Assembly (NCBI RefSeq): GCF_018398335.1
Contig: NZ_JAHBRX010000002.1
Coordinates: 744,001-808,000, forward strand
DNA length: 64,000 nucleotides
Direction of reading: 5' to 3'
From: Chelatococcus sp. HY11
Lineage (GTDB): Bacteria; Pseudomonadota; Alphaproteobacteria; Rhizobiales; Beijerinckiaceae
The notes under the pieces are model-generated. The model was not told the origin of the DNA, searched no databases, and worked only from the letters and a program-made list of their open reading frames with translations. Each line of letters begins with the position of its first letter. Position 1 is the stretch's first letter. Positions 1-64,000 of this stretch are shown in pieces. The position numbers and the translations under genes are program-made.

Positions 1-1781
1 GTGCCGTCAGCCAGATGCTCGTCACTCAAAAGAGCGACGCTGCCCGTCGTAATCGTCACGCGGCCGCCGTTGGGAAGCGCATCCCGCGCATTGACCACCA
101 AGTTCAGCAGGGCTAGCTCTATCTGGTTCACGTCCGCGAGTGCGGCCGGTATCGCCTCGTCCAATTCGTAGCAGACTTCAATATTCGAACCCACCGACTT
201 CGTTATCAGCTCGCCAACGCCCTTGACCAAGGCCGTGATGTCTGTCGAGGTCAACGCTAGATCCTGTCGACGCGCAAATGCCAGTAGCCTTTGTGTCAGT
301 GAGGCGCCGCGATTGGCACCTTGGATCGCGCCGTCGATCAGCCGGGCCGTCTTGGGGTCGTGTGGCACATGACGTTTCACCAGATCGAGGTTGGCGATGA
401 TTGCCATCAGGAGATTGTTGAAGTCATGAGCCACGCCGCCAGTGAGCTGTCCGACAGCCTCCATCTTTTGCGATTGGCGTAGAGCTCTTTCCGCGGATGC
501 GAGGGCTTCCGCGTTCAGCTTCTGCTCGGTGATATCACGGCCATAGCCATAAACCAGCTCGCCTTCCCTGGCCGTATTCCACGAGATCCAACGGATTGCG
601 CCCTGAGCGGTCTGATACCGGTTTTCGAATGAGGTCAGATCATCGCCCGAGGCGGCACGGCTAAGGGCAAGCGCTGTGCTCTGCCTGTCGGCAGGCAGCA
701 AAAATTCCTGGAAATGACGCCCGACAACTTGCGTGGTGTCGTGTCCCAGGATGCGGGTCCAAGCGGGGCTGACCGACCGGAAGATTCCATCCGCTCCAAG
801 TGTTACGATCAGATCGCGGGAATAGGTCCAGACCCGATCCGCACGCCGTCGCTCCGTAACGAGAGCGGCCACATTGGCAAGCGCGCCACTGATCTGGCTG
901 GCGAGCATGCGCGCAAGCGCGGCTAGGTCCTCGTCTTTCCGACGATAGGGATTGAGTCCGAGGACGAGATGCCCAACCGGACGCCGCTGCCCTGCACCGG
1001 GAATACCCACGATCAGCGCCTGACGAGGCGCGACTGCCCAGGATCCCACCGGAAATGTTTCGTCCGGCGACAATTCAATCGTTATCGGCCTCTCATAAGA
1101 GGCTTCCACGGGCCAGGTCCGATGCAGCAGTTCGGCAGCATCTGCGGAGGATGCAACCGTCCTTCGCTCGTGACCTTCACCGATGTAAAATAGAAAGAAC
1201 GGGAAATCATGGCGATTAGTATTGAGGATCTCAGAGACCGCCTCGCACACGGCCACTTCCGTTGAAGCCCCGACCAACGCCATTCCCAGAGTGCGTATTG
1301 TATTCAGCCGACGCTCATTAATGACACGCGCAGTGACCTCGCTAACGATGCACAGCATGCCATCGACCTCTCCTTGCAGTCCATAAAGCGGGCTGTAGGA
1401 GAAGCTATGATAAGTTTCCTCGGGATAACCATTCCGCTCAAGCAGGAGCAATAGCGCTTCGTTCCACGTCGCCTCGCCCTGCTTCACCCGTGCGACCTGA
1501 TCGGCCACATCATCATAAACCTCCGCCCAAACCTCCCGAAACGGCTTTCCAAACATGACGGGGTGTTTGATGCCGAGCGTCGGGATGTAGGCGTCGTTGT
1601 AAAAAAAATTGAGATCAGGCCCCCAGCCGAGCCACATCTCAAAGCGGGACGTCAGTAACATCCGTAGGGGGATCTTCAAGCTATCCGGCCAGCGGTCCGG
1701 AGAACCCAGCGCGCTAGCAGACCAATCAAACCCCTTCATCAATTGGCTCATTTCGCCTGAGCCCGGGAATATCTCCCGCAT
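1..1781 (-). CDS. PAS/GAF sensor histidine kinase, C-terminus cut by window edge
   Basis: Multi-domain sensor kinase, predicted cytosolic because no membrane segment is visible. Reading from the start: a PAS-like domain (about residues 20-130, with FFYNDAYIPTLG), a GAF-like region (about 150-300), a second PAS/PAC (about 320-430, ending in YGRDITEQK), the phosphoacceptor H-box GGVAHDFNNLL with His at about residue 452, and the ATPase N-box LLNLVVNARDALPNGG just before the edge. The HDFNN type is common in Rhizobiales hybrid kinases, so a receiver domain may follow outside the window. The ATG at 1781 is given as start. An in-frame TTG at 1802, preceded by GGAG with a 6-nt gap, is a serious alternative. 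Signal and target are unknown. Confidence 0.85.
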   Translation of the reverse strand, partial: MREIFPGSGEMSQLMKGFDWSASALGSPDRWPDSLKIPLRMLLTSRFEMWLGWGPDLNFFYNDAYIPTLGIKHPVMFGKPFREVWAEVYDDVADQVARVKQGEATWNEALLLLLERNGYPEETYHSFSYSPLYGLQGEVDGMLCIVSEVTARVINERRLNTIRTLGMALVGASTEVAVCEAVSEILNTNRHDFPFFLFYIGEGHERRTVASSADAAELLHRTWPVEASYERPITIELSPDETFPVGSWAVAPRQALIVGIPGAGQRRPVGHLVLGLNPYRRKDEDLAALARMLASQISGALANVAALVTERRRADRVWTYSRDLIVTLGADGIFRSVSPAWTRILGHDTTQVVGRHFQEFLLPADRQSTALALSRAASGDDLTSFENRYQTAQGAIRWISWNTAREGELVYGYGRDITEQKLNAEALASAERALRQSQKMEAVGQLTGGVAHDFNNLLMAIIANLDLVKRHVPHDPKTARLIDGAIQGANRGASLTQRLLAFARRQDLALTSTDITALVKGVGELITKSVGSNIEVCYELDEAIPAALADVNQIELALLNLVVNARDALPNGGRVTITTGSVALLSDEHLADG

Positions 1782-1981
1782 TTCGGAGGTGTAGCTGGCC
1801 AATTGAAGCTCCGCGTCCCATCTAGCGTACTGGCCAAAGCCACTGCCTCGCCAAAATTAGAAACGTCCTTTGCACCGTTTGGTTCGCAGGAAGAAATTTT
1901 ATCCGCTGCGCAACGCGGTACCGCGGACCCCACCTGAAGGGCTTTTCACCCTTAGTCTAGGTACGGCTCGGTCATTCCGGT
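1782..1981. other. Intergenic gap, weak stem-loop
   Basis: About 200 bases between the cyclase stop and the kinase start. A short inverted repeat AAGGG-N7-CCCTT lies at 1937-1953 and could attenuate read-through from the cyclase, but no U-tract follows it on the minus strand. The kinase may be co-transcribed with the cyclase or have its own promoter; I see no convincing promoter. Confidence 0.25.
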
Positions 1982-3730
1982 TTAGGCGCGCACATCGCGG
2001 AGTGGCACGTCAACAGCAAAGATCGGAACGCGCTGGTCGAAACCTTTCAGTGCCCTCGCCTCCTGTTCGACGAGAACAACGGTCGTTCCAACAGCCTGAG
2101 CTGCCGTGCGGTCAACGAGGATTTCACCGTCCTTCGCACTCGCGCAGAGACGCGCGGCGAGGTTCACCACATTCCCGATCGCGGTGTAGTCGAAGCGGCC
2201 CTCGGCCCCTATCCTGCCAACCGTCGCCGGGCCCATCGCCAAGCCGACGCCGAACCCAAGCTCGTGGCCGGCTCTGTGCCATTCGGCGAGGAGCAGTTGG
2301 ACGCCAGCCTGCATATCGCACGCCATGGTGACAGCCCGCAATGCTGGGTCCGAGCACGCCACCGGGGCGTTGACGAGAACCATCACCCCATCGCCCAGGA
2401 AGCTGACGAGCGTCGCGCCATGGGCGGTTATGACCCTGTCCAGCGCCTCGTAATAGGCGCTGAGCGCGCTGATGATGATCTCGGGCTCGGCCCGGGCCGA
2501 GAACGCCGTGAAACCACGAAGGTCGCAGAACACCACCACAACTTCCACGCGTCGCCCATCAAGCACCCGATCGTCGCCAGCCTGATCGACCAGTTCGGCG
2601 ACCTGGGGCGCCAGGAAGCGCTTGAGCCGGCCGATACGCTCCGATCGTTCCTGCGAAACGGCAAGCTCCCCCGCCATGTCGTTGAGACGCTCCGCAAGCC
2701 GCTCCAGTTCGTCTCCTGTGGTGAGGTGAATGCGGTGGTCGAACTCACCCGCGCCAATGCGGGCAACGCCGTCCTCAAGCCGGCGAATGGGCCTGACCAT
2801 ACGTTGCGTCAGCCAATAGGCGAGCAACACAGCGAGGATCGCGCCGCCCACAAGAAGCAGGCCGGTCCGCCACAGCGCCGCGTAGATTGGACCGAACGCC
2901 TCGGTGAGCGGCTGCTTGGCGATAACGCTCCAATCGGCCACGGGGATTGTCGCCATCGCGGCCATGACCATTTGGCCATTGATATCGCGCCCGGCGATCG
3001 CCTGCCCGGCTTGTGCACTGATGGCGGTTCGCAAAAGCTGCAAGGGTAATACAGCGCCTTCATCGGCGCGCAGAACGAGACTTATATCGGGATGCGCCAC
3101 GAGGTTCCCGGGGTGATCGAGGACGTAGGCCTCGCCGGTCCGTCCGACCCGGATGGCCGAGATGACTTCCCAGATGAACTTCAAGTTGACCTCGGCGATC
3201 GCGGTGCCGACGGCAGACCGGTTCCCCGCAACCGCGACCGTCATGAACGGCTCCGAGCCGCCTTGAAAGGTCACGGGCCCCATCCATGCTCGCTGCCCTG
3301 CAGCGCCCAATACGGCGGGATCTTTGCTGAAGTCTTCGCCGCTTTCGACCCGATTAAGGCCAATGCGGGAGACATAAAGGCGTTCCTTGCCACTGCCATC
3401 AATCAGGCGAAGGCTCATGATGGATGGCACTTGGCGCAACAGACGCAGCCCGTCCAGCCTGCGCCGCTCATCGACGCCTGGAGACCAGGGCAAATGGACC
3501 ATCCAGGTCAGCTGGTCACTGATTCCTTCAAGAAAATTGTGGATTTCGACTGCCGCAAGACGCGCCTCGAGAGCAAGCTGCTCACTCAGCCGCGCCCGCT
3601 GGTCGCGATAGCCAAGCCAGGCCTCGCTGGCGCCCGCGACCAGGAGCGGCACCACCACAGCCCCGAAAACCGCGATGAAATACTTCGCGAACAGCAATTT
3701 GCGAGGAGGCTTCGGAACATCGGTCGCCAT
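1982..3730 (-). CDS. Membrane-bound class III adenylate/guanylate cyclase with dCache and HAMP
   Basis: Predicted inner-membrane sensor making cAMP or cGMP. The order is: TM1 (about residues 16-36), a periplasmic double-Cache-like sensor (about 45-270, including the SGKERLYVSR and GEAYVLDHPGNLVAHP regions), TM2 (about 295-318), HAMP (about 318-370), then a class III cyclase domain (about 405-560). Both metal-binding aspartates are present (FCDLRGFT and FLGDG), as is the NVVNLAARL transition-state Asn/Arg segment, so it should be active. The ATG at 3730 is chosen over an in-frame TTG at 3766, which has no ribosome site. It starts 40 bases after the solute-binding gene and is probably co-transcribed with it. 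Substrate choice between ATP and GTP is unresolved. Confidence 0.9.
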   Translation of the reverse strand: MATDVPKPPRKLLFAKYFIAVFGAVVVPLLVAGASEAWLGYRDQRARLSEQLALEARLAAVEIHNFLEGISDQLTWMVHLPWSPGVDERRRLDGLRLLRQVPSIMSLRLIDGSGKERLYVSRIGLNRVESGEDFSKDPAVLGAAGQRAWMGPVTFQGGSEPFMTVAVAGNRSAVGTAIAEVNLKFIWEVISAIRVGRTGEAYVLDHPGNLVAHPDISLVLRADEGAVLPLQLLRTAISAQAGQAIAGRDINGQMVMAAMATIPVADWSVIAKQPLTEAFGPIYAALWRTGLLLVGGAILAVLLAYWLTQRMVRPIRRLEDGVARIGAGEFDHRIHLTTGDELERLAERLNDMAGELAVSQERSERIGRLKRFLAPQVAELVDQAGDDRVLDGRRVEVVVVFCDLRGFTAFSARAEPEIIISALSAYYEALDRVITAHGATLVSFLGDGVMVLVNAPVACSDPALRAVTMACDMQAGVQLLLAEWHRAGHELGFGVGLAMGPATVGRIGAEGRFDYTAIGNVVNLAARLCASAKDGEILVDRTAAQAVGTTVVLVEQEARALKGFDQRVPIFAVDVPLRDVRA

Positions 3731-3770
3731 GGATCGTTCATTGCCTTCCTGGCAGGCTGATCCCAAAAGG

Positions 3771-4751
3771 CTATTCGATCACAACATCCGCGCTGCTCAG
3801 CAGCGAGGGGGGAACAGTCAGTCCCAGTGCCTGGGCGGCCTTGAGATTGATGAAGAACTCCACTTTCGTCACGCGCTGCACCGGAAGATCGGCTGGCTTC
3901 TCGCCCTTGAGGATCCGCCCGGTATAGATGCCGGTTTGCCAATGCGATTGGCGAAAATCTCCACCATAGCTCATCAACCCGCCGGCCACCGGGAAATCGC
4001 GCGCCTGCGTGATCGCTGGGACGGCGTGCCGCGCGGCGAGTTCAGCGAGCCGTGCGCTTCTATAGGCGAAATAGGGATCAGAGGTAAAAACGACGCCTCC
4101 CGCCCCAATCGCACGCGCCGTCGTGAATATCCCCTCGAACTCATCCGCGCTGCTTGCGTTGATCACATGGAGTTGCAAGCCTAGAGCTACAGCTGCCGCC
4201 TCAAGATTTTTCAACTGTGAGCCGACTGTCGGGCTGGTGGGGTTAGCCGCGATCACGAACAGCTTGGCTTCCGGCAACAGCTCACTCATGAATTCAAGGC
4301 GTTTGCGCGAAACTTCAACGCTGAGGCTCGTTACGCCGGTCATGGTCCCACCCGGACGGGCAAGGCTGCTGACGAGGCCAAGCGCGACGGGGTCTCCACC
4401 GAGTTCGAAGACGATTGGAATGTTGCCCGCAGCCGATTTGGCCGCAAGCGCAACTTCCGCGCCGCCGGGAGCCACCATCAGCGTCACACCGTTTGCGACG
4501 AGTTCAGCCGCAAGCACCGGCAGTTGGCGATACTGGCCGTCTGCCCAGCGAAATATTATCGATACGTTGCGCCCGTCGACATATCCGGCCTCTGCCAGAC
4601 CTTCCCGGAAGGCGGTGAGCCGGCTGGCGCTACGTTCGGGTGTCTCGGGCCCGAGGTAGCCGATCACTGGCAAAGCGGATTGTTGCGCGCGAACCTGCCC
4701 CACGCCTGCCGACACAAACACCAGCGAAGCGATAAACTCGCGCCGTCGCAT
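3771..4751 (-). CDS. Orphan ABC-type substrate-binding protein (ABC_sub_bind family)
   Basis: Periplasmic binding protein of the TrpX/YtfQ-like ABC_sub_bind family (PF04392). The N-terminus RRREFIASL resembles a twin-arginine export signal, with likely cleavage after VRA. The mature part begins LPVIGYLGPETPERSASRLTA, typical of the family, and continues through GDPVALGLVSSLARPGGTMTGV. The ATG at 4751 has AAGG 8 bases upstream; a farther ATG at 4817 would add an unlikely leader. No permease or ATPase is adjacent. The neighbour is a Cache-domain cyclase, so the protein may present a ligand to a sensor rather than serve transport; that is inference. Ligand unknown. Confidence 0.88.
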   Translation of the reverse strand: MRRREFIASLVFVSAGVGQVRAQQSALPVIGYLGPETPERSASRLTAFREGLAEAGYVDGRNVSIIFRWADGQYRQLPVLAAELVANGVTLMVAPGGAEVALAAKSAAGNIPIVFELGGDPVALGLVSSLARPGGTMTGVTSLSVEVSRKRLEFMSELLPEAKLFVIAANPTSPTVGSQLKNLEAAAVALGLQLHVINASSADEFEGIFTTARAIGAGGVVFTSDPYFAYRSARLAELAARHAVPAITQARDFPVAGGLMSYGGDFRQSHWQTGIYTGRILKGEKPADLPVQRVTKVEFFINLKAAQALGLTVPPSLLSSADVVIE

Positions 4752-5049
4752 CCAGAAGACCTTGTGATCGCCGCCCGGGTGATGCGACCCTTGGCCGTCA
4801 CAGCTTACCACCGACATCGCTGCCGCCCCACGTGGTGAAACGCAACCTCATATCCGCAATACAATAACGATGCCACGAAACTGGCGAAAGTCACTTTCGA
4901 AGGAAGAATATCCCAGGACGCTCCGTCAACGCTGGGACCAGTGCATTTGCAACCTCGCTCGATTACACGCTGCATGGCAAGCGGATACCGACAGCACTTG
5001 ACGGGCGCGATTCTCACGCATGAGCACCCGCGCAAGTTTGCTCCTCGTC

Positions 5050-6357
5050 TTATCGTCCGCGCATCTGGTCAGGGAGCCACAGCGCGAGCTCCGGCAGCAG
5101 ATAGAGAAGGAAGCACAAGGCGCTGAGCATGATGGCATAGGGCAATGTCGCCTTCATGATGAGCCCGAGCTTTGCGTCGCGCGCCACCGATTGAACGGCG
5201 ATGAGATTGAGGCCGATGGGTGGCGAGAGCTGTGCAAGCTCTGCCTGGATGACGAGGAACACGCCGAACCAGATGTCGTCGAAGCCCATGGCCTTGAGTG
5301 TCGGGTAGAGCACCGGCACCGTGAGCAGCATCATGGAGACGCCTTCGAGCATGGCGCCCAGAATGAGATAGAGCACAAACAGGAACGTGAAGAAGACGAA
5401 GGGTGACAATCCCATCTCGACGAGCGCCCTGGAGACGCCGACGCCGATGCCCGCATGAGTGACGGCCAACCCCAGGATCTGGCCGTTGATGATGATCAGC
5501 GAGAGCACGCAGGTGATCGAGATGCTGTTCACGCAGGCGCTGCGGATGGCAGCCACGTTGAGCCGGCGATAAAGCCCGGCGATCACGAAGGCGAGAAGAC
5601 AACCGAACCCGGCCGCCTCGGTCGGCGTCATGATGCCACCATACATGCCGCCGATGATCGAAAGGATCAGCACCGAGATCGGCACGCAGTCAATAAGCGC
5701 GCGCCCGATGTCTCGGGGGGTGGCGGGTTCGCCGCGCGGCGGCACCCAGCCGGGATTGGCGCGCGCCTTGATCGCGACATAGACCATGAACATCACGACG
5801 GCGATGAGGCCGGGCACGATGGTCGCCACGAACAGCTCGACCGCCGACGCCTGCACGACCGAGGCGTAAATCAGCAGGAAGATGCTTGGCGGGATGAGGT
5901 TTCCCAGTGCGCCGCCGCCTGTCAGCGTGCCAAAGGTGAGGTGGTCGTTGTAGCCGCGTTTGCGCATCTGCGGGATCGCGACCGTGCCGATCGTCAGGGT
6001 GGTCGCGGTCGAGGAGCCACTGATCGCCGAGAACAACGCGCTGCCCAGGATATTGGACTGTGCGAGCCCGCCGGGCACACGGCCCATCAGCACACTGAGG
6101 CCGGAATAGAAGCGCTCGGCCGCGCCGCTCTTCAGCAGCACCTCGCCCATCAGGACGAAGAGCGGCACGGCGACAAGCGTGAAGGAATTGGTGGAATTCC
6201 AAACCACGTCACCGAGGCTCGGCCATAGCGTCGTACCATGCAGGAGCGTGAGCCCGACAATGCCCGTAAGGCCCATGGCCAGCGCCATCGGCACGCCGAT
6301 CGAGATCATGATCCCGAGCAAGGCGACGTAAACGAGAAGGCTAGCCCCCCAGCTCAT
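5050..6357 (-). CDS. dctM: TRAP transporter large permease (DctM family)
   Basis: Large membrane subunit of a tripartite ATP-independent periplasmic (TRAP) importer, 435 residues, about 12 hydrophobic segments from SLLVYVALLGIMISIGVPMAL to LCFLLYLLPELALWLP. It couples solute uptake to the sodium or proton gradient. Family features include GRVPGGLAQSNILGSALFSAISGSSTATT and GGGALGNLIPPS. The ATG at 6357 overlaps the dctQ stop by 4 bases, which fixes the start. Last gene of the dctP/hyu operon. Substrate is probably the same compound handled by HyuA/HyuB, by context. Confidence 0.95.
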   Translation of the reverse strand: MSWGASLLVYVALLGIMISIGVPMALAMGLTGIVGLTLLHGTTLWPSLGDVVWNSTNSFTLVAVPLFVLMGEVLLKSGAAERFYSGLSVLMGRVPGGLAQSNILGSALFSAISGSSTATTLTIGTVAIPQMRKRGYNDHLTFGTLTGGGALGNLIPPSIFLLIYASVVQASAVELFVATIVPGLIAVVMFMVYVAIKARANPGWVPPRGEPATPRDIGRALIDCVPISVLILSIIGGMYGGIMTPTEAAGFGCLLAFVIAGLYRRLNVAAIRSACVNSISITCVLSLIIINGQILGLAVTHAGIGVGVSRALVEMGLSPFVFFTFLFVLYLILGAMLEGVSMMLLTVPVLYPTLKAMGFDDIWFGVFLVIQAELAQLSPPIGLNLIAVQSVARDAKLGLIMKATLPYAIMLSALCFLLYLLPELALWLPDQMRGR

Positions 6358-6911
6358 ACCACGTCCCCCTCGCCCCAGGTGGCTGTGTCGTCCTCCTGCC
6401 GGCGTGGCGGCAGGCCGGAGAGGCGCCGAAGGATGTCCTCGAGATAGGCGAGCACCAGCATCAGGAAACCGACCGGCATGATCACTTGCGGCAGGTAGAG
6501 GGGCGTCTGCGAGGGCTGGATCGATTTCGTGCCGAACAGCCAGGACAGGTGGAATGTCTGCCAGCACGACCAGAGCAGGATAAGGCTCGTGCCGAGGCCG
6601 AGGACCCCCGCGACAACCCCCATCGCGCTGCGCAGACGCGGCAGCCTATCGATGATGAGTGTTATCGTCAGATAGCTGTCGGAACGCAGCAGGTGGATCG
6701 CGCCGAGGAGCACGAGCCAACTGTAGGCATAGCCGCCGTATTCATCGGCGATCAGTGTGGAGAAGCCGAGAAAATAGCGCCCCGCCACCTCGACATTGGT
6801 CAACACCAGGAGAGCCAGCAGGACAACGATCGCCAAGGCGATGGCGGCGCGCTCGAGCGGCCGTAGCACCGCGCCGAGCCCCACTGCGAGCCTTCGCAGG
6901 GCGCCGGTCAC
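6354..6911 (-). CDS. dctQ: TRAP transporter small permease (DctQ family)
   Basis: Small membrane subunit of the TRAP importer, 185 residues with four predicted membrane segments (IALAIVVLLALLVLTNVEV; YAYSWLVLLGAIHLL; MGVVAGVLGLGTSLILLWSCW; VIMPVGFLMLVLAYLEDIL). The family's NVEVAGRYF segment follows the first helix. Start is a GTG at 6911 overlapping the hyuB stop in a GTGA junction. DctQ and DctM are separate here, the usual arrangement. Their placement downstream of hyuB rather than next to dctP ties the transporter closely to the enzymes. Confidence 0.93.
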   Translation of the reverse strand: MTGALRRLAVGLGAVLRPLERAAIALAIVVLLALLVLTNVEVAGRYFLGFSTLIADEYGGYAYSWLVLLGAIHLLRSDSYLTITLIIDRLPRLRSAMGVVAGVLGLGTSLILLWSCWQTFHLSWLFGTKSIQPSQTPLYLPQVIMPVGFLMLVLAYLEDILRRLSGLPPRRQEDDTATWGEGDVV

Positions 6912-8560
6912 CGGGCCGTCTCCGCCAACGCGGCGAGGTTAAGGCCGTAGTCGCGCGACGCGCCCTCAGGCGTGACCTTGCCGTCCTCGATGTCGCGGAG
7001 CAAAGCGCCGGGCGGCCGATCGGCCGGATCGCCATAACCGCCACCGCCAGCCTCATGTGTCACAAGCATCTGGCCAGGCTCCAGGAGATAGCGGCCCTTC
7101 GGATGGACGGCGGTGCCGTCGATTTCGATGCGCCGGGCACGCCCCGGCTGGCCCCCGAGCACGCCCGCCGGCGGGAATTCGGTCCGGCCCGCAAGGCAGG
7201 AAATGGTCAAAGCCTCCGCGCCGTCGTTGACGAGTGCGATGCGTTGGCCAAGCCCGCCGCGAAACCGGCCAGCGCCGCCGCTGTCGGGGGCAAGGGCCTT
7301 GGAGAGGACCAGTGTGCCCGAGATCTCCTCCCACACCTCGACCGGCGTACCGGTCATGTTCGATGGGCTCGGGGTGGTATCCGCACCATCGATCCCCGCC
7401 AGCGCGCCAAAGCCGCCGGAGGCGAAGAAGATGCTCGACACCCCTTCCCCTTCGCGGTTCTTTCCCTGAACATTGATGACATTCAGCATGCCGCTGTCCG
7501 CCTGAACCTGCTCGGGCAAGGCAGATGCGAGCGCGCCGAACAACAACGGCTGCACGAAATGCCCGATGACATGCCGCCCGCCGGTCGGGCTAGGCGGAAG
7601 CGCATTGAGCAGACAGCCTGAGGGAGCCGATACGTGAATGGCCAGCGTCGACCCGGCATTGTTGGGAATGCGCGGCGTCGTCAGGCACTTGATCGCGTGG
7701 AAGGTCATGGCCCTCGTGTAGCAGAGCGGAACATTGATCGCCGCCTTGATCGAAGGTGAGGTGCCGGAGAAATCGACGTGAACCTCGTCGCCTTTGATGA
7801 TGACCTCGGCCGAAAGCCGCAGGGCTTCGTCGGTTCCCTCCACCATGATCGCGTGCCGCCACGTGCCGTCCGGGAGGCGAGCGATCTGGGCGCGCAGACT
7901 GCGATCGGAAAATTCGATGATGGCGTTGGACAGCGGCTGGATGTCCTCTATCCCATATTCGTCCATCAGCTCGTTGATGCGCCTGCCACCCACGGTGGTG
8001 CTTGCGACATTGGCCATGATGTCGCCGAGCGTCTGCTCGGGCACCCTGACGTTGCATGCGATGATCTCGCGCAGGACCGGATCGACGACGCCATCGCGCA
8101 CGAAGCGGACAGGGGGCAGCCGCAGCCCTTCCTCATAGATCTCGCGGCCAACGGCGGAGTAGCCGACGCCGCCGACATCCGGCAGATGCGAGATGCTCAT
8201 GACATAGCCGATCAGGCGGCCACGCCGAAATATCGGCTGCATGACATTGATGTCGAACATGTGCCCCGTGCCGATCCAGGGATCATTGGTCATGATCACA
8301 TCCCCGGGCTGCAGCATCTCGGGCGGGAAGACGCGCAAGAGATGCGCCAACGTCGCCTGCGCGGTGCCGGTGAAGGACGGCACGCTATAGGTGCCTTGCG
8401 TGAGCGCACGGCCCTCGGCGTCGAAGATCACGCAGGAGAGGTCGTAACTCTCGCGCACATTGGTCGAGAAGGACGAGCGCACCAGGGCGGTCACGACCTC
8501 GTCGGCGATGGAAACCAGCCTGTCCCAGAAGATGCCAAGCGTAATCGGGTCGTAGGTCAT
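6908..8560 (-). CDS. hyuB: Hydantoinase B/oxoprolinase family protein, TRAP operon
   Basis: HyuB-family subunit (PF02538), 550 residues, normal length. It pairs with HyuA to form an ATP-dependent amidohydrolase that opens hydantoins, 5-oxoproline or related lactams/imides. Family segments are clear: VRSSFSTNVRESYDLSCVIFD near residue 30, PGDVIMTNDPWIGTGH near 90, SHLPDVGG near 125, and the C-terminal GGGGYGDPADRPP. The ATG at 8560 lies 2 bases after the hyuA stop. It is only moderately like the three HyuB proteins at 30-37 kb (for example NVRES against TIVGES), so it is probably not a recent duplicate. Exact substrate not deducible. Confidence 0.9.
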   Translation of the reverse strand: MTYDPITLGIFWDRLVSIADEVVTALVRSSFSTNVRESYDLSCVIFDAEGRALTQGTYSVPSFTGTAQATLAHLLRVFPPEMLQPGDVIMTNDPWIGTGHMFDINVMQPIFRRGRLIGYVMSISHLPDVGGVGYSAVGREIYEEGLRLPPVRFVRDGVVDPVLREIIACNVRVPEQTLGDIMANVASTTVGGRRINELMDEYGIEDIQPLSNAIIEFSDRSLRAQIARLPDGTWRHAIMVEGTDEALRLSAEVIIKGDEVHVDFSGTSPSIKAAINVPLCYTRAMTFHAIKCLTTPRIPNNAGSTLAIHVSAPSGCLLNALPPSPTGGRHVIGHFVQPLLFGALASALPEQVQADSGMLNVINVQGKNREGEGVSSIFFASGGFGALAGIDGADTTPSPSNMTGTPVEVWEEISGTLVLSKALAPDSGGAGRFRGGLGQRIALVNDGAEALTISCLAGRTEFPPAGVLGGQPGRARRIEIDGTAVHPKGRYLLEPGQMLVTHEAGGGGYGDPADRPPGALLRDIEDGKVTPEGASRDYGLNLAALAETAR

Positions 8561-8562
8561 CC

Positions 8563-10650
8563 TCAGGCTCCGATGTCGATGATGAGATTGAGGGCGGGAT
8601 CGACGCTCAGCCGGTCTCCAGGAGCCAGCACGCAGGTCGATTCACGCTCCTCGATCAGTGCCGGGCCTTCGATCTCCGTCCCGGGTACGAGGGCATACCG
8701 GTCATAGACGGCGTGCGGCACCATGGCTTCGGCGTCGGCCGACCAGGCCGGTCGATACCCCTTCAGTGCCGTTGCCGATGCCCGCTGAACCGACAGCCGA
8801 TAATGCGTGCCGTCGCCAGGAGCAGGGCCGATTGCCTCGACCTTCCAATTGACGATTTCGGCTGGCTGCCCGGGAAAGGCCAAACCGAAGGTGCGGGCAT
8901 AGACAACCGCGAAGGCCTGTTCCAGCGTCTCGGGTGTACAGGCGTCGAGCCCGGGGAGTTCCACTTCAACTTCGTAGCCCTGTCCACGATAGCGCATGTC
9001 GAGACGGACAATATGGCGGATCGCTTCGGCCGGCGCGCCGGCGGCCGTCAGCACGGCCGTCGTATCCTCCATCATCGCGGCCATTTCGGCGCGCAGGACG
9101 TCGAGCCCCGTTTCATCCAGTGGCAGCCGGCGGGCGCGCACGACTTCATAGGCCAGCGGGCTCGACAACAGGCCGAAGGCCGACATGACGCCGGAACCGT
9201 TAGGGCAGACCAGCCGTCGCACCCCCAGTTTGCGCGCCACACGCGCCCCGTGGAGCGGGCCGGAGCCGCCGAACGCCACCATGACGGATTTGCGCAGGTC
9301 CACGCCTTGCTCGGCGGCGTGGGTACGGAAAGCGCGCGCGACGCTCTCGCAGCCCACCTCGCGCACGCCAAAGGCCGCGCGCATCACCTCGACGCCCATC
9401 GGGCCGGCAAGGTTCGCGTCCATGGCGACGCGGGCCGCTTCGGGAACGAGCCTCATGCTGCCCCCCAGAAACGATCCGGCATCCAGATAGCCCAACAACA
9501 GATTGGCATCGGTGAGCGTGGCCCCGGCACCGCCACGGCCATAGCAGGCCGGGCCGGGCTCCGCGCCGGCGCTGACCGGTCCCACCGCGATCAGCCCGCG
9601 GTCGTCGACCTGCGCGATGCTGCCGCCGCCGACGCCGATCTCGATCATGTCGAGCACGGGAATCTTGACGGTGAGCCCACTGCCCTGGCGGAATTCGTGC
9701 ACCCTCGCCACTTCAAGATCGTACCGCTTCAACGGCCGGCCATTGCGCACGAAGCAGCCCTTGGCCGTGGTTCCCCCCATGTCGAAGGACAGCACGCTGT
9801 CGAGCCCTAGGTCCGCCCCATGACGCGCCGACATCAGCGCCCCCGCCGCAGGGCCGGATTCCAGTAGACGGACAGGGTAACGCCGCGCCATCGCTGGCGT
9901 CAGCGTGCCTCCGCTGGAGCTCATGACGAGCAGCTTGCCCGCGAAACCGGCCTGCCGCAGACCACCCTCGAGCCGGTCGAGGTAGCGATCGACCACGGGC
10001 TGCACGTAGGCGTTGAGCGTCGTCGTGGTCCAGCGGCCAAGTTCGCGCACGAAGGGAAAGATGTCCGATGAGGTGGAGACGGCGAGCTGCGGAAAACGCG
10101 CGGTCACGAATTCCGCCGCCGCCGCCTCGTGACGGACATCGACATGGGAATGCAGGAAGCAGATCGCGACCGACCTGACACCATGTTCGTCGACCAGCCG
10201 GCTGAGGGCGTCATCAACGCCAACAAGGTCCAGCGCCTCCACTTCCGAGCCGTCATAGCGAAGGCGTCCCGGCACCTCGACACGCAGGGCACGCGGCACC
10301 ACCGGCTTGGGAAATGCGATAGTAAGGTCGAACAGGTCGTAACGCCGTTCGGCACCGATATCGAGCAGGTCGCGAAAACCCTTCGTGACCAGCATCGCGG
10401 TGGACACTCCGCGCCGCTCGATCACCGCATTGGTGACCAGGGTGGTGCCGTGGACAATGGTGCCGATGTCGGCCGGGGACAGGCCAGCCTCGGCGGTGAT
10501 CGCGCCGGTCCCCTCGATGACGGCCCGCGACGGATCGTCCGGCGTCGTCAGCCGCTTGTGGGTCCGGGCGACCCGTTCGTCATCGTTGAACAGCGTGAAA
10601 TCGGTGAAAGTGCCGCCGATGTCCACGCCGATGCGGAAATGCTCACTCAC
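8563..10650 (-). CDS. hyuA: Hydantoinase A/oxoprolinase family protein, TRAP operon
   Basis: HyuA-family ATP-binding subunit, 695 residues. N-terminal Hydant_A_N domain opens with FRIGVDIGGTFTDFTLF; the core hydantoinase A domain carries LSFDMGGTTAKGCFV, IGVGGGSIA and FGGSGPLHG. With HyuB it should hydrolyse a cyclic amide using ATP in the cytosol. Start is the GTG at 10650, giving VSEHFRIG, placed by the family N-terminus and by a GTGA overlap with the upstream aldolase-like gene. The frame stays open far upstream of this, but that stretch is arginine-rich shadow sequence of the neighbour. Confidence 0.92.
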   Translation of the reverse strand: MSEHFRIGVDIGGTFTDFTLFNDDERVARTHKRLTTPDDPSRAVIEGTGAITAEAGLSPADIGTIVHGTTLVTNAVIERRGVSTAMLVTKGFRDLLDIGAERRYDLFDLTIAFPKPVVPRALRVEVPGRLRYDGSEVEALDLVGVDDALSRLVDEHGVRSVAICFLHSHVDVRHEAAAAEFVTARFPQLAVSTSSDIFPFVRELGRWTTTTLNAYVQPVVDRYLDRLEGGLRQAGFAGKLLVMSSSGGTLTPAMARRYPVRLLESGPAAGALMSARHGADLGLDSVLSFDMGGTTAKGCFVRNGRPLKRYDLEVARVHEFRQGSGLTVKIPVLDMIEIGVGGGSIAQVDDRGLIAVGPVSAGAEPGPACYGRGGAGATLTDANLLLGYLDAGSFLGGSMRLVPEAARVAMDANLAGPMGVEVMRAAFGVREVGCESVARAFRTHAAEQGVDLRKSVMVAFGGSGPLHGARVARKLGVRRLVCPNGSGVMSAFGLLSSPLAYEVVRARRLPLDETGLDVLRAEMAAMMEDTTAVLTAAGAPAEAIRHIVRLDMRYRGQGYEVEVELPGLDACTPETLEQAFAVVYARTFGLAFPGQPAEIVNWKVEAIGPAPGDGTHYRLSVQRASATALKGYRPAWSADAEAMVPHAVYDRYALVPGTEIEGPALIEERESTCVLAPGDRLSVDPALNLIIDIGA

Positions 10651-11708
10651 TGTCTTGTCTCTGTTTCTCGAACGGAATGAAGGATGGAGCGGATCAGCGC
10701 CGCGGCACGGCGTATTCCGGCTTCGGTCAACCCTCTGTGGGTGACGAGACGCAGCACCTGCGGCTCGAGGCAAAGCGCCAGCACGCCTTCGTCGGCGAGC
10801 CGCCTGCGAAGCACCTCGGCAGCCCCCTCTGCGGCCAGGCGGATCATCACGATATTGGTGGCCGGCTCCGCGATTTCGGGGCCGCCGCCGCTCTCGCGCC
10901 ACAGCAGGCTGGCAAGCGCGTGATCGCGGGCGATCGCCGGCCAGTCGTCCAACGCGGCGAGGGCCGGGGCGCAAAGTGTACCTGTTGGCCGCATGCCGCC
11001 GCCCAGTCGCTGGCGAACGGCGACCGCCTCCGCGATCAGTTCGCGGCTGCCCGCGAGCATCGCGCCGACCGGCGCGCCCAGGCCCTTGTTCAGGCTGATC
11101 GACACCGTGTCGAAGCCGGCGGCTATCTCGTCGGGGCGCAGGCCCAGCGCCACCGCCGCGTTGAAGAGCCGCGCGCCGTCGAGATGGGACCGCACGCCCC
11201 TGTCGCGTGCCATCTCGGCGATAGCCCGGGTTCGATCCGCCGGCAGCGGCAGCCCGCCCTGACGATTATGCGTGTTCTCGAGCCAGACCAGGGCCGGAAC
11301 CGCGCGCGTCGTGTCCTCCGGCGCCATGGCCTTCGCCCACATCATCGGATCAAGCATCGCGCCGGTCAGCACGACGGGTTCCAGGCCCGCCAGCGAGGAC
11401 GCGCCTCCCCCCTCGGATGTCAGCACATGGCATCCCTCGGGCACGAGCAGGAGGCCGCCGGGTCGCGCCGCGAGGATCGCAGCGCAGAGATTGGCCATCG
11501 TGCAGGTCGGGAAGAACAGGGCATCTTCCGTGCCGAGAAGCGAGGCGGTTCTCCGCTCCAGCGCGCTTTCGTCATCCCCGTCACGAAGCTCGAACTCGGG
11601 TGCTGCGGCAAGTGCCGCCCGCATGGCTTCGGAGACGGCAGAGGATGGCGGCGACAACAGGTCACTTCTGAGGTCAACGATCGCGGACGCGGATCCGGTG
11701 TCTGGCAT
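10647..11708 (-). CDS. Threonine aldolase-like PLP enzyme (beta-eliminating lyase family)
   Basis: Fold-type I PLP enzyme of the L-threonine aldolase family, 353 residues. Visible motifs: DLRSD at the N-terminus, ENTHNRQGG near 144, HLDGARLFN near 175 with the PLP-ring Asp, and ISLNKGLGAP with the Schiff-base Lys at about residue 208. Known members split L-threonine, allo-threonine or other beta-hydroxy-alpha-amino acids into glycine plus aldehyde. Start ATG 11708 chosen over a TTG at 11729. It overlaps hyuA by 4 bases. Context suggests it acts on an amino acid released by HyuA/HyuB, or on the imported compound; this is inference, and a related retro-aldol substrate is possible. Confidence 0.88.
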   Translation of the reverse strand: MPDTGSASAIVDLRSDLLSPPSSAVSEAMRAALAAAPEFELRDGDDESALERRTASLLGTEDALFFPTCTMANLCAAILAARPGGLLLVPEGCHVLTSEGGGASSLAGLEPVVLTGAMLDPMMWAKAMAPEDTTRAVPALVWLENTHNRQGGLPLPADRTRAIAEMARDRGVRSHLDGARLFNAAVALGLRPDEIAAGFDTVSISLNKGLGAPVGAMLAGSRELIAEAVAVRQRLGGGMRPTGTLCAPALAALDDWPAIARDHALASLLWRESGGGPEIAEPATNIVMIRLAAEGAAEVLRRRLADEGVLALCLEPQVLRLVTHRGLTEAGIRRAAALIRSILHSVRETETRQ

Positions 11709-11827
11709 GGGAAGATCTTCACATGACAAGGCAGGTCCCGTGGCAAGGCAGATCCCGTGGTGCGTGCGCGCAGGAAGCCATGCGGCGGCACCATCTTGTG
11801 GTGCAGACGGTTCCCAAAGGAGGGTAG

Positions 11828-11855
11828 GTCCGGCGCGCCGTGGACAGCGCCGGAC
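11828..11855 (-). terminator. Intercistronic stem-loop after dctP
   Basis: Perfect 9-bp inverted repeat GTCCGGCGC / GCGCCGGAC with a 10-base loop, 15 bases beyond the dctP stop and 120 bases before the aldolase-like gene. No U-run follows, so it is more likely an mRNA-stabilising or partial-termination hairpin that keeps dctP message in excess of the downstream genes. Role inferred. Confidence 0.6.
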
Positions 11856-11869
11856 GGCTCATGGCGTCG

Positions 11870-12877
11870 TTAGTTGGAGACGATACAGCCGGCGCGTGCC
11901 AGATCCAGAAGCTTCTTGCCCGTCTCGCCGTGCTTCCCGGCCCATTCGTTCCACATGGGAAGCATCTTCTCGCGAACACGGGCATAGTCTTCGGCGGACG
12001 GGTCAACGAGCTTGACGCCGTTCGCGGTAAGATTGGATCGCGCCTCGGCATCACCCTTGACGGCCATCTCCATATATTTCGGCTCCCACTCGGCAGTCTT
12101 GCGCAGTAATATCGTACGCAGATCTTCCGGCAGCTTCGCCAGTTCGGCCTTGTTGATCATCGTGACCTGGTGGCCCATGGCGAAGTTGGCCATAAGCCCG
12201 GTCTTGATGATCTCATAGGCCCGCCATTCATTCGCCGAGAGCGCCGAGGTAATGGCGCCGTCGATGACCTTGCGCTCGAGCGCCGGGATCACTTCCGCCG
12301 AGGAGATCGACACCGGAGATCCGGCGAGCAGCTGGACCATGTTGACCTGCTCGGGGTTCCACGTGCGTATCTTGAGGCCCTTGAATTCCGAGGATTGGGT
12401 GACCGGACGGTTGAACCAGAAATTCTGCGCCGGCATCGTCCAGTTCATCGCCACGTCGACCTTGAACCTGTCGCCGATGACCTGATCGACGACCGGACCG
12501 ACATCGACGATCGCCTTCTTGAAGGCGTCGAAGGACGTACAGAGGAATGGCAGCGACAGGACGTTCAGCTCCGGCACATCACCGGACGCGAAGCCCACCG
12601 CCATGTCGCCCATCTGGACCTGGTTGGTCGCGACAGCCCGTAGGACATCGGGCGCCTTGTAGGGCAACTCGCCGGCGGCAAAGACATTGATCTTCAGGCG
12701 GCCATTCGTTGCCGCGCCAACATCCTCGGCAAACTGGCGGGTCAATTTCACCGCATTGTCATTGACCGGGAAATAGCTGAAGTAGCGCCACTCCACCTTG
12801 TCCTGCGCCATCGCTGTCGCGCTGACGCCGACGAAGGAGCACACGGTGCACAGCAGGCTGAAAGCCAATCTTTTCAT
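11870..12877 (-). CDS. dctP: TRAP transporter solute-binding protein (DctP family)
   Basis: Periplasmic receptor of the TRAP importer, 335 residues. Signal peptide about 1-24 (MKRLAFSLLC... ending AMA), then EWRYFSYFPVNDNAVKLTRQFAEDV. The KGLKIRTWN segment holds the arginine that in this family usually salt-bridges a ligand carboxylate, suggesting an acidic ligand. Start ATG 12877 is set by the signal peptide and by GAGGGG 8 bases upstream. First gene of the dctP-aldolase-hyuA-hyuB-dctQ-dctM operon, divergent from a winged-helix regulator. Confidence 0.93.
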   Translation of the reverse strand: MKRLAFSLLCTVCSFVGVSATAMAQDKVEWRYFSYFPVNDNAVKLTRQFAEDVGAATNGRLKINVFAAGELPYKAPDVLRAVATNQVQMGDMAVGFASGDVPELNVLSLPFLCTSFDAFKKAIVDVGPVVDQVIGDRFKVDVAMNWTMPAQNFWFNRPVTQSSEFKGLKIRTWNPEQVNMVQLLAGSPVSISSAEVIPALERKVIDGAITSALSANEWRAYEIIKTGLMANFAMGHQVTMINKAELAKLPEDLRTILLRKTAEWEPKYMEMAVKGDAEARSNLTANGVKLVDPSAEDYARVREKMLPMWNEWAGKHGETGKKLLDLARAGCIVSN

Positions 12878-13108
12878 GTCGTTTTCCCCTCGTGATTGGG
12901 AAAAGCTTAGCCATGGCACCTGGGAGGGGCAAACTCGCAGATTGCCCGATAATTTGCTCATCGATCTGGTGCTTGACGCCATGCCACATGCGTGAATCGC
13001 GGCTCTTTACAGCCGTTCCGACTTTGAGCGACCTTGGACGCGGGGTCAGGCCACCCGCCAGCATGCGGTGGTGGCGCCTTGTAGAGTTAACGACCGAGGA
13101 AATTATCG
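12878..13108. promoter_or_regulatory. Divergent promoter region, dctP operon and MarR-like regulator
   Basis: About 230 bases between two outward-reading genes, so it should hold both promoters and the regulator's operator. A CCACC-N11-GGTGG dyad sits near 13051-13071 but is not convincing on its own. I cannot assign -35/-10 boxes with confidence. Confidence 0.5.
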
Positions 13109-13660
13109 ATGAGCGTTGGCAGTGAGCCTGATCGTGGGAGCGACAACATCAGCAGCACCGAGCTCAGTGAGTTTGAGTTCACGATGATCACCTTCTTCTA
13201 CGGTTTTTCCCGCTGGGTGGAGATGTGCATGAACTCGGCCGATGTGCGGGGCTTGAAAGCGCTGGATATCCTGGTGATGCATGCCACGCATTCGCGGGCG
13301 CGTGGCTTCTCGCCGAATGAAATCGCCGCGACGCTCAACATCGACGACGTGCATCTGGTGGCCTATTCGATCAAAAAGCTGCTGGCCGCCGGCCTGGTCA
13401 TGCCCGTGCGCGACGGGCGCCATCAGGGTTATGTGCCGACAGAAGCCGGCGAAGCGGCATGCCGGGGTTACCTGAAGATTCGCGAGGAGTATTTGCTCGC
13501 CAGTCTGCGCCATCTCCGACAGGATCGCGCCGAGATCAACCATGCGGGCAGGATCTTGCGCCTCCTGACAGGGCTTTACGACCAGGCCGGGCGGTTTGCA
13601 GTGGGAGATGCCGCCAGCCGTCGCCAGATCCCCCCGCCACCCGTGCGCACCAAGCGCTGA
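13109..13660 (+). CDS. MarR-like winged-helix transcriptional regulator
   Basis: Cytosolic DNA-binding protein of 183 residues. The middle (about 45-125) reads as a winged helix: LKALDILVMHATHSRARGFSPNEIAATLNIDDVHLVAYSIKKLLAAGLVMPVRDGRHQGYVPTEAG, with the recognition helix around VHLVAYSIKKL. This resembles the predicted MarR-type regulator group; no separate ligand domain is seen. ATG 13109 has GAGGA 8 bases upstream. Divergent from dctP, so it most likely controls the TRAP/hyu operon, perhaps sensing its substrate. Confidence 0.8.
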   Translation: MSVGSEPDRGSDNISSTELSEFEFTMITFFYGFSRWVEMCMNSADVRGLKALDILVMHATHSRARGFSPNEIAATLNIDDVHLVAYSIKKLLAAGLVMPVRDGRHQGYVPTEAGEAACRGYLKIREEYLLASLRHLRQDRAEINHAGRILRLLTGLYDQAGRFAVGDAASRRQIPPPPVRTKR

Positions 13661-14112
13661 CACATTGGCGAGACATGCAGATTCTAGGGCCGGCGAGGAA
13701 ATGCGCGAGCTGTGGGCGATCGGCTCCGACAATGAGCGTACACCTCCCTCTCTGCAACTCCGCATCAACGACGTTCACATCCACGCCTCGCGAAACATCT
13801 ATGGTGGTTGGCCTATCCCATTCAGCAGACGCTTCGCCGCACCCATGTCTTCTAATGCTTGAACCGCCTTGTTGAATTCACCCCTCAGGGAATCATCAAG
13901 CAGAAATACTTTGTAAGTAGAATGCGGCAGAAACACTGAGCGGCAAGGATTATGGCCAGAGAGCCTATGCTTTACTTTGAAACTGGAGCGCGCGCTCGCG
14001 ACCGCGATGGGTGACGCCGGCTTTACAGCGGAACCATCGAGAACAGCGAGACACCGCGCGCTCCAATCAGTGGACAGGTGTCGGACAAAGGAGACGAAAT
14101 CGCGCTGCCGGG
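13661..14112. other. Intergenic, short remnant-like frame
   Basis: About 450 bases between the regulator and the glsA stop. On the minus strand 13799-13936 is open for 45 codons and reads like the tail of a periplasmic solute-binding protein (FLLDDSLRGEFNKAVQALEDMG), without a start or ribosome site. This may be a gene relic. No terminator or RNA gene recognised. Confidence 0.3.
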
Positions 14113-15057
14113 CTAAGCGGGCCGAAAGAGGCTGGGCCCGAGTTGCTCGACGAGCTTTGACACCGCGAATTGGCCGCGCACGCTGTTGCCGACAGCGTCA
14201 AGCGGAGGAGAGAACGCGGCGATCCCGTACCTGCCGGGCATGACGGCCAGGATGCCACCACCGACGCCACTCTTTCCCGGAAGCCCGACCGTGTAAGCCC
14301 AATCGCCGGAGGCGGTATAGAGGCCTTCCATCATCATTTCCGCGAGGATGGGCGGCACATTCGCTGCCTTGATCACCCGCTCGCCGCTGAGCGGATTGAC
14401 CCCACCGGCGGCCAGCGTCCCACCCATAATGGCGAGGTCCACCGCCGTGATGAGCGTGGAGCACTGTCGTGTATACACATCGACAGCATCCATCGGCTCC
14501 GAATACATGGCCCCCGCGCTCTGCATCAGCCACGCCAGGGCGCGGTTGTGAAAATTCGTCGACTGCTCGGAAGCATTGACTTCCGTGCTCATCGACAAAG
14601 AGCGTCCCGCGAATGCACTCTGGATACCGAGGATCTTCTGGTAGCGATCCTCCTTATCCTTCGCCGTGATAAGGCTTGTCGTTGCGATCGCGCCCGCATT
14701 GACGAGGGGGCTCAATGGCCGATCACCATGCAATTCCAGAGCGATCACCGAATTGAAGGCCTCGCCAGTCGGATCGGCGCCAATCTTCTCCCGAAAGACT
14801 TTGGTGCCGACCTCCTCCATGGCCAATGCCATGGTGAAAACCTTCGAGATGGACTCGATAGCGAATTCGAACTTCGCATCGCCAGCGGTGAAAACCTCCC
14901 CGCTGGCCGTGACCAGAGCCAATCCAAACAGATTCGACGGAACGGAAGCAAGATACGGTATGTAACTCGCATTTGCGCCGCCTGTCATCGCCTTGCTATC
15001 CGCATAGGCCTGCGAAACAGCCTTCCCCAAAAGGTCCTTGTCGATCGCCATCGTCAT
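14113..15057 (-). CDS. glsA: Glutaminase, beta-lactamase-fold type (GlsA/YbaS)
   Basis: Hydrolyses L-glutamine to L-glutamate and ammonia in the cytosol. 314 residues, close to the usual 308. The catalytic SxxK is visible as Ser69-Ile-Ser-Lys72 in ESISKVFTMALAMEEVG; further family segments are LVNAGAIATTSLI, NFHNRALAWLM and GLPGKSGVGGGI. The ATG at 15057 overlaps the gadC stop by 4 bases (ATGA) and has GAGG 8 bases upstream; a second ATG lies 6 bases on. In an acid-resistance locus, the ammonia consumes protons and the glutamate feeds GadB. Last gene of gadB-gadC-glsA. Confidence 0.95.
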   Translation of the reverse strand: MTMAIDKDLLGKAVSQAYADSKAMTGGANASYIPYLASVPSNLFGLALVTASGEVFTAGDAKFEFAIESISKVFTMALAMEEVGTKVFREKIGADPTGEAFNSVIALELHGDRPLSPLVNAGAIATTSLITAKDKEDRYQKILGIQSAFAGRSLSMSTEVNASEQSTNFHNRALAWLMQSAGAMYSEPMDAVDVYTRQCSTLITAVDLAIMGGTLAAGGVNPLSGERVIKAANVPPILAEMMMEGLYTASGDWAYTVGLPGKSGVGGGILAVMPGRYGIAAFSPPLDAVGNSVRGQFAVSKLVEQLGPSLFRPA

Positions 15058-16586
15058 CCCCTTTTCCTCTCCTGAACCTGGCTGATAGCCTGCGCCTCCC
15101 AGGAAAAGGGGGCGAAGTCCGGATCGGCCCCCTTCCACGACGGCTTCCGCACGGCGTAGATGACACTCGGAATGGCGAAGAAGAGCACCGCGAGGGCGAT
15201 GAGCAGTCCGACATACAACTCGGGGCTGCCAACGCTGATCTGGCTCGGTGGAATGAAGCTGAAGACAAAAGCGGTGAGAGCAGCGAGGAAGCCGACGCCA
15301 CCGACGATCCACATTCCGACGTTTCCACCGGGCAGCTTGTACGGGCGCGGGCGTTCCGGCTGGCTATAGCGCAAGTGGATCGCCGCCGAGAACATGCACA
15401 GATACGCAGACAGATACAGAATGTTTGCGAGCTGGTTGAGGATTTGATAAGCCGCCTGCACTGAGGGCAGGACCACGAACAAGATGGAGAGCAACGTGAC
15501 CAGTATCGCCTGCAGTAGCAGAATGAACGTCGCCTGCCCGTTCTTGTTGGTCGTCTGCCAAAGCTTTGGAAGGTAACCAGCCTTCGCCACCGCGAGAAGA
15601 CCAGTTGAGGGGCCCACGACCCACGTCGTCACACAGGCAAAGACACCGATCGCCAGCATAACAGCGACGATCGAGGATGCCCAAGGTATTCCAGCCCATG
15701 CGAAGAGGTCGTGATAGGCGGTCAGGATCGCCTGGGTCAGGTTGATCTGCTTATGCGGCACGACGAAGGCGATCGCGAGCGTTGCCAGCACCAAGATGAG
15801 GACCGTGCCCACAGCCGCGATCATGATAGCGATCGGGTAATTGCGCGTGGGATTGCTGACTTCCTTGACGTGGACAGCATTCATCTCCATGCCGGCGTAC
15901 ATCAGGAAAATGCTGGCCGCCAATACGACGTTGCTGAAGTTGGAAAAGTCCGGGACCACATCCCCCCAGGACATGACCACCTGAGGCGCTGGGCCGAATA
16001 GCAGGTAGAGGAACCCAAGGACGATCAGAACAGTCGCCGGAATGAAGACGCCGATTACGCCGCCCCATTTCGCCACGGCAGAGAATGCGGCAGCGCCGCG
16101 CAGGCCGATGAATGTTGCGATCCAGTACACCGCAAGGACAAGCGCGAGCACGAAGAATTTGTTACTCGCAAGGGTCGATGCCACCTGCTCGTTTGGATCG
16201 ACGTATGCGATCGATACGGCTCCGAAAGTCAGCGCTGTCGGGAAGAATACGCAGACCTCCACGAAAAGAACCATCATGATCGTGAACGCCAAGCGCCCGC
16301 CGAAGGCTTCGCCAACCCAGCGGAACATACCACCTTTCTCAGGCCATCCCGTCGCCAGCTCGGCGGCAATGAGGGAAACCGGCACGAGAAAAAGGATCGC
16401 CGCCAGCAAATAGTAAAAAATGGAGCTCAGCCCGTACTCGGCCTCCGAGGGTAGGCCGTTGAGTGTCACAACGGCGGTAATATTCAGAAGTGCCAGGCCA
16501 AAAATGGAGATTTTTGCCGCCTCGAGCTTTTGTCCGGATTGCGCGGGAGCTGATCCCGCTTTTGAGATAGCGTCAGTTGTTGCCAA
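15054..16586 (-). CDS. gadC: Glutamate:GABA antiporter (APC family)
   Basis: Twelve-helix amino-acid antiporter of about 510 residues, inner membrane. It exchanges external glutamate for GABA made by GadB, exporting one proton equivalent per cycle. Family features: ISIFGLALLNITAVVTLNGLPSEAEYGLSSIFYY at the first helix, WPEKGGMFRWVGEAFG, and GMEMNAVHVKEVSNPTRNYP. There is no usable ATG. The start is probably a TTG at 16586 with GGAGGG just upstream; an in-frame TTG at 16598 lies before that site. The two-substrate idea (glutamate and, with glsA, glutamine) fits the neighbours. Assignment as GadC rather than another APC carrier rests on context plus motifs. Confidence 0.92.
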   Translation of the reverse strand: MATTDAISKAGSAPAQSGQKLEAAKISIFGLALLNITAVVTLNGLPSEAEYGLSSIFYYLLAAILFLVPVSLIAAELATGWPEKGGMFRWVGEAFGGRLAFTIMMVLFVEVCVFFPTALTFGAVSIAYVDPNEQVASTLASNKFFVLALVLAVYWIATFIGLRGAAAFSAVAKWGGVIGVFIPATVLIVLGFLYLLFGPAPQVVMSWGDVVPDFSNFSNVVLAASIFLMYAGMEMNAVHVKEVSNPTRNYPIAIMIAAVGTVLILVLATLAIAFVVPHKQINLTQAILTAYHDLFAWAGIPWASSIVAVMLAIGVFACVTTWVVGPSTGLLAVAKAGYLPKLWQTTNKNGQATFILLLQAILVTLLSILFVVLPSVQAAYQILNQLANILYLSAYLCMFSAAIHLRYSQPERPRPYKLPGGNVGMWIVGGVGFLAALTAFVFSFIPPSQISVGSPELYVGLLIALAVLFFAIPSVIYAVRKPSWKGADPDFAPFSWEAQAISQVQERKRG

Positions 16587-16746
16587 TTTACCCTCCAACC
16601 ACTCAGCAAAGACGAACGAAATCGTTCCGCCACGAGGCTTTCGTGGCGGCCCATAGTCCGATTTGCCAACTTTCGCGCCGCCGTTGCCCTCATCTCAGCC
16701 CGATGAGTGAGCCAAGGCGGAGAGCACGGGGCGCGCAGGGGCTCAG

Positions 16747-18156
16747 TTAATTGTGATTGAAGCCGCTGGCTTCTTCTTCCGTCAGCGGCTTCACCACCGG
16801 ATGCTTGACGAAGAAGTCCAACGCGCGGCGCATGTCGTCGAGCAGCAGCGACCCGAGATCGCGGCTGACGCCGTGCCGTACAAGGATACGCTGAATCACG
16901 AGATCTTCCCGCTTGGCCGGCAGCGAATAGGCCGGAACCTGCCAGCCACGGCTGCGGAGACGATCGGCGAAGTCATATAGCGTATAGCCGCCAATACCGT
17001 CAGCGTCCTTCAGCTTCCAGCAAAGGGCGGGAATGCCGGCGGACTTGTCACCGTTGAAGAGAACCTCGAACGGCCCCATCGCCGCGATTTCACGGGCAAG
17101 GTACTCGGCAGTCGCGTAGCAGGCGTTCTGGATCTTCGCGTAACCTTCACGCCCAAGACGGATGAAGTTGTAGTACTGCGAAATGACCTGCCCACCAGGG
17201 CGGGAAAAGTTAAGCGCGAAGTCCGGCATGTTGCCGCCGAGGTAGTTCACGTTGAACACGAGATCCTCGGGAAGGTCGCCTCTCTCGCGCCAGACCACCC
17301 AACCCACGCCGAGGGGCGAAAGGCCGAACTTGTGCCCGGAGGTGTTGATGGACTTCACGCGTGGCAGCCGGAAGTCCCAGACGAGATCCGGCGCGCAAAA
17401 TGGCGCAAGGAAGCCGCCTGACGCGCCATCGACATGGATCGGAATGTCCAGCCCGGTATCCGCCTGCAACTTGTCAAGCGCGTCGCTGACCGCCTTCACC
17501 GGCTCGAACTGACAGGTGAACGTGACGCCCATGGTTGGCACCACCCCGATCGTGTTCTCGTCAACACGCTTCAGGACCTCCTCAGTATTCATGATGAGGC
17601 GGTCGCCCTCAAGGGGGATTTCGCGCAGCTCGACATCAAAGTAGCGGGCAAACTTGTGCCAGCAGATCTGCACGGGGCCACAGATGAGATTGGGTTTGTC
17701 GGCAGGCTTGCCAGCGGCAAGCCGCTTCTTCCGCCACTGCCATTTGAGCGCGAGGCCCCCGAGCATCGCCGCCTCAGACGAGCCGACAGTGGAGCAGCCT
17801 AACGTGCCGGTCGGATCGGGCGCGTTCCACAGATCGGCAACCATCGCGACGCAGCGCCTCTCGATCTCCGCCGTTTGGGGATACTCGTCCTTGTCGATCA
17901 TGTTCTTGTCGATCGACAGCGCCATCAGGTCGCGAATCTCGTCGTCGACCCAGGTCTGGCAGAACGTCGCGAGGTTCTGCCGGGAATTGCCGTCGAGCAT
18001 CAGCTCATCGCGAACCGCTGCGAAGACGTGTTGAGGCTCCCGCGCGATGGCCGGAAAACCTGATTTAGGAAGACGCAACGACAAATCCTCAGACGAGTAA
18101 ATATCGTCCAGAAGTTCGCTGCGGGTCTCTAAGTTTGAATTCTCTTGTGCCACCAT
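16747..18156 (-). CDS. gadB: Glutamate decarboxylase
   Basis: PLP enzyme converting glutamate to GABA and CO2 while consuming a cytosolic proton. 469 residues, very close to E. coli GadB (466). The PLP lysine is Lys276 in [12 protein letters not shown], the same number as in E. coli. HVDGASGGF holds the PLP-ring Asp. The C-terminus ends GFNHN with a penultimate His (468), matching the E. coli His465 that locks the enzyme inactive at neutral pH, so acid activation is likely retained. ATG 18156 has GGGGCAGA immediately upstream. First of gadB-gadC-glsA; a 160-base gap precedes gadC. Confidence 0.96.
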
Positions 18157-18351
18157 TCTGCCCCAAAGTTGATGGATTGATACCAGCTACGTGATGTATA
18201 TCTTTTTCATCATTGGAAACGGTTTCGTCGCACGTCCGTCTCCGATGATCGCACCTGTCGCTGAAGACCTAAGCTCGCCACACCGGCACTTGGCTGCGAG
18301 TATTTCAGACTCGTACAAGCGGACGAGATCGATATTTATTTAATCTCTACT
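18157..18351. promoter_or_regulatory. gadB upstream region
   Basis: 195 bases between the LuxR-type gene stop and gadB. It is locally A/T-rich near 18190-18220 and should carry the gadB promoter, presumably acid-regulated. No clear operator was identified. Confidence 0.35.
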
Positions 18352-19494
18352 TTATTTCTTGCGATCAGATCCATGGCGCCCCAGATCTTGCATCTGGGCG
18401 ACAAGCTCCGATTGGCGATGGACGCCCACTTTTGTAAAAATCTGGCTCAGGACGAAACGAGCTGTGCCCTCGGTCAGCTCCAATTCCTTTGCCGCCTCCT
18501 TCACCGTTCGACCGCTCACCAACAGCGACGCCAGCCGAGCTTCGCCGGTCGAGAGGCCATAGATACTGCGAATGACGGTCGGATCGATCCCACGGTTGCG
18601 GCGGAGTGGCTGGGCTAGCATCAAGACACTGTTCTTCGCCTCCACAAATCCCAGCTTGTCAGCGGTCGCCCCAACGAGAGGTGATGTCCAAACCGCGATC
18701 CGTTCCTTTCCGTCCCTGTCACCAATCGCGATTGGATGGGGAGCATCATTTGCTAGGGTTTGAATTTTCCGCGCGGCCGCGAAAATAGAGGAAAAAGCAC
18801 GAGCGTCTTCATCCCGCACCGGCGTCAGGTGCCCCTTCTCGTAATGGAAAAAATTCCCGATGAGGGCTTCCGCCGCGTGGTTCAGCTTCACGGGCCGCTG
18901 ATCGCCATCAAAGACGATCATAGCGGAATCGACAGCGTTGAATATCTCCGAGTAGGTACGGTTCTCAGCTTCGTTCCTGACTAGTTTCGACGTGACGCGA
19001 AGCGCTTGCTCCACGTGCCGCGCGACCAGCAAATGCGTTTTCAACTCGTTCTTCTTGAATGGTCCTTTCTTCATTTCCCTATGCGAGACGAGACAGGTCG
19101 GGTTGCCAAGATCCGAATAGATGATGGCAACCATCTGCCTCCCTAGGTCAAATCTGCGCAGAAACTCCGTGTAGAAGGGGTTGGTCCTCATCTCGCGCGA
19201 TGTAACGATATCGAGATCGCGATAGACGTCGCCCACGCGGAAGCCTGCTTCCATATGGCCTTCCAGCCATGGGTTGTGCTGCGACCACCCCTCCGTCACA
19301 TAGGCTTGCAACGCCTCGCCCACACACGCTGAGTAGGCTGGAAAGGTCCAGCCATCCTTTCCTTTCGCATACAGAACCGCGCCTGTGGATCCCGAGAGAC
19401 GCGCCGTAGCATCAAGGGCCGCACCCCACTGGTCCTCACTCAAGGTCGCATCATAGATGCAACTGATGACATCATTTAAACTTCCGGGAGACAA
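18352..19494 (-). CDS. LuxR-type HTH transcriptional regulator
   Basis: 380-residue regulator with a C-terminal LuxR/GerE helix-turn-helix at about 312-372 (LSTGEARLASLLVSGRTVKEAAKELELTEGTARFVLSQIFTKVG). The N-terminal 200 residues are autoinducer-domain-like or PAS-like but not clearly assigned; residues 195-290 (IFNAVDSAMIVFDGDQRPVKLNHAAEALIG) read as a PAS fold. The only reasonable start is TTG 19494, with GAGG 7 bases upstream. It lies upstream of gadB in the same direction, so it may control the acid-resistance genes in place of enteric GadE/GadX; that is inference. Confidence 0.85.
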   Translation of the reverse strand: MSPGSLNDVISCIYDATLSEDQWGAALDATARLSGSTGAVLYAKGKDGWTFPAYSACVGEALQAYVTEGWSQHNPWLEGHMEAGFRVGDVYRDLDIVTSREMRTNPFYTEFLRRFDLGRQMVAIIYSDLGNPTCLVSHREMKKGPFKKNELKTHLLVARHVEQALRVTSKLVRNEAENRTYSEIFNAVDSAMIVFDGDQRPVKLNHAAEALIGNFFHYEKGHLTPVRDEDARAFSSIFAAARKIQTLANDAPHPIAIGDRDGKERIAVWTSPLVGATADKLGFVEAKNSVLMLAQPLRRNRGIDPTVIRSIYGLSTGEARLASLLVSGRTVKEAAKELELTEGTARFVLSQIFTKVGVHRQSELVAQMQDLGRHGSDRKK

Positions 19495-19849
19495 TTCTGT
19501 ACCTCAAATCATTGGGGGATTCGCTTATCAGCGATCCACTCTCTCTGATCAAGGACTAGGACTTCCCGCGACACAAGCTAACGATAGGTTATTGGTTCTC
19601 GTGATTGACGCCGACGCTGCTCCGGTGAGGATGCTGCGCACGCCGAGTATGTCAACACATTCTGTACCAACGTTAGACATTCTCGAATCGACCTTCGACA
19701 CTCGGCACTCTCCTCACGACGCAATCGTGGCCCGCTAGTTGGGCTCGTGGTATTCTAGTCATGCACTCAGCGCTGTATATCTATCATTTGATATATATCC
19801 TCCCACCGACTGAGGCTTTCGCCCGCGGACCGGTTCGTAAGACGCGGGC
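19495..19849. other. Intergenic, regulator promoter side
   Basis: About 350 bases upstream of the LuxR-type gene, less GC-rich than its surroundings, with no coding signal. It must hold the regulator's promoter; no confident boxes. Confidence 0.3.
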
Positions 19850-20110
19850 CGGCGTGAACACATGGACTACGAATTTCCAGGTTAGCCAAACAGAAGGGGT
19901 AGTACGCTCCGTAATCCGAAAGCAACAAAGCGATCCATCTCAAACGGAACGTGACGAGGCATTGACTGGCGCGATCGTCGGAGATCAGCTCGCTGCGGAC
20001 CACCGCGATGATGTAACGCAAATCCCTTTTGCAGCAGGAATGCAGACCTTCCGTGAGCCCAACAGAAAACCGATCGATGAATAGCGACATCGAAGGGCTT
20101 GCCAGCGGAC
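19850..20110 (-). pseudogene. Probable LysR (GcvA-type) C-terminal remnant
   Basis: The minus strand reads AVVRSELISDDRASQCLVTFRL followed by YGAYYPFCLANLEIRSPCV. This resembles the end of a GcvA-type LysR effector domain (family pattern near ALARSELxADDLASGRLVRPF then YYLVCPE...RSPKV). No HTH domain, start or ribosome site is present and key small residues are altered, so it is a decayed fragment if the match is right. It sits back-to-back with an amidohydrolase fragment, the usual orientation of a LysR gene and its target. Assigned from remembered family patterns only. Confidence 0.4.
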
Positions 20111-20219
20111 ATTTCAGCAGGAATTTCCAAGATCCACCGTCCTTACTCAATCCACACAGGTCCGCTATGGGCGTATTGCTGTCGAGACACCCCCCACGAT
20201 CGGCAAATCCCTTCCTCCC

Positions 20220-20392
20220 ATGCGACACGGGGGCGATCGCGTCGTCTGGGCAGCGGACTGGCCGCGCGTCAACATGAATGGGCGGGTCATGCCAAATGGT
20301 GACCTTTCGATCTCCTCGCCGAGTGGGTGCCGGACGAGGCGGACGGGCGTCGTGTTCTCGTCGACAATGCAGAGGCGCTTTACGGGAACTGA
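20220..20392 (+). pseudogene. Amidohydrolase (COG3618/Amidohydro_2) C-terminal fragment, frameshifted
   Basis: Frame 1 reads GGDRVVWAADWPRVNMNGRVMPNGDL, and from about 20305 a second frame continues DLLAEWVPDEADGRRVLVDNAEALYGN and stops at 20392. Joined, this is the C-terminal signature of TIM-barrel amidohydrolases related to 2-pyrone-4,6-dicarboxylate lactonase (W-[GA]-[ST/A]-DWPH..., GDL-DLLAxWVPDE, VDNPxxLYGF). A single lost base near 20305-20309 explains the frame change. The N-terminal 80% is absent. Clearly a relic. Confidence 0.75.
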
Positions 20393-20721
20393 CCGGCGTT
20401 GCCTATAAGCTGCCAGCCCAGCGAACCGAAGCATGGGGCCCTCGCCGGCACCGCCTGCGGCCCCGCGTGTGGACGCCATCCAGGCTGAAAAGCATCCGAC
20501 CTTTCAGAGACATCAGCCCAAAAAAGCGGTGTCCCGACAGGTTGGGAAAAGGATTCTGGTGTTTCGCGGAGCGATCCTTTTCCGCTTGATCCTGCCCGTA
20601 GTTCGGAATTTCCGATCGCGTGCGCATGAGCACATGCGGATTTTGCGAGGAAGAGGATAATCCGCGCAATCGAAACCTGGAGCGGCATTGCCAGCTCCCG
20701 GGTTCGTCAACGGAGGAGTCA
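20393..20721. other. Intergenic, nothing recognised
   Basis: About 330 bases after the amidohydrolase relic. No frame gives a recognisable protein and no strong hairpin was seen. Confidence 0.3.
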
Positions 20722-20934
20722 ATGTTTACGTCGAAGGTCGTCCCGGTCGCTTTGTCAGCGCAGCATGTTGAGGAAGCTGAGGCCCGTTGTGCCCGCCAGC
20801 GCGCTTTCATCCGGGAACTGCAGGCGAGCGGCCAGCCGACTGCAACGGCCGAGGAGATTTTACGGAGCATGCAGAGCTGCCTCGCGCGCGTTCGCGAAGC
20901 CGTTGCGGGGCAAGCCCTTCAGAAAACGATTTGA
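20722..20934 (+). CDS. Small hypothetical protein, 70 aa
   Basis: ATG 20722 has a good GGAGG site 5 bases upstream, which is why it is called. The product is a short, probably helical cytosolic protein: HVEEAEARCARQRAFIRELQASGQPTATAEEILRSMQSCLARVREAV. Charged heptad-like spacing suggests a helical hairpin or coiled coil. Similar small proteins (VARQxxLIxELxxxGxxTxxAxxLLxxxxxxL) recur in Rhizobiales genomes, with no known function. It stands alone among relics, so expression is uncertain. Confidence 0.6.
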   Translation: MFTSKVVPVALSAQHVEEAEARCARQRAFIRELQASGQPTATAEEILRSMQSCLARVREAVAGQALQKTI

Positions 20935-21055
20935 GCTGCCCCGCAGCCCCTGCATTCTGAAGATCGGGTTCGTTTCACATCCGGGCTCATAGCGGCGCCA
21001 AGCCAGCTTTGCCCCGACGACACGCAAAAAGAAGCGCACGCGGGTTCGCCACCCA

Positions 21056-22348
21056 TCAAGCGCCTGCTGGAAACAGGTTTTCCTTGAGCGTCGCCCCCGC
21101 GTAGTCGCGGCGCGAGATACCTTTGTCCTGCATGATGGGGATCAGGCGTGTCGCCACCTCGGTCAGGTAATCATAGTCCTGCAGCATGCCGCGAAAATGG
21201 AAGCCATCCGCGCCAGTCTCGTCGGCTATTTCATCGATCGTATCGGCGACCTGTTCATAGCTTCCGCAGATCTCATGGGTCTCCTGCAGGGCTTCATGCA
21301 AAGCGAACTGACGCAAGGTCACCGCCTCCCCCATACCCTGCATCTGCTGGAGCTTGCCGATGATGGCCTGCACCGGCAGGTCGGGCGGGATGGGTTTGTC
21401 GAGATCGAAATGTGACATGTCGTGGCCAAGCGTCAGCGACACATAGGCGAGGCCTCGCTCCAGGTTGGCGCGTTCGTGGTGCAGGCGCCGCTTCTCGCGT
21501 GCGATGCCTTCCGTCTCGCCAATGATCGGCTTGATGGCAAAGAAGATCTTCATGGACTTCGGGTCACGGCCCGCCGCAACGAGCTGTTCGCGAATCCGCA
21601 CGACATACTTGCGCATGTCCGCCACGTTGTTCTTGTGCGCGATGACCACATCGCCCTGTTCAATAGCAAAACGTTGCCCACGCGGTGATGTGCCCGCGAC
21701 GATCACCAAGGGTTCTTTTTGCGGTGACGAGGTTACGTTCAACGGGCCCCGGCACTTGTAGAACGCGCCGGCATGGTCGACCGGGCGCACCTTGGCGGGA
21801 TCGGCGAAGATGCCCTCCCTGCGGTTCTCGACGATCGCGTCGGGTTGCCAGCTGTTCCAAAGCTTTCGCACGAGATCCATGTATTCGTCCGCCATGTCGT
21901 AGCGGCGATCATGTTCGATCAGCTGGTCCTCTCCGAAATTGCGGGCTGCGTCGTCACTGGCGCCGGTCACGACATTCCAGCCAATGCGTCCGCCGCTCAG
22001 GTGATCGAGGGTTCCCAACAGACGCGCGAGAAGATAGGGCGGATAGAAGGTCGTCGACAAGGTCGCCGCCAGGCCGATCCTTGATGTCACCGCTGCCATC
22101 ATCGCCATGGTCGGCACAGGGTCGTGGCTGATCATGAAGCCGTTCTTGACGTACCAATCGGTGCTGTCGCCATAGGTCGTCGGCACCGCGACTGAATCGG
22201 CAAAGAGAATCATGTCGAACTTGGCGCGTTCGCACATCCGCGCCACATCGAGATAGAGATCCGGCTTGCGCCAGTCATAGATCGCACCCGAGGGCCTGTT
22301 CCAGTTGTTCGGGCTGTTGGGGCCAAACCAGGCAAGATGGATCTTCAT
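21056..22348 (-). CDS. FMN-dependent monooxygenase, NtaA/SnaA/DszA family
   Basis: Luciferase-like flavin monooxygenase, 430 residues, normal for the NtaA/DszA group. N-terminus KIHLAWFGPNSPNNWNRP; family segments FDMILFADS, TLDHLSGGRIGWNVVTGASDDAARNFG and PLVIVAGTSPRGQRFA. Known members use reduced FMN from a separate reductase to oxidise C-N or C-S bonds (nitrilotriacetate, EDTA, dibenzothiophene sulfone, pristinamycin). No flavin reductase gene is adjacent. Last gene of the 11-gene operon, 12 bases after the M20 peptidase. It may N-dealkylate or oxidise the compound or product handled by the other enzymes; this is inference. Confidence 0.92.
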   Translation of the reverse strand: MKIHLAWFGPNSPNNWNRPSGAIYDWRKPDLYLDVARMCERAKFDMILFADSVAVPTTYGDSTDWYVKNGFMISHDPVPTMAMMAAVTSRIGLAATLSTTFYPPYLLARLLGTLDHLSGGRIGWNVVTGASDDAARNFGEDQLIEHDRRYDMADEYMDLVRKLWNSWQPDAIVENRREGIFADPAKVRPVDHAGAFYKCRGPLNVTSSPQKEPLVIVAGTSPRGQRFAIEQGDVVIAHKNNVADMRKYVVRIREQLVAAGRDPKSMKIFFAIKPIIGETEGIAREKRRLHHERANLERGLAYVSLTLGHDMSHFDLDKPIPPDLPVQAIIGKLQQMQGMGEAVTLRQFALHEALQETHEICGSYEQVADTIDEIADETGADGFHFRGMLQDYDYLTEVATRLIPIMQDKGISRRDYAGATLKENLFPAGA

Positions 22349-22360
22349 GGCGCTGATCCT

Positions 22361-23518
22361 TCATTCGAGCGATTGGAGAACGCGCAGGAGCAGGTTGCCG
22401 CGCGGGCGAATGCTATCCAGCTCGATGTATTCGTTATGGGTATGCAGGCCAGCCCCACAGGGACCGAGGCCGTCGAGAACTGGGACGTAGGCGACACAGA
22501 ACTGCCCGTCCGAACCACCCGATCCCTCGCCGTCCGGCAGATCCTCAAGCGTGAAGCCGAGGTCAGCCGCGAGACGGGCTGCCTTGTCGAACAGCACGCT
22601 GATGTCCTGACGATCCGTCTTGCGGTAGGGCGCTCGGTTAAGGCCGCCGGTCACCCGCACCGTGGTATCGGGGAATTGCGGCTTGAGGGAAAGGATGCGC
22701 TCCGTCATTTCGCGGGCGGTGTCGTCGCTCGGAACGCGCAGGTCGATTGAGGCGCTGGCGAATTCCGGCACGACGTTTCCAGCGGTTCCGCCTTCGATCT
22801 GCCCGACATTGACGGTGATGCCGCGCGTGTAATCCGTCATCGCCTCCAGGGCCAGCACCTGCGCCGCGAGTTCCCGGATGGCGCTGCGGCCGTTGGCATG
22901 GGCGTTGCCGGAGTGCGAGGGGCGACCTTGCACTTCGATGCGAAAACGACCGACACCCTTGCGGGCGGTGACGATCTTTCCGCCGTCACGCGCCGGCTCC
23001 AGAACCAGCGCGTAGCGGGATTGCCGCGCCAGATCTTCGATCAAGGCCCGCGATGTCTCGCTGCCGACCTCCTCATCGGACACATAGATGATCGCGATCG
23101 GAAGAGGCGTCCTGCGTTCGGCCTCGATCAGCCGGCGCAGCGCCATGAGCGCCATGTAGCCGCCGGATTTCATGTCCTGGATGCCGGGGCCATAGGCACG
23201 CCCCTCGACCTCGCGGATCGGATTGAGAGCGAGACTGCCGATCGGGTGGACCGTATCGAGGTGGCAGACGAGGAGAATGCCGGGGCTGTCCGGATCGCCC
23301 CAGGGCGCGCGAGCCAAGAGGTGGTCGCCACGACCGCCCGTCCCCGGATAGCGGATTGTCGGCACACCGATGGCCGTGAAATCGGCTGCGGCCTTGTCGA
23401 CCATGCGATTGACCGCTTCCGCGCTCGACGTGGGGCTGTCGATGGCGACCCAAGCGTTGAGGCCTGCCATGAAATCTTCCACCGGGCCGAAATCCACGAA
23501 GGGATATGCGACATCCAT
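22361..23518 (-). CDS. M20 family metallopeptidase/amidohydrolase
   Basis: Zinc hydrolase of the carboxypeptidase G2/ArgE/DapE family, 385 residues, no signal peptide, so cytosolic. Metal ligands visible: His86 in VCHLDTVH (with Asp88), Asp115 in DMKSGG, and the Glu149-Glu150 pair in VSDEEVGSE; the dimerisation insert follows (GRPSHSGNAHANGRSAIREL). The family removes an amino acid or acyl group from N-acyl or peptide substrates; glutamate carboxypeptidase-type is the nearest guess. ATG 23518 lies 17 bases after the ABC ATPase stop. Likely cleaves an amide exposed after ring opening. Confidence 0.9.
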   Translation of the reverse strand: MDVAYPFVDFGPVEDFMAGLNAWVAIDSPTSSAEAVNRMVDKAAADFTAIGVPTIRYPGTGGRGDHLLARAPWGDPDSPGILLVCHLDTVHPIGSLALNPIREVEGRAYGPGIQDMKSGGYMALMALRRLIEAERRTPLPIAIIYVSDEEVGSETSRALIEDLARQSRYALVLEPARDGGKIVTARKGVGRFRIEVQGRPSHSGNAHANGRSAIRELAAQVLALEAMTDYTRGITVNVGQIEGGTAGNVVPEFASASIDLRVPSDDTAREMTERILSLKPQFPDTTVRVTGGLNRAPYRKTDRQDISVLFDKAARLAADLGFTLEDLPDGEGSGGSDGQFCVAYVPVLDGLGPCGAGLHTHNEYIELDSIRPRGNLLLRVLQSLE

Positions 23519-23535
23519 TGCCTCTTCCTTGCTTT

Positions 23536-24564
23536 TCAGGCCGTTGTTACGAGCGACGTCAGGCCGCGCTCGACGACATCGGCGGCAAAATGGCACGCGG
23601 CCTTATGGTTCGCCGCAAGCTTCACCATCGGCGGCGGCGTCGTCCGGCAGAGATCTCGCGCCATCGGACAGCGCGTATGAAAACGGCAGCCCGTGGGGGC
23701 TTTGTCCGCGGTCAGCGCATCGCCTTTGAGAGCGATACGCTTGCGCTGTTGGCCGCCGTGGTGCTCCGGCACCGCCGCGATCAGGAGCCGCGTATAGGGA
23801 TGACCGGCGGCCTGCACCAGCGCCTCCGTGGGACCCTCCTCGACAAGGGCCCCGAGATACATGACGGCGATCCTGTCGGACATGTAGCGTGCAACGGCCA
23901 GATCGTGCGTGATGTAGAGATAGGACACCTTGAGCCGCTGCTGCAGCGCCAGCATGAGGTTCATGACCCCGGAGCGCACGGATACATCGAGCATGCTCAC
24001 CGGCTCGTCCGCAACCACGATGCGGGGTTCCAGGATAAGCGCCCGGGCGATGGCGACGCGCTGGAGCTGCCCGCCCGACAGATCGGCCGGATAGCGATCG
24101 GCAAAGGCCTCGGCAGGCCGCAGTTCCACGGCGGACAGCATCTCCAGGACACGGGCCTGACGCACACGCGCCGGAAGATGGTTGTGCAGGTCGAGAGGTT
24201 CTCTCAGCGACTGCCCGATCGTGAAGCGGGGATCGAGCGCCTCATAGGGGTTCTGGAAGATCATCTGGACATCGCGACGGTAGCGTTTCAGCGCGGGCCC
24301 CGCGATGTCAGTCACGTCTTTGCCATCGTAAACGACGGCGCCGTGCGTCGGCCGCTCCTGCAAGGTCACGATCCGTCCCGTCGTGGTCTTGCCGGAACCG
24401 CTTTCGCCGACCACGGCGATGGTTTCGCCCTCGCCAAGCCGGAGGCTGACATGATCGACGGCAACCACACGCTCGGTCTGCCGGCCGGTGAGGAGCGACA
24501 TCAGCCCCGCGTTGCCGTCGTAGATCATCTGCAGATCGACGAGTTCCAGCAGAGGCGATGTCAT
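23536..24564 (-). CDS. Peptide-type ABC transporter ATPase (OppF/DppF)
   Basis: Cytosolic ATPase of an oligopeptide-family importer, 342 residues. Walker A GESGSGKTT, Q-loop MIFQNPYEALDPR, signature LSGGQLQRVAIARAL, Walker B VVADEPVSMLD, H-loop THD, and the C-terminal oligo_HPY segment with GCRFHTRCPMARDLC. The ATG at 24564 overlaps the upstream fusion gene by 4 bases. It pairs with the ATPase half of that fusion. Confidence 0.93.
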   Translation of the reverse strand: MTSPLLELVDLQMIYDGNAGLMSLLTGRQTERVVAVDHVSLRLGEGETIAVVGESGSGKTTTGRIVTLQERPTHGAVVYDGKDVTDIAGPALKRYRRDVQMIFQNPYEALDPRFTIGQSLREPLDLHNHLPARVRQARVLEMLSAVELRPAEAFADRYPADLSGGQLQRVAIARALILEPRIVVADEPVSMLDVSVRSGVMNLMLALQQRLKVSYLYITHDLAVARYMSDRIAVMYLGALVEEGPTEALVQAAGHPYTRLLIAAVPEHHGGQQRKRIALKGDALTADKAPTGCRFHTRCPMARDLCRTTPPPMVKLAANHKAACHFAADVVERGLTSLVTTA

Positions 24565-26471
24565 CGCACAGACTCCCTGCGTGGTTCATGCGCGAACTGG
24601 CCGGCGTAATGGCATTCGGCGCGGTGCTTCGCGTCCAGACGGATATCGGGCGGCATCTCGGTCCGGCAGATTTCGCCAGCGTGGATGCATCGTGGTGCGA
24701 AACGGCAGCCCTTGCCGTTTGCGGGGCGCTGCGATCCATCGCCGGGCAGGCTCGTCAACGGGCGCTTGGGGCCGGCGAGACTGGGCAGGGATTCGATCAG
24801 CGCGCGGGTGTAGGGATGCGCCGGGTTCTGGAAGATGACCTCTGTCGGCGCCAGCTCGACGATCCGGCCCGCATACATGACCGCGACCGTGTCGCATGTC
24901 TCGGCAACGGCGCCCATGTCGTGCGAGACGAGGATGAGCGACAGATTCATGCGCCGGCGCAGACGGTCGATCTCGGCGAGGATCTGGTCTTGAATGATCA
25001 TGTCGAGCGCGGTGGTCGGCTCGTCGGCGATCACCAGATCCGGCTCGTGGATCAGGCTGAGCGCGATCATGGCGCGCTGGCGCATCCCGCCCGACAGCTC
25101 ATGGGGATAGGCATCCATGCGCTTGCGAGGGATGCCGATCAGGTCGAAGACCTCGGCAATGCGCCGGTCGGCGTCCGCCCGGGTCGCGCCGGGTCGATGC
25201 AGCAGGAATGCGTCGCGCATCTGCTTGCGGACCGTCGTGACCGGATTGAGCGCGTTCATCGCGCTCTGGAAGATGGTAGCAAGGCGCACCCAGCGCAGCG
25301 CCTGGATGCGCGCGCGGCCGCGTTCGCCGACCGGATGCCCCTGGGCCAGGATGGCGCGCCCATCGAAGCGCACCGTTCCATCAATGATCTGGGCGTTGTT
25401 CGGGAGGGTCTGCAGCAATGCACTGCCGAGGCTGCTCTTGCCACAGCCGCTCTCCCCGACGATGCCGAGGCTGCCGCCACGTGGCAGATCGAAGGATACG
25501 CCATCGACGGCGACCGTCTGCCCGCCGTTCGCGTGATAAGCCATGCGCAGATCCCGCACGGTGAGGATGACCGGGCCGCCGGGGGCTTCGTCATCCGCAG
25601 GCGGTGCGGCGAGCCGCCGTTTCGCCGGCGCGCCGCCGCGCGAGCGCAATTGCGGATTCATCGCGTAGTTGAGGCCGTCGCCCAAGAGGTTGAGGCTCGC
25701 GACCAGGATCAGCATGGCCGCGCCCGGCGCGATCGACATCCAGGGCGCGAGCCGCAACTGGCGCTGTCCCTCGAAGATCATGCGCCCCCAACTGACGGTA
25801 TTCTGATCGCCGAGGCCAAGGAAGCTCAATCCCGCTTCGGTGAGAATGGCGAGACCCATGAGGAGGGTCGCGTCGGTCACCAGGGGTGCAAGTCCGTTTG
25901 GAATGACATGGCGGAACAGCACCTGCATGTTGGAAGCGCCCGCCGCCAGCGCGGCTTGCACATAGACCCGGGATTTTATGGAGAGCACCTGCGACCGGAT
26001 GATGCGCGCCGATCGAGGCCATGTGGTGAGCGCGATCGCGACCATCGTCAGGACAAGGTTGGACCCGAACAGGGCAACGATCAGCAGGATCAGGAAGAAC
26101 GTCGGTATCAGCAGGAAGACGTCGAAGACGCGGCTGAGGAGCGCATCGACCCAGCCGCCGTAGTAGCCGGCGAGCGAGCCCACGATGATGCCGAGCAATA
26201 CGGACAGGGCCGCCGACCCGATGGCCACCACCAGGGCGACCCGCGTTCCCCAAATGACGCGGGAGAATAGATCGCGGCCATAATTGTCGGTTCCGAACCA
26301 GTGCTCGGCACTTGGCGGGAGATAGGGCTTGCCGCCCATCGCGTTCGGGTCGGGCAAACCGAGGAACGGTGTCACCAGCGCGAGCCCGACCGCCGCGACG
26401 ACGATGCTCAGGCTGATCGCACTCGCCGGGCTCGACATCAGGTTGCGAAGGAAGCGAAGGGACTGAGCCAT
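24561..26471 (-). CDS. Fused ABC permease-ATPase (DppC-DppD type)
   Basis: 636 residues: an OppC/DppC-type permease (about 1-280, with [18 protein letters not shown] and the EAA-loop [21 protein letters not shown]), a linker of about 25 residues ([15 protein letters not shown]), then an OppD/DppD ATPase (about 300-636: Walker [10 protein letters not shown], signature [16 protein letters not shown] region, Walker [13 protein letters not shown]-loop VSHD, Cys-rich tail [14 protein letters not shown]). This fusion is known in peptide/nickel-type importers. With the separate OppB and OppF it gives two permease and two ATPase domains, a complete importer. Start ATG 26471, one base after the upstream stop. 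Confidence 0.93.
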
Positions 26472-26472
26472 G

Positions 26473-27438
26473 CTACAGCTTCACCCGCGGGTCGAGCGCC
26501 GCATACAGAACGTCCGTCACAAGCGATGCGATCATCACCGTGAAGGACATGATGATGAAGGCTCCCATGATGATGGGCGTGTCCCGGGCAAGGATCGCCT
26601 CGTAGATCAGGCGCCCGAGCCCGGGCCAGGAGAAGACGGTCTCCGTCAGCACGGCGCCGGTGAGCAGCACACCGATCTCCAGGCCCAGCACCGTGATGAT
26701 CGGCAGCAGGGCGTTGCGCAGGCCGAATTTCATCAGGATCTGGGGCTCGCTGAAGCCGATTGCGCGCCCGGTCGTCACATAGCTCTCGGCGAGCACGTCC
26801 GCGACAGACGCGCGCGCGAGGCGCACGTATTGCCCGAGCCAGACCGTGGCAAGCGCCAGCACCGGCAGCACCATATGCCAGACGATGTCCATGACCCGGC
26901 CGATGCCCTCGCGTGGCCCGCCCACGGTGACCATTCCCGTCGAGGGAAACCAGCGCAGCTTCACCGCGAACAGCAGGATCAGCATAAGGCCCAGCCAGAA
27001 AACCGGGATGCTGAAGAGGGAGATGGAGAGGCTCGTGACGCTGGTGTCGAGGGCCGATCCCGGGCGTCGCGCGACAAAGGCGCCGATTGCCGTGCCGAGG
27101 ATGGCGGCAAGCACGAGGCTCGTCCCCGCGAGCAGAAGGGTCGCGGGAACCCGCTCCAGGATGACATCGAGAACGGGCTCGCGCGTGCGATAGGACAGGC
27201 CGAGGTCACCGGAGGCAATCTGCATCAGATAATTCAGCAGTTGCTGAGGCAGCGGCAGGTCGAGGCCATAACGCTCGCGCACCGCCGCCATATATTCCGG
27301 GTTTGCATCTTCGCCCGCGAGGATGATCGAGACGTCGCCGGGAGCGAGATGGATCAGCGCAAAGTTGATAATGATGATGACGAAAGCGACAGGCAACACC
27401 TGCGCCAGACGAAATAGAATATATCGTTGCAGCCGCAT
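26473..27438 (-). CDS. Peptide-type ABC transporter permease (DppB)
   Basis: Inner-membrane permease of the OppB/DppB family, 321 residues, about six helices. N-terminus RYILFRLAQVLPVAFVIIIINFALIHLAPGD is typical, as are YGLDLPLPQQLLNYL and the EAA loop ESYVTTGRAIGFSEPQILMKFGLRNALLPI. Ends VLYAALDPRVKL. Partner of the downstream permease-ATPase fusion. Confidence 0.94.
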   Translation of the reverse strand: MRLQRYILFRLAQVLPVAFVIIIINFALIHLAPGDVSIILAGEDANPEYMAAVRERYGLDLPLPQQLLNYLMQIASGDLGLSYRTREPVLDVILERVPATLLLAGTSLVLAAILGTAIGAFVARRPGSALDTSVTSLSISLFSIPVFWLGLMLILLFAVKLRWFPSTGMVTVGGPREGIGRVMDIVWHMVLPVLALATVWLGQYVRLARASVADVLAESYVTTGRAIGFSEPQILMKFGLRNALLPIITVLGLEIGVLLTGAVLTETVFSWPGLGRLIYEAILARDTPIIMGAFIIMSFTVMIASLVTDVLYAALDPRVKL

Positions 27439-27452
27439 TCGTCACCCCTCGT

Positions 27453-29018
27453 TTACTTGACCGGAGGCGTAACGCCATAATATCCGAACCAGGTTACAGA
27501 CTTGTCGTAGCCTGACTCCTGGAGCGGGAAACCAGACCAGCCCTTGCGCACGAGGCTCGTCTTCTGCTCATTGAAGAGGTTGATGTAAGGCACGTCCCGC
27601 ACGAGCATGGCCTGCATCTGCGCATAATATGGCTTACGCTCAGCCTTGTCGGAGATCGCGGCCGCCTTGGCGCCGAGCGCGTCGAGCTCCGGATTGCTAT
27701 AGCCCATGAAATTGCGGGGGCCACCCGTGCCGAAATGCTCGCGGTAGGCATCCGGGTCCGGTCCATAGCGGGTGAAATAGCAGCTAATGTCGAAGTTCTT
27801 TTCCTGCATGCGCCGGAACCAGGTTGCCTGATCGAAGGCCTCGAGCTTGGCGTCTATGCCGACCTCCCGCAATTGTTGAACAAGCACCTCATTGATCGCG
27901 CGGCAATCGGAATAGGACGGCCCGGTCACAGAGACGGAAAACCGCCATTTGCCGTCTTTGCGCGGCAAGCCCGCCTCGTCGAGCAGAGCCTCCGCCTTGG
28001 CCTTGTCGAAAGCGGGAAAACTGACGTCCGTGTTGATCCAATCCACCTGTGTGTCGACATTGGCGTGAAAGGCCGGCTTCCAGAAGCCGTTGAACCCTAG
28101 CCGGCTGATCGCGTCCCGATCGATGGCATAGGAAATCGCCTGACGGACCTTGAGATCCGACAAGGGAGCCCGCGCCAGGTTGAGCTGGATATCGCGGCTG
28201 TAGTGGGATGGCGTGAAGACCACCTCGAGGCTCGGGTCGGCCTGCAAGGCCGGAACCTCGGCAAGAGGTGGCGCATAGTCATAAGGCAGATGCGGGAACT
28301 GCTCCGCGTCGAATTCCGCGCGGGCCACATTCGCATCGGCGATAGGCCTGAAGATGAGACGATCGATCTTCGGCTTGCCACGGAAATAATCGGGATTGGC
28401 CACGAGCTCTACGGCACTTCCCTTGTCCCAGCGCGAAAACTTGAAGGGGCCGCTGCCAACGGGCTTGTTGACATAGGGGCCCGTATCGAAACCTTCTTCC
28501 TTCTCCCAGAGATGCTTGGGATAGATCTTGCCCGTCCAGCCCGCCGCCTGCGCCATCATCGGCACGAAGGCCGCGTTCGGGGCCTTCAGCTTGATGACGA
28601 CCGTATTCGCATCCGGCGTTTCGATGGCCTCGACGTCCCTCAGAAAGGCCGCATAGGGATATTTCTTCGCAATCATGCGGTCGTAAGTGAACTTGACGTC
28701 TTCCGATGTCAGCGGCTTGCCATCATGCCATTTGATGTTCGGATGAAGCTTGAAGGTGTAGACCTTGCCGTCAGGGCTGATCTGCCAGCTGTCGGCGAGA
28801 TCGCCATAGGCCGGCGTGCCGGCGACCACCCCCCAGTCCATCACCACGAGGTGGCTATAGATGCTGCTCCCGGGCCCATAGGCGCCGGTATCGGCAGCCG
28901 GGTTCGGGCTCAGCGTTCGCGGGTCGTCGAGTTGAGGCACGACGAGAGTGGTCTCGGCATAGGCGCCGACCGGCCATGCGGCTATCATGGCCGAAATAAG
29001 CAACTCCCTTATTCTCAT
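27453..29018 (-). CDS. Peptide-type ABC solute-binding protein (DppA/OppA family)
   Basis: Periplasmic binding protein (SBP_bac_5), 521 residues. Signal peptide about 1-21 ending AYA, mature ETTLVVPQLDDPRTLSPNPA. Family motifs: LADSWQISPDGKVYTFKLHPNIKWHDGKPLTSEDVKFTYDR and VRQAISYAIDRDAI. It delivers the substrate to the DppB/DppC-D/DppF importer. Ligands of this family include peptides, nickel, opines and glycans; context favours an N-acyl or cyclic dipeptide-like compound. 36 bases separate it from the upstream zinc hydrolase stop. Confidence 0.93.
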   Translation of the reverse strand: MRIRELLISAMIAAWPVGAYAETTLVVPQLDDPRTLSPNPAADTGAYGPGSSIYSHLVVMDWGVVAGTPAYGDLADSWQISPDGKVYTFKLHPNIKWHDGKPLTSEDVKFTYDRMIAKKYPYAAFLRDVEAIETPDANTVVIKLKAPNAAFVPMMAQAAGWTGKIYPKHLWEKEEGFDTGPYVNKPVGSGPFKFSRWDKGSAVELVANPDYFRGKPKIDRLIFRPIADANVARAEFDAEQFPHLPYDYAPPLAEVPALQADPSLEVVFTPSHYSRDIQLNLARAPLSDLKVRQAISYAIDRDAISRLGFNGFWKPAFHANVDTQVDWINTDVSFPAFDKAKAEALLDEAGLPRKDGKWRFSVSVTGPSYSDCRAINEVLVQQLREVGIDAKLEAFDQATWFRRMQEKNFDISCYFTRYGPDPDAYREHFGTGGPRNFMGYSNPELDALGAKAAAISDKAERKPYYAQMQAMLVRDVPYINLFNEQKTSLVRKGWSGFPLQESGYDKSVTWFGYYGVTPPVK

Positions 29019-29053
29019 TGTGATCCCCTCGATTGCTCTGGATTATTCTTAAG

Positions 29054-30064
29054 TCAGGCGCGCGGATCGTAGCCGCTGTCACCATCTCCTATAATATAGG
29101 CATATTCCCCTGGATGTACCTTCGATATCCTATTTCTTATCATCATGATTTCAGTCTTGTCGAACGGAGCCTTGATTTCATCAAGAATCTCGAATGTATA
29201 GGGTGAGACGACGCGGCCGAGGACAGTGCCCTTGGCCAGGCTCTTGCCCATGATGTCCAGGCCGCAGACCGGCACGAACGTGCCGCCATGGGAGGGACGC
29301 AACGACGTGCCCTTGCGGACCACAATGCGCGCGGCCGAGAGATCGGGTTCACCCTCGACAACTTCGATCACCTTGAGCATGTTGAGAAAATCGCTGTAGG
29401 CCTTCTCGAAATAGCCTTGGTCGAGAATGAGCCCACCGCCACCCGTCTCCACCACGAAACAGGTTTTCCCGAGCTGGTCTCCACAGTTGGAGAGTGTGCC
29501 ACGCTGCTCGTTGTGCTCCCAGAGGACTTCCGCGCCGCTTGCGCGCGCGACGGCATGGATCACTGCGTTGCGTGCCGAAGCGGCGGGATCCACGGTATAA
29601 TGGTAGTGAATGACAGTGTCAGACCCACCGCCGTGATAATCGAAGATGAAATCGGCCCTCGGCAGTATCTTTTCCGCGATGACCCCGGCAAGGACATCGG
29701 TGAACCAGTTCTTGCCGAGCGCTGACCCGGGAAATACGCGGTTGAGATTGTGAAAGTCGATCGGCGTGTTGCGGGTGCCGCTCTCGAAGGAGTGCGGGTT
29801 GAGCACGGGCGCGAGCAGGATCGTGCCGGAGAAATCATAACCGTCCCGTATCAGCCGGCTCTTGAGCAGTCGGCAGAACTCCGAGCTCCACAATTCCTCT
29901 CCATGCGATCCACAGGCGACCAGCGTCACCGGTCCGCTGCGTTTGCCGGCGACCGCGTGGACGGCAAGGGTCAACTGAAAGCCGCTGGCCATGGTACAGA
30001 CCGGGATCTCGAACATCGCGGCGGAGCTTGCCGGCACCTCAGTCCCATCCCATTCAAAACTCAT
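29054..30064 (-). CDS. Succinylglutamate desuccinylase/aspartoacylase family zinc hydrolase
   Basis: M14-like zinc carboxypeptidase fold, 336 residues, no signal peptide. Zinc-site candidates are His54 and Glu57 in GSHGEE and His144 in FDYHGGG; FHNLNRVFPG holds the Asn-Arg substrate-binding pair usual in the family. Known members remove acyl groups from N-acyl amino acids (N-acetylaspartate, N-succinylglutamate) or act on ectoine derivatives. The C-terminal third (from about 240: GTSLRPSHGGTFVPV) is the lipoyl-like beta domain common in this group. Lies between hyuB and the binding-protein gene in the 11-gene operon. Confidence 0.9.
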   Translation of the reverse strand: MSFEWDGTEVPASSAAMFEIPVCTMASGFQLTLAVHAVAGKRSGPVTLVACGSHGEELWSSEFCRLLKSRLIRDGYDFSGTILLAPVLNPHSFESGTRNTPIDFHNLNRVFPGSALGKNWFTDVLAGVIAEKILPRADFIFDYHGGGSDTVIHYHYTVDPAASARNAVIHAVARASGAEVLWEHNEQRGTLSNCGDQLGKTCFVVETGGGGLILDQGYFEKAYSDFLNMLKVIEVVEGEPDLSAARIVVRKGTSLRPSHGGTFVPVCGLDIMGKSLAKGTVLGRVVSPYTFEILDEIKAPFDKTEIMMIRNRISKVHPGEYAYIIGDGDSGYDPRA

Positions 30065-30093
30065 GTCAATCCCTCATCCTGTTTGGCGCGACC

Positions 30094-31734
30094 TCAGTCC
30101 GCGCGTCCGTAATCGCGCGCGGCTCGCTCTGGCGTCACATAGCCCGCCTCGATGTCCTCCAGGAGCTTGGCGGGATCTCGCGTCCGGGGATCGCCGTATC
30201 CCCCACCGCCCGGAAGACTGATGACGTAGACATCGCCGGGACCGAGTTGCAGCGGCTCGATCGGCACGGCATGACCGTTAACCGAGAAGGTGCCGGCAGC
30301 GCCTGGATAACCACCGAGAACACCCGGTGGTGGAAAGCGGACCTTGTCGGGACGCAGCGAGGCGACGATCGGCCTGTCGCCAACGACGCGCATGGCGATC
30401 TCCTGGCCGAGCCCGCCGCGTTGGCGGCCGGCTCCGCCGCTGTCGGCGACAAGCTGCTTGCGCTCAATCAGGATAGGCGCCTGATTTTCAGTGATCTCGA
30501 CCGGCGTGACCGTCCCGTTATAGGGGAAGGCAACCGTCGGCAGCCCGTCAGTGGTCGCGGTCGCGCCCTTGCCGCCATTGGGCAGGATGTGGACGTTGAA
30601 GGTCGATCCGTCTTCCGGACTGGTCCCATGCAGGGTCATGGCCCAGAACGAGCCGCTTCCGGCCTGGATGCGATCGCCTATGGCTGAAGACAGGGCGCCA
30701 TAGATCGCGACATGAATATGAAAGCTGGATTTGGAGCGCGACTTCACCGCCGCTGGAATCCGTGTGTTGAAGGCGGATCCCTCCGGCGCCGACATGGTGA
30801 TCGGGCGGAATAGTCCCTCATTGTTCGGCAGATCAGGCGTCAGTGAACATTTGATGGGGTAATAGGTATCGGCGAAGGTAATATTGGTTACGCAATTGAT
30901 TGATGCGTCACTGAATTGCGGCGACGAACCGGTATAATCGACGTGGATGGCATCGCCGCTCTTCTCGACTGTTACTTCTATATGCAACGGCGATCGGTAG
31001 CCGTCCGCCTCCAGACCGTAGGCCCAGGTGCCGTCCGGAAGGGCGCTGATGGCGCGGCGCATCGCCTGCTCGGAGCGGTCGAGAATTTCGTCGGCGAGGC
31101 GCTGAAAGCCCGCGCCACCGCCATAATCCTGCATGAACTCCGCCAGACGCTCGGCGCCAAGCTTTTCCGCGCCCACCATTGCCTTGATGTCGCCGATGAC
31201 GAGGTCGGGGACGCGCACATTCGCGGCGATGAGGCGGAAGAGCTGCTTGTTCTCCTCGCCAGCCTCGTAGAGCTTGCTCGGCGGGATGCGCAACCCCTCT
31301 TCATAGAGGTCGCGTGCGTCGAAGAAGTCGAGCCGGCCGCCGATATCCGCCACATGGGCCACCGCGCCGACGATCGCGACCATCTCACCCTGCGCGAAAA
31401 CCGGCATGACCACACAGACATCCGGCAGGTGACCGGCCCCGAGCCAGGGGTCGTTGGTGACGAGCACGTCGCCCGGCACCAGCGTCTCGGCGGGGAAGGC
31501 TGCAAGCAGGTGCTTCGTCGTCGCCGGTAGCGTGACGGTAAAGGCCGGGGAACTCAGCTGCGACTGGGCAATGCTGCGCCCATATTTGTCGAGCATGATC
31601 ACCGCGAAGTCGCGGCTTTCACCCACGATCGTCGAGAACGAGGTACGGACGAGATTGATGTCGACCTCGTCCATGATAGAGATCAGCCGGTTCCACTGAA
31701 TTTCAAGCGAGATCCCGTCAAGTCCGTTGGACAT
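30094..31734 (-). CDS. hyuB: Hydantoinase B/oxoprolinase family protein (copy 1, nearest hyuA)
   Basis: HyuB-family subunit, 546 residues. Family motifs: VRTSFSTIVGESRDFAVIMLD, PGDVLVTNDPWLGAGHLPD, VAHVADIGG, SGGAGRQRGGLGQ and LPGGGGYGDPRTRDP. The ATG at 31734 lies inside the end of hyuA (17-base overlap), so the two are translationally coupled and are the most likely native pair. It closely resembles the two HyuB genes upstream, indicating a family expansion inside one operon. Confidence 0.92.
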   Translation of the reverse strand: MSNGLDGISLEIQWNRLISIMDEVDINLVRTSFSTIVGESRDFAVIMLDKYGRSIAQSQLSSPAFTVTLPATTKHLLAAFPAETLVPGDVLVTNDPWLGAGHLPDVCVVMPVFAQGEMVAIVGAVAHVADIGGRLDFFDARDLYEEGLRIPPSKLYEAGEENKQLFRLIAANVRVPDLVIGDIKAMVGAEKLGAERLAEFMQDYGGGAGFQRLADEILDRSEQAMRRAISALPDGTWAYGLEADGYRSPLHIEVTVEKSGDAIHVDYTGSSPQFSDASINCVTNITFADTYYPIKCSLTPDLPNNEGLFRPITMSAPEGSAFNTRIPAAVKSRSKSSFHIHVAIYGALSSAIGDRIQAGSGSFWAMTLHGTSPEDGSTFNVHILPNGGKGATATTDGLPTVAFPYNGTVTPVEITENQAPILIERKQLVADSGGAGRQRGGLGQEIAMRVVGDRPIVASLRPDKVRFPPPGVLGGYPGAAGTFSVNGHAVPIEPLQLGPGDVYVISLPGGGGYGDPRTRDPAKLLEDIEAGYVTPERAARDYGRAD

Positions 31735-33865
31735 CGACCAACTCCCTTTCACGCGCGGCTTCGGAATTGGCGAGATCCAGGAAGACACTGCCGAAGGGAT
31801 CGATGCGGACGGTCGCGGACGGTCCGGCGACGACGGTGCACTCCCGCTCCTCGATAATGGCCGGGCCTTGAATTTCCATGCCGCTCCTCAGGCGGTAGCG
31901 ATCATAGACCGGTGTTTCGACGAAGGCGCCGAGCTCCGGAAAATAGGCGCGGCGGTGCCCCTTCAACGCTGTCCCGGCCTCTGTTCCCGCTGTCTCGCCA
32001 GCGCTCGGCAGGGGCACGGCGGGCGGCGGCGCACCGACCATGGTCCGGCAGGTAATCAATTCAACGGGCAGGTTGAAATGGGCGTGCCCATATTTCTCCT
32101 GATGCGCGGCGTAGAAGAGCTGCGCGATCTCATCAACCGATCCGCGCTCATAGACGGCGCGCGGCAGGGTTACGGTGACCTCATGGCCCTGCCCCTTGTG
32201 GCGTAGATCCATGCGATGTGTCACTTCGACACCGGGTGAGTTGGGAGCAACGCCGGCCTCCGCGAGGACCGCCAGCCCCTCTGCCGCCATCCCCTCGAAG
32301 ATCGCCCTCAGGTCCTCCCAAGCCACCTTGTCGAGCCGGGCGACGTAAGAGCGCGCGTAATCAAAGGAAATGGCCGCCGTGACGAGACCCATCGCCGATG
32401 TGGCACCAGCCCCGGACGGTATGATGACACCGCGCATCTGGAGCGCTCGCGCCAATTCATAGGCATGAGCCGGGCCCGCGCCGCCAAAGGCGAAGAGATA
32501 GAACTTACGCGGGTCCTCGCCGCGTTCGGCGATATGCACCTTCATGGCCGCGAGCATGTTCTGATTGACGACCTCGAACAGACCGGAGGCTGCCGCCTCA
32601 GCCGCAAGGCCGAGCGGCGCACCGATATGCTCGGCCAAGGCCGATTGGGCGGCCCCCAGGTCAAGTTTCATAGCCCCGCCGAGGAAGTAGTTCGCGTCGA
32701 GATAGCCAAGCGCGAGATTGGCATCTGTCACGGTGGGCTTGGTGCCCCCGCGCCCATAGCTCGCGGGCCCCGGCATGGCTCCGGAGCTGTGGGGCCCAAC
32801 CTTGAGCAGGCCGAGTTGATCGATATGCGCGATACTGCCGCCGCCCGCGCCGATTTCGATCAGCTCCACCATAGGGATCTTGACCGGTAGGCCGCTGCCC
32901 TTCTTGAAACGCGCTACGCGTCCGACCTCGAACAGGTTCGACTTCGCGGCCTCATAGTTCTTGACGACGGCGATCTTCGCGGTCGTCCCCCCCATGTCGA
33001 AGGTCACCATGCTGTCGATGCCCATCTGACGTCCGTAGTAAATGGCCGCCAGCACGCCGGCGGTCGGGCCCGACTCGAGCATGCGGATGGGGAAATCCTT
33101 GGCGGTCTGCGCCCCGGCGATGCCGCCGGAGGAGATCATCAGATAGAGGCGCCGGCGATAATCCATCGTGGCGAGGCGCCCCTCGATCTTGTCGAGATAG
33201 GCGCGGGTGATCGGTTGCACGTAAGCATTCGCCGCCGTCGTGCTCATGCGTTCATATTCGCGGATCTCCGGCGCGACCGCGCTTGACAGGCAGATGCTGA
33301 TGCCAGGCAGTTCCTCCCTCAGGATGGCTGCCGCACGCTGCTCATGAACCGGATTGCGGAAGGAATGCAGGAAGGCGATCGCCAGCGCCTCCACCTTTTC
33401 CGCCCTGAGCGTCTGCGCGACGGTGCGCAGCGCATCCTCGTCGAGAGGGGTGAGGACCGTGCCATTCTTGTCGAGACGTTCCGTCACCTCAAGGCGAAGC
33501 GCGCGTGGCACCAACAGCGTGGGCTTTTCCAGGAAGAGATCGTAGATGTCATAGCGAACTTCAGTGCCCATCTCCAGCACGTCGCGGAAGCCTCGGGTGG
33601 TCAACAATGCGGTGCGGGCGCCCTTGCGCTCGATCAAGGCATTGGTGATCAGCGTCGTCGCATGGATGGCGATTTCGATATCGGGACCCGCGACGCCCGC
33701 GGCCTCGAACAAGGGGGTGAGGCCATCCATGACGCCGCGCGATGGATCATCCGGCGTTGTCAGGCATTTGTTCAAATGCGTGGTGCCGGATTGTCTGTCC
33801 AAAAGGACGAAATCGGTGAATGTCCCACCGATATCGAAACCGAGGCGAAAACGCGGTTCGCTCAC
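31718..33865 (-). CDS. hyuA: Hydantoinase A/oxoprolinase family protein, 16-kb operon
   Basis: HyuA-family subunit, 715 residues. N-terminal FRLGFDIGGTFTDFVLL, core VTFDMGGTTAKIAVV, IGAGGGSIA and FGGAGPAHA. Only hyuA gene in an operon with three hyuB genes, so it either partners all three or two of the HyuB proteins work otherwise. Starts at GTG 33865 in a GTGA overlap with hyuB copy 2. Expected to bind ATP and, with HyuB, open a cyclic amide. Confidence 0.93.
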   Translation of the reverse strand: MSEPRFRLGFDIGGTFTDFVLLDRQSGTTHLNKCLTTPDDPSRGVMDGLTPLFEAAGVAGPDIEIAIHATTLITNALIERKGARTALLTTRGFRDVLEMGTEVRYDIYDLFLEKPTLLVPRALRLEVTERLDKNGTVLTPLDEDALRTVAQTLRAEKVEALAIAFLHSFRNPVHEQRAAAILREELPGISICLSSAVAPEIREYERMSTTAANAYVQPITRAYLDKIEGRLATMDYRRRLYLMISSGGIAGAQTAKDFPIRMLESGPTAGVLAAIYYGRQMGIDSMVTFDMGGTTAKIAVVKNYEAAKSNLFEVGRVARFKKGSGLPVKIPMVELIEIGAGGGSIAHIDQLGLLKVGPHSSGAMPGPASYGRGGTKPTVTDANLALGYLDANYFLGGAMKLDLGAAQSALAEHIGAPLGLAAEAAASGLFEVVNQNMLAAMKVHIAERGEDPRKFYLFAFGGAGPAHAYELARALQMRGVIIPSGAGATSAMGLVTAAISFDYARSYVARLDKVAWEDLRAIFEGMAAEGLAVLAEAGVAPNSPGVEVTHRMDLRHKGQGHEVTVTLPRAVYERGSVDEIAQLFYAAHQEKYGHAHFNLPVELITCRTMVGAPPPAVPLPSAGETAGTEAGTALKGHRRAYFPELGAFVETPVYDRYRLRSGMEIQGPAIIEERECTVVAGPSATVRIDPFGSVFLDLANSEAARERELVDVQRT

Positions 33866-35526
33866 GTCTGGTCCTCCGAGAGATGAAATTTGTAGAGTGT
33901 GGCAGCGGCGTCGGGGCTCACGTAGCCCGCCGCAAGATCGTCGATGATTGCCGGCCGGGGACGCTCGCCAGCCGGGCCGTATCCTCCCCCACCGGGAAGC
34001 CTGAGCTCCACGATATCGCCCTTGGCCAGCGTCATCGGCGCGTTTGGCGCCGTGTTGCCATTGAGAAGAAGGGCCCCGAGCGCGCCCGGTTCGCCACCGG
34101 CCAATCCCTGCGGAGGGAAACGCAACTTGTCGGCCCTTACAAATATCTGCAGGGCACGGTCATCAAGTGGCGAGAAGGTGAGGCGCTGCCCCAGGCCACC
34201 GCGATACCGGCCGGGGCCGCCGCTATCCGTCAGAAGCTCGCGGCAGCCCACGATGACGGGCGCATTGTTTTCCATGATTTCAACGGGCGTGATCGTGCCG
34301 TTATAGGGAAAAGCGATGGTAGGCAGGCCATCCCGTGCCGCCACCGCGCCCTTTCCGCCGTTCGGCAACATATGCGCGCGAAAGCTCTCCCCGTCGGGGT
34401 GTTCACCGCTGATCACCAGCGTCCAGAACGAGCCGCTCGCTGCCTGCGCCTGCTCGCCCAGAATAGGCGCCAGCGCGGCATAGAGGAGCGCGGAAATGTG
34501 AAAGCTGGTCTTCGAGCGAGCCCGCACGGCGCGCGGAAAACGCGCGTTGAGAACGGAGCCCAGCGGCGCGCGCACCGTCAGAAATTCGGTCAGCCCTTCG
34601 TTATTGGGCACATCCGGCAGAAGACTGCATTTGAACGGATAATAAGTATCGGCAAAGGTGACGTTAGCCGAGGCATTGATCGAACAATCGAGCTGTTCCG
34701 GCGAACTTCCCGCGAAGTCCACATCCACCTTGCCGCCGGCGATCGTCACCGTCGCGGCGATGGTGATCGGGTTTACATGCCCGTCCGCCTGCAGGCTTGC
34801 CGTATAGACGCCTTCCGGCAGGCGTTCCACGGCGCGTGACATCGCGGCGCGCGAACGCGAGAGGATCTCGCTGCCCAGACCCTCGAGATCACGAAGGCCA
34901 TAGTCGTCAAGAAATTCGGTGAGACGCTTGGCGCCGAGCGCCAGTGCTCCGCACAGCGCGCTCAGATCGCCGATCATCAGGCGGGGCGCGCGGGAATTCG
35001 CGGCGATAATGTCCATCAGCAACTGGACGGGCTCGCCCTCCCGCATGAGGAACGTGGGCGGAATTCGCAGCCCCTCCTCGAACAGATCCTTGTCGTCCAG
35101 GTAGTCGCTGCGGCCGCCGACGTCCGAGAGATGGGCGACACAACCAACGATCGCCGCGATCGTTCCGTCATGGAAAACCGGCATGCAGACCGTGAAATCC
35201 GGCAAATGCCCGGAGCCAAGCCATGGGTCATTCGTGACGAGAACGTCGCCCGGCTTCAGCGTCCCCGGTGGATGGGCCTGCAACAGATGCTTGGCTGTGA
35301 TCGGCAGCGTGATCGTGAAGGCCGGCGTCGACAGCTGCGATTGAGCCAGCGAACGGCCTTGCCCGTCCATCATCACAACCCCGAAGTCGCGGCTCTCGCC
35401 GACGATCGTCGAGAAAGACGTGCGGGCGACGGCTGCATCCACCTCATCCATGATGGTAACGAGCCGGGCCCAGCGGATTTCCAGATCAACGGAATGGATA
35501 AGTGGCGGGCTATTGCCTGTCATCAT
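33862..35526 (-). CDS. hyuB: Hydantoinase B/oxoprolinase family protein (copy 2, middle)
   Basis: HyuB-family protein, 554 residues, intact. Motifs ARTSFSTIVGESRDFGVVMMD, PGDVLVTNDPWLGSGHLPD, DVPNNEGL and SGGPGRYRGGLGQ. Joined to the genes on both sides by 4-base overlaps (ATGA with copy 3, GTGA with hyuA). All usual blocks are kept, so it does not look like a decaying duplicate. Confidence 0.92.
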   Translation of the reverse strand: MMTGNSPPLIHSVDLEIRWARLVTIMDEVDAAVARTSFSTIVGESRDFGVVMMDGQGRSLAQSQLSTPAFTITLPITAKHLLQAHPPGTLKPGDVLVTNDPWLGSGHLPDFTVCMPVFHDGTIAAIVGCVAHLSDVGGRSDYLDDKDLFEEGLRIPPTFLMREGEPVQLLMDIIAANSRAPRLMIGDLSALCGALALGAKRLTEFLDDYGLRDLEGLGSEILSRSRAAMSRAVERLPEGVYTASLQADGHVNPITIAATVTIAGGKVDVDFAGSSPEQLDCSINASANVTFADTYYPFKCSLLPDVPNNEGLTEFLTVRAPLGSVLNARFPRAVRARSKTSFHISALLYAALAPILGEQAQAASGSFWTLVISGEHPDGESFRAHMLPNGGKGAVAARDGLPTIAFPYNGTITPVEIMENNAPVIVGCRELLTDSGGPGRYRGGLGQRLTFSPLDDRALQIFVRADKLRFPPQGLAGGEPGALGALLLNGNTAPNAPMTLAKGDIVELRLPGGGGYGPAGERPRPAIIDDLAAGYVSPDAAATLYKFHLSEDQT

Positions 35527-37190
35527 TCTGCCGCCGCGGACATGGGAGGTTGTGGGCTGTGGCCATAGACGTTGGTGGCCGCATCGAGGCTTATCTTACC
35601 CTCTGCCAAATCCCCCTGGACGGCGGCGCTGGCGCGCTGGCGCGGGTCGCCAAATCCGCCGCCGCCCGGCAGGTCGAGTGTCACGACCTGCGTCGGCTGC
35701 AACTCGAAGGGTTCGAGCGGCATCACCTCGCCGTCGCGCGTCAGGGCACCTGCTGCCCCGGGATGCCCGCCGGAGAGCCCCGGCGCGGGAAAGCGGATCT
35801 TGTCCGGACGGATCGTCATCCGCACGGAGCGGCCGAGCGTGGTAAGTCGGATGGTCTGCCCGAGCCCACCGCGAAATTCCCCCGGTCCTCCGGAATCGGT
35901 TCGCAGTGATCGCTCGAGCACGACGATAGGCGCGATGTTTTCGATGATCTCCGCCGGCGTGATGGTCCCATTTCCAGGAAAAGCGATGGTTGGCTGCCCA
36001 TCTGCGCCATTGACGGCTCCACGGCCGCCGTTCGGCAGGACATGCATCGCGAAATTGGAACCATCATCGTTGGACCCGAAGCATTTGACGGACCAGAACG
36101 AGCCACTGCCCGCCTGCACCCCATGGGGCAGAGCCTCCGCCAGCGCGCCATAAATCGCGTTGTGAATGTGATAGCTCGTCTTCGAACGGGCCTTCACCGG
36201 CGCCGGAAAGCTCGCATTGAGGATGGAACCGGCTTCCGCGCGGGTCGCGATGGGCCGGAACAAGCCCTCGTTATTCGGAATATCCGGCAGAAGCGCGCAT
36301 TTGAAAGCATACAGAGAATGCGCATGAGTGACATTCATCACGCTGTTGATCGATGCGTCGTGACGCTGGAGGCTCGAGCCGGCAAAATCGCAGACCACCG
36401 TGTCACCCGAGACTTCGATGCTGACCGCGATATGTGTCGGGATCTTGTAGCCATCGCAGTCGGTCGCTCCTTTATAGGTGCCGTCCGGTATGGCGCGGAT
36501 CGCGCTCCGCATGGCAGCTTCAGAACGCTTCAGGATCTCCTCGGCCGCAGCGTCGAGGCCCGCCTCACCATAGTCCTGCATAAACTCAGTGAGCCGCGCG
36601 CCACCGAGGTGAGCTGCTCCGACTATGGCATCGACATCCCCCAGGACCTGCGTCGGATAGCGAATATTGGCTCTGAGAATGTCGAACAGCTGCCGATTGG
36701 GCTTGCCCTCGACGTAAAGCTTGCTCGGCGGGATGCGAAGCCCCTCTTCAAAGACGTCTCGGGCGTCGAATTCATCGAGGCGTCCGCCGATGTCCGAGAT
36801 ATGCGCTGCAGTCGCGATATAACCGACGATTTCATCATCCCCGAACAGCGGGACGATGATATAGAAATCAGGAAGATGCCCGTGGCATATCCACGGATCA
36901 TTTGTAATCAGAACATCGCCGCGTCGCAGTGTTTCGGGCGGAAAATCCTGGAGCAACCGACGTGTCGCGCTGGGTAGCGAACATGTAAATGCGGGCGACG
37001 ACAATTGCGACTGGGCAATGGATCGCGCATGCTTGTCCAGAAGAATAACCGCAAAATCGCGTGTTTCACCAACAATCGTGGAAAAGGATGTTCGCACCAG
37101 CGCGATATCGACCTCATCCATGATGGATATCAATCGACTCCACTGAATCCACAACGTTACGCCATCTGGAATTGATTTTGATTGTTTCAT
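35523..37190 (-). CDS. hyuB: Hydantoinase B/oxoprolinase family protein (copy 3, first in operon)
   Basis: HyuB-family protein, 555 residues, first gene of the 11-gene operon. Motifs VRTSFSTIVGETRDFAVILLD, RGDVLITNDPWICHGHLPD and SGGPGEFRGGLGQ. ATG 37190 has GGGGCAAC just upstream; a start farther upstream at 37253 lacks a site. The C-terminal glycine-rich segment LPGGGGFGDPRQRAS is intact. Divergent from the IclR regulator. Confidence 0.92.
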   Translation of the reverse strand: MKQSKSIPDGVTLWIQWSRLISIMDEVDIALVRTSFSTIVGETRDFAVILLDKHARSIAQSQLSSPAFTCSLPSATRRLLQDFPPETLRRGDVLITNDPWICHGHLPDFYIIVPLFGDDEIVGYIATAAHISDIGGRLDEFDARDVFEEGLRIPPSKLYVEGKPNRQLFDILRANIRYPTQVLGDVDAIVGAAHLGGARLTEFMQDYGEAGLDAAAEEILKRSEAAMRSAIRAIPDGTYKGATDCDGYKIPTHIAVSIEVSGDTVVCDFAGSSLQRHDASINSVMNVTHAHSLYAFKCALLPDIPNNEGLFRPIATRAEAGSILNASFPAPVKARSKTSYHIHNAIYGALAEALPHGVQAGSGSFWSVKCFGSNDDGSNFAMHVLPNGGRGAVNGADGQPTIAFPGNGTITPAEIIENIAPIVVLERSLRTDSGGPGEFRGGLGQTIRLTTLGRSVRMTIRPDKIRFPAPGLSGGHPGAAGALTRDGEVMPLEPFELQPTQVVTLDLPGGGGFGDPRQRASAAVQGDLAEGKISLDAATNVYGHSPQPPMSAAAE

Positions 37191-37404
37191 GTTGCCCCGA
37201 ACAAAAGGCTGCCCCGTGCATGATCTATGCATGGACATCAGCTTGGTCTGCACGGCTGTTCGTTTGCATTGATTTTAGATCGGGCGCGAGGGAACGCAAC
37301 GTGAAATTCGCATCACTTTTCCCACATCGTGGAAACCTCTTGCGACTTCAGAAAGCCTCGCGCATGCTGCGTTTCATAAAGTCAGCGCCAACGGAGCGAT
37401 GACA
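37191..37404. promoter_or_regulatory. Divergent promoter region of the 11-gene operon and iclR
   Basis: 214 bases between two outward-reading genes. Two dyads stand out: TGCAT-N5-ATGCA near 37217-37231 and TTTCC-N8-GGAAA at 37318-37335. Either could be the IclR operator. No confident -35/-10 pair. Confidence 0.45.
37318..37335. promoter_or_regulatory. Candidate IclR operator
   Basis: Inverted repeat TTTCC-N8-GGAAA. IclR-family sites are often short A/T-flanked dyads with GGAA/TTCC halves, but the half-site order here is the reverse of the classical IclR box, so this is tentative. Confidence 0.3.
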
Positions 37405-38220
37405 ATGACCAGAACGGGAACCGCGGCGCTCGAAAGAGGGCTGAATTTGCTGCTTGAGGTGGCCCAGTCGGATATCGGCGGCGCGACATTGACCGCGCTC
37501 GTCAAGCGATCCGGGCTGCCGCGATCAACCGTGTTTCGCCTTCTCGACTGTTTGGTCCGGGAAGGGCTTTTGCACAAGGATATCTCACGGACCTACCATT
37601 TGGGTTCAAAGATCTATGATCTCGGGTTGCTTGCATCCCATAGGTTCGATCTCAGCGGTTACAGTTTCGCCGTTCTGAGACAACTTGCGGAGACGCTGGG
37701 CGATACAATTTTTCTCAACCGTCGCAGCGGTCTCGATATGGTCTGCATAGAGCGGATCGAAGGACCGAATTCGCGGCAACCACTCACCATGTCCGTCGGC
37801 ACCCGCCGTGCGATCGGGCTCGGCGCAGGTGGGCTCGCGCTCCTGTCGGCCCTCGATGCCAAGGAAGCGGAGGCGGTGCTCAAGGCCAATCACGCGCGTT
37901 ATCTGGCCTACTACGGAACGAGTCTGACGGCGAAGCTCAAGCATCGCGTCGAAATTGCCCGGCGTCTGGGGTATGCGGTCAATGATGGCTTGAAGACTCG
38001 CGGCGTGTCGGGAATAGGCGTCGGCATTACCTCGCCCGATCTTGTGCCGATCCTCTCCTTGAGCGTGGTGGCCCCGATGAGCCGCATCAGCCAGCTCGGC
38101 GCGGCCGCGATCGCAAAGGAGTTGACGGCCGCCTCCAAAGAAATCGCCGCGAGCCTGATCGATCGTAATGCACGATCAAGAGACGGCCATGGATCGACTT
38201 CGGTTTCCTATTCCCAGTAA
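37405..38220 (+). CDS. IclR family transcriptional regulator
   Basis: 271-residue regulator: N-terminal IclR winged helix (about 5-80: ALERGLNLLLEVAQSDIGGATLTALVKRSGLPRSTVFRLLDCLVREGLL, then YHLGSKIYDLGLLA) and the C-terminal effector domain (about 90-255: DTIFLNRRSGLDMVCIERIEG, GVGITSPDLVPILSLSVVAP). ATG 37405 has GGAG 8 bases upstream; the ATG at 37399 lies too close to it. Divergent from the 16-kb operon, so it most likely controls it in response to the substrate or a product. Confidence 0.93.
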   Translation: MTRTGTAALERGLNLLLEVAQSDIGGATLTALVKRSGLPRSTVFRLLDCLVREGLLHKDISRTYHLGSKIYDLGLLASHRFDLSGYSFAVLRQLAETLGDTIFLNRRSGLDMVCIERIEGPNSRQPLTMSVGTRRAIGLGAGGLALLSALDAKEAEAVLKANHARYLAYYGTSLTAKLKHRVEIARRLGYAVNDGLKTRGVSGIGVGITSPDLVPILSLSVVAPMSRISQLGAAAIAKELTAASKEIAASLIDRNARSRDGHGSTSVSYSQ

Positions 38221-38455
38221 GCACCCATATCGACGAAATCGGGCGATCGCCTATTTTTCCCTTGCTTCTCGCTTAATGCATAACGTGAATTGATACTTCA
38301 ATGTGAAATAATGATTTTCTTAATTATTCTATTAAACTAATCACGCCGCGCTATGAATCATTATATCCTCCATGTGTCTCACTTTTTGGTACGTATATTT
38401 ACTCATTACGGGGATCGTCCCGTGCATAAATTCTTTAAACTTTCCGTCGGAATAC
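38221..38455. other. A/T-rich convergent intergenic region
   Basis: About 235 bases between two convergent genes, far richer in A/T than its surroundings (especially 38280-38410). It holds a GGCGATCGCC palindrome followed by TATTTTT near 38242-38258, which may end iclR transcription, and the stem-loop at 38408-38423. No coding signal. Confidence 0.5.
38408..38423 (-). terminator. Possible terminator of the thiolase operon
   Basis: ACGGG/CCCGT stem extended by a G-T pair with a 4-base loop, 33 bases past the thiolase stop. An A/T-rich stretch follows on the minus strand, but no clean U-run. Confidence 0.35.
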
Positions 38456-39640
38456 TCAGACGGCCTCGAGAGCCAGCGCGATACCCTGGCCGCCGCCGAT
38501 GCACAAGGTCACCATGCCTCTCCGCAAGCCGTCGCGCTTCATCGCATGAAGAAGGCGCGTAACGAGAATGGCGCCCGTCGCTCCAATGGGGTGACCGTGG
38601 GCGATGGCCCCGCCTTCAACATTGACGATGTCCGCTGGCAAGCCGAGTTCGCGCGAGACCGCGATGGGCACCGCGGCGAATGCTTCGTTGATCTCGATCC
38701 GATCGATGTCCCCGAGAGACCAACCGGCTTTCTCGAGCGTCTTGCGAACGGCTGGCACAGGCCCCAGCCCGAACAACCCGGGTTCGACCGCCGAGACGCC
38801 ATAAGCGACCAGCCTCCCCATCGGCTCGACGCCTTTATCTTCGGCATGGCGACGTTCCGCGACAATCACCGCGGCCGCCGCGCTATTGAGCCCAGGCGCA
38901 TTGCCCGCCGTGATCGATCCATTCGGGCGAAACGCGGGCTTCAGCTTCGCCAACCCCTCCATGGTGGTGTCGGGTCGCGGCGCCTCGTCAGTGGAGAAGA
39001 CCTCCGTCCCCTTGCGCCCCTTCACATCGACCGGGACAATCTCCGACTTGAAATGTCCGGCCTCCTGCGCGGCGTGAAAGCGCTGCTGTGACCGCACCGA
39101 AAAAGCGTCCTGCTCTTCCCGGGTGATCTGCTGTTTCTCGACCAAATCCTCGGTGTGCCAACCGGAATGCTGACCCGAAAAGGCGTCGTTGAGGCCATCA
39201 GTCATCATGCTGTCGAGCACCATCGCGGCCCCCATTCGATATCCCCAGCGTCCGCCTTCCAGCAAGTAGGGCGCACGGTCCATGTTCTCCATGCCGCCAG
39301 CAACCATGAGAGCCGCGTCCCCCGCCGAAATTTCCTGAGCCGCGGAGACGATTGCCTGTGCGCCAGACCCACAGACGCGGTTGACCGTGAAGGCCGGCAC
39401 GGTCACCGGAATCCCGCCATCGACCGAGGCCTGACGCGCCGGGTTCATGCGGTTCCCGGCCTGGATGACGTTCCCCAGCACCACCGCATCGACATCGCGC
39501 GGGTCCAGCCTCGCGCGCTCCAAGGTCTCGCGCACCGCTATGGCGCCGAGCGTCGTGGCGCGTAGCGTCTTCAATGCACCGTTATAGGCGCCGATTGGAG
39601 TGCGGACGGGATGCGCGAGGATGATCTCGACCTTCGGCAT
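38456..39640 (-). CDS. Acetyl-CoA C-acetyltransferase (thiolase)
   Basis: Thiolase II, 394 residues, cytosolic. Catalytic residues visible: Cys90 in VNRVCGSGAQA, His in NEAFAAVPIA/HGHPIGATGA blocks, and the second Cys in LCIGGGQGIAL. It joins two acetyl-CoA or cleaves acetoacetyl-CoA or another beta-ketoacyl-CoA. 50 bases after the MFS gene, so probably in one transcript with it and marR. With no phaB or CoA-transferase nearby, a degradative role is as likely as PHB synthesis. Confidence 0.95.
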   Translation of the reverse strand: MPKVEIILAHPVRTPIGAYNGALKTLRATTLGAIAVRETLERARLDPRDVDAVVLGNVIQAGNRMNPARQASVDGGIPVTVPAFTVNRVCGSGAQAIVSAAQEISAGDAALMVAGGMENMDRAPYLLEGGRWGYRMGAAMVLDSMMTDGLNDAFSGQHSGWHTEDLVEKQQITREEQDAFSVRSQQRFHAAQEAGHFKSEIVPVDVKGRKGTEVFSTDEAPRPDTTMEGLAKLKPAFRPNGSITAGNAPGLNSAAAAVIVAERRHAEDKGVEPMGRLVAYGVSAVEPGLFGLGPVPAVRKTLEKAGWSLGDIDRIEINEAFAAVPIAVSRELGLPADIVNVEGGAIAHGHPIGATGAILVTRLLHAMKRDGLRRGMVTLCIGGGQGIALALEAV

Positions 39641-39690
39641 GGCATGTTCCTTCCTGTTGTTTGCGCGCGCGATGCGATGACGCTGTCAGG

Positions 39691-41004
39691 TCATGCGGCG
39701 GCGGGCTTGAGTGCGGGATGCCGTGGCTCCCGGATGGCGACGACGGAAATGGCGGCGATGAGGCAAAGGATGCCTGCGATAAAGAAAGCTGGCAGATAGC
39801 TCTCATAGGCCGTGCGGCTGAAGCCGCCGCCCCAGGCCGCGAAGGCGGCACCGAGCTGGTGGCCGGCGAAGACCCATCCGAAGACGAGGTTGGCCCGCTC
39901 TCCGAACCGGTCCGCCGCGAGCTTGACCGTGGGCGGCACGGTCGCGACCCAATCGAGCCCGTAGAAGACCGCAAAGATCGAGAGTTCGTAGAAGCTGAAT
40001 GAGGTAAAGGGCAGGTAGATCAGTGAAAGCCCGCGCAGGCCGTAGTACCAGAACAACAAGGTGCGGCTGTCGAAACGATCGGACAGCCACCCTGAGCCGA
40101 CCGTGCCGGCGAAGTCGAAGACACCGATGACGGCAAGCATGCCCGCGGCGGCAACCGGCACGATGCCGAAATCGCCGCACAGCGAGACGAAATGGGTCTG
40201 CACAAGGCCATTCGTGCTGGCGCCGCAGATGAAGAATGTTCCGAACAGCACCCAGAAGGTGCGTGAGCCGGATGCCTCCTTCAGCGCCAGCATTGGGGAG
40301 GCGAGCATCGCTGCGAACGATAGCTGCGCTGGAGGGGGAATAGGTGTCGGATCGGCCGCGCCATAGGGCGCCAGCCCGATATCCGAGGGTCGATCGCGCA
40401 TCAACGCCAGAACGGCAGCGGCTGCGAGCAGCAACATGCCGAGGACGAGGCCGAGAGCGGCGCGCCAGCCGAAGGCCTCAGACAGGCTCGCAAGTAGCGG
40501 CAAGAAGACGAGCTGGCCCGTCGCCGTGCTTGCGGTCAACAGGCCGATCACCAGGCCGCGCCGGGCAGAAAACCAGCGCGTCGCCACGGTCGCGCCCAGC
40601 ACCATAGCGGTCATCCCGGTTCCAACGCCAACGACCACGCCCCAGAGGAGGAACAGCTGCCAAAGCGTCGTCATCGCGAATGAACCGATGACACCCGCGG
40701 CGACCAGGGTCAAAGCCGTGGCCGCGACACGCCGGACGCCGAACCGGTTCATGAAGGCCGCCGCGAATGGGCCGAGCAGGCCGAACAGGACAAGCCGAAC
40801 CGCGAATGCCGAGGAAATCTCCGAGGCCGACCAGCCAAATTCCCTCTGCAGGGGTCCGATCAGGATGCCCGGCGCGCCGACCGCGCCCGCCGTCACCAGC
40901 ATGGTCAGGAACGTCACGCTCGCCACGATCCAGCCGTAGTGAAGACCGCGCCGGGCGAGGACGGCGGGGAGGCTGGAGGCCTCCAGTAAAGCGGGCGATG
41001 ACAT
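39691..41004 (-). CDS. MFS transporter
   Basis: Twelve-helix major facilitator carrier, 437 residues (HYGWIVASVTFLTMLVTAGAVGAPG at helix 1, then GILIGPLQREFGWSASEISSAFAVRL). The pattern resembles the monocarboxylate/oxalate-formate type. Ribosome site AAGGAAG before ATG 41004. An operator palindrome lies 17 bases upstream of the start, so it is a regulated target of the adjacent MarR protein. Substrate probably an organic acid feeding the thiolase; inferred. Confidence 0.9.
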   Translation of the reverse strand: MSSPALLEASSLPAVLARRGLHYGWIVASVTFLTMLVTAGAVGAPGILIGPLQREFGWSASEISSAFAVRLVLFGLLGPFAAAFMNRFGVRRVAATALTLVAAGVIGSFAMTTLWQLFLLWGVVVGVGTGMTAMVLGATVATRWFSARRGLVIGLLTASTATGQLVFLPLLASLSEAFGWRAALGLVLGMLLLAAAAVLALMRDRPSDIGLAPYGAADPTPIPPPAQLSFAAMLASPMLALKEASGSRTFWVLFGTFFICGASTNGLVQTHFVSLCGDFGIVPVAAAGMLAVIGVFDFAGTVGSGWLSDRFDSRTLLFWYYGLRGLSLIYLPFTSFSFYELSIFAVFYGLDWVATVPPTVKLAADRFGERANLVFGWVFAGHQLGAAFAAWGGGFSRTAYESYLPAFFIAGILCLIAAISVVAIREPRHPALKPAAA

Positions 41005-41020
41005 GGACGTTCTTCCTTCT

Positions 41021-41036
41021 ACGGGTACATACCCGT
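41021..41036. promoter_or_regulatory. MarR operator copy 1, before the MFS gene
   Basis: Perfect dyad ACGGGTA-CA-TACCCGT. The core CGGGTA-NN-TACCCG is identical to the site ahead of marR, which makes chance unlikely. Confidence 0.8.
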
Positions 41037-41050
41037 TTCAAGTGAATAAG

Positions 41051-41449
41051 CTAGAGAAGTGCGTTGATCTCACGCAGCGCCTTGAGGCGCTGCTCTCCGA
41101 GGCGACGAACAACCTCGGCCTGGCAATCGTCCCAAATCGGTTCGGCCTTCCGCAGCAAAACGGCACCCTGCTCGCTCAGACTCACCTGCTGCTCGCGCTG
41201 GTCGTCTCCGCGCCCCGTCTCGACCAGGCCCATCTTCTCGATAACGCGGATATTGCGCCCCATCGTCGAGCGATCGAGATGCAGCGCCCTGCCAAGCTCG
41301 GTCAAGCTGACAGGTTGGCGACGCTCTATGTTTCTAAGGAGTGAGAACTGCGAGATATTGATTCCCATCGGTTCCAACGCCGCATCATACAGCGCCGTCA
41401 GCTTGCGGGTCGCGGTCTTCAGATGAATGCAATGGCACGCGGTGGACAT
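41051..41449 (-). CDS. MarR family transcriptional regulator
   Basis: 132-residue winged-helix repressor: CHCIHLKTATRKLTALYDAAL (dimer helix), SQFSLLRNIERRQPVSLTELGRALHLDRSTMGRNIRVIEKMGLVETGRGDDQREQQVSLSEQG (HTH and wing). The N-terminal Cys-x-Cys could be a redox or electrophile switch; that is inference. Its promoter is covered by an operator, so it should repress itself and the MFS/thiolase genes. There is almost no leader between promoter and ATG. Confidence 0.93.
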   Translation of the reverse strand: MSTACHCIHLKTATRKLTALYDAALEPMGINISQFSLLRNIERRQPVSLTELGRALHLDRSTMGRNIRVIEKMGLVETGRGDDQREQQVSLSEQGAVLLRKAEPIWDDCQAEVVRRLGEQRLKALREINALL

Positions 41450-41486
41450 GGACGCGGGTATATACCCGATTATGACTCGCTGTCAA
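41449..41486 (-). promoter_or_regulatory. marR sigma-70 promoter with overlapping operator copy 2
   Basis: On the minus strand a consensus -35 TTGACA (41481-41486) is followed after 16 bases by TATATA (41459-41464), which sits in the middle of the perfect palindrome CGGGTATATACCCG (41455-41468). Transcription should begin only about 2-4 bases before the ATG, so the message may be leaderless. Repressor binding would block the -10 directly. Confidence 0.75.
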
Positions 41487-41552
41487 ACTGCTGCCGAGGT
41501 GCCACGCCAGCGCTGCGCACGGCACATCATCGCGCGCCAGGCATGGCCCCCG

Positions 41553-42497
41553 CTATCGGATCTGGATGAGCGGATCAGCGGCGGCTCGCAAATCGAGCCC
41601 GGGAACCGGCACCTGCGCCTTCAGAATGGAGCCTGTCTCGGATTCCGTGATGAAAAGAGTGCGCCGGTCCGCGCCTCCATAGGCGAGATTGGTTGTTAGC
41701 CGCCCCCGGCAGGAATTGATCCTGTAGGTCGGGATACCGAGGCCGTCGAACATCCAAACGATGCCCATGCGGTTATGGCAGACCGCGAGCCCCCCCTCCA
41801 CATCCACCGCCAGGCCGTCGGGACCGCTGAACCCGCCGGAGAAGGATTGATAGACCCCGACCTTATGCGTCGAGCCATCGGCTAGAAGCGGGCAGCGCCA
41901 GACCTGCTGCGCGAAGGTGACCGCAACGAATAACTGGTCCTCGGCCGGGTTGAGCGCGATGCCATTGGGGCTCGGCACGTTATCGAGCAGGCAATCGAGC
42001 CGCCGGTCACGCCGCAGGCGAAACACGCGCCCTGTCGGATCCTGCAGCCCCGTGTTGCCCTGATCCGTGAAATAAAGGTCGCCATTGCGGGCGAACACGA
42101 GATCGTTGGGACCCCTAAAGCCCGGCTCCAGCCGCTCGCGCCCGAGATAGGCGCTGACGCGGCCGCTGACCGGATCAAGATGCATGATACCGTTCATGCG
42201 GTCGGCGATATAGATGTCGCCGTCGCGATGCACCTTCAGGCCATTCGGTGCGCCGTCATACTGCGCGGCGATGGCCACTTCCCCGCCCGGGCTGACGCGC
42301 AGGATGCGGCCGAAGGGCGTGTCGACCACGTAGAGATTACCATCGGCATCGAAGCTCGGCCCTTCCAGGAAGGAATGCGCCTCGCCGAGGCCGGACGCGG
42401 TGAGCCACGGTGAGCTGCGCGGTTTCAGGCCGAGCTGGGCCACGACATCGACGAAGAGCGTGGTTTCGATGGGCGACGGTGGCGGATAGAGGCTCAT
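41553..42497 (-). CDS. SMP-30/gluconolactonase family lactonase
   Basis: Six-bladed beta-propeller lactonase, 314 residues from ATG 42497. Family blocks: FLEGPSFDADGNLYVVDTPFGRILRVSPGG, APNGLKVHRDGDIYIADRMNGI, GPNDLVFARNGDLYFTDQGNTG and SPNGIALNPAEDQLFVAVTFAQQVWR (metal-site Glu and Asn visible). It hydrolyses sugar lactones such as gluconolactone in the cytosol. 4 bases after the ABC permease stop, so last gene of the importer operon; it likely opens a lactone formed from the imported sugar. Confidence 0.9.
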   Translation of the reverse strand: MSLYPPPSPIETTLFVDVVAQLGLKPRSSPWLTASGLGEAHSFLEGPSFDADGNLYVVDTPFGRILRVSPGGEVAIAAQYDGAPNGLKVHRDGDIYIADRMNGIMHLDPVSGRVSAYLGRERLEPGFRGPNDLVFARNGDLYFTDQGNTGLQDPTGRVFRLRRDRRLDCLLDNVPSPNGIALNPAEDQLFVAVTFAQQVWRCPLLADGSTHKVGVYQSFSGGFSGPDGLAVDVEGGLAVCHNRMGIVWMFDGLGIPTYRINSCRGRLTTNLAYGGADRRTLFITESETGSILKAQVPVPGLDLRAAADPLIQIR

Positions 42498-42501
42498 CAC
42501 T

Positions 42502-43365
42502 TCATCCCTTGACGCTGCCGGCGGCAAGACCGGCGGCCATGTAACGGCGTGCCAGGAAGTACAATATCGCCGGCGGCAGAGAATAGAGCACACCCGAGAC
42601 CATCAGGAGCGGCCAGGGCGCGGAATCATCGCTCAGGAATTGCCCGAGCATGACCGGCAAGGTGATGCGATCCTCGTCCGACAGAAGGAGGAAGGCGTAG
42701 AGATATTCGTTCCAGGACAACATGACCGCGAAGGCGCCGACGGCCACGATAGTCGGCACCATCAGCGGGAGATAGACGAGGCGGAAGATCTGCCAGGGAC
42801 TGGCGCCGTCGATCTCAGCCGCCTCGTCGAGTTCACGCGGCACGCTGCCGGCGTTCTGCTGCAACACCCAGATCGCATAGGGCGTGGCAAAGGTGGCGAT
42901 GGTTATGATCAACGCCCAGCGGCTGCCGAGCAGGCCGTAGGAACCCATCACCTGGTAGAAGGGAATGGCGAGGAACGTCGCCGGCACGAGATAGGTAACA
43001 AGGGCAAGATGCGACGCAAAGCCCGCGAAGCGCGGCCTCAGCCGGGTGATCGCGAAACTCGCTGTCAGGCTGCAGGCAAATACGATGACACAACTGGTGA
43101 AGGCGACGAGCACGCTGTTGCCGAGTTGCAGCCAGAAGCGTGACAGGTAGTAATTGTCCTGCGTCAGCACGATGCGATAGTTGTCGAGCGTCGGCGCGTC
43201 GGGCCAGAGCTTGCCAGCAAACCCCTCCCCCACCGGCGTCAGCGACAGGATCAGCATGTGGTAGAGCGGCAGAAGCGTCCACAGCAGGATCAGCGCGCCG
43301 AGGACGATCAGTGCGGCCTGCCGGAGAAGCGGCCTGAAGGCGAGCTCTTGCATCGGCGATCTCAC
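42502..43365 (-). CDS. Sugar-type ABC transporter permease (MalG family)
   Basis: Carbohydrate-type (CUT1) permease, 287 residues, six helices (AALIVLGALILLWTLLPLYHMLILSLTP first). EAA loop ELDEAAEIDGASPWQIFRLVYLPLMVPTI. Starts at GTG 43365 in a GTGA overlap with the upstream permease. Pairs with it to make the membrane channel. Confidence 0.93.
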   Translation of the reverse strand: MRSPMQELAFRPLLRQAALIVLGALILLWTLLPLYHMLILSLTPVGEGFAGKLWPDAPTLDNYRIVLTQDNYYLSRFWLQLGNSVLVAFTSCVIVFACSLTASFAITRLRPRFAGFASHLALVTYLVPATFLAIPFYQVMGSYGLLGSRWALIITIATFATPYAIWVLQQNAGSVPRELDEAAEIDGASPWQIFRLVYLPLMVPTIVAVGAFAVMLSWNEYLYAFLLLSDEDRITLPVMLGQFLSDDSAPWPLLMVSGVLYSLPPAILYFLARRYMAAGLAAGSVKG

Positions 43366-44264
43366 GCATCAGCGTTGCGGCGCAGGCGGCGCGTAAGCAC
43401 GATCACCAGCGGCACGAGGATCGGCAGGGCCGACATCAGCGTGACGATACCCGCCTGGAAGTCGGCATGACGGAAGGCATAGCGGATGCCCATGGTGGCG
43501 AGCGTGTTGGTGCGCTCCATGGGGCCGCCGCCCGTAAGCAGATAGATGCTGTTGAAGTCGCCGAGCGACCATATCGTTGTCAGCATCGTGCTGGTCAGGA
43601 AGACATTGGCGATGGCTGGAAAGGTGACGTAGCGAAACTGCTGCATGCTTCCCGCACCGTCGATACGCGCGGATTCATATAATTCTTTCGGAATACCGAG
43701 CCGTGCCGCCACCAGGATCATAGTCCAGAACGGCAAATACTTCCAGATATGGACGGTGATGATCGACGCCATCCCGAAGCTCGGGTTGGTCAGCCATGCG
43801 GGACCATCAATACCGAACATCTGGAACAGGAGATTGTTGATCATCCCCCATTCCGAATTCAGCATCCAGCGAATGGACAAGATCGAGGGGATATGCGGCA
43901 CCGCCCAGGGCAGGATGAACAAGGCGGCGATGATGCGGATAGCGCGCCCCGGCAACACGAAGAAGCTGGAAAGACCAAGGGCTAGCAGCATCTTCAGCAT
44001 CACGCCGATGACGATGAATAGAAACGTATTCCAAAGCGTCCGCGCATAGATCGGATCCGCGATCACACGCGTGTAAGCTGATCGATCCGTTGCGAGAAAC
44101 AGCGCATAGAGAATGGGATAGCTGACGAAGGCCACGAACATCGTGGCGAATGGCATCAGAAAGAAAAGCGCCCATTTCTCCTTGAAGCTGAGAAGCGGTC
44201 GCCCGCTTCCCAGCCATTTGCGTGATGAATTGGCTTGCAGCAGGGCCGCGCCGCTCAAAGTCAT
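43362..44264 (-). CDS. Sugar-type ABC transporter permease (MalF family)
   Basis: CUT1 permease, 300 residues, six helices. EAA loop ELYESARIDGAGSMQQFRYVTFPAIANVF and the family's GDFNSIYLLTGGGPMERTNTLATM. Start ATG 44264, 3 bases after the binding-protein stop. Second channel subunit. No ATPase gene lies in the operon. Confidence 0.93.
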   Translation of the reverse strand: MTLSGAALLQANSSRKWLGSGRPLLSFKEKWALFFLMPFATMFVAFVSYPILYALFLATDRSAYTRVIADPIYARTLWNTFLFIVIGVMLKMLLALGLSSFFVLPGRAIRIIAALFILPWAVPHIPSILSIRWMLNSEWGMINNLLFQMFGIDGPAWLTNPSFGMASIITVHIWKYLPFWTMILVAARLGIPKELYESARIDGAGSMQQFRYVTFPAIANVFLTSTMLTTIWSLGDFNSIYLLTGGGPMERTNTLATMGIRYAFRHADFQAGIVTLMSALPILVPLVIVLTRRLRRNADA

Positions 44265-44267
44265 CGT

Positions 44268-45602
44268 TCAGCTCCCGAGCAGAACTTTCATGCGCTCGCT
44301 GAGCTCATCCACCGCCTTGTCGGTCGTCCAGCCGTCGATGACGATGCGGCCGATCGCCTTCTGCCAGAGCTGTTCCTGCATGACCTTGGCATAGAGACGG
44401 TTGTAGGCCTGGGGATAGGGAACGTTCTGCACCTGGGTGAACTGGCGTACCATGGCGGCCCGGTGCGGATCGTCCGTCTGTGTGTAGAATGGATCCTCGA
44501 TCAGCTTCGGCATAACCGGCATCCATCGCCCACCCGTCGCCTTGAGCATGGGACCGATGTTCTCTGGCTGGAGAAGCAGCTTGAGGAAGGATTTCGCATT
44601 GTCGATATGCGGAGAATCCCGGAACACCAGCACCTGCTTGACCGAGATCATCGCCGGGGTCGGCTTGCCATCCGGGCCATCCGGCCACGGCACGGTGCGG
44701 ATCTCATTGCGATAGACATCCGGGCTCTTGGCCTGCAGCGACAAGGGTATGGACAATGTCGGGTTCATGACAACGACGTTTTTCTTGTTCAAGAAGGACA
44801 CGTTGTCATCGACACCGTTCCAATTCACCGCGTCGGGCGGCGAACACTTGGACAGGATCGGCTTGGCATAGCTGTCGAGCGCCGCGATGACCCGCTTGCG
44901 CACCTCCGGGTCGGAGATCTGCAACTGGCCGTCAGGATTGACGACCTGCGCGCCGAAGGCGTTCAGCGCGAGATGAATATTGAAGAAGGGATCATTGGAA
45001 CTGGTGGAGGATCCCTGGCCAACACCATAAATGCGGTCGCCCTTGGCCCTCAAGGCCGGCTGAACCTTCTCACACCAGAAATCAAAGAACGGCTGCCACT
45101 GCTTGGGCACGTCGGCTTCAGTATATCCTGCCTTCTCGAGAAGATCCTTCCAGTAATGGACATGGGGCGTCATCTGCACCCAGGGCACGGCGTAATAAGC
45201 GCGCTTATTGGTCTTGCCGTTTAGGAGATAGGCGGATTGCAAAGGCCCCTTCTGGAACTGGTCCGCGATCGGCTCCAGAACGTCGCTCATATCGGCCAGG
45301 AGACCGTCATAGGCCCAGGTCGGCGTATAGGCGAGATCATAGCCGAAATCGAAGGTCAGGTCCGGCGGGCTTCCGGCCTTGAGGGCCGTCACCACCTTCG
45401 CTTCCGTATCACCGGTCGTGTAAAAGCTGACCTCGGCGGTCTTGCCGGTTTGCTTCTCCCACAAGGCAACAACGCCTTTCAGCGCGTCGTCCTCTTGCGG
45501 ATTTGTGCCTTTCGTCCACCAGATGGTCAGATCGGCCGCAGCAACGGCGCTTGTCGTCGCGACAAGTGCGGCCACGGCCAGCCAAGCCCTGAAACGACGC
45601 AT
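44268..45602 (-). CDS. Sugar-type ABC solute-binding protein
   Basis: Periplasmic CUT1-type binding protein (SBP_bac_1), 444 residues. Signal peptide about 1-22 (MRRFRAWLAVAALVATTSAVAA). Mature DLTIWWTKGTNPQEDDALKGVVALWEKQTG is typical. First gene of the importer plus lactonase operon. Substrate is probably a sugar or sugar acid; the lactonase downstream supports that. Confidence 0.93.
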   Translation of the reverse strand: MRRFRAWLAVAALVATTSAVAAADLTIWWTKGTNPQEDDALKGVVALWEKQTGKTAEVSFYTTGDTEAKVVTALKAGSPPDLTFDFGYDLAYTPTWAYDGLLADMSDVLEPIADQFQKGPLQSAYLLNGKTNKRAYYAVPWVQMTPHVHYWKDLLEKAGYTEADVPKQWQPFFDFWCEKVQPALRAKGDRIYGVGQGSSTSSNDPFFNIHLALNAFGAQVVNPDGQLQISDPEVRKRVIAALDSYAKPILSKCSPPDAVNWNGVDDNVSFLNKKNVVVMNPTLSIPLSLQAKSPDVYRNEIRTVPWPDGPDGKPTPAMISVKQVLVFRDSPHIDNAKSFLKLLLQPENIGPMLKATGGRWMPVMPKLIEDPFYTQTDDPHRAAMVRQFTQVQNVPYPQAYNRLYAKVMQEQLWQKAIGRIVIDGWTTDKAVDELSERMKVLLGS

Positions 45603-46154
45603 ATCAATGATCCCTCATTTTGCTTGAGAGCGCGACGAAACCAAACGGATAATCTCGCCGCGGCATGCCATTCTGACGGGCAGCCAAGTCATGCTAGAAC
45701 AACTTGTATATTTGTCAAACAAAAATGCGAGATTGACACAACCATGACGTGCCGATCGTGGGAATATAGGCAGATTACGGCCCGCTTCCTATCAGACAAG
45801 TCAACAACTGGGATAGCATGGATATGGATCTGGCCGGTTTGTCGCGCTGGCAGATCATTGCAGCATGCGCGAATTGGCATTGACGGGGCATACACGTCGC
45901 TCGTCTCTGGCGGCGCGGCCTCATGGCTTGCTGCGCCAAGTGGAGATGCTGAAAACCACTTGAGAAACGCGTCACGAAAGGAATTATTGGACTGATGGCC
46001 GCATAGCGACGGATCACGGGAGAATCCGCTAAATCTCTGGACACTTTCAAGTGCACTTCCGTGACGGCCGGAGCGGATGCCGTCAAACGGATATCCACGG
46101 ACCATCCGGGTTGGAGTGAGGCCGAACGAACAACGCGCGGCCTTCACGCTCATC
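45603..46154. other. Intergenic, promoter of the sugar ABC operon
   Basis: About 550 bases. A TGTCAA-N14-TTGACA dyad lies at about 45713-45738, 110 bases upstream of the binding-protein start, and may be a regulator site. The rest (45770-46150) has only short frames (for example a 20-codon frame from 45817) that I do not recognise. No regulator gene is present in this gap. Confidence 0.4.
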
Positions 46155-46826
46155 TTATTCAGCCGCGAAGCGCTGGCTGAGACGCGCGAGGGTAAGGCGC
46201 CCTCCGGCGGCGACTGGATCGACGACTGGCATGGAGAGCGCCATGCTGACCCGCGCCGCGACGGCCGCCAGTGGCCCACCCCCGATGAGCACCGCGTCCG
46301 CCCCATCGTCGGCGCAACGCCGCGCAAGGAAAGACAGCGCGTCAGCCAGGCGATCCGGGGCGGCCATGATCTCGGCGGCCGGCCCTTCGGTGATCCTGAG
46401 CGAGACAAGTTGCTCGGCATAGCCATACTCCGCCACGAGCCGATGCAGCGAAGCTTCCAGATCCGGCGTGGTGGTGATGATGGAAAAGCGGCGTCCGTTG
46501 CGGCCGGCTTCCGCCATACCCGCCTCAGCGATACCGGTCACCGGAATGCCGACGCTGCGACGCAGGTCCTTAAGGCCAGGATCGCCAAAGCCTGAGATCA
46601 GCAATCCGTCCACCCCGTTGAGAGCGAGAGACTGTCCGACCGTGACGATCTGCGCGGCAGCCGCGGCAAGCGCTGCTTCCGTGGTGACGATGGGCGGGCC
46701 GAGCAGCATGGTCGCGGCTTCGACAGACACGTCGGAGGGCACCTGCGCGCGGACGATGCCAGCCATCAGCCGGGTGGTGGCCTCGTTGGTGTTCGGATTG
46801 AGGACAGCGATGCGGCGCGTTGTCAT
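46155..46826 (-). CDS. Asp/Glu/hydantoin racemase family protein lacking both catalytic cysteines
   Basis: 223-residue protein of the HyuE racemase family: VLNPNTNEATTRLM at the start, FGDPGLKDLRRSVGIPVTGIAEAG in the middle. Racemases use a Cys pair in contexts like IACxxDPGL and LGCAGM. Here those places read LISGFGDPGL (Gly79) and LIGGGPLA (Gly183); the only Cys is Cys171. So two-base racemisation is not expected, and it may be a non-racemase subfamily (hydrolase, decarboxylase, or binding role). ATG 46826 overlaps the ABC ATPase stop by 4 bases. Last gene of the RpiR-controlled operon. Confidence 0.82.
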   Translation of the reverse strand: MTTRRIAVLNPNTNEATTRLMAGIVRAQVPSDVSVEAATMLLGPPIVTTEAALAAAAAQIVTVGQSLALNGVDGLLISGFGDPGLKDLRRSVGIPVTGIAEAGMAEAGRNGRRFSIITTTPDLEASLHRLVAEYGYAEQLVSLRITEGPAAEIMAAPDRLADALSFLARRCADDGADAVLIGGGPLAAVAARVSMALSMPVVDPVAAGGRLTLARLSQRFAAE

Positions 46827-47797
46827 GCGGCCTCGCGGACGACGGTGCAGGCAGCCTTCCTGATGCCATCGAGCGAACGAAGCTCCGGGACAGCAGCCGC
46901 GCAGGCCTCGTGGCGATGGGCGCAGCGCGGACCGAAGGCACAGCCCGGCGGCATCCGCGCGAGATCCGGCGGCATGCCGGGTATCGCGTTGATCCGCGCC
47001 CCCGGCTCCGCGCCGTGCACCGTGGAAGACAAAAGCCCCCGCGTGTAGGGATGGCGCGGTGCGGTCAACACATCGCTCGCCGTGCCGTATTCGACGATAC
47101 GCCCGGCATACATGACGGCGACATGGTCAGAAATCTCGGCGGCGACGCCGACGTCATGGGTGACGAAGATGGCGGCCATGCCAAGCTCCTTCTGAAGCTC
47201 CCGCAGCAGCAGGATCACCTGGATCTGCACTGTGGCGTCGAGCGCGGTCGTCGGCTCGTCGGCGAGCAGCAATTGCGGATCGGTCGACAGCGCGAGCGCG
47301 ATCATCGCGCGCTGGCGCATGCCGCCGGACATCTCGTGGGGATAGTTGGCGAGCCGCGCGCGGGCGCCGGGGATCTTCACCAACTCGAGCATCTCGAGCG
47401 CGCGCGCCATCGCGCTGGCATGAGACACGCCCTTGTGGCGCATGACGCTCTCGGCGATCTGCTGGCCGATGGTGAACACCGGATCTAGCGCCGTGGCCGG
47501 CTCCTGAAAGATCATCGAGACCGTGCCGCCGCGATAATCGGCGAGTGGTCGGCCCTTCAACGCCAGCACATCCTTGCCATCGACCTCGATCCGGCCTTCG
47601 ATCGCGGTCCGACGCTCCGGCAGGATGCGCAGGATGGCGCGCAGGCTGACCGACTTCCCCGAGCCGGACTCGCCGATGAGGCCGAGCACCTTGCCGCGAT
47701 CGAGCGACAGATTGAGCCGGTCGACGGCCGTGATGGATGCGCCGCCGGCCGCGCGGAAACGCACCGTCAGATCCTTGAGCGCCATCAGCGTTGTCAT
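46823..47797 (-). CDS. Peptide-type ABC transporter ATPase (DppD)
   Basis: 324 residues from ATG 47797. Walker A GESGSGKS, Q-loop MIFQEPATALDP, signature [15 protein letters not shown], Walker [13 protein letters not shown]-loop THD, C-terminal CAFGPRCAHRHEAC. Joined to both neighbours by ATGA overlaps. ATPase partner of the DppF-type protein. The frame is open about 48 codons upstream of this start, but that stretch is shadow of the previous gene. Confidence 0.93.
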   Translation of the reverse strand: MTTLMALKDLTVRFRAAGGASITAVDRLNLSLDRGKVLGLIGESGSGKSVSLRAILRILPERRTAIEGRIEVDGKDVLALKGRPLADYRGGTVSMIFQEPATALDPVFTIGQQIAESVMRHKGVSHASAMARALEMLELVKIPGARARLANYPHEMSGGMRQRAMIALALSTDPQLLLADEPTTALDATVQIQVILLLRELQKELGMAAIFVTHDVGVAAEISDHVAVMYAGRIVEYGTASDVLTAPRHPYTRGLLSSTVHGAEPGARINAIPGMPPDLARMPPGCAFGPRCAHRHEACAAAVPELRSLDGIRKAACTVVREAA

Positions 47798-48813
47798 GCG
47801 GCTTTCTCCTCGAAGACGGGGTGGCCGGAGCGCGGATCGTTCAGGTGGCAGGCGGCGGCATGCGTGTCTTTCAGGAGGAGTTCGGGCATGCGCGCGCGGC
47901 AGACGTCCGCGGCCTGCGGGCAACGGGGCGCGAAGCGGCAACCCGGCGGCAGGTCGATCGGGCTCGGCGGATCTCCCGTGATCGGCGGGCTAAGGGTGCG
48001 CGCCGCGGGATCGTGGCTCGGCATCGAGGCGAGCAGCGCGCGGGTATAGGGGTGGAACGGCGCGTCAAAGATGTCCGCCACGGGTCCCCGCTCGATCACC
48101 TGGCCGAGATACATTACCAGTACTTCGTCGCTGATGTGCCGGATCACCGCCAGATCATGCGAGATAAAGATGTAGCTCAGCCCATACTCGGCGCGCAGGT
48201 CCTGAAGCAGGTTGAGCACCTGCGCCTCCACGGATTTGTCGAGCGCGGAAACCGCCTCGTCGAGAACGACGACGCGCGGGCGCAGCGCCAGAGCGCGGGC
48301 AATGTTGACCCGCTGGCGCTGGCCGCCGGACAATTCGTGAGGATAGCGTCCGGCGAAGCGGGCCGGATCGAGGCCGACCTTGCCGAGCAGTTCATGAGCC
48401 CGCACCCTTGCCTCGTCCCGGCTGACGCCATGGACCATGGGCGCGAACATGATCGAGGCTTCTATCGTGAGGCGGGGATTGAGGGAGGCGGAGCTGTCCT
48501 GGAACACCATCTGCACATCGCGGCGGTAGGCGCGCAGGGCGGCGCGGCCATTGGCGGTCTCCTCGCCGTCGATCAGGATGGCGCCCTCGTCGCGATCGAG
48601 CAGTTGCATGATCAGCCGGGCTGCGGTGGACTTGCCGCAGCCGCTCTCGCCGACGATGCCGAGCGTGGCGCCGGGTGAAAGCCTGAGGCTGACATTTGAG
48701 ACAGCATGGACGTACCGGGGTTTGGCGCCGATCCTGTCCGGGCGAACGCGAAAGGTCTTTGTCAACCCGATGGCTTCGAGCACAGGCTGAGGACTGGCGA
48801 AGTTGTCCATCAT
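47794..48813 (-). CDS. Peptide-type ABC transporter ATPase (DppF)
   Basis: 339 residues. Walker [11 protein letters not shown]-loop MVFQDSSASLNPR, signature LSGGQRQRVNIARAL, Walker B VVLDEAVSALD, H-loop SHD, tail CRFAPRCPQAADVC. The first of two adjacent ATGs (48813) overlaps the permease stop by 4 bases and has GGAG 5 bases upstream; the second is 3 bases on. Confidence 0.93.
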   Translation of the reverse strand: MMDNFASPQPVLEAIGLTKTFRVRPDRIGAKPRYVHAVSNVSLRLSPGATLGIVGESGCGKSTAARLIMQLLDRDEGAILIDGEETANGRAALRAYRRDVQMVFQDSSASLNPRLTIEASIMFAPMVHGVSRDEARVRAHELLGKVGLDPARFAGRYPHELSGGQRQRVNIARALALRPRVVVLDEAVSALDKSVEAQVLNLLQDLRAEYGLSYIFISHDLAVIRHISDEVLVMYLGQVIERGPVADIFDAPFHPYTRALLASMPSHDPAARTLSPPITGDPPSPIDLPPGCRFAPRCPQAADVCRARMPELLLKDTHAAACHLNDPRSGHPVFEEKAA

Positions 48814-49694
48814 TTCATCTCCATCGCCGAGCGCAGCCCGTCTGACAGCAGATTGAAGGAGAGTGAGACCATGAAGATCAGGACACCCGGCAGCGCGGCC
48901 AGCAGCGGCTGGCTGTAGATCGCCGCGCGCAGTGTATTCAGCATCAGTCCCCATTCAGCCGCCGGAGGCTTGGCGCCAAGGCCGATGAAGGAGAGCCCGG
49001 CCGCCATGATGATCGCGACCGACAGCTGGCTGGAGGCGTAGACCAGCACGGGCCCCATGATGTTGCCGATCACATGGACGCGGATGATCGTGAGGGCTCC
49101 CGCGCCCGACGCGCGGGCGGCATCGACGAAGTCATAACCACGCACCTGGGTCGCGGCGCTTTCCGTCACCCGCACGAGCGGTGGGATCAGCACCACGGTG
49201 AGCGCCAGCAGGGTGTTGGCAATGCCGGCGCCCAGCGCCCCGGCGATAGCCACGGCGAGCAGGATCGAGGGGAAGGCGAACACCACGTCGGTCGCCCGCA
49301 TGATCGCCGTGTTGACCCTGCCCCCCAAGAAACCGGCGATGGTTCCGAGCCCGCCCCCGATGATAAGCGCGAGGCAGACCGGGATGATCCCCATGATCAG
49401 GGACAGCCGGCCGCCATAGAGCAGACGGGTGAGCATATCCCTGCCCTGCTCATCGGTGCCGAGAATATGGCCGGGTGTTCCGACGGGCTTCAGCCGGTTG
49501 ACCACGCGGCCGACAGAGGGATCATAGGACGTAAGCCAGGGGGCGAGGATGGCGGCGGCGATGATAAGCACCAGAACCACCATGCAGGCGACCGAGACCG
49601 GATCGCGCAGCAAACGGTGCCAGACGCCCGTCCAGTAGCCAGCCGCGCGGACGACCGTGACCGGCGTCGAGGGATCGGCGAGTGCGGTTGTCAT
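48810..49694 (-). CDS. Peptide-type ABC transporter permease (DppC)
   Basis: 294 residues, six helices, N-terminus RLLRDPVSVACMVVLVLIIAAAILAPWL and the family's GTDEQGRDMLTRLLYGGRLSL. EAA loop DAARASGAGALTIIRVHVIGNIM. ATGA overlap with dppB. Membrane partner of the upstream permease. Confidence 0.94.
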   Translation of the reverse strand: MTTALADPSTPVTVVRAAGYWTGVWHRLLRDPVSVACMVVLVLIIAAAILAPWLTSYDPSVGRVVNRLKPVGTPGHILGTDEQGRDMLTRLLYGGRLSLIMGIIPVCLALIIGGGLGTIAGFLGGRVNTAIMRATDVVFAFPSILLAVAIAGALGAGIANTLLALTVVLIPPLVRVTESAATQVRGYDFVDAARASGAGALTIIRVHVIGNIMGPVLVYASSQLSVAIIMAAGLSFIGLGAKPPAAEWGLMLNTLRAAIYSQPLLAALPGVLIFMVSLSFNLLSDGLRSAMEMK

Positions 49695-50632
49695 GAGCGG
49701 CGGATCCTCGGATCGAACAACGGTTGCAGGAGGTCGACGACGAGATTGAGCAGGACAAAGAACATGGCGAGCACCAGGATGGTGCCCTGCAGAAGCGGGA
49801 TATCGCGCTGCAGGATCGCGCCGTTCAGAAGGAGCCCCGTGCCGGGCCAGGAGAACACCGTCTCGACGAGGATCGAGCCGGCCATCAGGTAGCCCATCTG
49901 AACGCCGATCACCGCGAGTGCGGTGGGCGCGGCGTTCTTCAGCACGTGCAGAAAGACCCGGCCCTGGGAAAGCCCCCGGCCGATGAGCGCGGTGACGAAT
50001 TCCCGGCCGAGTGTTTCCGCCACCAGGGCCCGCACAGACCGGCAGATGATGCCGGCCGGCAACGCGGCCAGTGTCACGGCCGGCAAGATCATGTGGAGGA
50101 TCAGGGTCCGCAGGCTGTCCCCCGGCGTGCCTGCCCCCATCGCGGGAAACCAGCCGAGATTGACGGAGAAGATCACGACCAGGACGATGGCCAGCCAGTA
50201 ATGCGGGATGGACACGCCGGAAATCGCGATGATCGACGCGATCTTGTCGACAGGCGAACCGATCCGGTAACCGGCGATCATGCCCAGGAACAGTCCGGCC
50301 ACCATGCCGATCACCGAGGCAAGCAGGGCGAGCCGCAGCGTGTAGCCGAGCGCTCCGGCGATCTCCGGCAGAACCGGCCGCCCGGTCGCGATCGAGACGC
50401 CGAAATCGCCCCTCAGGACATTGGCGAGCCAGTAGAAATACTGCACGAATACCGGCTGATCGAGGCCGTAGCGCGCCTTGGTGGCATCGATCAGTTCCTG
50501 TGAGGCATCAGTCGGAAGGACCAGCGTCAGTGGATCTCCTGGCGCCATCTGCACCAGGAGAAAGCAGACCACGCTGACCGACAGAGAGACAGGGATGCCA
50601 TAGCCAACACGTTTCAGAATGTAGATCAGCAT
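49691..50632 (-). CDS. Peptide-type ABC transporter permease (DppB)
   Basis: 313 residues, six helices. N-terminus IYILKRVGYGIPVSLSVSVVCFLLVQMAPGDP; YGLDQPVFVQYFYWL and the EAA loop ETLGREFVTALIGRGLSQGRVFLHVLKNAAPTAL are typical. 19 bases after the binding-protein stop. Confidence 0.94.
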   Translation of the reverse strand: MLIYILKRVGYGIPVSLSVSVVCFLLVQMAPGDPLTLVLPTDASQELIDATKARYGLDQPVFVQYFYWLANVLRGDFGVSIATGRPVLPEIAGALGYTLRLALLASVIGMVAGLFLGMIAGYRIGSPVDKIASIIAISGVSIPHYWLAIVLVVIFSVNLGWFPAMGAGTPGDSLRTLILHMILPAVTLAALPAGIICRSVRALVAETLGREFVTALIGRGLSQGRVFLHVLKNAAPTALAVIGVQMGYLMAGSILVETVFSWPGTGLLLNGAILQRDIPLLQGTILVLAMFFVLLNLVVDLLQPLFDPRIRRS

Positions 50633-50651
50633 GGTCGCGGGCCCCCATCGA

Positions 50652-52270
50652 CTACTGGACCGAGACGGACGTCAGGTCGACGAACCAGTTCTGCGGCGCG
50701 ACGAAACCGCGGACCTTCGGCGACAGGGCGCGCGGCGCCACGTCGTGCGCGACAAACAGGAAGAGCGCGTTATCGACCATATGTTTGTGGAGCCCCTGTA
50801 TCGCCTTGAGCTGTTTCTCGGCGTCGAATTCCGAGCGGATGGTGTCGATCAACGCGTCGGCCTCGGGATTGGAATAGTATCCCCAGTTCGTGCCTTTCGG
50901 CGCGACCAGCCGGCTGTCGACATGGCGGATCAGCGCGGTGAAGGGATCCTGGCTGAAATAGGAACTGTTGGTGGACGTGGCGCCGTTGGTGGAGGGATCC
51001 TTGGCGCCGGCTCTCCAGTTGGCGAGCAGCGCATTCCAGTCGCGCACGTCAAACTCGACATCGATGCCGACCGCGGCGAGGTTCTGCTGGATGAGCTCGT
51101 TCATCAGCATGGGCTGCATCTGCCCCGAGCCGGATGGCGAGATGATCGCCTTCACCTTGAGCCGCTTGTCGGGGCCATAGCCCGCCTCGGCCAGCAATGC
51201 CTTCGCCGCCGCTGGATCATAGGTCACCTTGAAGGCCGGCTCGCCGAACCAGTCGGCGCTCTTGGGCACCATGCCCTCAGCCTCGACCATCATCCCCTCG
51301 AGGAGCATCTTCATGCCCTCGCGATCGATGGCGAGATTGGCGGCCTTGCGGACGCGAATATCGTTCCAGGGGCTGCCTTCCACCACCGAGAAGTGCCAGG
51401 GCCAGACATGCGGATAGACATTGGAGGCGATCGGGAAGCCGGCGGCCTTAAGGCTGGCGAGCGCGTCCGAGGCCGGCGCCTCCGCCCAGTCCACCTGGCC
51501 GGAGCGCAGGGCCGCCACCCGGGCCGACGCGTCCGGCACGGGGAGGAGGACGACCTCGTCGAGCTTGGGCTTGCGCTCCGGGTTCCAATAGGCGTCATTG
51601 CGCGACAGGACCGCCCGCTCGCGGGGCGTGTAGCTCTTCACGTTGAACGGACCGGTGCCCGACGGCGCCTTCAGGAAGGCGTCCCAGCTTCCGGCCTTCG
51701 CGAAGGCCGCCGGGGAGGATATGACGATCCAGGCGATCTCATAAGGGATCAGCGCGTCCGGCGTGCCGGTGGTGATCTCGACCGTCATGGGATCGACCGC
51801 CCGGTAAGCGGTGATGGTGGGGATGCGCCCCTTGCCCTGGGCTGACTGCTTCTCGTCGAACTGGGGGGAATTGCGGTTCAGGATCTTGTCGAGGTTCCAC
51901 ACGACGGCATTGGCGTCGAAGGCGGAGCCATCGTGAAAGGTCACCCCGGGGCGCAGCTTGAAAGTCCATTTGGTGTTGTCATTGGGATTGACCGCCCATT
52001 CGGTCGCCAGGCCCGGTATCAGGGTCACCGGCTTGTCGGCCGAGGAGAGATCATGGTGATCAGCGGCTCGAAGACCTGATAGCCCATGAAGCGCATTCCT
52101 TCGGCGCCCTGGTCGGTCTGGCCGTTCGGCAGCGGAATGTCGGAAGACGTCATCGCAATGCGCAGCGTTCCCTGAGCGAGGGCCGGCAAGCTCGACGCGA
52201 AGGCGACCGTCATCAGGGCGCCCGCAAGTGCGCTGGCGCGGCCGATTCGTTGGAGAGAGAGCATGTTCAT
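50652..52270 (-). pseudogene. Peptide-type ABC solute-binding protein, broken by a frameshift
   Basis: SBP_bac_5 family gene in two frames. The first (from ATG 52270, GAGG 7 bases upstream) gives a signal peptide ending ALA and MGYQVFEPLIT, then runs into a stop at 52025. The second frame resumes at DLSSADKPVTLIPGLATEWAVNP and stays open to 50652 (VRKAANLAIDREGM, FVAPQNWFVDL). One missing base near 52053, in ACCATGATCTC, explains the break. All other genes of the operon are intact, so this is either a very recent mutation or a base-calling error. Restored length would be about 539 residues, normal for the family. Without it the importer has no dedicated receptor. Confidence 0.85.
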
Positions 52271-52324
52271 TGCGGATCCTCGTCTGTTCCCGGAAGTTGG
52301 CGCGGCTTGCAGCCGTCTGGCATA

Positions 52325-52340
52325 TGAAATTAATCTTTCA
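52325..52340. promoter_or_regulatory. RpiR operator copy, TGAAA-N6-TTTCA (proximal to the binding-protein gene)
   Basis: TGAAATTAATCTTTCA, 55 bases upstream of the binding-protein start. Same half-sites and spacing as two other sites near this operon. Confidence 0.65.
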
Positions 52341-52397
52341 CGGAAGACCGGCAAGAAAAATTCGTCGTCGAGAACCCCAATGCCTGCCGAATTTGCA

Positions 52398-52413
52398 TGA
52401 AAGAACATTTTCA
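52398..52413. promoter_or_regulatory. RpiR operator copy, TGAAA-N6-TTTCA (distal)
   Basis: The core extends to a perfect 8-bp dyad GCATGAAA-N6-TTTCATGC (52395-52416). Its centre is 73 bases from the proximal site, close to seven helical turns, so two dimers could bind on one DNA face. Confidence 0.7.
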
Positions 52414-52481
52414 TGCAGCGATGTGCTGAAACTTGCGGCAAAGCGGCCCGGTTCAAGCCAGGGAGAGCGCTTCGGTGCTGC

Positions 52482-53327
52482 TCAGAGCTCTTCGAGGGCG
52501 GTGTGAAGGGCCTCTATCCGGCTCAACCGTCGCCGTCCCTCAACGCCCGAGAGCTCTATGACGCGGGTGGCGAGCAGATGCAGGAAGCTGACGACCGCGG
52601 CGTGGCCGAACAACGGTCCGGGGGCCTGCGTGTGGCAGCGAAAGTGCCAGTCGATGTCGGCGCGGCGTTCCACACCCTCATCGGTGACATAGGCGATCGA
52701 GGCCCCACTCGTCTGAATCTGGCGAAGAAGCGCCGGCAACGTCTGCACACGACGGGCGACACCAATCACGACGACGCAATCGTCCCGGGTCATGGCCGCG
52801 ATGTGCTCGGCCATGGTTTCGCCGGCGCGTGGCAGAACGGAAATCTGTTCGAGGACCTGAAAAACCTGCCAGCCCAGATAGCTGGCGAAACAGTGGCTCG
52901 TGCGATGCCCGATCACCCAGACCCGCCGCGCTTCGGCCATGCGCCGGGCGAGCATGTCGACTTCCTGCTGGGAGATCGCGCCGAAGCTGGCGTCTAGATT
53001 GGCATGCGCCTGAGCGAGATGGCTGCGCAGCGCGCCGTCCGGCCCGGCCGTGGTGGCGGATACCATGAACAGCGCCGCGCCTGAACGCCGTTCCGTACGC
53101 ACATGGCGGCGCGCCTCGTCATAGGTGGCATAGCCGATCTTCTGCACGAAGCGGGAGACCGTCGCCGCCGAGACATTGGCGAGCTTGGCCAGTTCCGTCG
53201 CCGTGTAGGCCGCCAGTTCGCCGGGGAAGCTCAGGAGGAAATCCGCCAGCCGTCGCTCGGCGGGATGAAGAACCGGCAGGCTCTGCCGGACCCGGTCGAG
53301 AAATCCCGGATTCGTCTTGCTCGGCAT
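52482..53327 (-). CDS. RpiR family transcriptional regulator (HTH + SIS)
   Basis: 281 residues. N-terminal RpiR HTH (about 1-78: LPVLHPAERRLADFLLSFPGELAAYTATELAKLANVSAATVSRFVQKIGYATYDEARRHVR), C-terminal SIS domain (about 125-260: RRMAEARRVWVIGHRTSHCFASYL, DDCVVVIGVARRVQTLPALLRQIQTSGASIAYVTDEG). SIS domains bind phosphosugars or similar. Located directly upstream of the importer operon in the same direction, with a matching operator at its own promoter, so it is the likely regulator of both. Confidence 0.93.
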   Translation of the reverse strand: MPSKTNPGFLDRVRQSLPVLHPAERRLADFLLSFPGELAAYTATELAKLANVSAATVSRFVQKIGYATYDEARRHVRTERRSGAALFMVSATTAGPDGALRSHLAQAHANLDASFGAISQQEVDMLARRMAEARRVWVIGHRTSHCFASYLGWQVFQVLEQISVLPRAGETMAEHIAAMTRDDCVVVIGVARRVQTLPALLRQIQTSGASIAYVTDEGVERRADIDWHFRCHTQAPGPLFGHAAVVSFLHLLATRVIELSGVEGRRRLSRIEALHTALEEL

Positions 53328-53376
53328 GGCGACCCCTATGGCAGTCCCGTTTCAACCATCGCCAACGCGGCGCGGA

Positions 53377-53394
53377 GTGAAAGAGATCTTTCAC
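53377..53394. promoter_or_regulatory. RpiR operator copy at the rpiR promoter
   Basis: Perfect 8-bp dyad GTGAAAGA-GA-TCTTTCAC containing TGAAA-N6-TTTCA, 50 bases upstream of the rpiR start. Points to autoregulation. Confidence 0.7.
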
Positions 53395-53818
53395 GGCGAA
53401 AGATCGAACGCAAGGGGCGGCGATTGTGCGAAGTCTCTAAGGTCGTGCGCGCTGGCCGCCGCTGCGGAACATTTGTCCGCATAATCGGCCTGGATTGCGG
53501 GTCGGTGATGTCCCTTGAATAGAGGAGATCCGGCAAGCAACCCAAGACAGCATTGATGCGGTCGCAGAACGGGATTGCCCTCTGGGCAAGTCCTCTCTCG
53601 CGGCGCTGTGAAATCCTTCACGACCACTCCTCAACATGAAACATTTCGCCACCGCCAGCGTCTTTATCCGGGTAGTCGTCAGAAAATGGAGTTTGAGCAC
53701 CTCCTGTCCTGTCTTCAAGGAGATGTGATTTTCATTGGATCCGGGACAATATAGCCTTCCTGGACATACGCGCGTTCAGCAGACATTTCGGCCCGGCCCT
53801 GGGTTGGAGGGGTGGACG
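53395..53818. other. Intergenic between divergent rpiR and msrB
   Basis: About 420 bases. It should hold the msrB promoter. A shorter-spaced dyad GTGAA-N4-TTCAC lies at 53608-53621. No gene recognised. Confidence 0.35.
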
Positions 53819-54316
53819 ATGACGACGAGACGGATGTTCCTGCGACAGAGCGCATATCTGGGAACCGCCGCCTTCTTGACGGGATTGTCGAGCGGAAGCG
53901 CCCGGGCAGCCGCGTCATCCGCCTTCGAGGTGGAGCGTTCCGATCTGGAATGGCGCAGCACGCTGACGCCCGCTCAATACGATGTGCTGCGGCGGAGCGG
54001 AACGGAATATCCTTTCACCAGTCCTCTGCTCAAAGAGCATCGACGTGGCATCTTCGCCTGTGCGGGCTGCAACCGCGATCTCTTCTCCTCCGCAACCAAA
54101 TATGAGAGCGGGACGGGTTGGCCGAGTTTCTGGAAGCCGCTCGACAAAGCTGTCGGCACAGAGGAAGATCGGTCGTTGGGCATGGTCCGCGTTGCCGCCC
54201 ATTGCACCCGCTGCGGCGGGCATCTTGGCCACGTGTTCGATGACGGGCCACCACCGACCGGACTGCGCTACTGCATGAATGGCGTCGCACTTGTCTTCAA
54301 ACCCTCGGAAGCATGA
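53819..54316 (+). CDS. msrB: Peptide-methionine (R)-S-oxide reductase, Tat-exported
   Basis: Reduces methionine-R-sulfoxide in proteins. 165 residues: a twin-arginine signal (TTRRMFLRQSAYLGTAAFLTGLSSGSARA, RR at 4-5), then the MsrB domain. Zinc cysteines C81/C84 (CAGC) and C129/C132 (CTRC), GTGWPSFW, GHVFDDGPPPTGLRYC with catalytic Cys152. The usual RYCINS is RYCMNG here. ATG 53819 has GGAGGGG upstream. Export means it repairs envelope proteins. Forms a pair with exported msrA 80 bases downstream. Confidence 0.94.
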   Translation: MTTRRMFLRQSAYLGTAAFLTGLSSGSARAAASSAFEVERSDLEWRSTLTPAQYDVLRRSGTEYPFTSPLLKEHRRGIFACAGCNRDLFSSATKYESGTGWPSFWKPLDKAVGTEEDRSLGMVRVAAHCTRCGGHLGHVFDDGPPPTGLRYCMNGVALVFKPSEA

Positions 54317-54397
54317 CGGCACGCCAATGTCCCCGTTCCTTCATGCATTCTTCAGCGTTGCAAGCCTTAGCCTTTGACCGGACATGGGAGAAATCGA

Positions 54398-55102
54398 ATG
54401 TGGTCCGCTCCGTCTTTTCTGGCCGGCACTGTGCTTCTCGCACTTTGCAGCTTCGCTTCAAGCGGCCCGGCTGCGGCCCAGGAGGGCATCGCGATTCCTC
54501 CTCCCGCAGTTGATAGGGAGGCTGCGGGCAGCAATAGCGAAACTGCAGTGTTGGCGGGAGGCTGCTTCTGGGGTGTGCAGGGTATATACCAGCGGGTACA
54601 GGGCGTCAGAAGTGCTGTCTCCGGTTATGCCGGTGGGACAGCCGAGACCGCCCACTACGAGATGGTGGGGTCCGGCCGGACAGGCCATGCGGAGGCTGTC
54701 GAGATCACCTATGATCCACGCCAGATCAGTTACGGGAAACTGCTTCAGATCTTCTTCTCGGTGGCGCACGACCCGACCGAACTCAATCGGCAGGGCCCGG
54801 ATATCGGTCCTCAGTATCGCACAGCGATCTTCCCGCAAAACAGCGAGCAGGCAGAAATCGCGAAGTCTTATATAGCGCAGCTCGACCAGGCTCGGGTCTT
54901 CAACGCAGCTATCGTTACAAAGATCGAGTCAGCCTACACTTTCTACCCGGCCGAAGCCTATCACCAGGATTACCTGACCCTCAACCCGACTTCTCCTTAC
55001 ATCGTCTATAACGACCTGCCGAAGATCGAGAACCTCAAGAAACTATTCTCCGATCGCTACCGCGCAACCCCGGCGCTCGTGAAAGCCAAGCTCTCCAACT
55101 GA
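54398..55102 (+). CDS. msrA: Peptide-methionine (S)-S-oxide reductase, exported
   Basis: Reduces methionine-S-sulfoxide. 234 residues: N-terminal Sec-type signal (PSFLAGTVLLALCSFASSGPAAA), then MsrA domain with catalytic Cys56 in GGCFWG and GYAGG, HAEAVEITYDP, SVAHDPTELNRQGPDIGPQYR, AYHQDYL. ATG 54398 has GGAG 7 bases upstream. Likely co-transcribed with msrB, giving a periplasmic repair pair for both sulfoxide forms. The electron donor is not encoded next to it. Confidence 0.94.
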   Translation: MWSAPSFLAGTVLLALCSFASSGPAAAQEGIAIPPPAVDREAAGSNSETAVLAGGCFWGVQGIYQRVQGVRSAVSGYAGGTAETAHYEMVGSGRTGHAEAVEITYDPRQISYGKLLQIFFSVAHDPTELNRQGPDIGPQYRTAIFPQNSEQAEIAKSYIAQLDQARVFNAAIVTKIESAYTFYPAEAYHQDYLTLNPTSPYIVYNDLPKIENLKKLFSDRYRATPALVKAKLSN

Positions 55103-55435
55103 AGGGGTGAAAGTCCAGCCGCGCTCCGCATCGGCGATCCATCAAAGTGCATTGGTGAGATGCTCGAGCGGCGGACCATGTTCCCCTATCTTCCAGGTTC
55201 GGTAAGAGAATCGAGGGCTCCCCAAAGATCCCTCCGCGCCGCCTGCGCTCACTATCAAGGCGACTGGGTGTCGGTTCTTGAAGTTCCGCTCAAGTCTACC
55301 GCTGGCGCGGTGCGCGAACATAAGTCATGATCCCCGGGGATCAGAGTGAGTCACGCAGCAAGATGATGCGCGCTTTCAGGGGCCATATGGACGCGATTGC
55401 CACTGCACTGATCGATTAGCGTCTGGAGGGTGCGC
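55103..55435. other. Intergenic with a perfect 16-bp palindrome
   Basis: About 330 bases after msrA. The palindrome at 55328-55343 is the only standout. No gene or terminator recognised. Confidence 0.4.
55328..55343. promoter_or_regulatory. Perfect palindrome TGATCCCCGGGGATCA
   Basis: Uninterrupted 16-bp dyad about 93 bases upstream of the DUF4126 gene. Candidate operator for the DUF4126/flavoprotein pair; no regulator gene is adjacent. Confidence 0.4.
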
Positions 55436-55894
55436 ATGGTCTATCTGCTTGCTCTGCTGATCGGCATTGTCGCCGGGCTTCGGTCCATGACCGCACCGGC
55501 CGCGATTGCGTGGGCCTCTTACCTCGGATGGCTGAACCTCTCCGCCACTCCGCTCGCCTTCATGGGCTATGCCTGGACGCCTTGGATCTTCACGGTGCTC
55601 GCGCTCGTCGAGCTGGTCGCCGACCAGCTGCCATCCACCCCCAGCCGCACCGTGCCGGTGCAGTTCGGCACGCGCGTCGTCGTCGGCGCGCTCTGTGGCG
55701 CTTGCCTCGGCGCGGCCGGGGGCAATCTCGTCATTGGCGCCATTTGTGGCGTTGTCGGAGCAGTGGTCGGCACGCTCGGCGGGCGATCGGTGCGAGGCAG
55801 CCTCGCGGCCTCCTTTGGAAAGGATCCGCCGGCCGCGCTCATCGAGGATGCCGTTGCGATCATCGGTGCCCTCCTCATCGTGATGGTACTATGA
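55436..55894 (+). CDS. DUF4126 family membrane protein
   Basis: 152 residues, mostly hydrophobic, four predicted membrane segments. The opening LLALLIGIVAGLRSMTAPAAIAWASYLGWL is the family hallmark; glycine-rich segments follow (GALCGACLGAAGGNLVIGAICGVVGAVVGTLGG). Start ATG 55436 has GGAGG 6 bases upstream; a GTG at 55430 is too close to it. Function unknown. Overlaps the flavoprotein gene by 4 bases, so the two are translated together and probably work together. Confidence 0.88.
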   Translation: MVYLLALLIGIVAGLRSMTAPAAIAWASYLGWLNLSATPLAFMGYAWTPWIFTVLALVELVADQLPSTPSRTVPVQFGTRVVVGALCGACLGAAGGNLVIGAICGVVGAVVGTLGGRSVRGSLAASFGKDPPAALIEDAVAIIGALLIVMVL

Positions 55895-57273
55895 TGGCGC
55901 GCGCATTCGACGCCATCATCATTGGCGCGGGCCAGGCCGGCCCATCCATGGCCGGACGGCTCACCACCGCCGGTCTGGAAGTCGCGGTGATCGAGCGACA
56001 GCATTTCGGCGGCACCTGCGTGAATACGGGTTGCAAGCCAACCAAGACGCTGGTTGCCAGCGCTTATGCCGCGCGAATGGCGCAGCGCGCCGCCGAATAT
56101 GGCGTGGTGTTGAATGGCAGTCCCGGCATCGACATGGTTGCGGTGCAGGCGCGCGCGGAGAAGATCATCCAGGATGGACGATCCGGCATCGAGAGCTGGC
56201 TCGACGGCATGCAAGGCTGTACTCTCTTTCGCGGCCATGCGCGGTTCACCGGCCCCCACGAGGTGGAGGTCAACGGCGAAACACTGAGCGCGGCTCGCAT
56301 CTTCATCAATGTGGGTGGGCGCGCGGCGATACCAAGCATGCCGGGCATCGACCAGGTGCCCTATCTCACAAATAGCGACATGGTTGAGTTAAAGGTGGTG
56401 CCCGCGCATCTCGTGATCGTCGGCGGATCCTATATCGGTCTTGAATTCGCGCAGATGTTCAGACGCTTCGGCGCCGACGTCACGGTGATCGAGAAAGGAC
56501 CGAGGCTCATCAGCCGGGAGGACGAGGATGTCTCGGCTGCAATCCGCGAGATACTGGAGGCGGAAGGCGTCCATATCCGCGCTGGCGCGGAGTGTATTCG
56601 TTTCGCCAGCCACGCACAGGGCGTTGCCGTGAGCGTTGATTGTCAAGACGGCGCGCCCGAGATTGTGGGCTCGCATGTGCTGGTTGCCGTGGGGCGGCAA
56701 CCGAACACCGATGACCTCGGCCTGGACAAGGCAAAGATCAAGACCGACCCTCGTGGATACATTATCGTCGACGACCATCTCGAGACCAGCGTGCCGGGTG
56801 TCTATGCGCTCGGCGACTGCAACGGCCGGGGGGCCTTTACGCATACCGCGTACAACGACTTCGAGATTGTCGCCGCCAACCTGCTTGATGGGCAGGATTG
56901 GAAGGTGAGTGAGCGGGTACCGGCCTACGCGCTCTATGTCGACCCACCGCTCGGCCGTGTTGGCCTGACCGAGGCCCAAGCCCGCGCCACCGGTCGGCCG
57001 TTGCTGATTGGAAAGCGACCGATGTCCCGGGTCGGGCGCGCGGTGGAAAAGGGCGAAACCTCAGGTTTCATGAAGGCTGTCGTCGATGCCGAGACCCGGC
57101 GCATCCTGGGCGCCGCCATCCTGGGCACCGGGGGGGACGAGGCGATCCATGGCCTGCTCGACGTCGTCAATGCCGACATACCCTACACCCTGTTCCAGCG
57201 CGCCGTGCCAATTCATCCGACGGTCTCGGAACTGATCCCGACCCTCCTCGCGGAGATGCAGCCGGCGCAATAA
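55891..57273 (+). CDS. FAD-dependent pyridine nucleotide-disulfide oxidoreductase (mercuric reductase-like)
   Basis: 460-residue class I flavoprotein: FAD-binding GAGQAGPSMAGRL, redox disulfide GGTCVNTGCKPTKT, NAD(P)-binding GGSYIGLEFAQMFRRFGADVTVIE, FAD-binding ALGDCNGRGAFTHTAYND, and the dimer-domain VPIHPTVSELIP with the His-Glu acid/base pair. No C-terminal Cys pair or heavy-metal domain, so not a classical mercuric reductase despite resemblance. Substrate disulfide unknown. ATG 55891 in ATGA overlap with DUF4126. The open frame extends farther upstream, but only as shadow of DUF4126. Confidence 0.92.
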   Translation: MMARAFDAIIIGAGQAGPSMAGRLTTAGLEVAVIERQHFGGTCVNTGCKPTKTLVASAYAARMAQRAAEYGVVLNGSPGIDMVAVQARAEKIIQDGRSGIESWLDGMQGCTLFRGHARFTGPHEVEVNGETLSAARIFINVGGRAAIPSMPGIDQVPYLTNSDMVELKVVPAHLVIVGGSYIGLEFAQMFRRFGADVTVIEKGPRLISREDEDVSAAIREILEAEGVHIRAGAECIRFASHAQGVAVSVDCQDGAPEIVGSHVLVAVGRQPNTDDLGLDKAKIKTDPRGYIIVDDHLETSVPGVYALGDCNGRGAFTHTAYNDFEIVAANLLDGQDWKVSERVPAYALYVDPPLGRVGLTEAQARATGRPLLIGKRPMSRVGRAVEKGETSGFMKAVVDAETRRILGAAILGTGGDEAIHGLLDVVNADIPYTLFQRAVPIHPTVSELIPTLLAEMQPAQ

Positions 57274-57307
57274 AATCTGGCCATCAACCCTGTGCCGCCA
57301 CCCTCCC

Positions 57308-58696
57308 CTATGCGGCTTCCAGCTTTGCAACCGCGCCGCGCAGGTCGGCCACATACTGAGAGAACGCTTCATCGGCTTCAGCCTCGGACGGTAGGCGCAA
57401 AAGATAGCTTGGATGCACCGTTATCCACGCTGCTGTTCCGTCCTCGAGGATGAGCGGCCTGCCGCGCGCAGAACTGACCGACATTGTCCGGCCGGTGAGG
57501 GCTCGGGCGGCTGTCGCCCCCATCGCGATGACGAGCTTCGGCCTTACGATTGCTCTCTCCTGATCGACCCACCAGCGACACGCGTCGATTTCGCCCACGT
57601 TGGGCCGCGCATGGATCCGTCGCTTGCCCCGCGGCTCAAATTTGAAGTGCTTGACCGCGTTGGTCACATAAACGCTCGCTCGGTCTATGCCGGCGGCAAG
57701 CAGAGCGCGGTCGAAAACCTGACCGGCGGGGCCGACAAAAGCTTTACCGGCCTGGTCTTCCTGGTCGCCCGGCTGCTCGCCGATGATCATGATCCTGGCG
57801 TCATGCGGGCCTTCGCCGAACACGGTCTGCGTCGCGGGTCTCCAGAGCGGGCAGCGCCGGCACGACCGGGCCTCCTCGCGCAGCCCCTCGATTGTGGCCG
57901 CTCCATATCCCTTGACGGGAAGCGCCCGCGCATCCGCGAGCATGCCGCGTTCACGCTCGCGGGCGCCGGCGATCATCCCCGGAATGAGCGCGGTCTCCGG
58001 CATGTTCTTCCAGTATTTCTTGGGCATCTCCTTCAGCATCGCATTCGGCATCAGCCGGGCGGGATTGAAGATCGCCGAATAGTAGGCCTTCCAGACGACC
58101 TCGACGGGATCGTCACCCATCGCTTGGTTCCGTTGCGCGGGTGGCCCTTCGGCCAGGGTTTCACCATCCCAATGGATAGAACCGAGGGGAGAGAGGATCG
58201 ACCAGCGCATCGTGGTGAAGCGCTCGACGAAAAAGGCTGCATTGGCGCGCACGATATGATGCTCTGGCTCAAACCAAGCAACGAAGCGCCTGGCCTTACC
58301 CTCCCCGACTTCGCGGAAGCGGACGAAGGCGCGCATCTTGTGGATGTCGCGCCGGACGGAGCGATGCAGGGCTTCGATGCGGCGCAGTTGCCGGTCGGCG
58401 CGGTTCTGCAGGGAATGCGGCTCGTCCAGAATCCGCAGGAGAAGGGCGTACAGGAGCGAGAACCGCTCGGGATCGCGATTGAGGATCACCTGGCGGGCAA
58501 GCGACACGAAGTCCCGCGGGACGGCCATGGGCGCCGTGGCCGTGGCCGGGCTCGCGACCGTGCCGAACAGGTCCGCAGGCTGACCGCCGACTTGCCACAG
58601 GATCTCGTGGGCTGGAATACGGATCGCGGCCAAGGACCGGGCCGCGACACGCCAGCCCTCGAAATCATCTTCGGCATCGAGGCAGATCGCACGCAT
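57308..58696 (-). CDS. UdgX family uracil-DNA-binding protein with N-terminal DUF4130
   Basis: 462 residues: DUF4130 domain (about 1-240) followed by a family-4-like uracil-DNA glycosylase (about 265-462). The active loop GEQPGDQEDQAGKAFVGPAG and the UdgX hallmark KRRIH (358-362, His362) are present; that His is known in UdgX to form a covalent bond to the abasic sugar. Cysteines C279, C282 and C373 fit three iron-sulfur ligands; His350 stands where family-4 enzymes have the remaining Cys. ATG overlaps the radical-SAM stop (TGATG). The pair is a known association. Confidence 0.93.
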   Translation of the reverse strand: MRAICLDAEDDFEGWRVAARSLAAIRIPAHEILWQVGGQPADLFGTVASPATATAPMAVPRDFVSLARQVILNRDPERFSLLYALLLRILDEPHSLQNRADRQLRRIEALHRSVRRDIHKMRAFVRFREVGEGKARRFVAWFEPEHHIVRANAAFFVERFTTMRWSILSPLGSIHWDGETLAEGPPAQRNQAMGDDPVEVVWKAYYSAIFNPARLMPNAMLKEMPKKYWKNMPETALIPGMIAGARERERGMLADARALPVKGYGAATIEGLREEARSCRRCPLWRPATQTVFGEGPHDARIMIIGEQPGDQEDQAGKAFVGPAGQVFDRALLAAGIDRASVYVTNAVKHFKFEPRGKRRIHARPNVGEIDACRWWVDQERAIVRPKLVIAMGATAARALTGRTMSVSSARGRPLILEDGTAAWITVHPSYLLRLPSEAEADEAFSQYVADLRGAVAKLEAA

Positions 58697-59943
58697 CAGG
58701 ATGCGAAGAGTTCGAGCTGCACGGGTTTGTCGCGAAGCATCGGCAGAAGATTGGCCTGATCGGCGAGCACCACGGGCGTCCAGTCCGCGGCGATGATAAA
58801 GGGCCGTATCTTTCTCACCGACACGGTCAGACGTCCAATGTCGTCAAGGCGCAGCTTTTGCCAGCGCCGCGCCGCCAGAATGGCATCGACCGCTTTCACG
58901 CCAAGCCCCGGAATGCGCAGCAGCATGTTTTTAGACGCGCGATTCACATCCATGGGGAAATGCTCGCGGAACTTGAGGGCCCAGGCGAGTTTGGGGTCGA
59001 TGTCGAGCGGAAGCATGCCGGTTGCGGGGTCGGCAGCGGCGCTCACCTCGTGGGGCGCGAAATTATAGAAGCGGATCATCCAGTCGGACTGGTAAAGGCG
59101 GTGTTCCCGCATCAAGGGGGGCCGCTTGAGGGGCAAGACAGCGCTCGCGTCGGGGATGGGGCTGAACGCCGAGTAGTAGACACGCCGCAAGTCGAACCGT
59201 TCGTAGAGTGCCGCTGCGCGCGAGACGATATCCTGATCGGTTGCCGCATCGGCACCGATGATCATCTGCGTCGACTGGCCGGCGGGTGCGAAATGCGGCG
59301 CGGAACGATAGCGCTTGCGGGCATCCTTCCCGTCTTCGATGGCCGACCGCATCTTGGCCATCGCGCCCTCTATCCGTACCTCGGACTTCTCGGGAGCGAG
59401 CCGCCGCAGGCCCCCCACGGTGGGCAGTTCAACATTGATGGAGACGCGGTCGGCATAGAGGCCAGCCTGCGTCACCAGGTCCGCTGCCGCATCCGGAATC
59501 GTCTTGAGGTGAATATAGCCACGGAAATCGTGATCCTCGCGCAGGGTCTTCGCGACCCTCACGATCTGTTCCATCGTATAATTGGGCGTATTGATAATTC
59601 CCGACGAAAGAAAAAGTCCCTCGATATAGTTGCGACGATAAAAATCCAGCGTCAGATCAACAACCTCATCGACGGTAAAACGGGCCCGGCGCACGTTCGA
59701 TGAACTCCGGTTGATGCAGTAGTGGCAATCGAAGATGCAGCTGTTGGTCAGCAGGATCTTGAGGAGGCTGATGCATCGTCCGTCCGGAGCATAAGCGTGG
59801 CAGATGCCATTGCCAGTCGTCGAGCCGATGCCCTTGCCGTCGCGTGAATTGCGCCGCTTGGCGCCGGATGACGCGCAGGACGCGTCATACTTGGCCGCAT
59901 CAGCAAGGATCGTCAATTTCTCAGCGAGGCTGAGCTGTGCCAT
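58696..59943 (-). CDS. Putative DNA modification/repair radical SAM protein (UdgX partner)
   Basis: 415 residues. Radical SAM motif CIFDCHYC gives Cys69, Cys73, Cys76; C-terminal helix-hairpin-helix LLRIPGLGVKAVDAILAAR suggests DNA binding; ends VQLELFAS. This matches the radical SAM family linked to UDG-like genes. Reaction unknown. Start ATG 59943 rather than the TTG just before it. A LexA-type box lies about 90-100 bases upstream, so the operon is probably SOS-induced. Confidence 0.92.
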   Translation of the reverse strand: MAQLSLAEKLTILADAAKYDASCASSGAKRRNSRDGKGIGSTTGNGICHAYAPDGRCISLLKILLTNSCIFDCHYCINRSSSNVRRARFTVDEVVDLTLDFYRRNYIEGLFLSSGIINTPNYTMEQIVRVAKTLREDHDFRGYIHLKTIPDAAADLVTQAGLYADRVSINVELPTVGGLRRLAPEKSEVRIEGAMAKMRSAIEDGKDARKRYRSAPHFAPAGQSTQMIIGADAATDQDIVSRAAALYERFDLRRVYYSAFSPIPDASAVLPLKRPPLMREHRLYQSDWMIRFYNFAPHEVSAAADPATGMLPLDIDPKLAWALKFREHFPMDVNRASKNMLLRIPGLGVKAVDAILAARRWQKLRLDDIGRLTVSVRKIRPFIIAADWTPVVLADQANLLPMLRDKPVQLELFAS

Positions 59944-59959
59944 CAAGCCCTACCTTTTT

Positions 59960-59977
59960 TCGAACCGACTGGTTCGA
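59960..59977. promoter_or_regulatory. Dyad TCGAACC-N4-GGTTCGA near the start of the radical SAM gene
   Basis: Perfect 7-bp arms, 17 bases upstream of the ATG. Contains GAAC and GTTC halves but with 6-base spacing, not a standard LexA layout. May be an operator or a 5' UTR hairpin. Confidence 0.4.
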
Positions 59978-60030
59978 TAAGATGCCAGCACCAAGGAAAG
60001 GCCGGCTTCGCCATCTGAGCTGACAAAAAT

Positions 60031-60045
60031 GTTCTTTTTTTGTTC
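60031..60045 (-). promoter_or_regulatory. LexA-type SOS box GTTC-N7-GTTC
   Basis: Direct repeat GTTC-TTTTTTT-GTTC (GAAC-N7-GAAC on the gene strand), the established alphaproteobacterial LexA site, 88 bases upstream of the radical SAM ATG. It supports DNA-damage control of the radical SAM/UdgX operon. Confidence 0.75.
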
Positions 60046-60323
60046 TCATCAAAGTTGGGGGGCGGCTTGTCTTAAACACGAGAGAAGCCAGCATCGCGAA
60101 GGCCTGCCAACAGCTGCGTCGAGACGACCGGGATAGCACCGGCACGACTGGGCAAGTCCAAGGGCAGCCCTAGATCGCAAAGCGAACGCCCGGCCCATCA
60201 GCCTGTCACCACACGCGCTTCGGGCCCCCACTCCCCATCGGCCGATCGTCGTCTGTTCCTCCATGCATGGAAGCGCCGATCGAAGCGGCGAAGCGATATT
60301 GCCGGATCAGTACATCAGGCGTG
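60046..60323. other. Intergenic, nothing coding
   Basis: About 280 bases between the LexA box and the helicase end. Upstream promoter elements of the SOS operon may extend here. No gene recognised. Confidence 0.35.
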
Positions 60324-60350
60324 ACGTCAGGCCGCATTTAGGCCTGACGT
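60324..60350 (-). terminator. Strong stem-loop at the helicase stop
   Basis: Perfect 10-bp arms ACGTCAGGCC / GGCCTGACGT with a 7-base loop containing the stop codon (TAA at 60338-60340). No U-run after it. Probably a terminator or a stabilising hairpin. Confidence 0.6.
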
Positions 60351-62152
60351 TTCGGCTTACCCTTATGCTTGCGAGCGTGGTCACGATCCGTGGGCGCGGC
60401 CTTGCCTCGGTGTGGCGCAGGCTTCTTCACAGCCTTTCCGTCCTTCCTGAACTTGGGCTTGGCCTGCCGCCGGCTTGTCCGCACGTCCCCGGCCGGTGCG
60501 ATGACCACACCCTTCTCAAGGCTGCCAGGCCGCCTCAAATGCTCGGCGAAACCGGCTGCCTTGTCGGGGGATATCTCGAAGCGGGTTTCCGTGTCGTCGA
60601 TCCTGATCGAGCCGACATCGCGCTTCGAGACGCCGCCGGCGTTGCAGATCATCGGGAGCAGCCACTTGGGGTCGGCCCGATGCCTGCGGCCGAGCGAAAG
60701 CGTGAACCAGACGCCGCCCTCCGTCTCCGATCCATGCGGCTCGCGCACCGCAGCGGAACCGCGCCTGTCCTCGCCGATCCTGTCGCGTCTGGGCTTTCTT
60801 GCCTGCAAATCGGCCAGGGGTAGCGGAGAGAGATCCTCCGGCACGGGGCGGGCCGCGAGTTGCTGGCGCAGGAAAGCGGCCGCGATGCGCTCCGGGGTTA
60901 CCCGCGCGAGCAATTCCGTCACGAAGGCCGCCTCGGCTTCGTCGGGCTCGGCGGCAGAGACGGCCGTGTCGAGGATCTGCCTGCGGTAGCGGGCTTCGAT
61001 CTCAGCAATTCCGGGCGCGGCGCGCGTGGTGGCGGTGAGCCTGGCCAGTGCCAGCACACGCTGCGCCGCGCCACGCCTGTTCTCGGGCACGATGAGTACG
61101 CAAACACCCTTGCGTCCAGCGCGGCCGGTTCTCCCGGAGCGATGGAGCAAGGTCGCGGGATTGCTCGGCACATCCGCATGGATCACGAGGTCGAGGTTCG
61201 GCAGGTCGATGCCACGCGCCGCGACGTCAGTCGCCACACAGACGTGGGCGCGCCCGTCACGCATCGACTGCAGGGCGCTGGAGCGCTCCGATTGCGCCAT
61301 CTCGCCCGACAGCGAAACAACCGAGAAGCCGCGATTGGCCAGCCGCGCCGTCAGGTGGCGGACCGCCTCGCGCGTGTGGCAGAAGACCAGCGCGCTTGCG
61401 CTGTCGGATTCGAGCAGCGTGTTGATGACAGCATGCTCACGCTCCTCGCGCCGCACTAGGACCAACTGGTACTCGATATCGGTGTGCTGCTCAGTGGAAG
61501 CGGTCGCCGCGATGCGAACCGCATCCTTCTGGAAGGTCTTGGCCAGTTCCGCGATACCGCGCGGCACCGTCGCCGAGAACAGCAGCGTCCGGCGCCCTCC
61601 CGGCGCGGCGCCGAGGATGAATTCGAGGTCCTCGCGAAAGCCGAGGTCCAGCATTTCGTCGGCCTCGTCGAGCACGACTACGCGAAGCGCGCTGAGGTCC
61701 AGCACACCCTTTGTGATGTGGTCGCGCAGACGTCCCGGCGTACCGACGACGAGATGCGCACCGCGCTCCAGCGCGCGGCGCTCGTTACGCATGTCCATGC
61801 CCCCGACGCAAGTCGCTGTCTTGATCCGCGCTTCCCCGTAGAGCCAGTCGAGTTCGCGCTGCACCTGGATCGCGAGTTCACGCGTTGGCGCGATGATCAG
61901 GCCGAGAGGCCGCCCGGCGGGCTCGAAATGGTCAGCGTCGCCAAGCATCGTCGAGGCGATCGCGATACCGAAGGCGACCGTCTTTCCGGACCCGGTCTGT
62001 GCCGAGACCAAAAGGTCAGCATCGCCGTGATCGCCAGTCACCATCACCATCTGGACAGGCGTCAGCCGGCTGTAGCCCCTCGCCTCAAGGGCGGAAGCCA
62101 GAGCGGGGTGGATCGTCGTGGGCAATGATGCCTGGTCGTCGGTCGTGGTCAT
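60338..62152 (-). CDS. DEAD-box RNA helicase, DbpA type
   Basis: 604 residues. Helicase core: Q-motif RGYSRLTPVQ, Walker A AQTGSGKT, PTRELA, TPGRL, DEAD in VVLDEADEML, SAT in LFSATVP, CHTREAVRHL, ATDVAARGID and HRSGRTGRAG. C-terminal DbpA-like RNA-binding domain (about 470-545: GGVWFTLSLGRRHRADPKWLLPMICNAGGVSKRDVGSIRIDDTETRFEIS) followed by a basic tail (KPKFRKDGKAVKKPAPHRGKAAPTDRDHARKHKGKPKRQA). In E. coli DbpA acts on 23S rRNA in 50S assembly. ATG 62152 chosen over a GTG at 62185. Confidence 0.95.
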   Translation of the reverse strand: MTTTDDQASLPTTIHPALASALEARGYSRLTPVQMVMVTGDHGDADLLVSAQTGSGKTVAFGIAIASTMLGDADHFEPAGRPLGLIIAPTRELAIQVQRELDWLYGEARIKTATCVGGMDMRNERRALERGAHLVVGTPGRLRDHITKGVLDLSALRVVVLDEADEMLDLGFREDLEFILGAAPGGRRTLLFSATVPRGIAELAKTFQKDAVRIAATASTEQHTDIEYQLVLVRREEREHAVINTLLESDSASALVFCHTREAVRHLTARLANRGFSVVSLSGEMAQSERSSALQSMRDGRAHVCVATDVAARGIDLPNLDLVIHADVPSNPATLLHRSGRTGRAGRKGVCVLIVPENRRGAAQRVLALARLTATTRAAPGIAEIEARYRRQILDTAVSAAEPDEAEAAFVTELLARVTPERIAAAFLRQQLAARPVPEDLSPLPLADLQARKPRRDRIGEDRRGSAAVREPHGSETEGGVWFTLSLGRRHRADPKWLLPMICNAGGVSKRDVGSIRIDDTETRFEISPDKAAGFAEHLRRPGSLEKGVVIAPAGDVRTSRRQAKPKFRKDGKAVKKPAPHRGKAAPTDRDHARKHKGKPKRQA

Positions 62153-62409
62153 GATAGCGGCCTCTGTGTCGAAGCCGCATAGCACAGCAAGTTCGCAGGC
62201 ACCTAATGGCCGTTCATTGGCGCTAAGCCGAGGCCCCCGCTCGGCCTCGCGCTTTCAGGCCGTCATTTCGACCGATCGGTGATCCTGTCATGCGGGACTT
62301 GAAGGCGATCATGGCCATGTGCGGCATCAGCCCCTCAATCCGGCGGACCTTGGCCGGGTTGTTCATTGGTCGGCCGCGAAAGCAATCGGCCGGGATATTC
62401 AACTCTCCT
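62153..62409. other. Intergenic upstream of the helicase
   Basis: 257 bases. Holds the helicase promoter. A minus-strand frame (62223-62423) could encode a 60-odd residue basic peptide starting at a TTG inside the end of the oxidase gene, but it has no family resemblance and is not called. Confidence 0.3.
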
Positions 62410-63600
62410 CTATGAAAACCCAACCAGTGCGCTCACGTTGGGTCGAGCCTCACGCAAGGAGACGCATGCCATGTGGCGCTTCTTGATGTCTTCGACGGAT
62501 GTGACGCCCGCGAGCGCCATGCTCATGGTGAGCTCCTTCCTCAGCATCTCGAGAACGGCGATGACGCCGTCCGCTCCGGCCGAGGCAAGACCATAGGCGT
62601 AACTTCGACCCAATAGGCAGCCGTCCGCGCCCAGCGCCAGGGCTTTGAGCAAATGACTGCCGCGCCTGATGCCGCTGTCGAAGAGGATTTCGACTTCGCC
62701 GGAATAACGGCTCGCAATTACGGGCAGGGCCGCGATCGAGGACATGACGCCGTCGAGCTGCCTCCCTCCATGGTTACTGACGACCACGCCGTCGGCACCG
62801 ATGCCGATGGCACGCGCCACATCTTCGGGATCGGTGACACCCTTCACCACCACCCGTCCCGGCCAGCGCTTCACCACAGCCTCGATATCGCTCCAAGTGA
62901 GATCGGTCTTGAGCTGCCGCGACATGTAGGCTGCCTGCGCGATGAGCCCGCTGCCGACGCCATCCCAATGCGCGAAGTTGCCGAGCCCCCGTCCCAATGA
63001 ACGCCAGGACCGCGCGAACCATCGGGGGTGCATAGCGCAATCGAGCAGCATGCTGAGGGGCGGCCGGGCCGCCGACCTATATCCGTTCCGCAGGTCCCGA
63101 TCACGCATGCCCGGATGGGTGGTGTCGACGGTGATGACAAGGTTCCTGAACCCCGCCGCCGTGGCGCGCGCGAGAATTTCCTCCGTTCGGCCGGGGTCCT
63201 TGAGCACATAGAGCTGAAAGGCATCCCCGTCGCCGACCTCCGGCATCACCTCCTCGATGCTGCACACCGAGAAACTCGACAGGCAGGCACCGATACCGGC
63301 CGCGTGCGCGGCCTGAAAAGCCAGGATCTCCCCTTGCGGATAGAGCATGCCAAGCGATCCGATCGGCGCAAGCGCCACGGGAAAAGGCGCGGTATGACCA
63401 AGCACAGGCCCAGCCGGATCCACCTTTTCGCCGCGTAGCACCTTCTGGCGAATGTAGATCTCCTCGAAATCCGCCGTATTGCGGGCGAGCGTCGATTCAT
63501 CGAGCGCGCCGCCATCGACATATTCGAAGAGCGTCCGTGGCAGGATGGATTGCGCCGTAAGGCGATAGTCGTGCACGGATGCCGCCGTTCGCCTCAGCAT
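62410..63600 (-). CDS. FMN-dependent alpha-hydroxy-acid oxidase/dehydrogenase
   Basis: 396 residues of the lactate dehydrogenase/glycolate oxidase/mandelate dehydrogenase family. FMN and active-site blocks: PRTLFEYVDGGALDE, APIGSLGML, LYVLKDPGRTEEIL, VITVDTTHPGMRDRDLRNGY, VVKGVTDPEDVARAIGIGADGVVVSNHGGRQLDG (catalytic His and Arg), FDSGIRRGSHLLKALALGAD. Oxidises an L-2-hydroxy acid to the keto acid. The ATG at 63600 follows GGGAGGA; TTG 63618 is less likely. Adjacent to an RraA-family aldolase-like gene, suggesting a hydroxy-acid route. Confidence 0.92.
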   Translation of the reverse strand: MLRRTAASVHDYRLTAQSILPRTLFEYVDGGALDESTLARNTADFEEIYIRQKVLRGEKVDPAGPVLGHTAPFPVALAPIGSLGMLYPQGEILAFQAAHAAGIGACLSSFSVCSIEEVMPEVGDGDAFQLYVLKDPGRTEEILARATAAGFRNLVITVDTTHPGMRDRDLRNGYRSAARPPLSMLLDCAMHPRWFARSWRSLGRGLGNFAHWDGVGSGLIAQAAYMSRQLKTDLTWSDIEAVVKRWPGRVVVKGVTDPEDVARAIGIGADGVVVSNHGGRQLDGVMSSIAALPVIASRYSGEVEILFDSGIRRGSHLLKALALGADGCLLGRSYAYGLASAGADGVIAVLEMLRKELTMSMALAGVTSVEDIKKRHMACVSLREARPNVSALVGFS

Positions 63601-63641
63601 CGCCGAAAGTCCTCCCAAAACCGTGCCTGTCCGGTCACCGT

Positions 63642-64000
63642 TCAGCCACTGACGGATTGGGCTTGCGCCGCTTTCCAGGCCTCGAACTCACCGCGTGCAT
63701 CCTCGGCCAGCGGATAATAACGCCGGAGATCCCCACCCTCGAGCAGACGGATGCGGGAATAGTCCTCCCATTCGTGCCAGATCGAGCCCTTCTGCAGGAG
63801 CTCCTCAGCGGCGACGGCTGGCACGGCGATCGCCCCGTCGTCATCCGCGACGATGATATCGCCCGGCAGAACGAGCACGCCTCCACAGGCCACCGGAACG
63901 TTCACGGCAAACGGCATGAGATCGGTCTGGGTATGGAAATTCGGCGTGAAGCCACGCACCCACAGCGGCACCTCGAGCTTGCTGACATTGGGGAAATCGC
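63642..64000 (-). CDS. RraA/HMG aldolase family protein, N-terminus outside the window
   Basis: The last 119 codons are seen: SKLEVPLWVRGFTPNFHTQ then VACGGVLVLPGDIIVADDDGAIAVPAVAAEELL, the core of the RraA-like fold (4-hydroxy-4-methyl-2-oxoglutarate aldolase/oxaloacetate decarboxylase or RNase E regulator). The GDIIVADDDG segment carries the metal and substrate loop. The extra C-terminal tail and the oxidase next door favour an aldolase or decarboxylase over an RNase regulator. Incomplete at the window edge. Confidence 0.85.
   Translation of the reverse strand, partial: DFPNVSKLEVPLWVRGFTPNFHTQTDLMPFAVNVPVACGGVLVLPGDIIVADDDGAIAVPAVAAEELLQKGSIWHEWEDYSRIRLLEGGDLRRYYPLAEDARGEFEAWKAAQAQSVSG

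Follow-up and report, generated by a model that had tools for sequence, protein, structure and literature searches.

To our knowledge, few HyuA/HyuB genes have known substrates, and one HyuB gene per HyuA gene is their usual, if not strictly defining, arrangement. The gene set of Pseudomonas NS671 combines HyuA/HyuB with an M20 hydrolase. For the caprolactamase CapAB of Pseudomonas jessenii (PDB 6YRA), the published account describes DxGGTxTD, DxGGT and GxxPGP as family motifs of the A subunit and an Asp-His-Asp-His set of metal ligands required for caprolactamase activity (PMC8453981). Unequal subunit sets are also possible: in the core complex of acetophenone carboxylase (PDB 5L9W, PMC5214803), HyuA finds its counterpart in two subunits and HyuB in one. 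A 2013 study of the microbial degradation of diketopiperazines speaks of unknown enzymes, and its main text makes no mention of ATP (PMC3852281).

Here we describe an operon that lies in a window of 64,000 nucleotides (the whole stretch of DNA analysed) from Chelatococcus sp. HY11 and that combines one HyuA with three HyuB genes. The best reading is that it belongs to the HyuA-HyuB ATP-dependent lactamase/hydantoinase kind, with a new arrangement of one A to three B genes. The first-pass annotation had named a homologous operon with a known substrate as evidence that would count against an undescribed pathway; in the literature searched, we found neither an operon of matching content nor a substrate for such an operon.

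Organisation and transcription signals of the operon

ORF calling and Pfam searches identified 11 ORFs with the expected domains in the minus-strand run 21056-37190 (Table 1). Taking ATG 23518 as the start of the M20 gene and ATG 31734 as that of HyuB3, neighbouring genes overlap by 4-17 bases or are separated by gaps of 1-35 bases; the longest HyuB3 ORF starts at 31788, giving a 71-base overlap with HyuA, and the ATG at 31734 is the likely start. This agrees with the first-pass annotation, which had reported eleven minus-strand genes with overlaps or gaps under 40 bases, divergent from an IclR regulator, and whose domain naming (one HyuA, three HyuB, hydrolase, importer, M20 and monooxygenase) was reproduced by Pfam/NCBIfam. 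Beyond that annotation, we found that a single gene encodes an OppC-OppD fusion.

Table 1. Coordinates, strand and supporting features of the operon, its divergent regulator and the candidate operator.
Feature	Position	Strand	Evidence and remarks
IclR-family regulator	37399..38220	+	Pfam IclR_C, HTH_IclR; divergent; within conserved block
Operator candidate TTTTCCCACATCGTGGAA, imperfect palindrome	37317..37334	+	IclR-HyuB1 intergenic region
HyuB1, Zn-lactamase-type beta subunit	35523..37190	-	Hydantoinase_B; D-H-D-H present; own clade
HyuB2, second beta subunit	33862..35526	-	Hydantoinase_B; D-H-D-H present; own clade; dN/dS 0.13
HyuA, single ATPase (alpha) subunit	31718..33865	-	Three HyuA Pfam domains; ATP motifs
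HyuB3, third beta subunit	30094..31734	-	Hydantoinase_B; D-H-D-H present; own clade
AstE/AspA-type zinc hydrolase (DoeB relative)	29054..30064	-	AstE_AspA_cat; PDB relatives 3cdx, 2qj8
Family-5 solute-binding protein (SBP), without DppA Arg383/Asp436 anchors	27453..29018	-	SBP_bac_5
OppB/DppB-type permease	26473..27438	-	BPD_transp_1, BPD_transp_1_N
OppC-OppD fusion (permease + ATPase)	24561..26471	-	BPD_transp_1 + ABC_tran + oligo_HPY, single ORF
OppF-type ATPase	23536..24564	-	ABC_tran, oligo_HPY
M20 metallopeptidase, carboxypeptidase-G2-like; accessory to core	22361..23518	-	Peptidase_M20, M20_dimer; PDB best 1cg2
NtaA/DmoA-family FMN monooxygenase; accessory to core	21056..22348	-	TIGR03860; PDB best DszA 5tlc

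Consensus scans give no support for a split of the run into unrelated transcripts, the other observation that had been named as counting against the pathway. Between 20700 and 38500, terminator-like sites numbered 8 versus 12.5 in shuffled sequences; the minus-strand sites within the run (37105, 36002 and 34332) are weak 5-pair stems, all of them within coding regions; the best site on that strand (20949-20933) is downstream of the last gene. For promoter-like sites the counts were 3 in the real sequence and 4.9 in shuffles; two of the three belong to the minus strand and are found near 27.4-27.65 kb.

The divergent IclR gene is also present in a sister species (G015) and in Microvirga antarctica, and its start is found at a contig end of the metagenome-assembled genome (MAG) Co_bin.305 (G475). 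By eye, we spotted a related IclR-type site in all four IclR-HyuB1 intergenic regions seen (those of the window and of these three genomes), which is a perfect palindrome in Co_bin.305, near-perfect in Microvirga and imperfect in the window and the sister species. The pattern derived from it has its sole exact match in the genome at the candidate operator, with a chance expectation of 0.04 in the window. Allowing up to 2 mismatches, the genome holds 5 matches versus 5 for a reversed-pattern control, and an inverted-repeat scan of the intergenic regions of the window and the sister species picked two other repeats rather than this site.

A conserved core with lineage-specific additions

Positions 21075-38183 of the window align with the sister species as a single stretch of 17.1 kb at 97.0% identity, while the 8.8 kb and 9.0 kb on either side of the block in that species do not align with the window flanks. 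Because a block of such identity, IclR included, sits between unalignable flanks, the operon exceeds chance co-location. Between the window's genome and the sister species, dS is 0.061-0.170 for the block versus 0.285 for rpoB, the one reference gene used (the G087 row, a wrong ORF at 45% identity, was excluded), and dN/dS places the operon genes under purifying selection. The operon is apparently a regulated catabolic cassette that is mobile. Plasmid searches with AstE, HyuB2, HyuB3, HyuA, NtaA and M20 gave no match of at least 60% identity. In an empty-site test within the genus, the two flanks share a contig in G055 but are separated there by about 117 kb, which leaves no clean empty site to read.

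The first-pass annotation had treated the eleven genes as the unit to look for in other genomes. The complete order was found in only one further species, which belongs to the window's genus, and the unit that extends further is the IclR gene plus a nine-gene core, HyuB1-HyuB2-HyuA-HyuB3-AstE-SBP-OppB-OppC::D fusion-OppF. Outside the genus, Microvirga antarctica carries this core, as do two alphaproteobacterial MAGs: Co_bin.305, where it is split across two contigs, and RE-15aug16-163, where it is visible from HyuA onwards only. The contig scan for carriers relied on exact octapeptide matches; as it did not recover the sister species, further carriers may have escaped it. The OppC-OppD fusion is a single unbroken match in all five core loci.

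As parts of the operon, the M20 and NtaA genes were found in the window's genus alone, and neither was seen in the 44 kb around the Microvirga operon or in the MAG stretches read. They are lineage-specific additions to the nine-gene core; in their place, the Microvirga operon carries an M19 dipeptidase and a D-aminoacylase relative. Around the conserved core, amidases/peptidases of the AstE, M20, M19 and D-aminoacylase types are exchangeable: next to Hyu-Opp genes, M19 recurs in a second cluster of the host genome as well as in Microvirga, a D-aminoacylase relative is found, two AstE genes occur in cousin clusters, and in Roseomonas M20 stands with an LLM monooxygenase. The AstE protein of the operon scores 71.6 bits against the EutE/DoeB model, far below the cut-off of 402.7.

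One HyuA and three HyuB subunits

The N-terminal, central and C-terminal Hydantoinase_A domains of HyuA (PF05378, PF01968 and PF19278) all score over their cut-offs, and its translation has intact phosphate/adenosine motifs (DIGGTFTD, DMGGT and GAMPGP). In the alignment, the D-H-D-H metal site is kept in HyuB1, HyuB2, HyuB3 and every complete orthologue, a statement that covers the complete rows, HyuB3 of Co_bin.305 being interrupted by the contig end. The host genome has 20 HyuA and 22 HyuB genes; 19 of its 20 clusters pair one A with one B, and the operon's cluster alone has one A and three B. Elsewhere in this genome, one HyuB (L058) reads D-H-H-H.

In the HyuB tree, which leaves out a duplicate contig (L031, of L043) and a fragment (L045), B1, B2 and B3 each form a monophyletic group (bootstrap 100, SH-aLRT 99-100). 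B2 and B3 are sisters (96/92), and B1 is sister to the B subunits of the cousin Hyu-Opp systems (100/100). In all three groups the pocket reads S S F x L F x R, the Arg being found also in 7 HyuB rows outside the B1-B3 clade. Of ten positions that are fixed yet different in all three groups, eight are no more than 5 residues away from a CapB pocket residue (P = 0.001). The pocket positions rely on an alignment to CapB at 28-29% identity, and the diagnostic columns on about three independent lineages per group; the B3 group includes RE_B3, as G475_B3 is cut by the contig end. A wider set of 50 differing columns gave no clear enrichment near the pocket (P 0.05-0.49); three window sizes were tried in this comparison.

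Proposed pathway

The whole reading, which we consider on balance probable, is an ATPase subunit common to three Zn-dependent ring-opening subunits, supplied by a peptide-type importer and followed by amidases that split the product. The Opp/Dpp-type importer would bring in a small peptide-like amide that is cyclic or blocked. To activate the ring amide, HyuA would spend ATP, and by analogy with caprolactamase also bicarbonate, before passing it to HyuB1, HyuB2 or HyuB3. With the same core pocket and differences just around it, these may provide three ring-opening specificities that distinguish stereoisomers or substituents of the ring. The linear product would then be split to amino acids by AstE and, according to lineage, by an M20, M19 or D-aminoacylase-type amidase. 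For some substrates, the NtaA-type monooxygenase present in the window's genus may also cleave C-N or C-S bonds oxidatively; the operon holds no flavin reductase partner for it. IclR, acting at the candidate intergenic site, would govern the operon.

Judged from the genes, the most likely substrates are diketopiperazines (cyclic dipeptides) or comparable peptides with blocked ends. Arg383 and Asp436 of DppA (precursor numbering), which we take to be the charged residues that hold free dipeptides, are replaced by Gly and Tyr in the binding proteins of all five core loci and are missing too from all four cousin binding proteins with letters at both columns; the Roseomonas and Ketogulonicigenium rows, gapped at both, and G361, with a gap and an Asn, are uninformative. 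Many family-5 binding proteins for other ligands are likewise without these anchors, so the test argues against free dipeptides and not for cyclic ones. More tentatively, we suggest that one HyuA common to three dedicated, separately evolved Zn HyuB subunits may form a modular, energy-driven, broad-spectrum opener of diketopiperazines or other cyclic or end-blocked peptides. Alternatively, the three HyuB could be joined in one mixed complex instead of forming three alternative enzymes. The first-pass annotation had proposed that a cyclic amide or N-acyl amino-acid-like compound is imported and broken down stepwise, and uptake followed by stepwise degradation of a cyclic or blocked amide is still the best reading; the full eleven-gene order, however, was found in few genomes, and relatives with other amidases exist.

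If diketopiperazines are opened, the operon would represent one bacterial route for degrading stable cyclic dipeptides, and a modular HyuA plus HyuB1-3 hydrolase would mean the energy-driven opening of rings whose enzymes remain largely unknown. Given the abundance of HyuA/HyuB genes in the host genome, the operon is also a case for the diversification of the superfamily. Its conserved unit of one A and three B, with importer, regulator and operator candidate, is compact and testable: is one ATPase common to several catalytic subunits?

Alternative explanations

If the operon encoded a hydantoin pathway like that of Pseudomonas NS671, HyuA/HyuB would open 5-substituted hydantoins with ATP and M20 would decarbamoylate like HyuC. 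The HyuA/HyuB and M20 genes of the operon equal the NS671 gene set, and a hydantoin/Asp/Glu racemase-family gene is found elsewhere in the window (46155-46826) and adjoining the Roseomonas haemaphysalidis cluster. We nevertheless consider this pathway unlikely: among the listed 25 of 54 NCBIfam matches of the M20 protein there is no carbamoylase model, the nearest being NF005678 (in PDB, carboxypeptidase G2, 1cg2); M20 was not found in the Microvirga operon or the MAG stretches read; and we know of no AstE, M19 or D-aminoacylase partner that acts as a carbamoylase.

Equally unlikely, in our estimate, are gamma-lactams from glutamyl peptides (5-oxoproline, pyroglutamyl peptides), HyuAB acting here as a 5-oxoprolinase and the importer taking up glutathione-like peptides. 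This would fit the binding protein, whose nearest NCBIfam model among the matches listed is GsiB and whose nearest PDB entries are Lmo0135, HbpA, DppA and YliB, as well as the carboxypeptidase-G2-like M20, which suggests a glutamate end, and HyuA, which is most like 6yra_A, deposited as a 5-oxoprolinase. However, the GsiB score is 176 bits versus a cut-off of 594, one fixed substrate such as 5-oxoproline would not need three HyuB, and 6YRA is the caprolactamase structure (PMC8453981).

The salvage of S-/N-alkylated cysteine or peptide conjugates, modelled on the CmoO/CmoJ pathway of Bacillus (PMC10863075), is less probable again. M20 would deacylate, NtaA would cut C-S bonds and HyuAB would take the cyclised conjugate. 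Membership of the NtaA-type enzyme in the NtaA/DmoA family is firm (TIGR03860, 420.9 bits versus a cut-off of 279.7), YtnJ and MoxC follow DszA (5tlc) as its best PDB matches, and Roseomonas groups M20, LLM, Hyu and Opp genes. Against this, M20 and NtaA were found in neither the Microvirga operon nor the MAG stretches read, so neither defines the core. In the Bacillus S-alkylcysteine salvage gene set, an N-acetyltransferase and a second flavoenzyme lie next to the NtaA-type enzyme, and neither is among the domains of the block.

We regard as similarly improbable an ordinary one-A-one-B lactamase system in which HyuB2 and HyuB3 are redundant copies or in decay. Duplication is common: G361 has a true tandem A-B-B cluster (from the HyuB matches listed, with close neighbours judged by eye), and among the matches listed, G351 and G301 each have A-B beside B-A plus a short extra stretch that resembles HyuB at 25-28% identity and in G351 is part of a 338 aa ORF, so additional B copies are not unique to the operon's system; G346 has two separate A-B pairs. 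However, orthologues of both HyuB2 and HyuB3 are present in the sister species, Microvirga and Co_bin.305, the metal ligands are intact in the complete sequences, and dN/dS is 0.13 for HyuB2 and 0.03 for HyuB3.

Finally, an ATP-dependent carboxylase akin to acetone or acetophenone carboxylase is very improbable despite the homology of HyuA and HyuB to Acx and Apc subunits, as the Apc cut-offs are missed widely (HyuA to ApcC, 326 versus 1500 bits) and no gene of the run has the third carboxylase-subunit domain, amidases and a peptide importer being present instead.

Comparison with known and related systems

Hyu-Opp clusters that pair one A with one B and have separate amidases occur twice more in the host genome (C2:11-31 kb, with two AstE, and C1:4.338 Mb, with M19) and elsewhere (G055, G195, G534 and G452), an amidase partner being seen in the host-genome, G055 and G195 clusters. 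Their HyuA and HyuB are about 60-64% identical to HyuA and HyuB1 of the operon, and they too combine a family-5 binding protein with Opp permeases. In contrast to the operon, they have one HyuB of the clade per HyuA, other amidases and regulators, and no OppC-OppD fusion was seen in them. The plasmid clusters of Roseomonas marmotae and R. haemaphysalidis (NZ_CP061095.1 and NZ_CP061178.1) read SBP-Opp-IclR-M20-HyuB-HyuA-M20-LLM monooxygenase, the same functional set, with an M20 54% and an NtaA-like enzyme 32% identical; they differ in gene order and in having one HyuB, their HyuA/HyuB are only 29-39% identical, and AstE is neither annotated nor matched.

Identification as acetophenone carboxylase was rejected on the ApcC score, the run having one HyuA and not two A-type subunits: the operon multiplies B, not A. 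Caprolactamase (NF050156/NF050157) was rejected as well, with 561.7 versus 1000 bits for HyuA and 186-217 versus 1000 for HyuB1-3, and with the columns of the CapB vicinal Cys410-Cys411 gapped in all 17 HyuB rows shown. What CapAB has in common with the operon is the HyuA/HyuB family, the ATP motifs of the A subunit and the D-H-D-H of the B subunit. B identity is 28-29%, and whereas CapAB has one B per A and the enzyme includes no importer or amidases, the operon has three B and both of these.

Organization and conservation of the block

The first-pass annotation had described eleven minus-strand genes with named products, divergent from an IclR gene, and the gene content from 37190 down to 21056 bears this out, the OppC-OppD fusion being a detail beyond that description. 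Neighbouring genes in the run overlap by 4-17 bases or are spaced by at most 35 bases. A consensus scan found fewer terminator-like sites (8 versus 12.5) and promoter-like sites (3 versus 4.9) than in shuffled sequences, with the top minus-strand terminator-like site downstream of the last gene. The block aligns without a break, at 97.0% identity, with the sister species G015, from 19 bases before the NtaA end to 37 bases before the IclR end. The G015 flanks, compared over 8.8 kb and 9.0 kb beyond the block, do not align with the window flanks, and the few short matches are paralogous transporter and Hyu genes. Judged from sequence, the 11-gene run and the IclR gene are one unit.

Positions of the features discussed (window coordinates unless a contig or locus is named)
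Feature	Position	Strand
HyuB1, HyuB2, HyuA, HyuB3, AstE/AspA-type zinc hydrolase (in this order)	start of run, at 37190	minus
Family-5 solute-binding protein (SBP), OppB, OppC-OppD fusion, OppF	middle of run, 3′ of AstE	minus
M20 peptidase, NtaA/DmoA FMN monooxygenase	last two genes, ending at 21056	minus
IclR gene, divergent from the run	37399-38220	plus
Alignment with G015	21075-38183	
Exact copy of operator pattern	37317-37334	
One-mismatch copy of operator pattern	own genome (G000) C2:1184193	
Top minus-strand terminator-like site	20949-20933	minus
DctM-type transporter gene	5050-6567	
Second HyuB and HyuA pair	6908-10974	
HyuB of that pair	6908-8560	
Further run	46155-53327	
Asp/Glu/hydantoin-racemase-family gene	46155-46826	
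OppD-type ATPase	46823-47941	
Family-5 binding protein	50652-52028	
RpiR-type regulator	52482-53327	
HyuB with altered metal ligand (L058)	G000 C2:1659000-1665500	
A-B-B locus of G361 (L097)	C1:268000-284000	
Short HyuB-like stretch, G351	L096, ~13160-14176	
Short HyuB-like stretch, G301	L098, ~3802-4557	

Between the window and G015, the dS of the block's twelve genes is 0.061-0.170 versus 0.285 for rpoB, the single reference gene. This difference suggests movement of the block later than the split of the host and G015 as species. The host genome has 6.95 Mb, and the window lies inside a 1.92 Mb contig (C2). An AstE of at least 77% identity occurs in three of the 298 family genomes, the window's own counted, and by the AstE test the block is carried by two of four genomes of the genus that were compared.

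Six AstE octapeptides, searched as exact strings in a collection of 84,980 species, returned three loci: Microvirga antarctica (G070, L029; NCBI order Hyphomicrobiales, same family as the host), the MAG Rhodospirillales RE-15aug16-163 (L030) and the MAG Co_bin.305 (G475, L031); the scan missed the carrier G015 and is thus not exhaustive. Apart from the host, G475 is the one genome of 397 in the order where HyuB2 exceeds 70% identity, and among the matches listed for 385 class genomes none lies above 42% beyond the window's own. Locus comparison gives as core the IclR gene and HyuB1-HyuB2-HyuA-HyuB3-AstE-SBP-OppB-OppCD-OppF, the fusion being a single continuous match in 5/5 core loci. RE-15aug16-163 is visible only from HyuA on, where its contig ends, and the G475 core is spread over two contigs, with the start alone of IclR visible. 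The full 11-gene order holds in G015. Among the loci read, M20 and NtaA come after OppF only inside this genus; beyond it, the conserved part is the nine-gene core with IclR. In Microvirga an M19 dipeptidase gene separates HyuB1 from HyuB2, and AstE is preceded by a D-aminoacylase relative, which RE-15aug16-163 has too. In Co_bin.305 (L031/L043) the first ~400 bases of the open frame ahead of the HyuB3 match are unlike HyuB, probably an assembly join.

One HyuA with three HyuB

The host genome holds 22 HyuB and 20 HyuA (21 rows, two being one gene split across the ends of C2), most of them on C2. Paired by nearest neighbour, 19 clusters are 1A:1B and the block alone is 1A:3B. Among the matches listed, none of the 60 further genomes sampled from the order has as many HyuB (next, 13).

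Adjacent HyuB were read by eye among the matches listed for 61 genomes of the order, 53 of which had any, which is no census, and stood side by side at three places. G361 has a true, independent A-B-B beside a family-5 binding protein and Opp genes, both HyuB being 67-68% identical to one HyuB of the host genome; G351 and G301 have A-B adjoining B-A plus an extra short HyuB-like stretch (25-28% identity) flanking the full pairs. These matches contained no further locus in which one A is joined by three full-length B.

In a tree of 45 HyuB (bootstrap/SH-aLRT), HyuB1, HyuB2 and HyuB3 (B1-B3) form one clade each (100/99-100). B2 is sister to B3 (96/92) and B1 to the HyuB of the cousins, related Hyu-Opp clusters (100/100), and these 19 rows form a joint clade (100/100). 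Core and cousin HyuA likewise form one clade (100/100), the core HyuA alone being weaker (90/79). On this tree the B genes diverged earlier than their host lineages and have stayed together ever since. The window's second HyuB, paired with a HyuA beside the DctM-type gene, falls outside the 19-row clade.

The metal ligands of CapB, the B subunit of Pseudomonas jessenii caprolactamase, are Asp41, His99, Asp102 and His124, and mutants of the site are inactive (PMC8453981). All four are kept in B1-B3 and in every complete orthologue, and the comparison of the host with G015 gives dN/dS of 0.02, 0.13 and 0.03, respectively. Elsewhere in the host, L058 encodes a HyuB with His for Asp at the third ligand (D-H-H-H in the alignment). 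At the CapB-pocket columns, B1-B3 and the cousins carry Ser, Ser, Phe, Leu, Phe or Tyr, and Arg, a pattern that CapB does not have; the Arg by itself is shared by seven HyuB rows outside the clade. Ten mappable columns are fixed inside each B and different among all three, and 8/10 lie at most five residues from one of the pocket positions (hypergeometric P 0.001; with windows of three and seven residues, P is 0.007 and 0.005). A broader set of 50 differing columns showed no clear pocket enrichment (P 0.05 at a window of 5, 0.49 at 3 and 0.19 at 7). These patterns are suggestive of a common core ring chemistry with differing pocket surroundings. B1-B3 may each pair with HyuA as alternative enzymes, or all may join it in a single mixed complex.

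Importer and regulator

Of the NCBIfam models, that of GsiB comes closest to the SBP; its nearest PDB relatives are Lmo0135, HbpA, DppA and YliB. Two PDB chains of DppA differ at residues 383 and 436 in the aligned part; in DppA these anchor the peptide carboxylate and amine. These columns are Gly and Tyr in 5/5 core loci, and Ser or Thr and Pro in the four cousins with letters there; four further rows are gapped or without counterpart. A free zwitterionic dipeptide is an unlikely ligand because both anchor residues are replaced; a cyclic or end-blocked dipeptide fits.

A related site, recognised by eye, lies between IclR and HyuB1 in all four sequences compared (window, G015, Microvirga and G475). 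G475 carries this operator candidate as a perfect palindrome (TTCTCCCACATGGTGGGAGAA); the Microvirga copy is nearly so, and those of the window and G015 are imperfect, an inverted-repeat scan having chosen two other repeats there. The derived pattern has one exact copy genome-wide, in the window; with up to two mismatches the total of 5 equals the reversed-pattern control (5). The one-mismatch copy, at ~4 kb from a different HyuA/HyuB pair, may be fortuitous.

Substrate class and comparison with known systems

Related Hyu-Opp clusters carry two AstE (own C2, G055, G195), M19 (own C1, L079), M20 twice with M28 and an LLM monooxygenase (two Roseomonas plasmids), or M20 twice with M28 (Ketogulonicigenium), and the Roseomonas M20 immediately preceding HyuB shares 54% identity with that of the window. 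What recurs is peptide-type import followed by ATP-driven ring opening and an amidase or dipeptidase step. Since opening gives dipeptides, cyclic dipeptides suit this pattern better than simple lactams, which is no proof of substrate. The window's further run, with racemase-family, OppD-type, binding-protein and RpiR-type genes, is possibly another cyclic-amide or peptide operon.

Acetophenone carboxylase and caprolactamase identities were each rejected by that enzyme's own models. All tested sequence features of the ATP-dependent lactamase/hydantoinase family were found in the block, which appears to work like these enzymes; what is new is a conserved one-A-three-B set tied to a dedicated importer, a regulator and exchangeable amidases.
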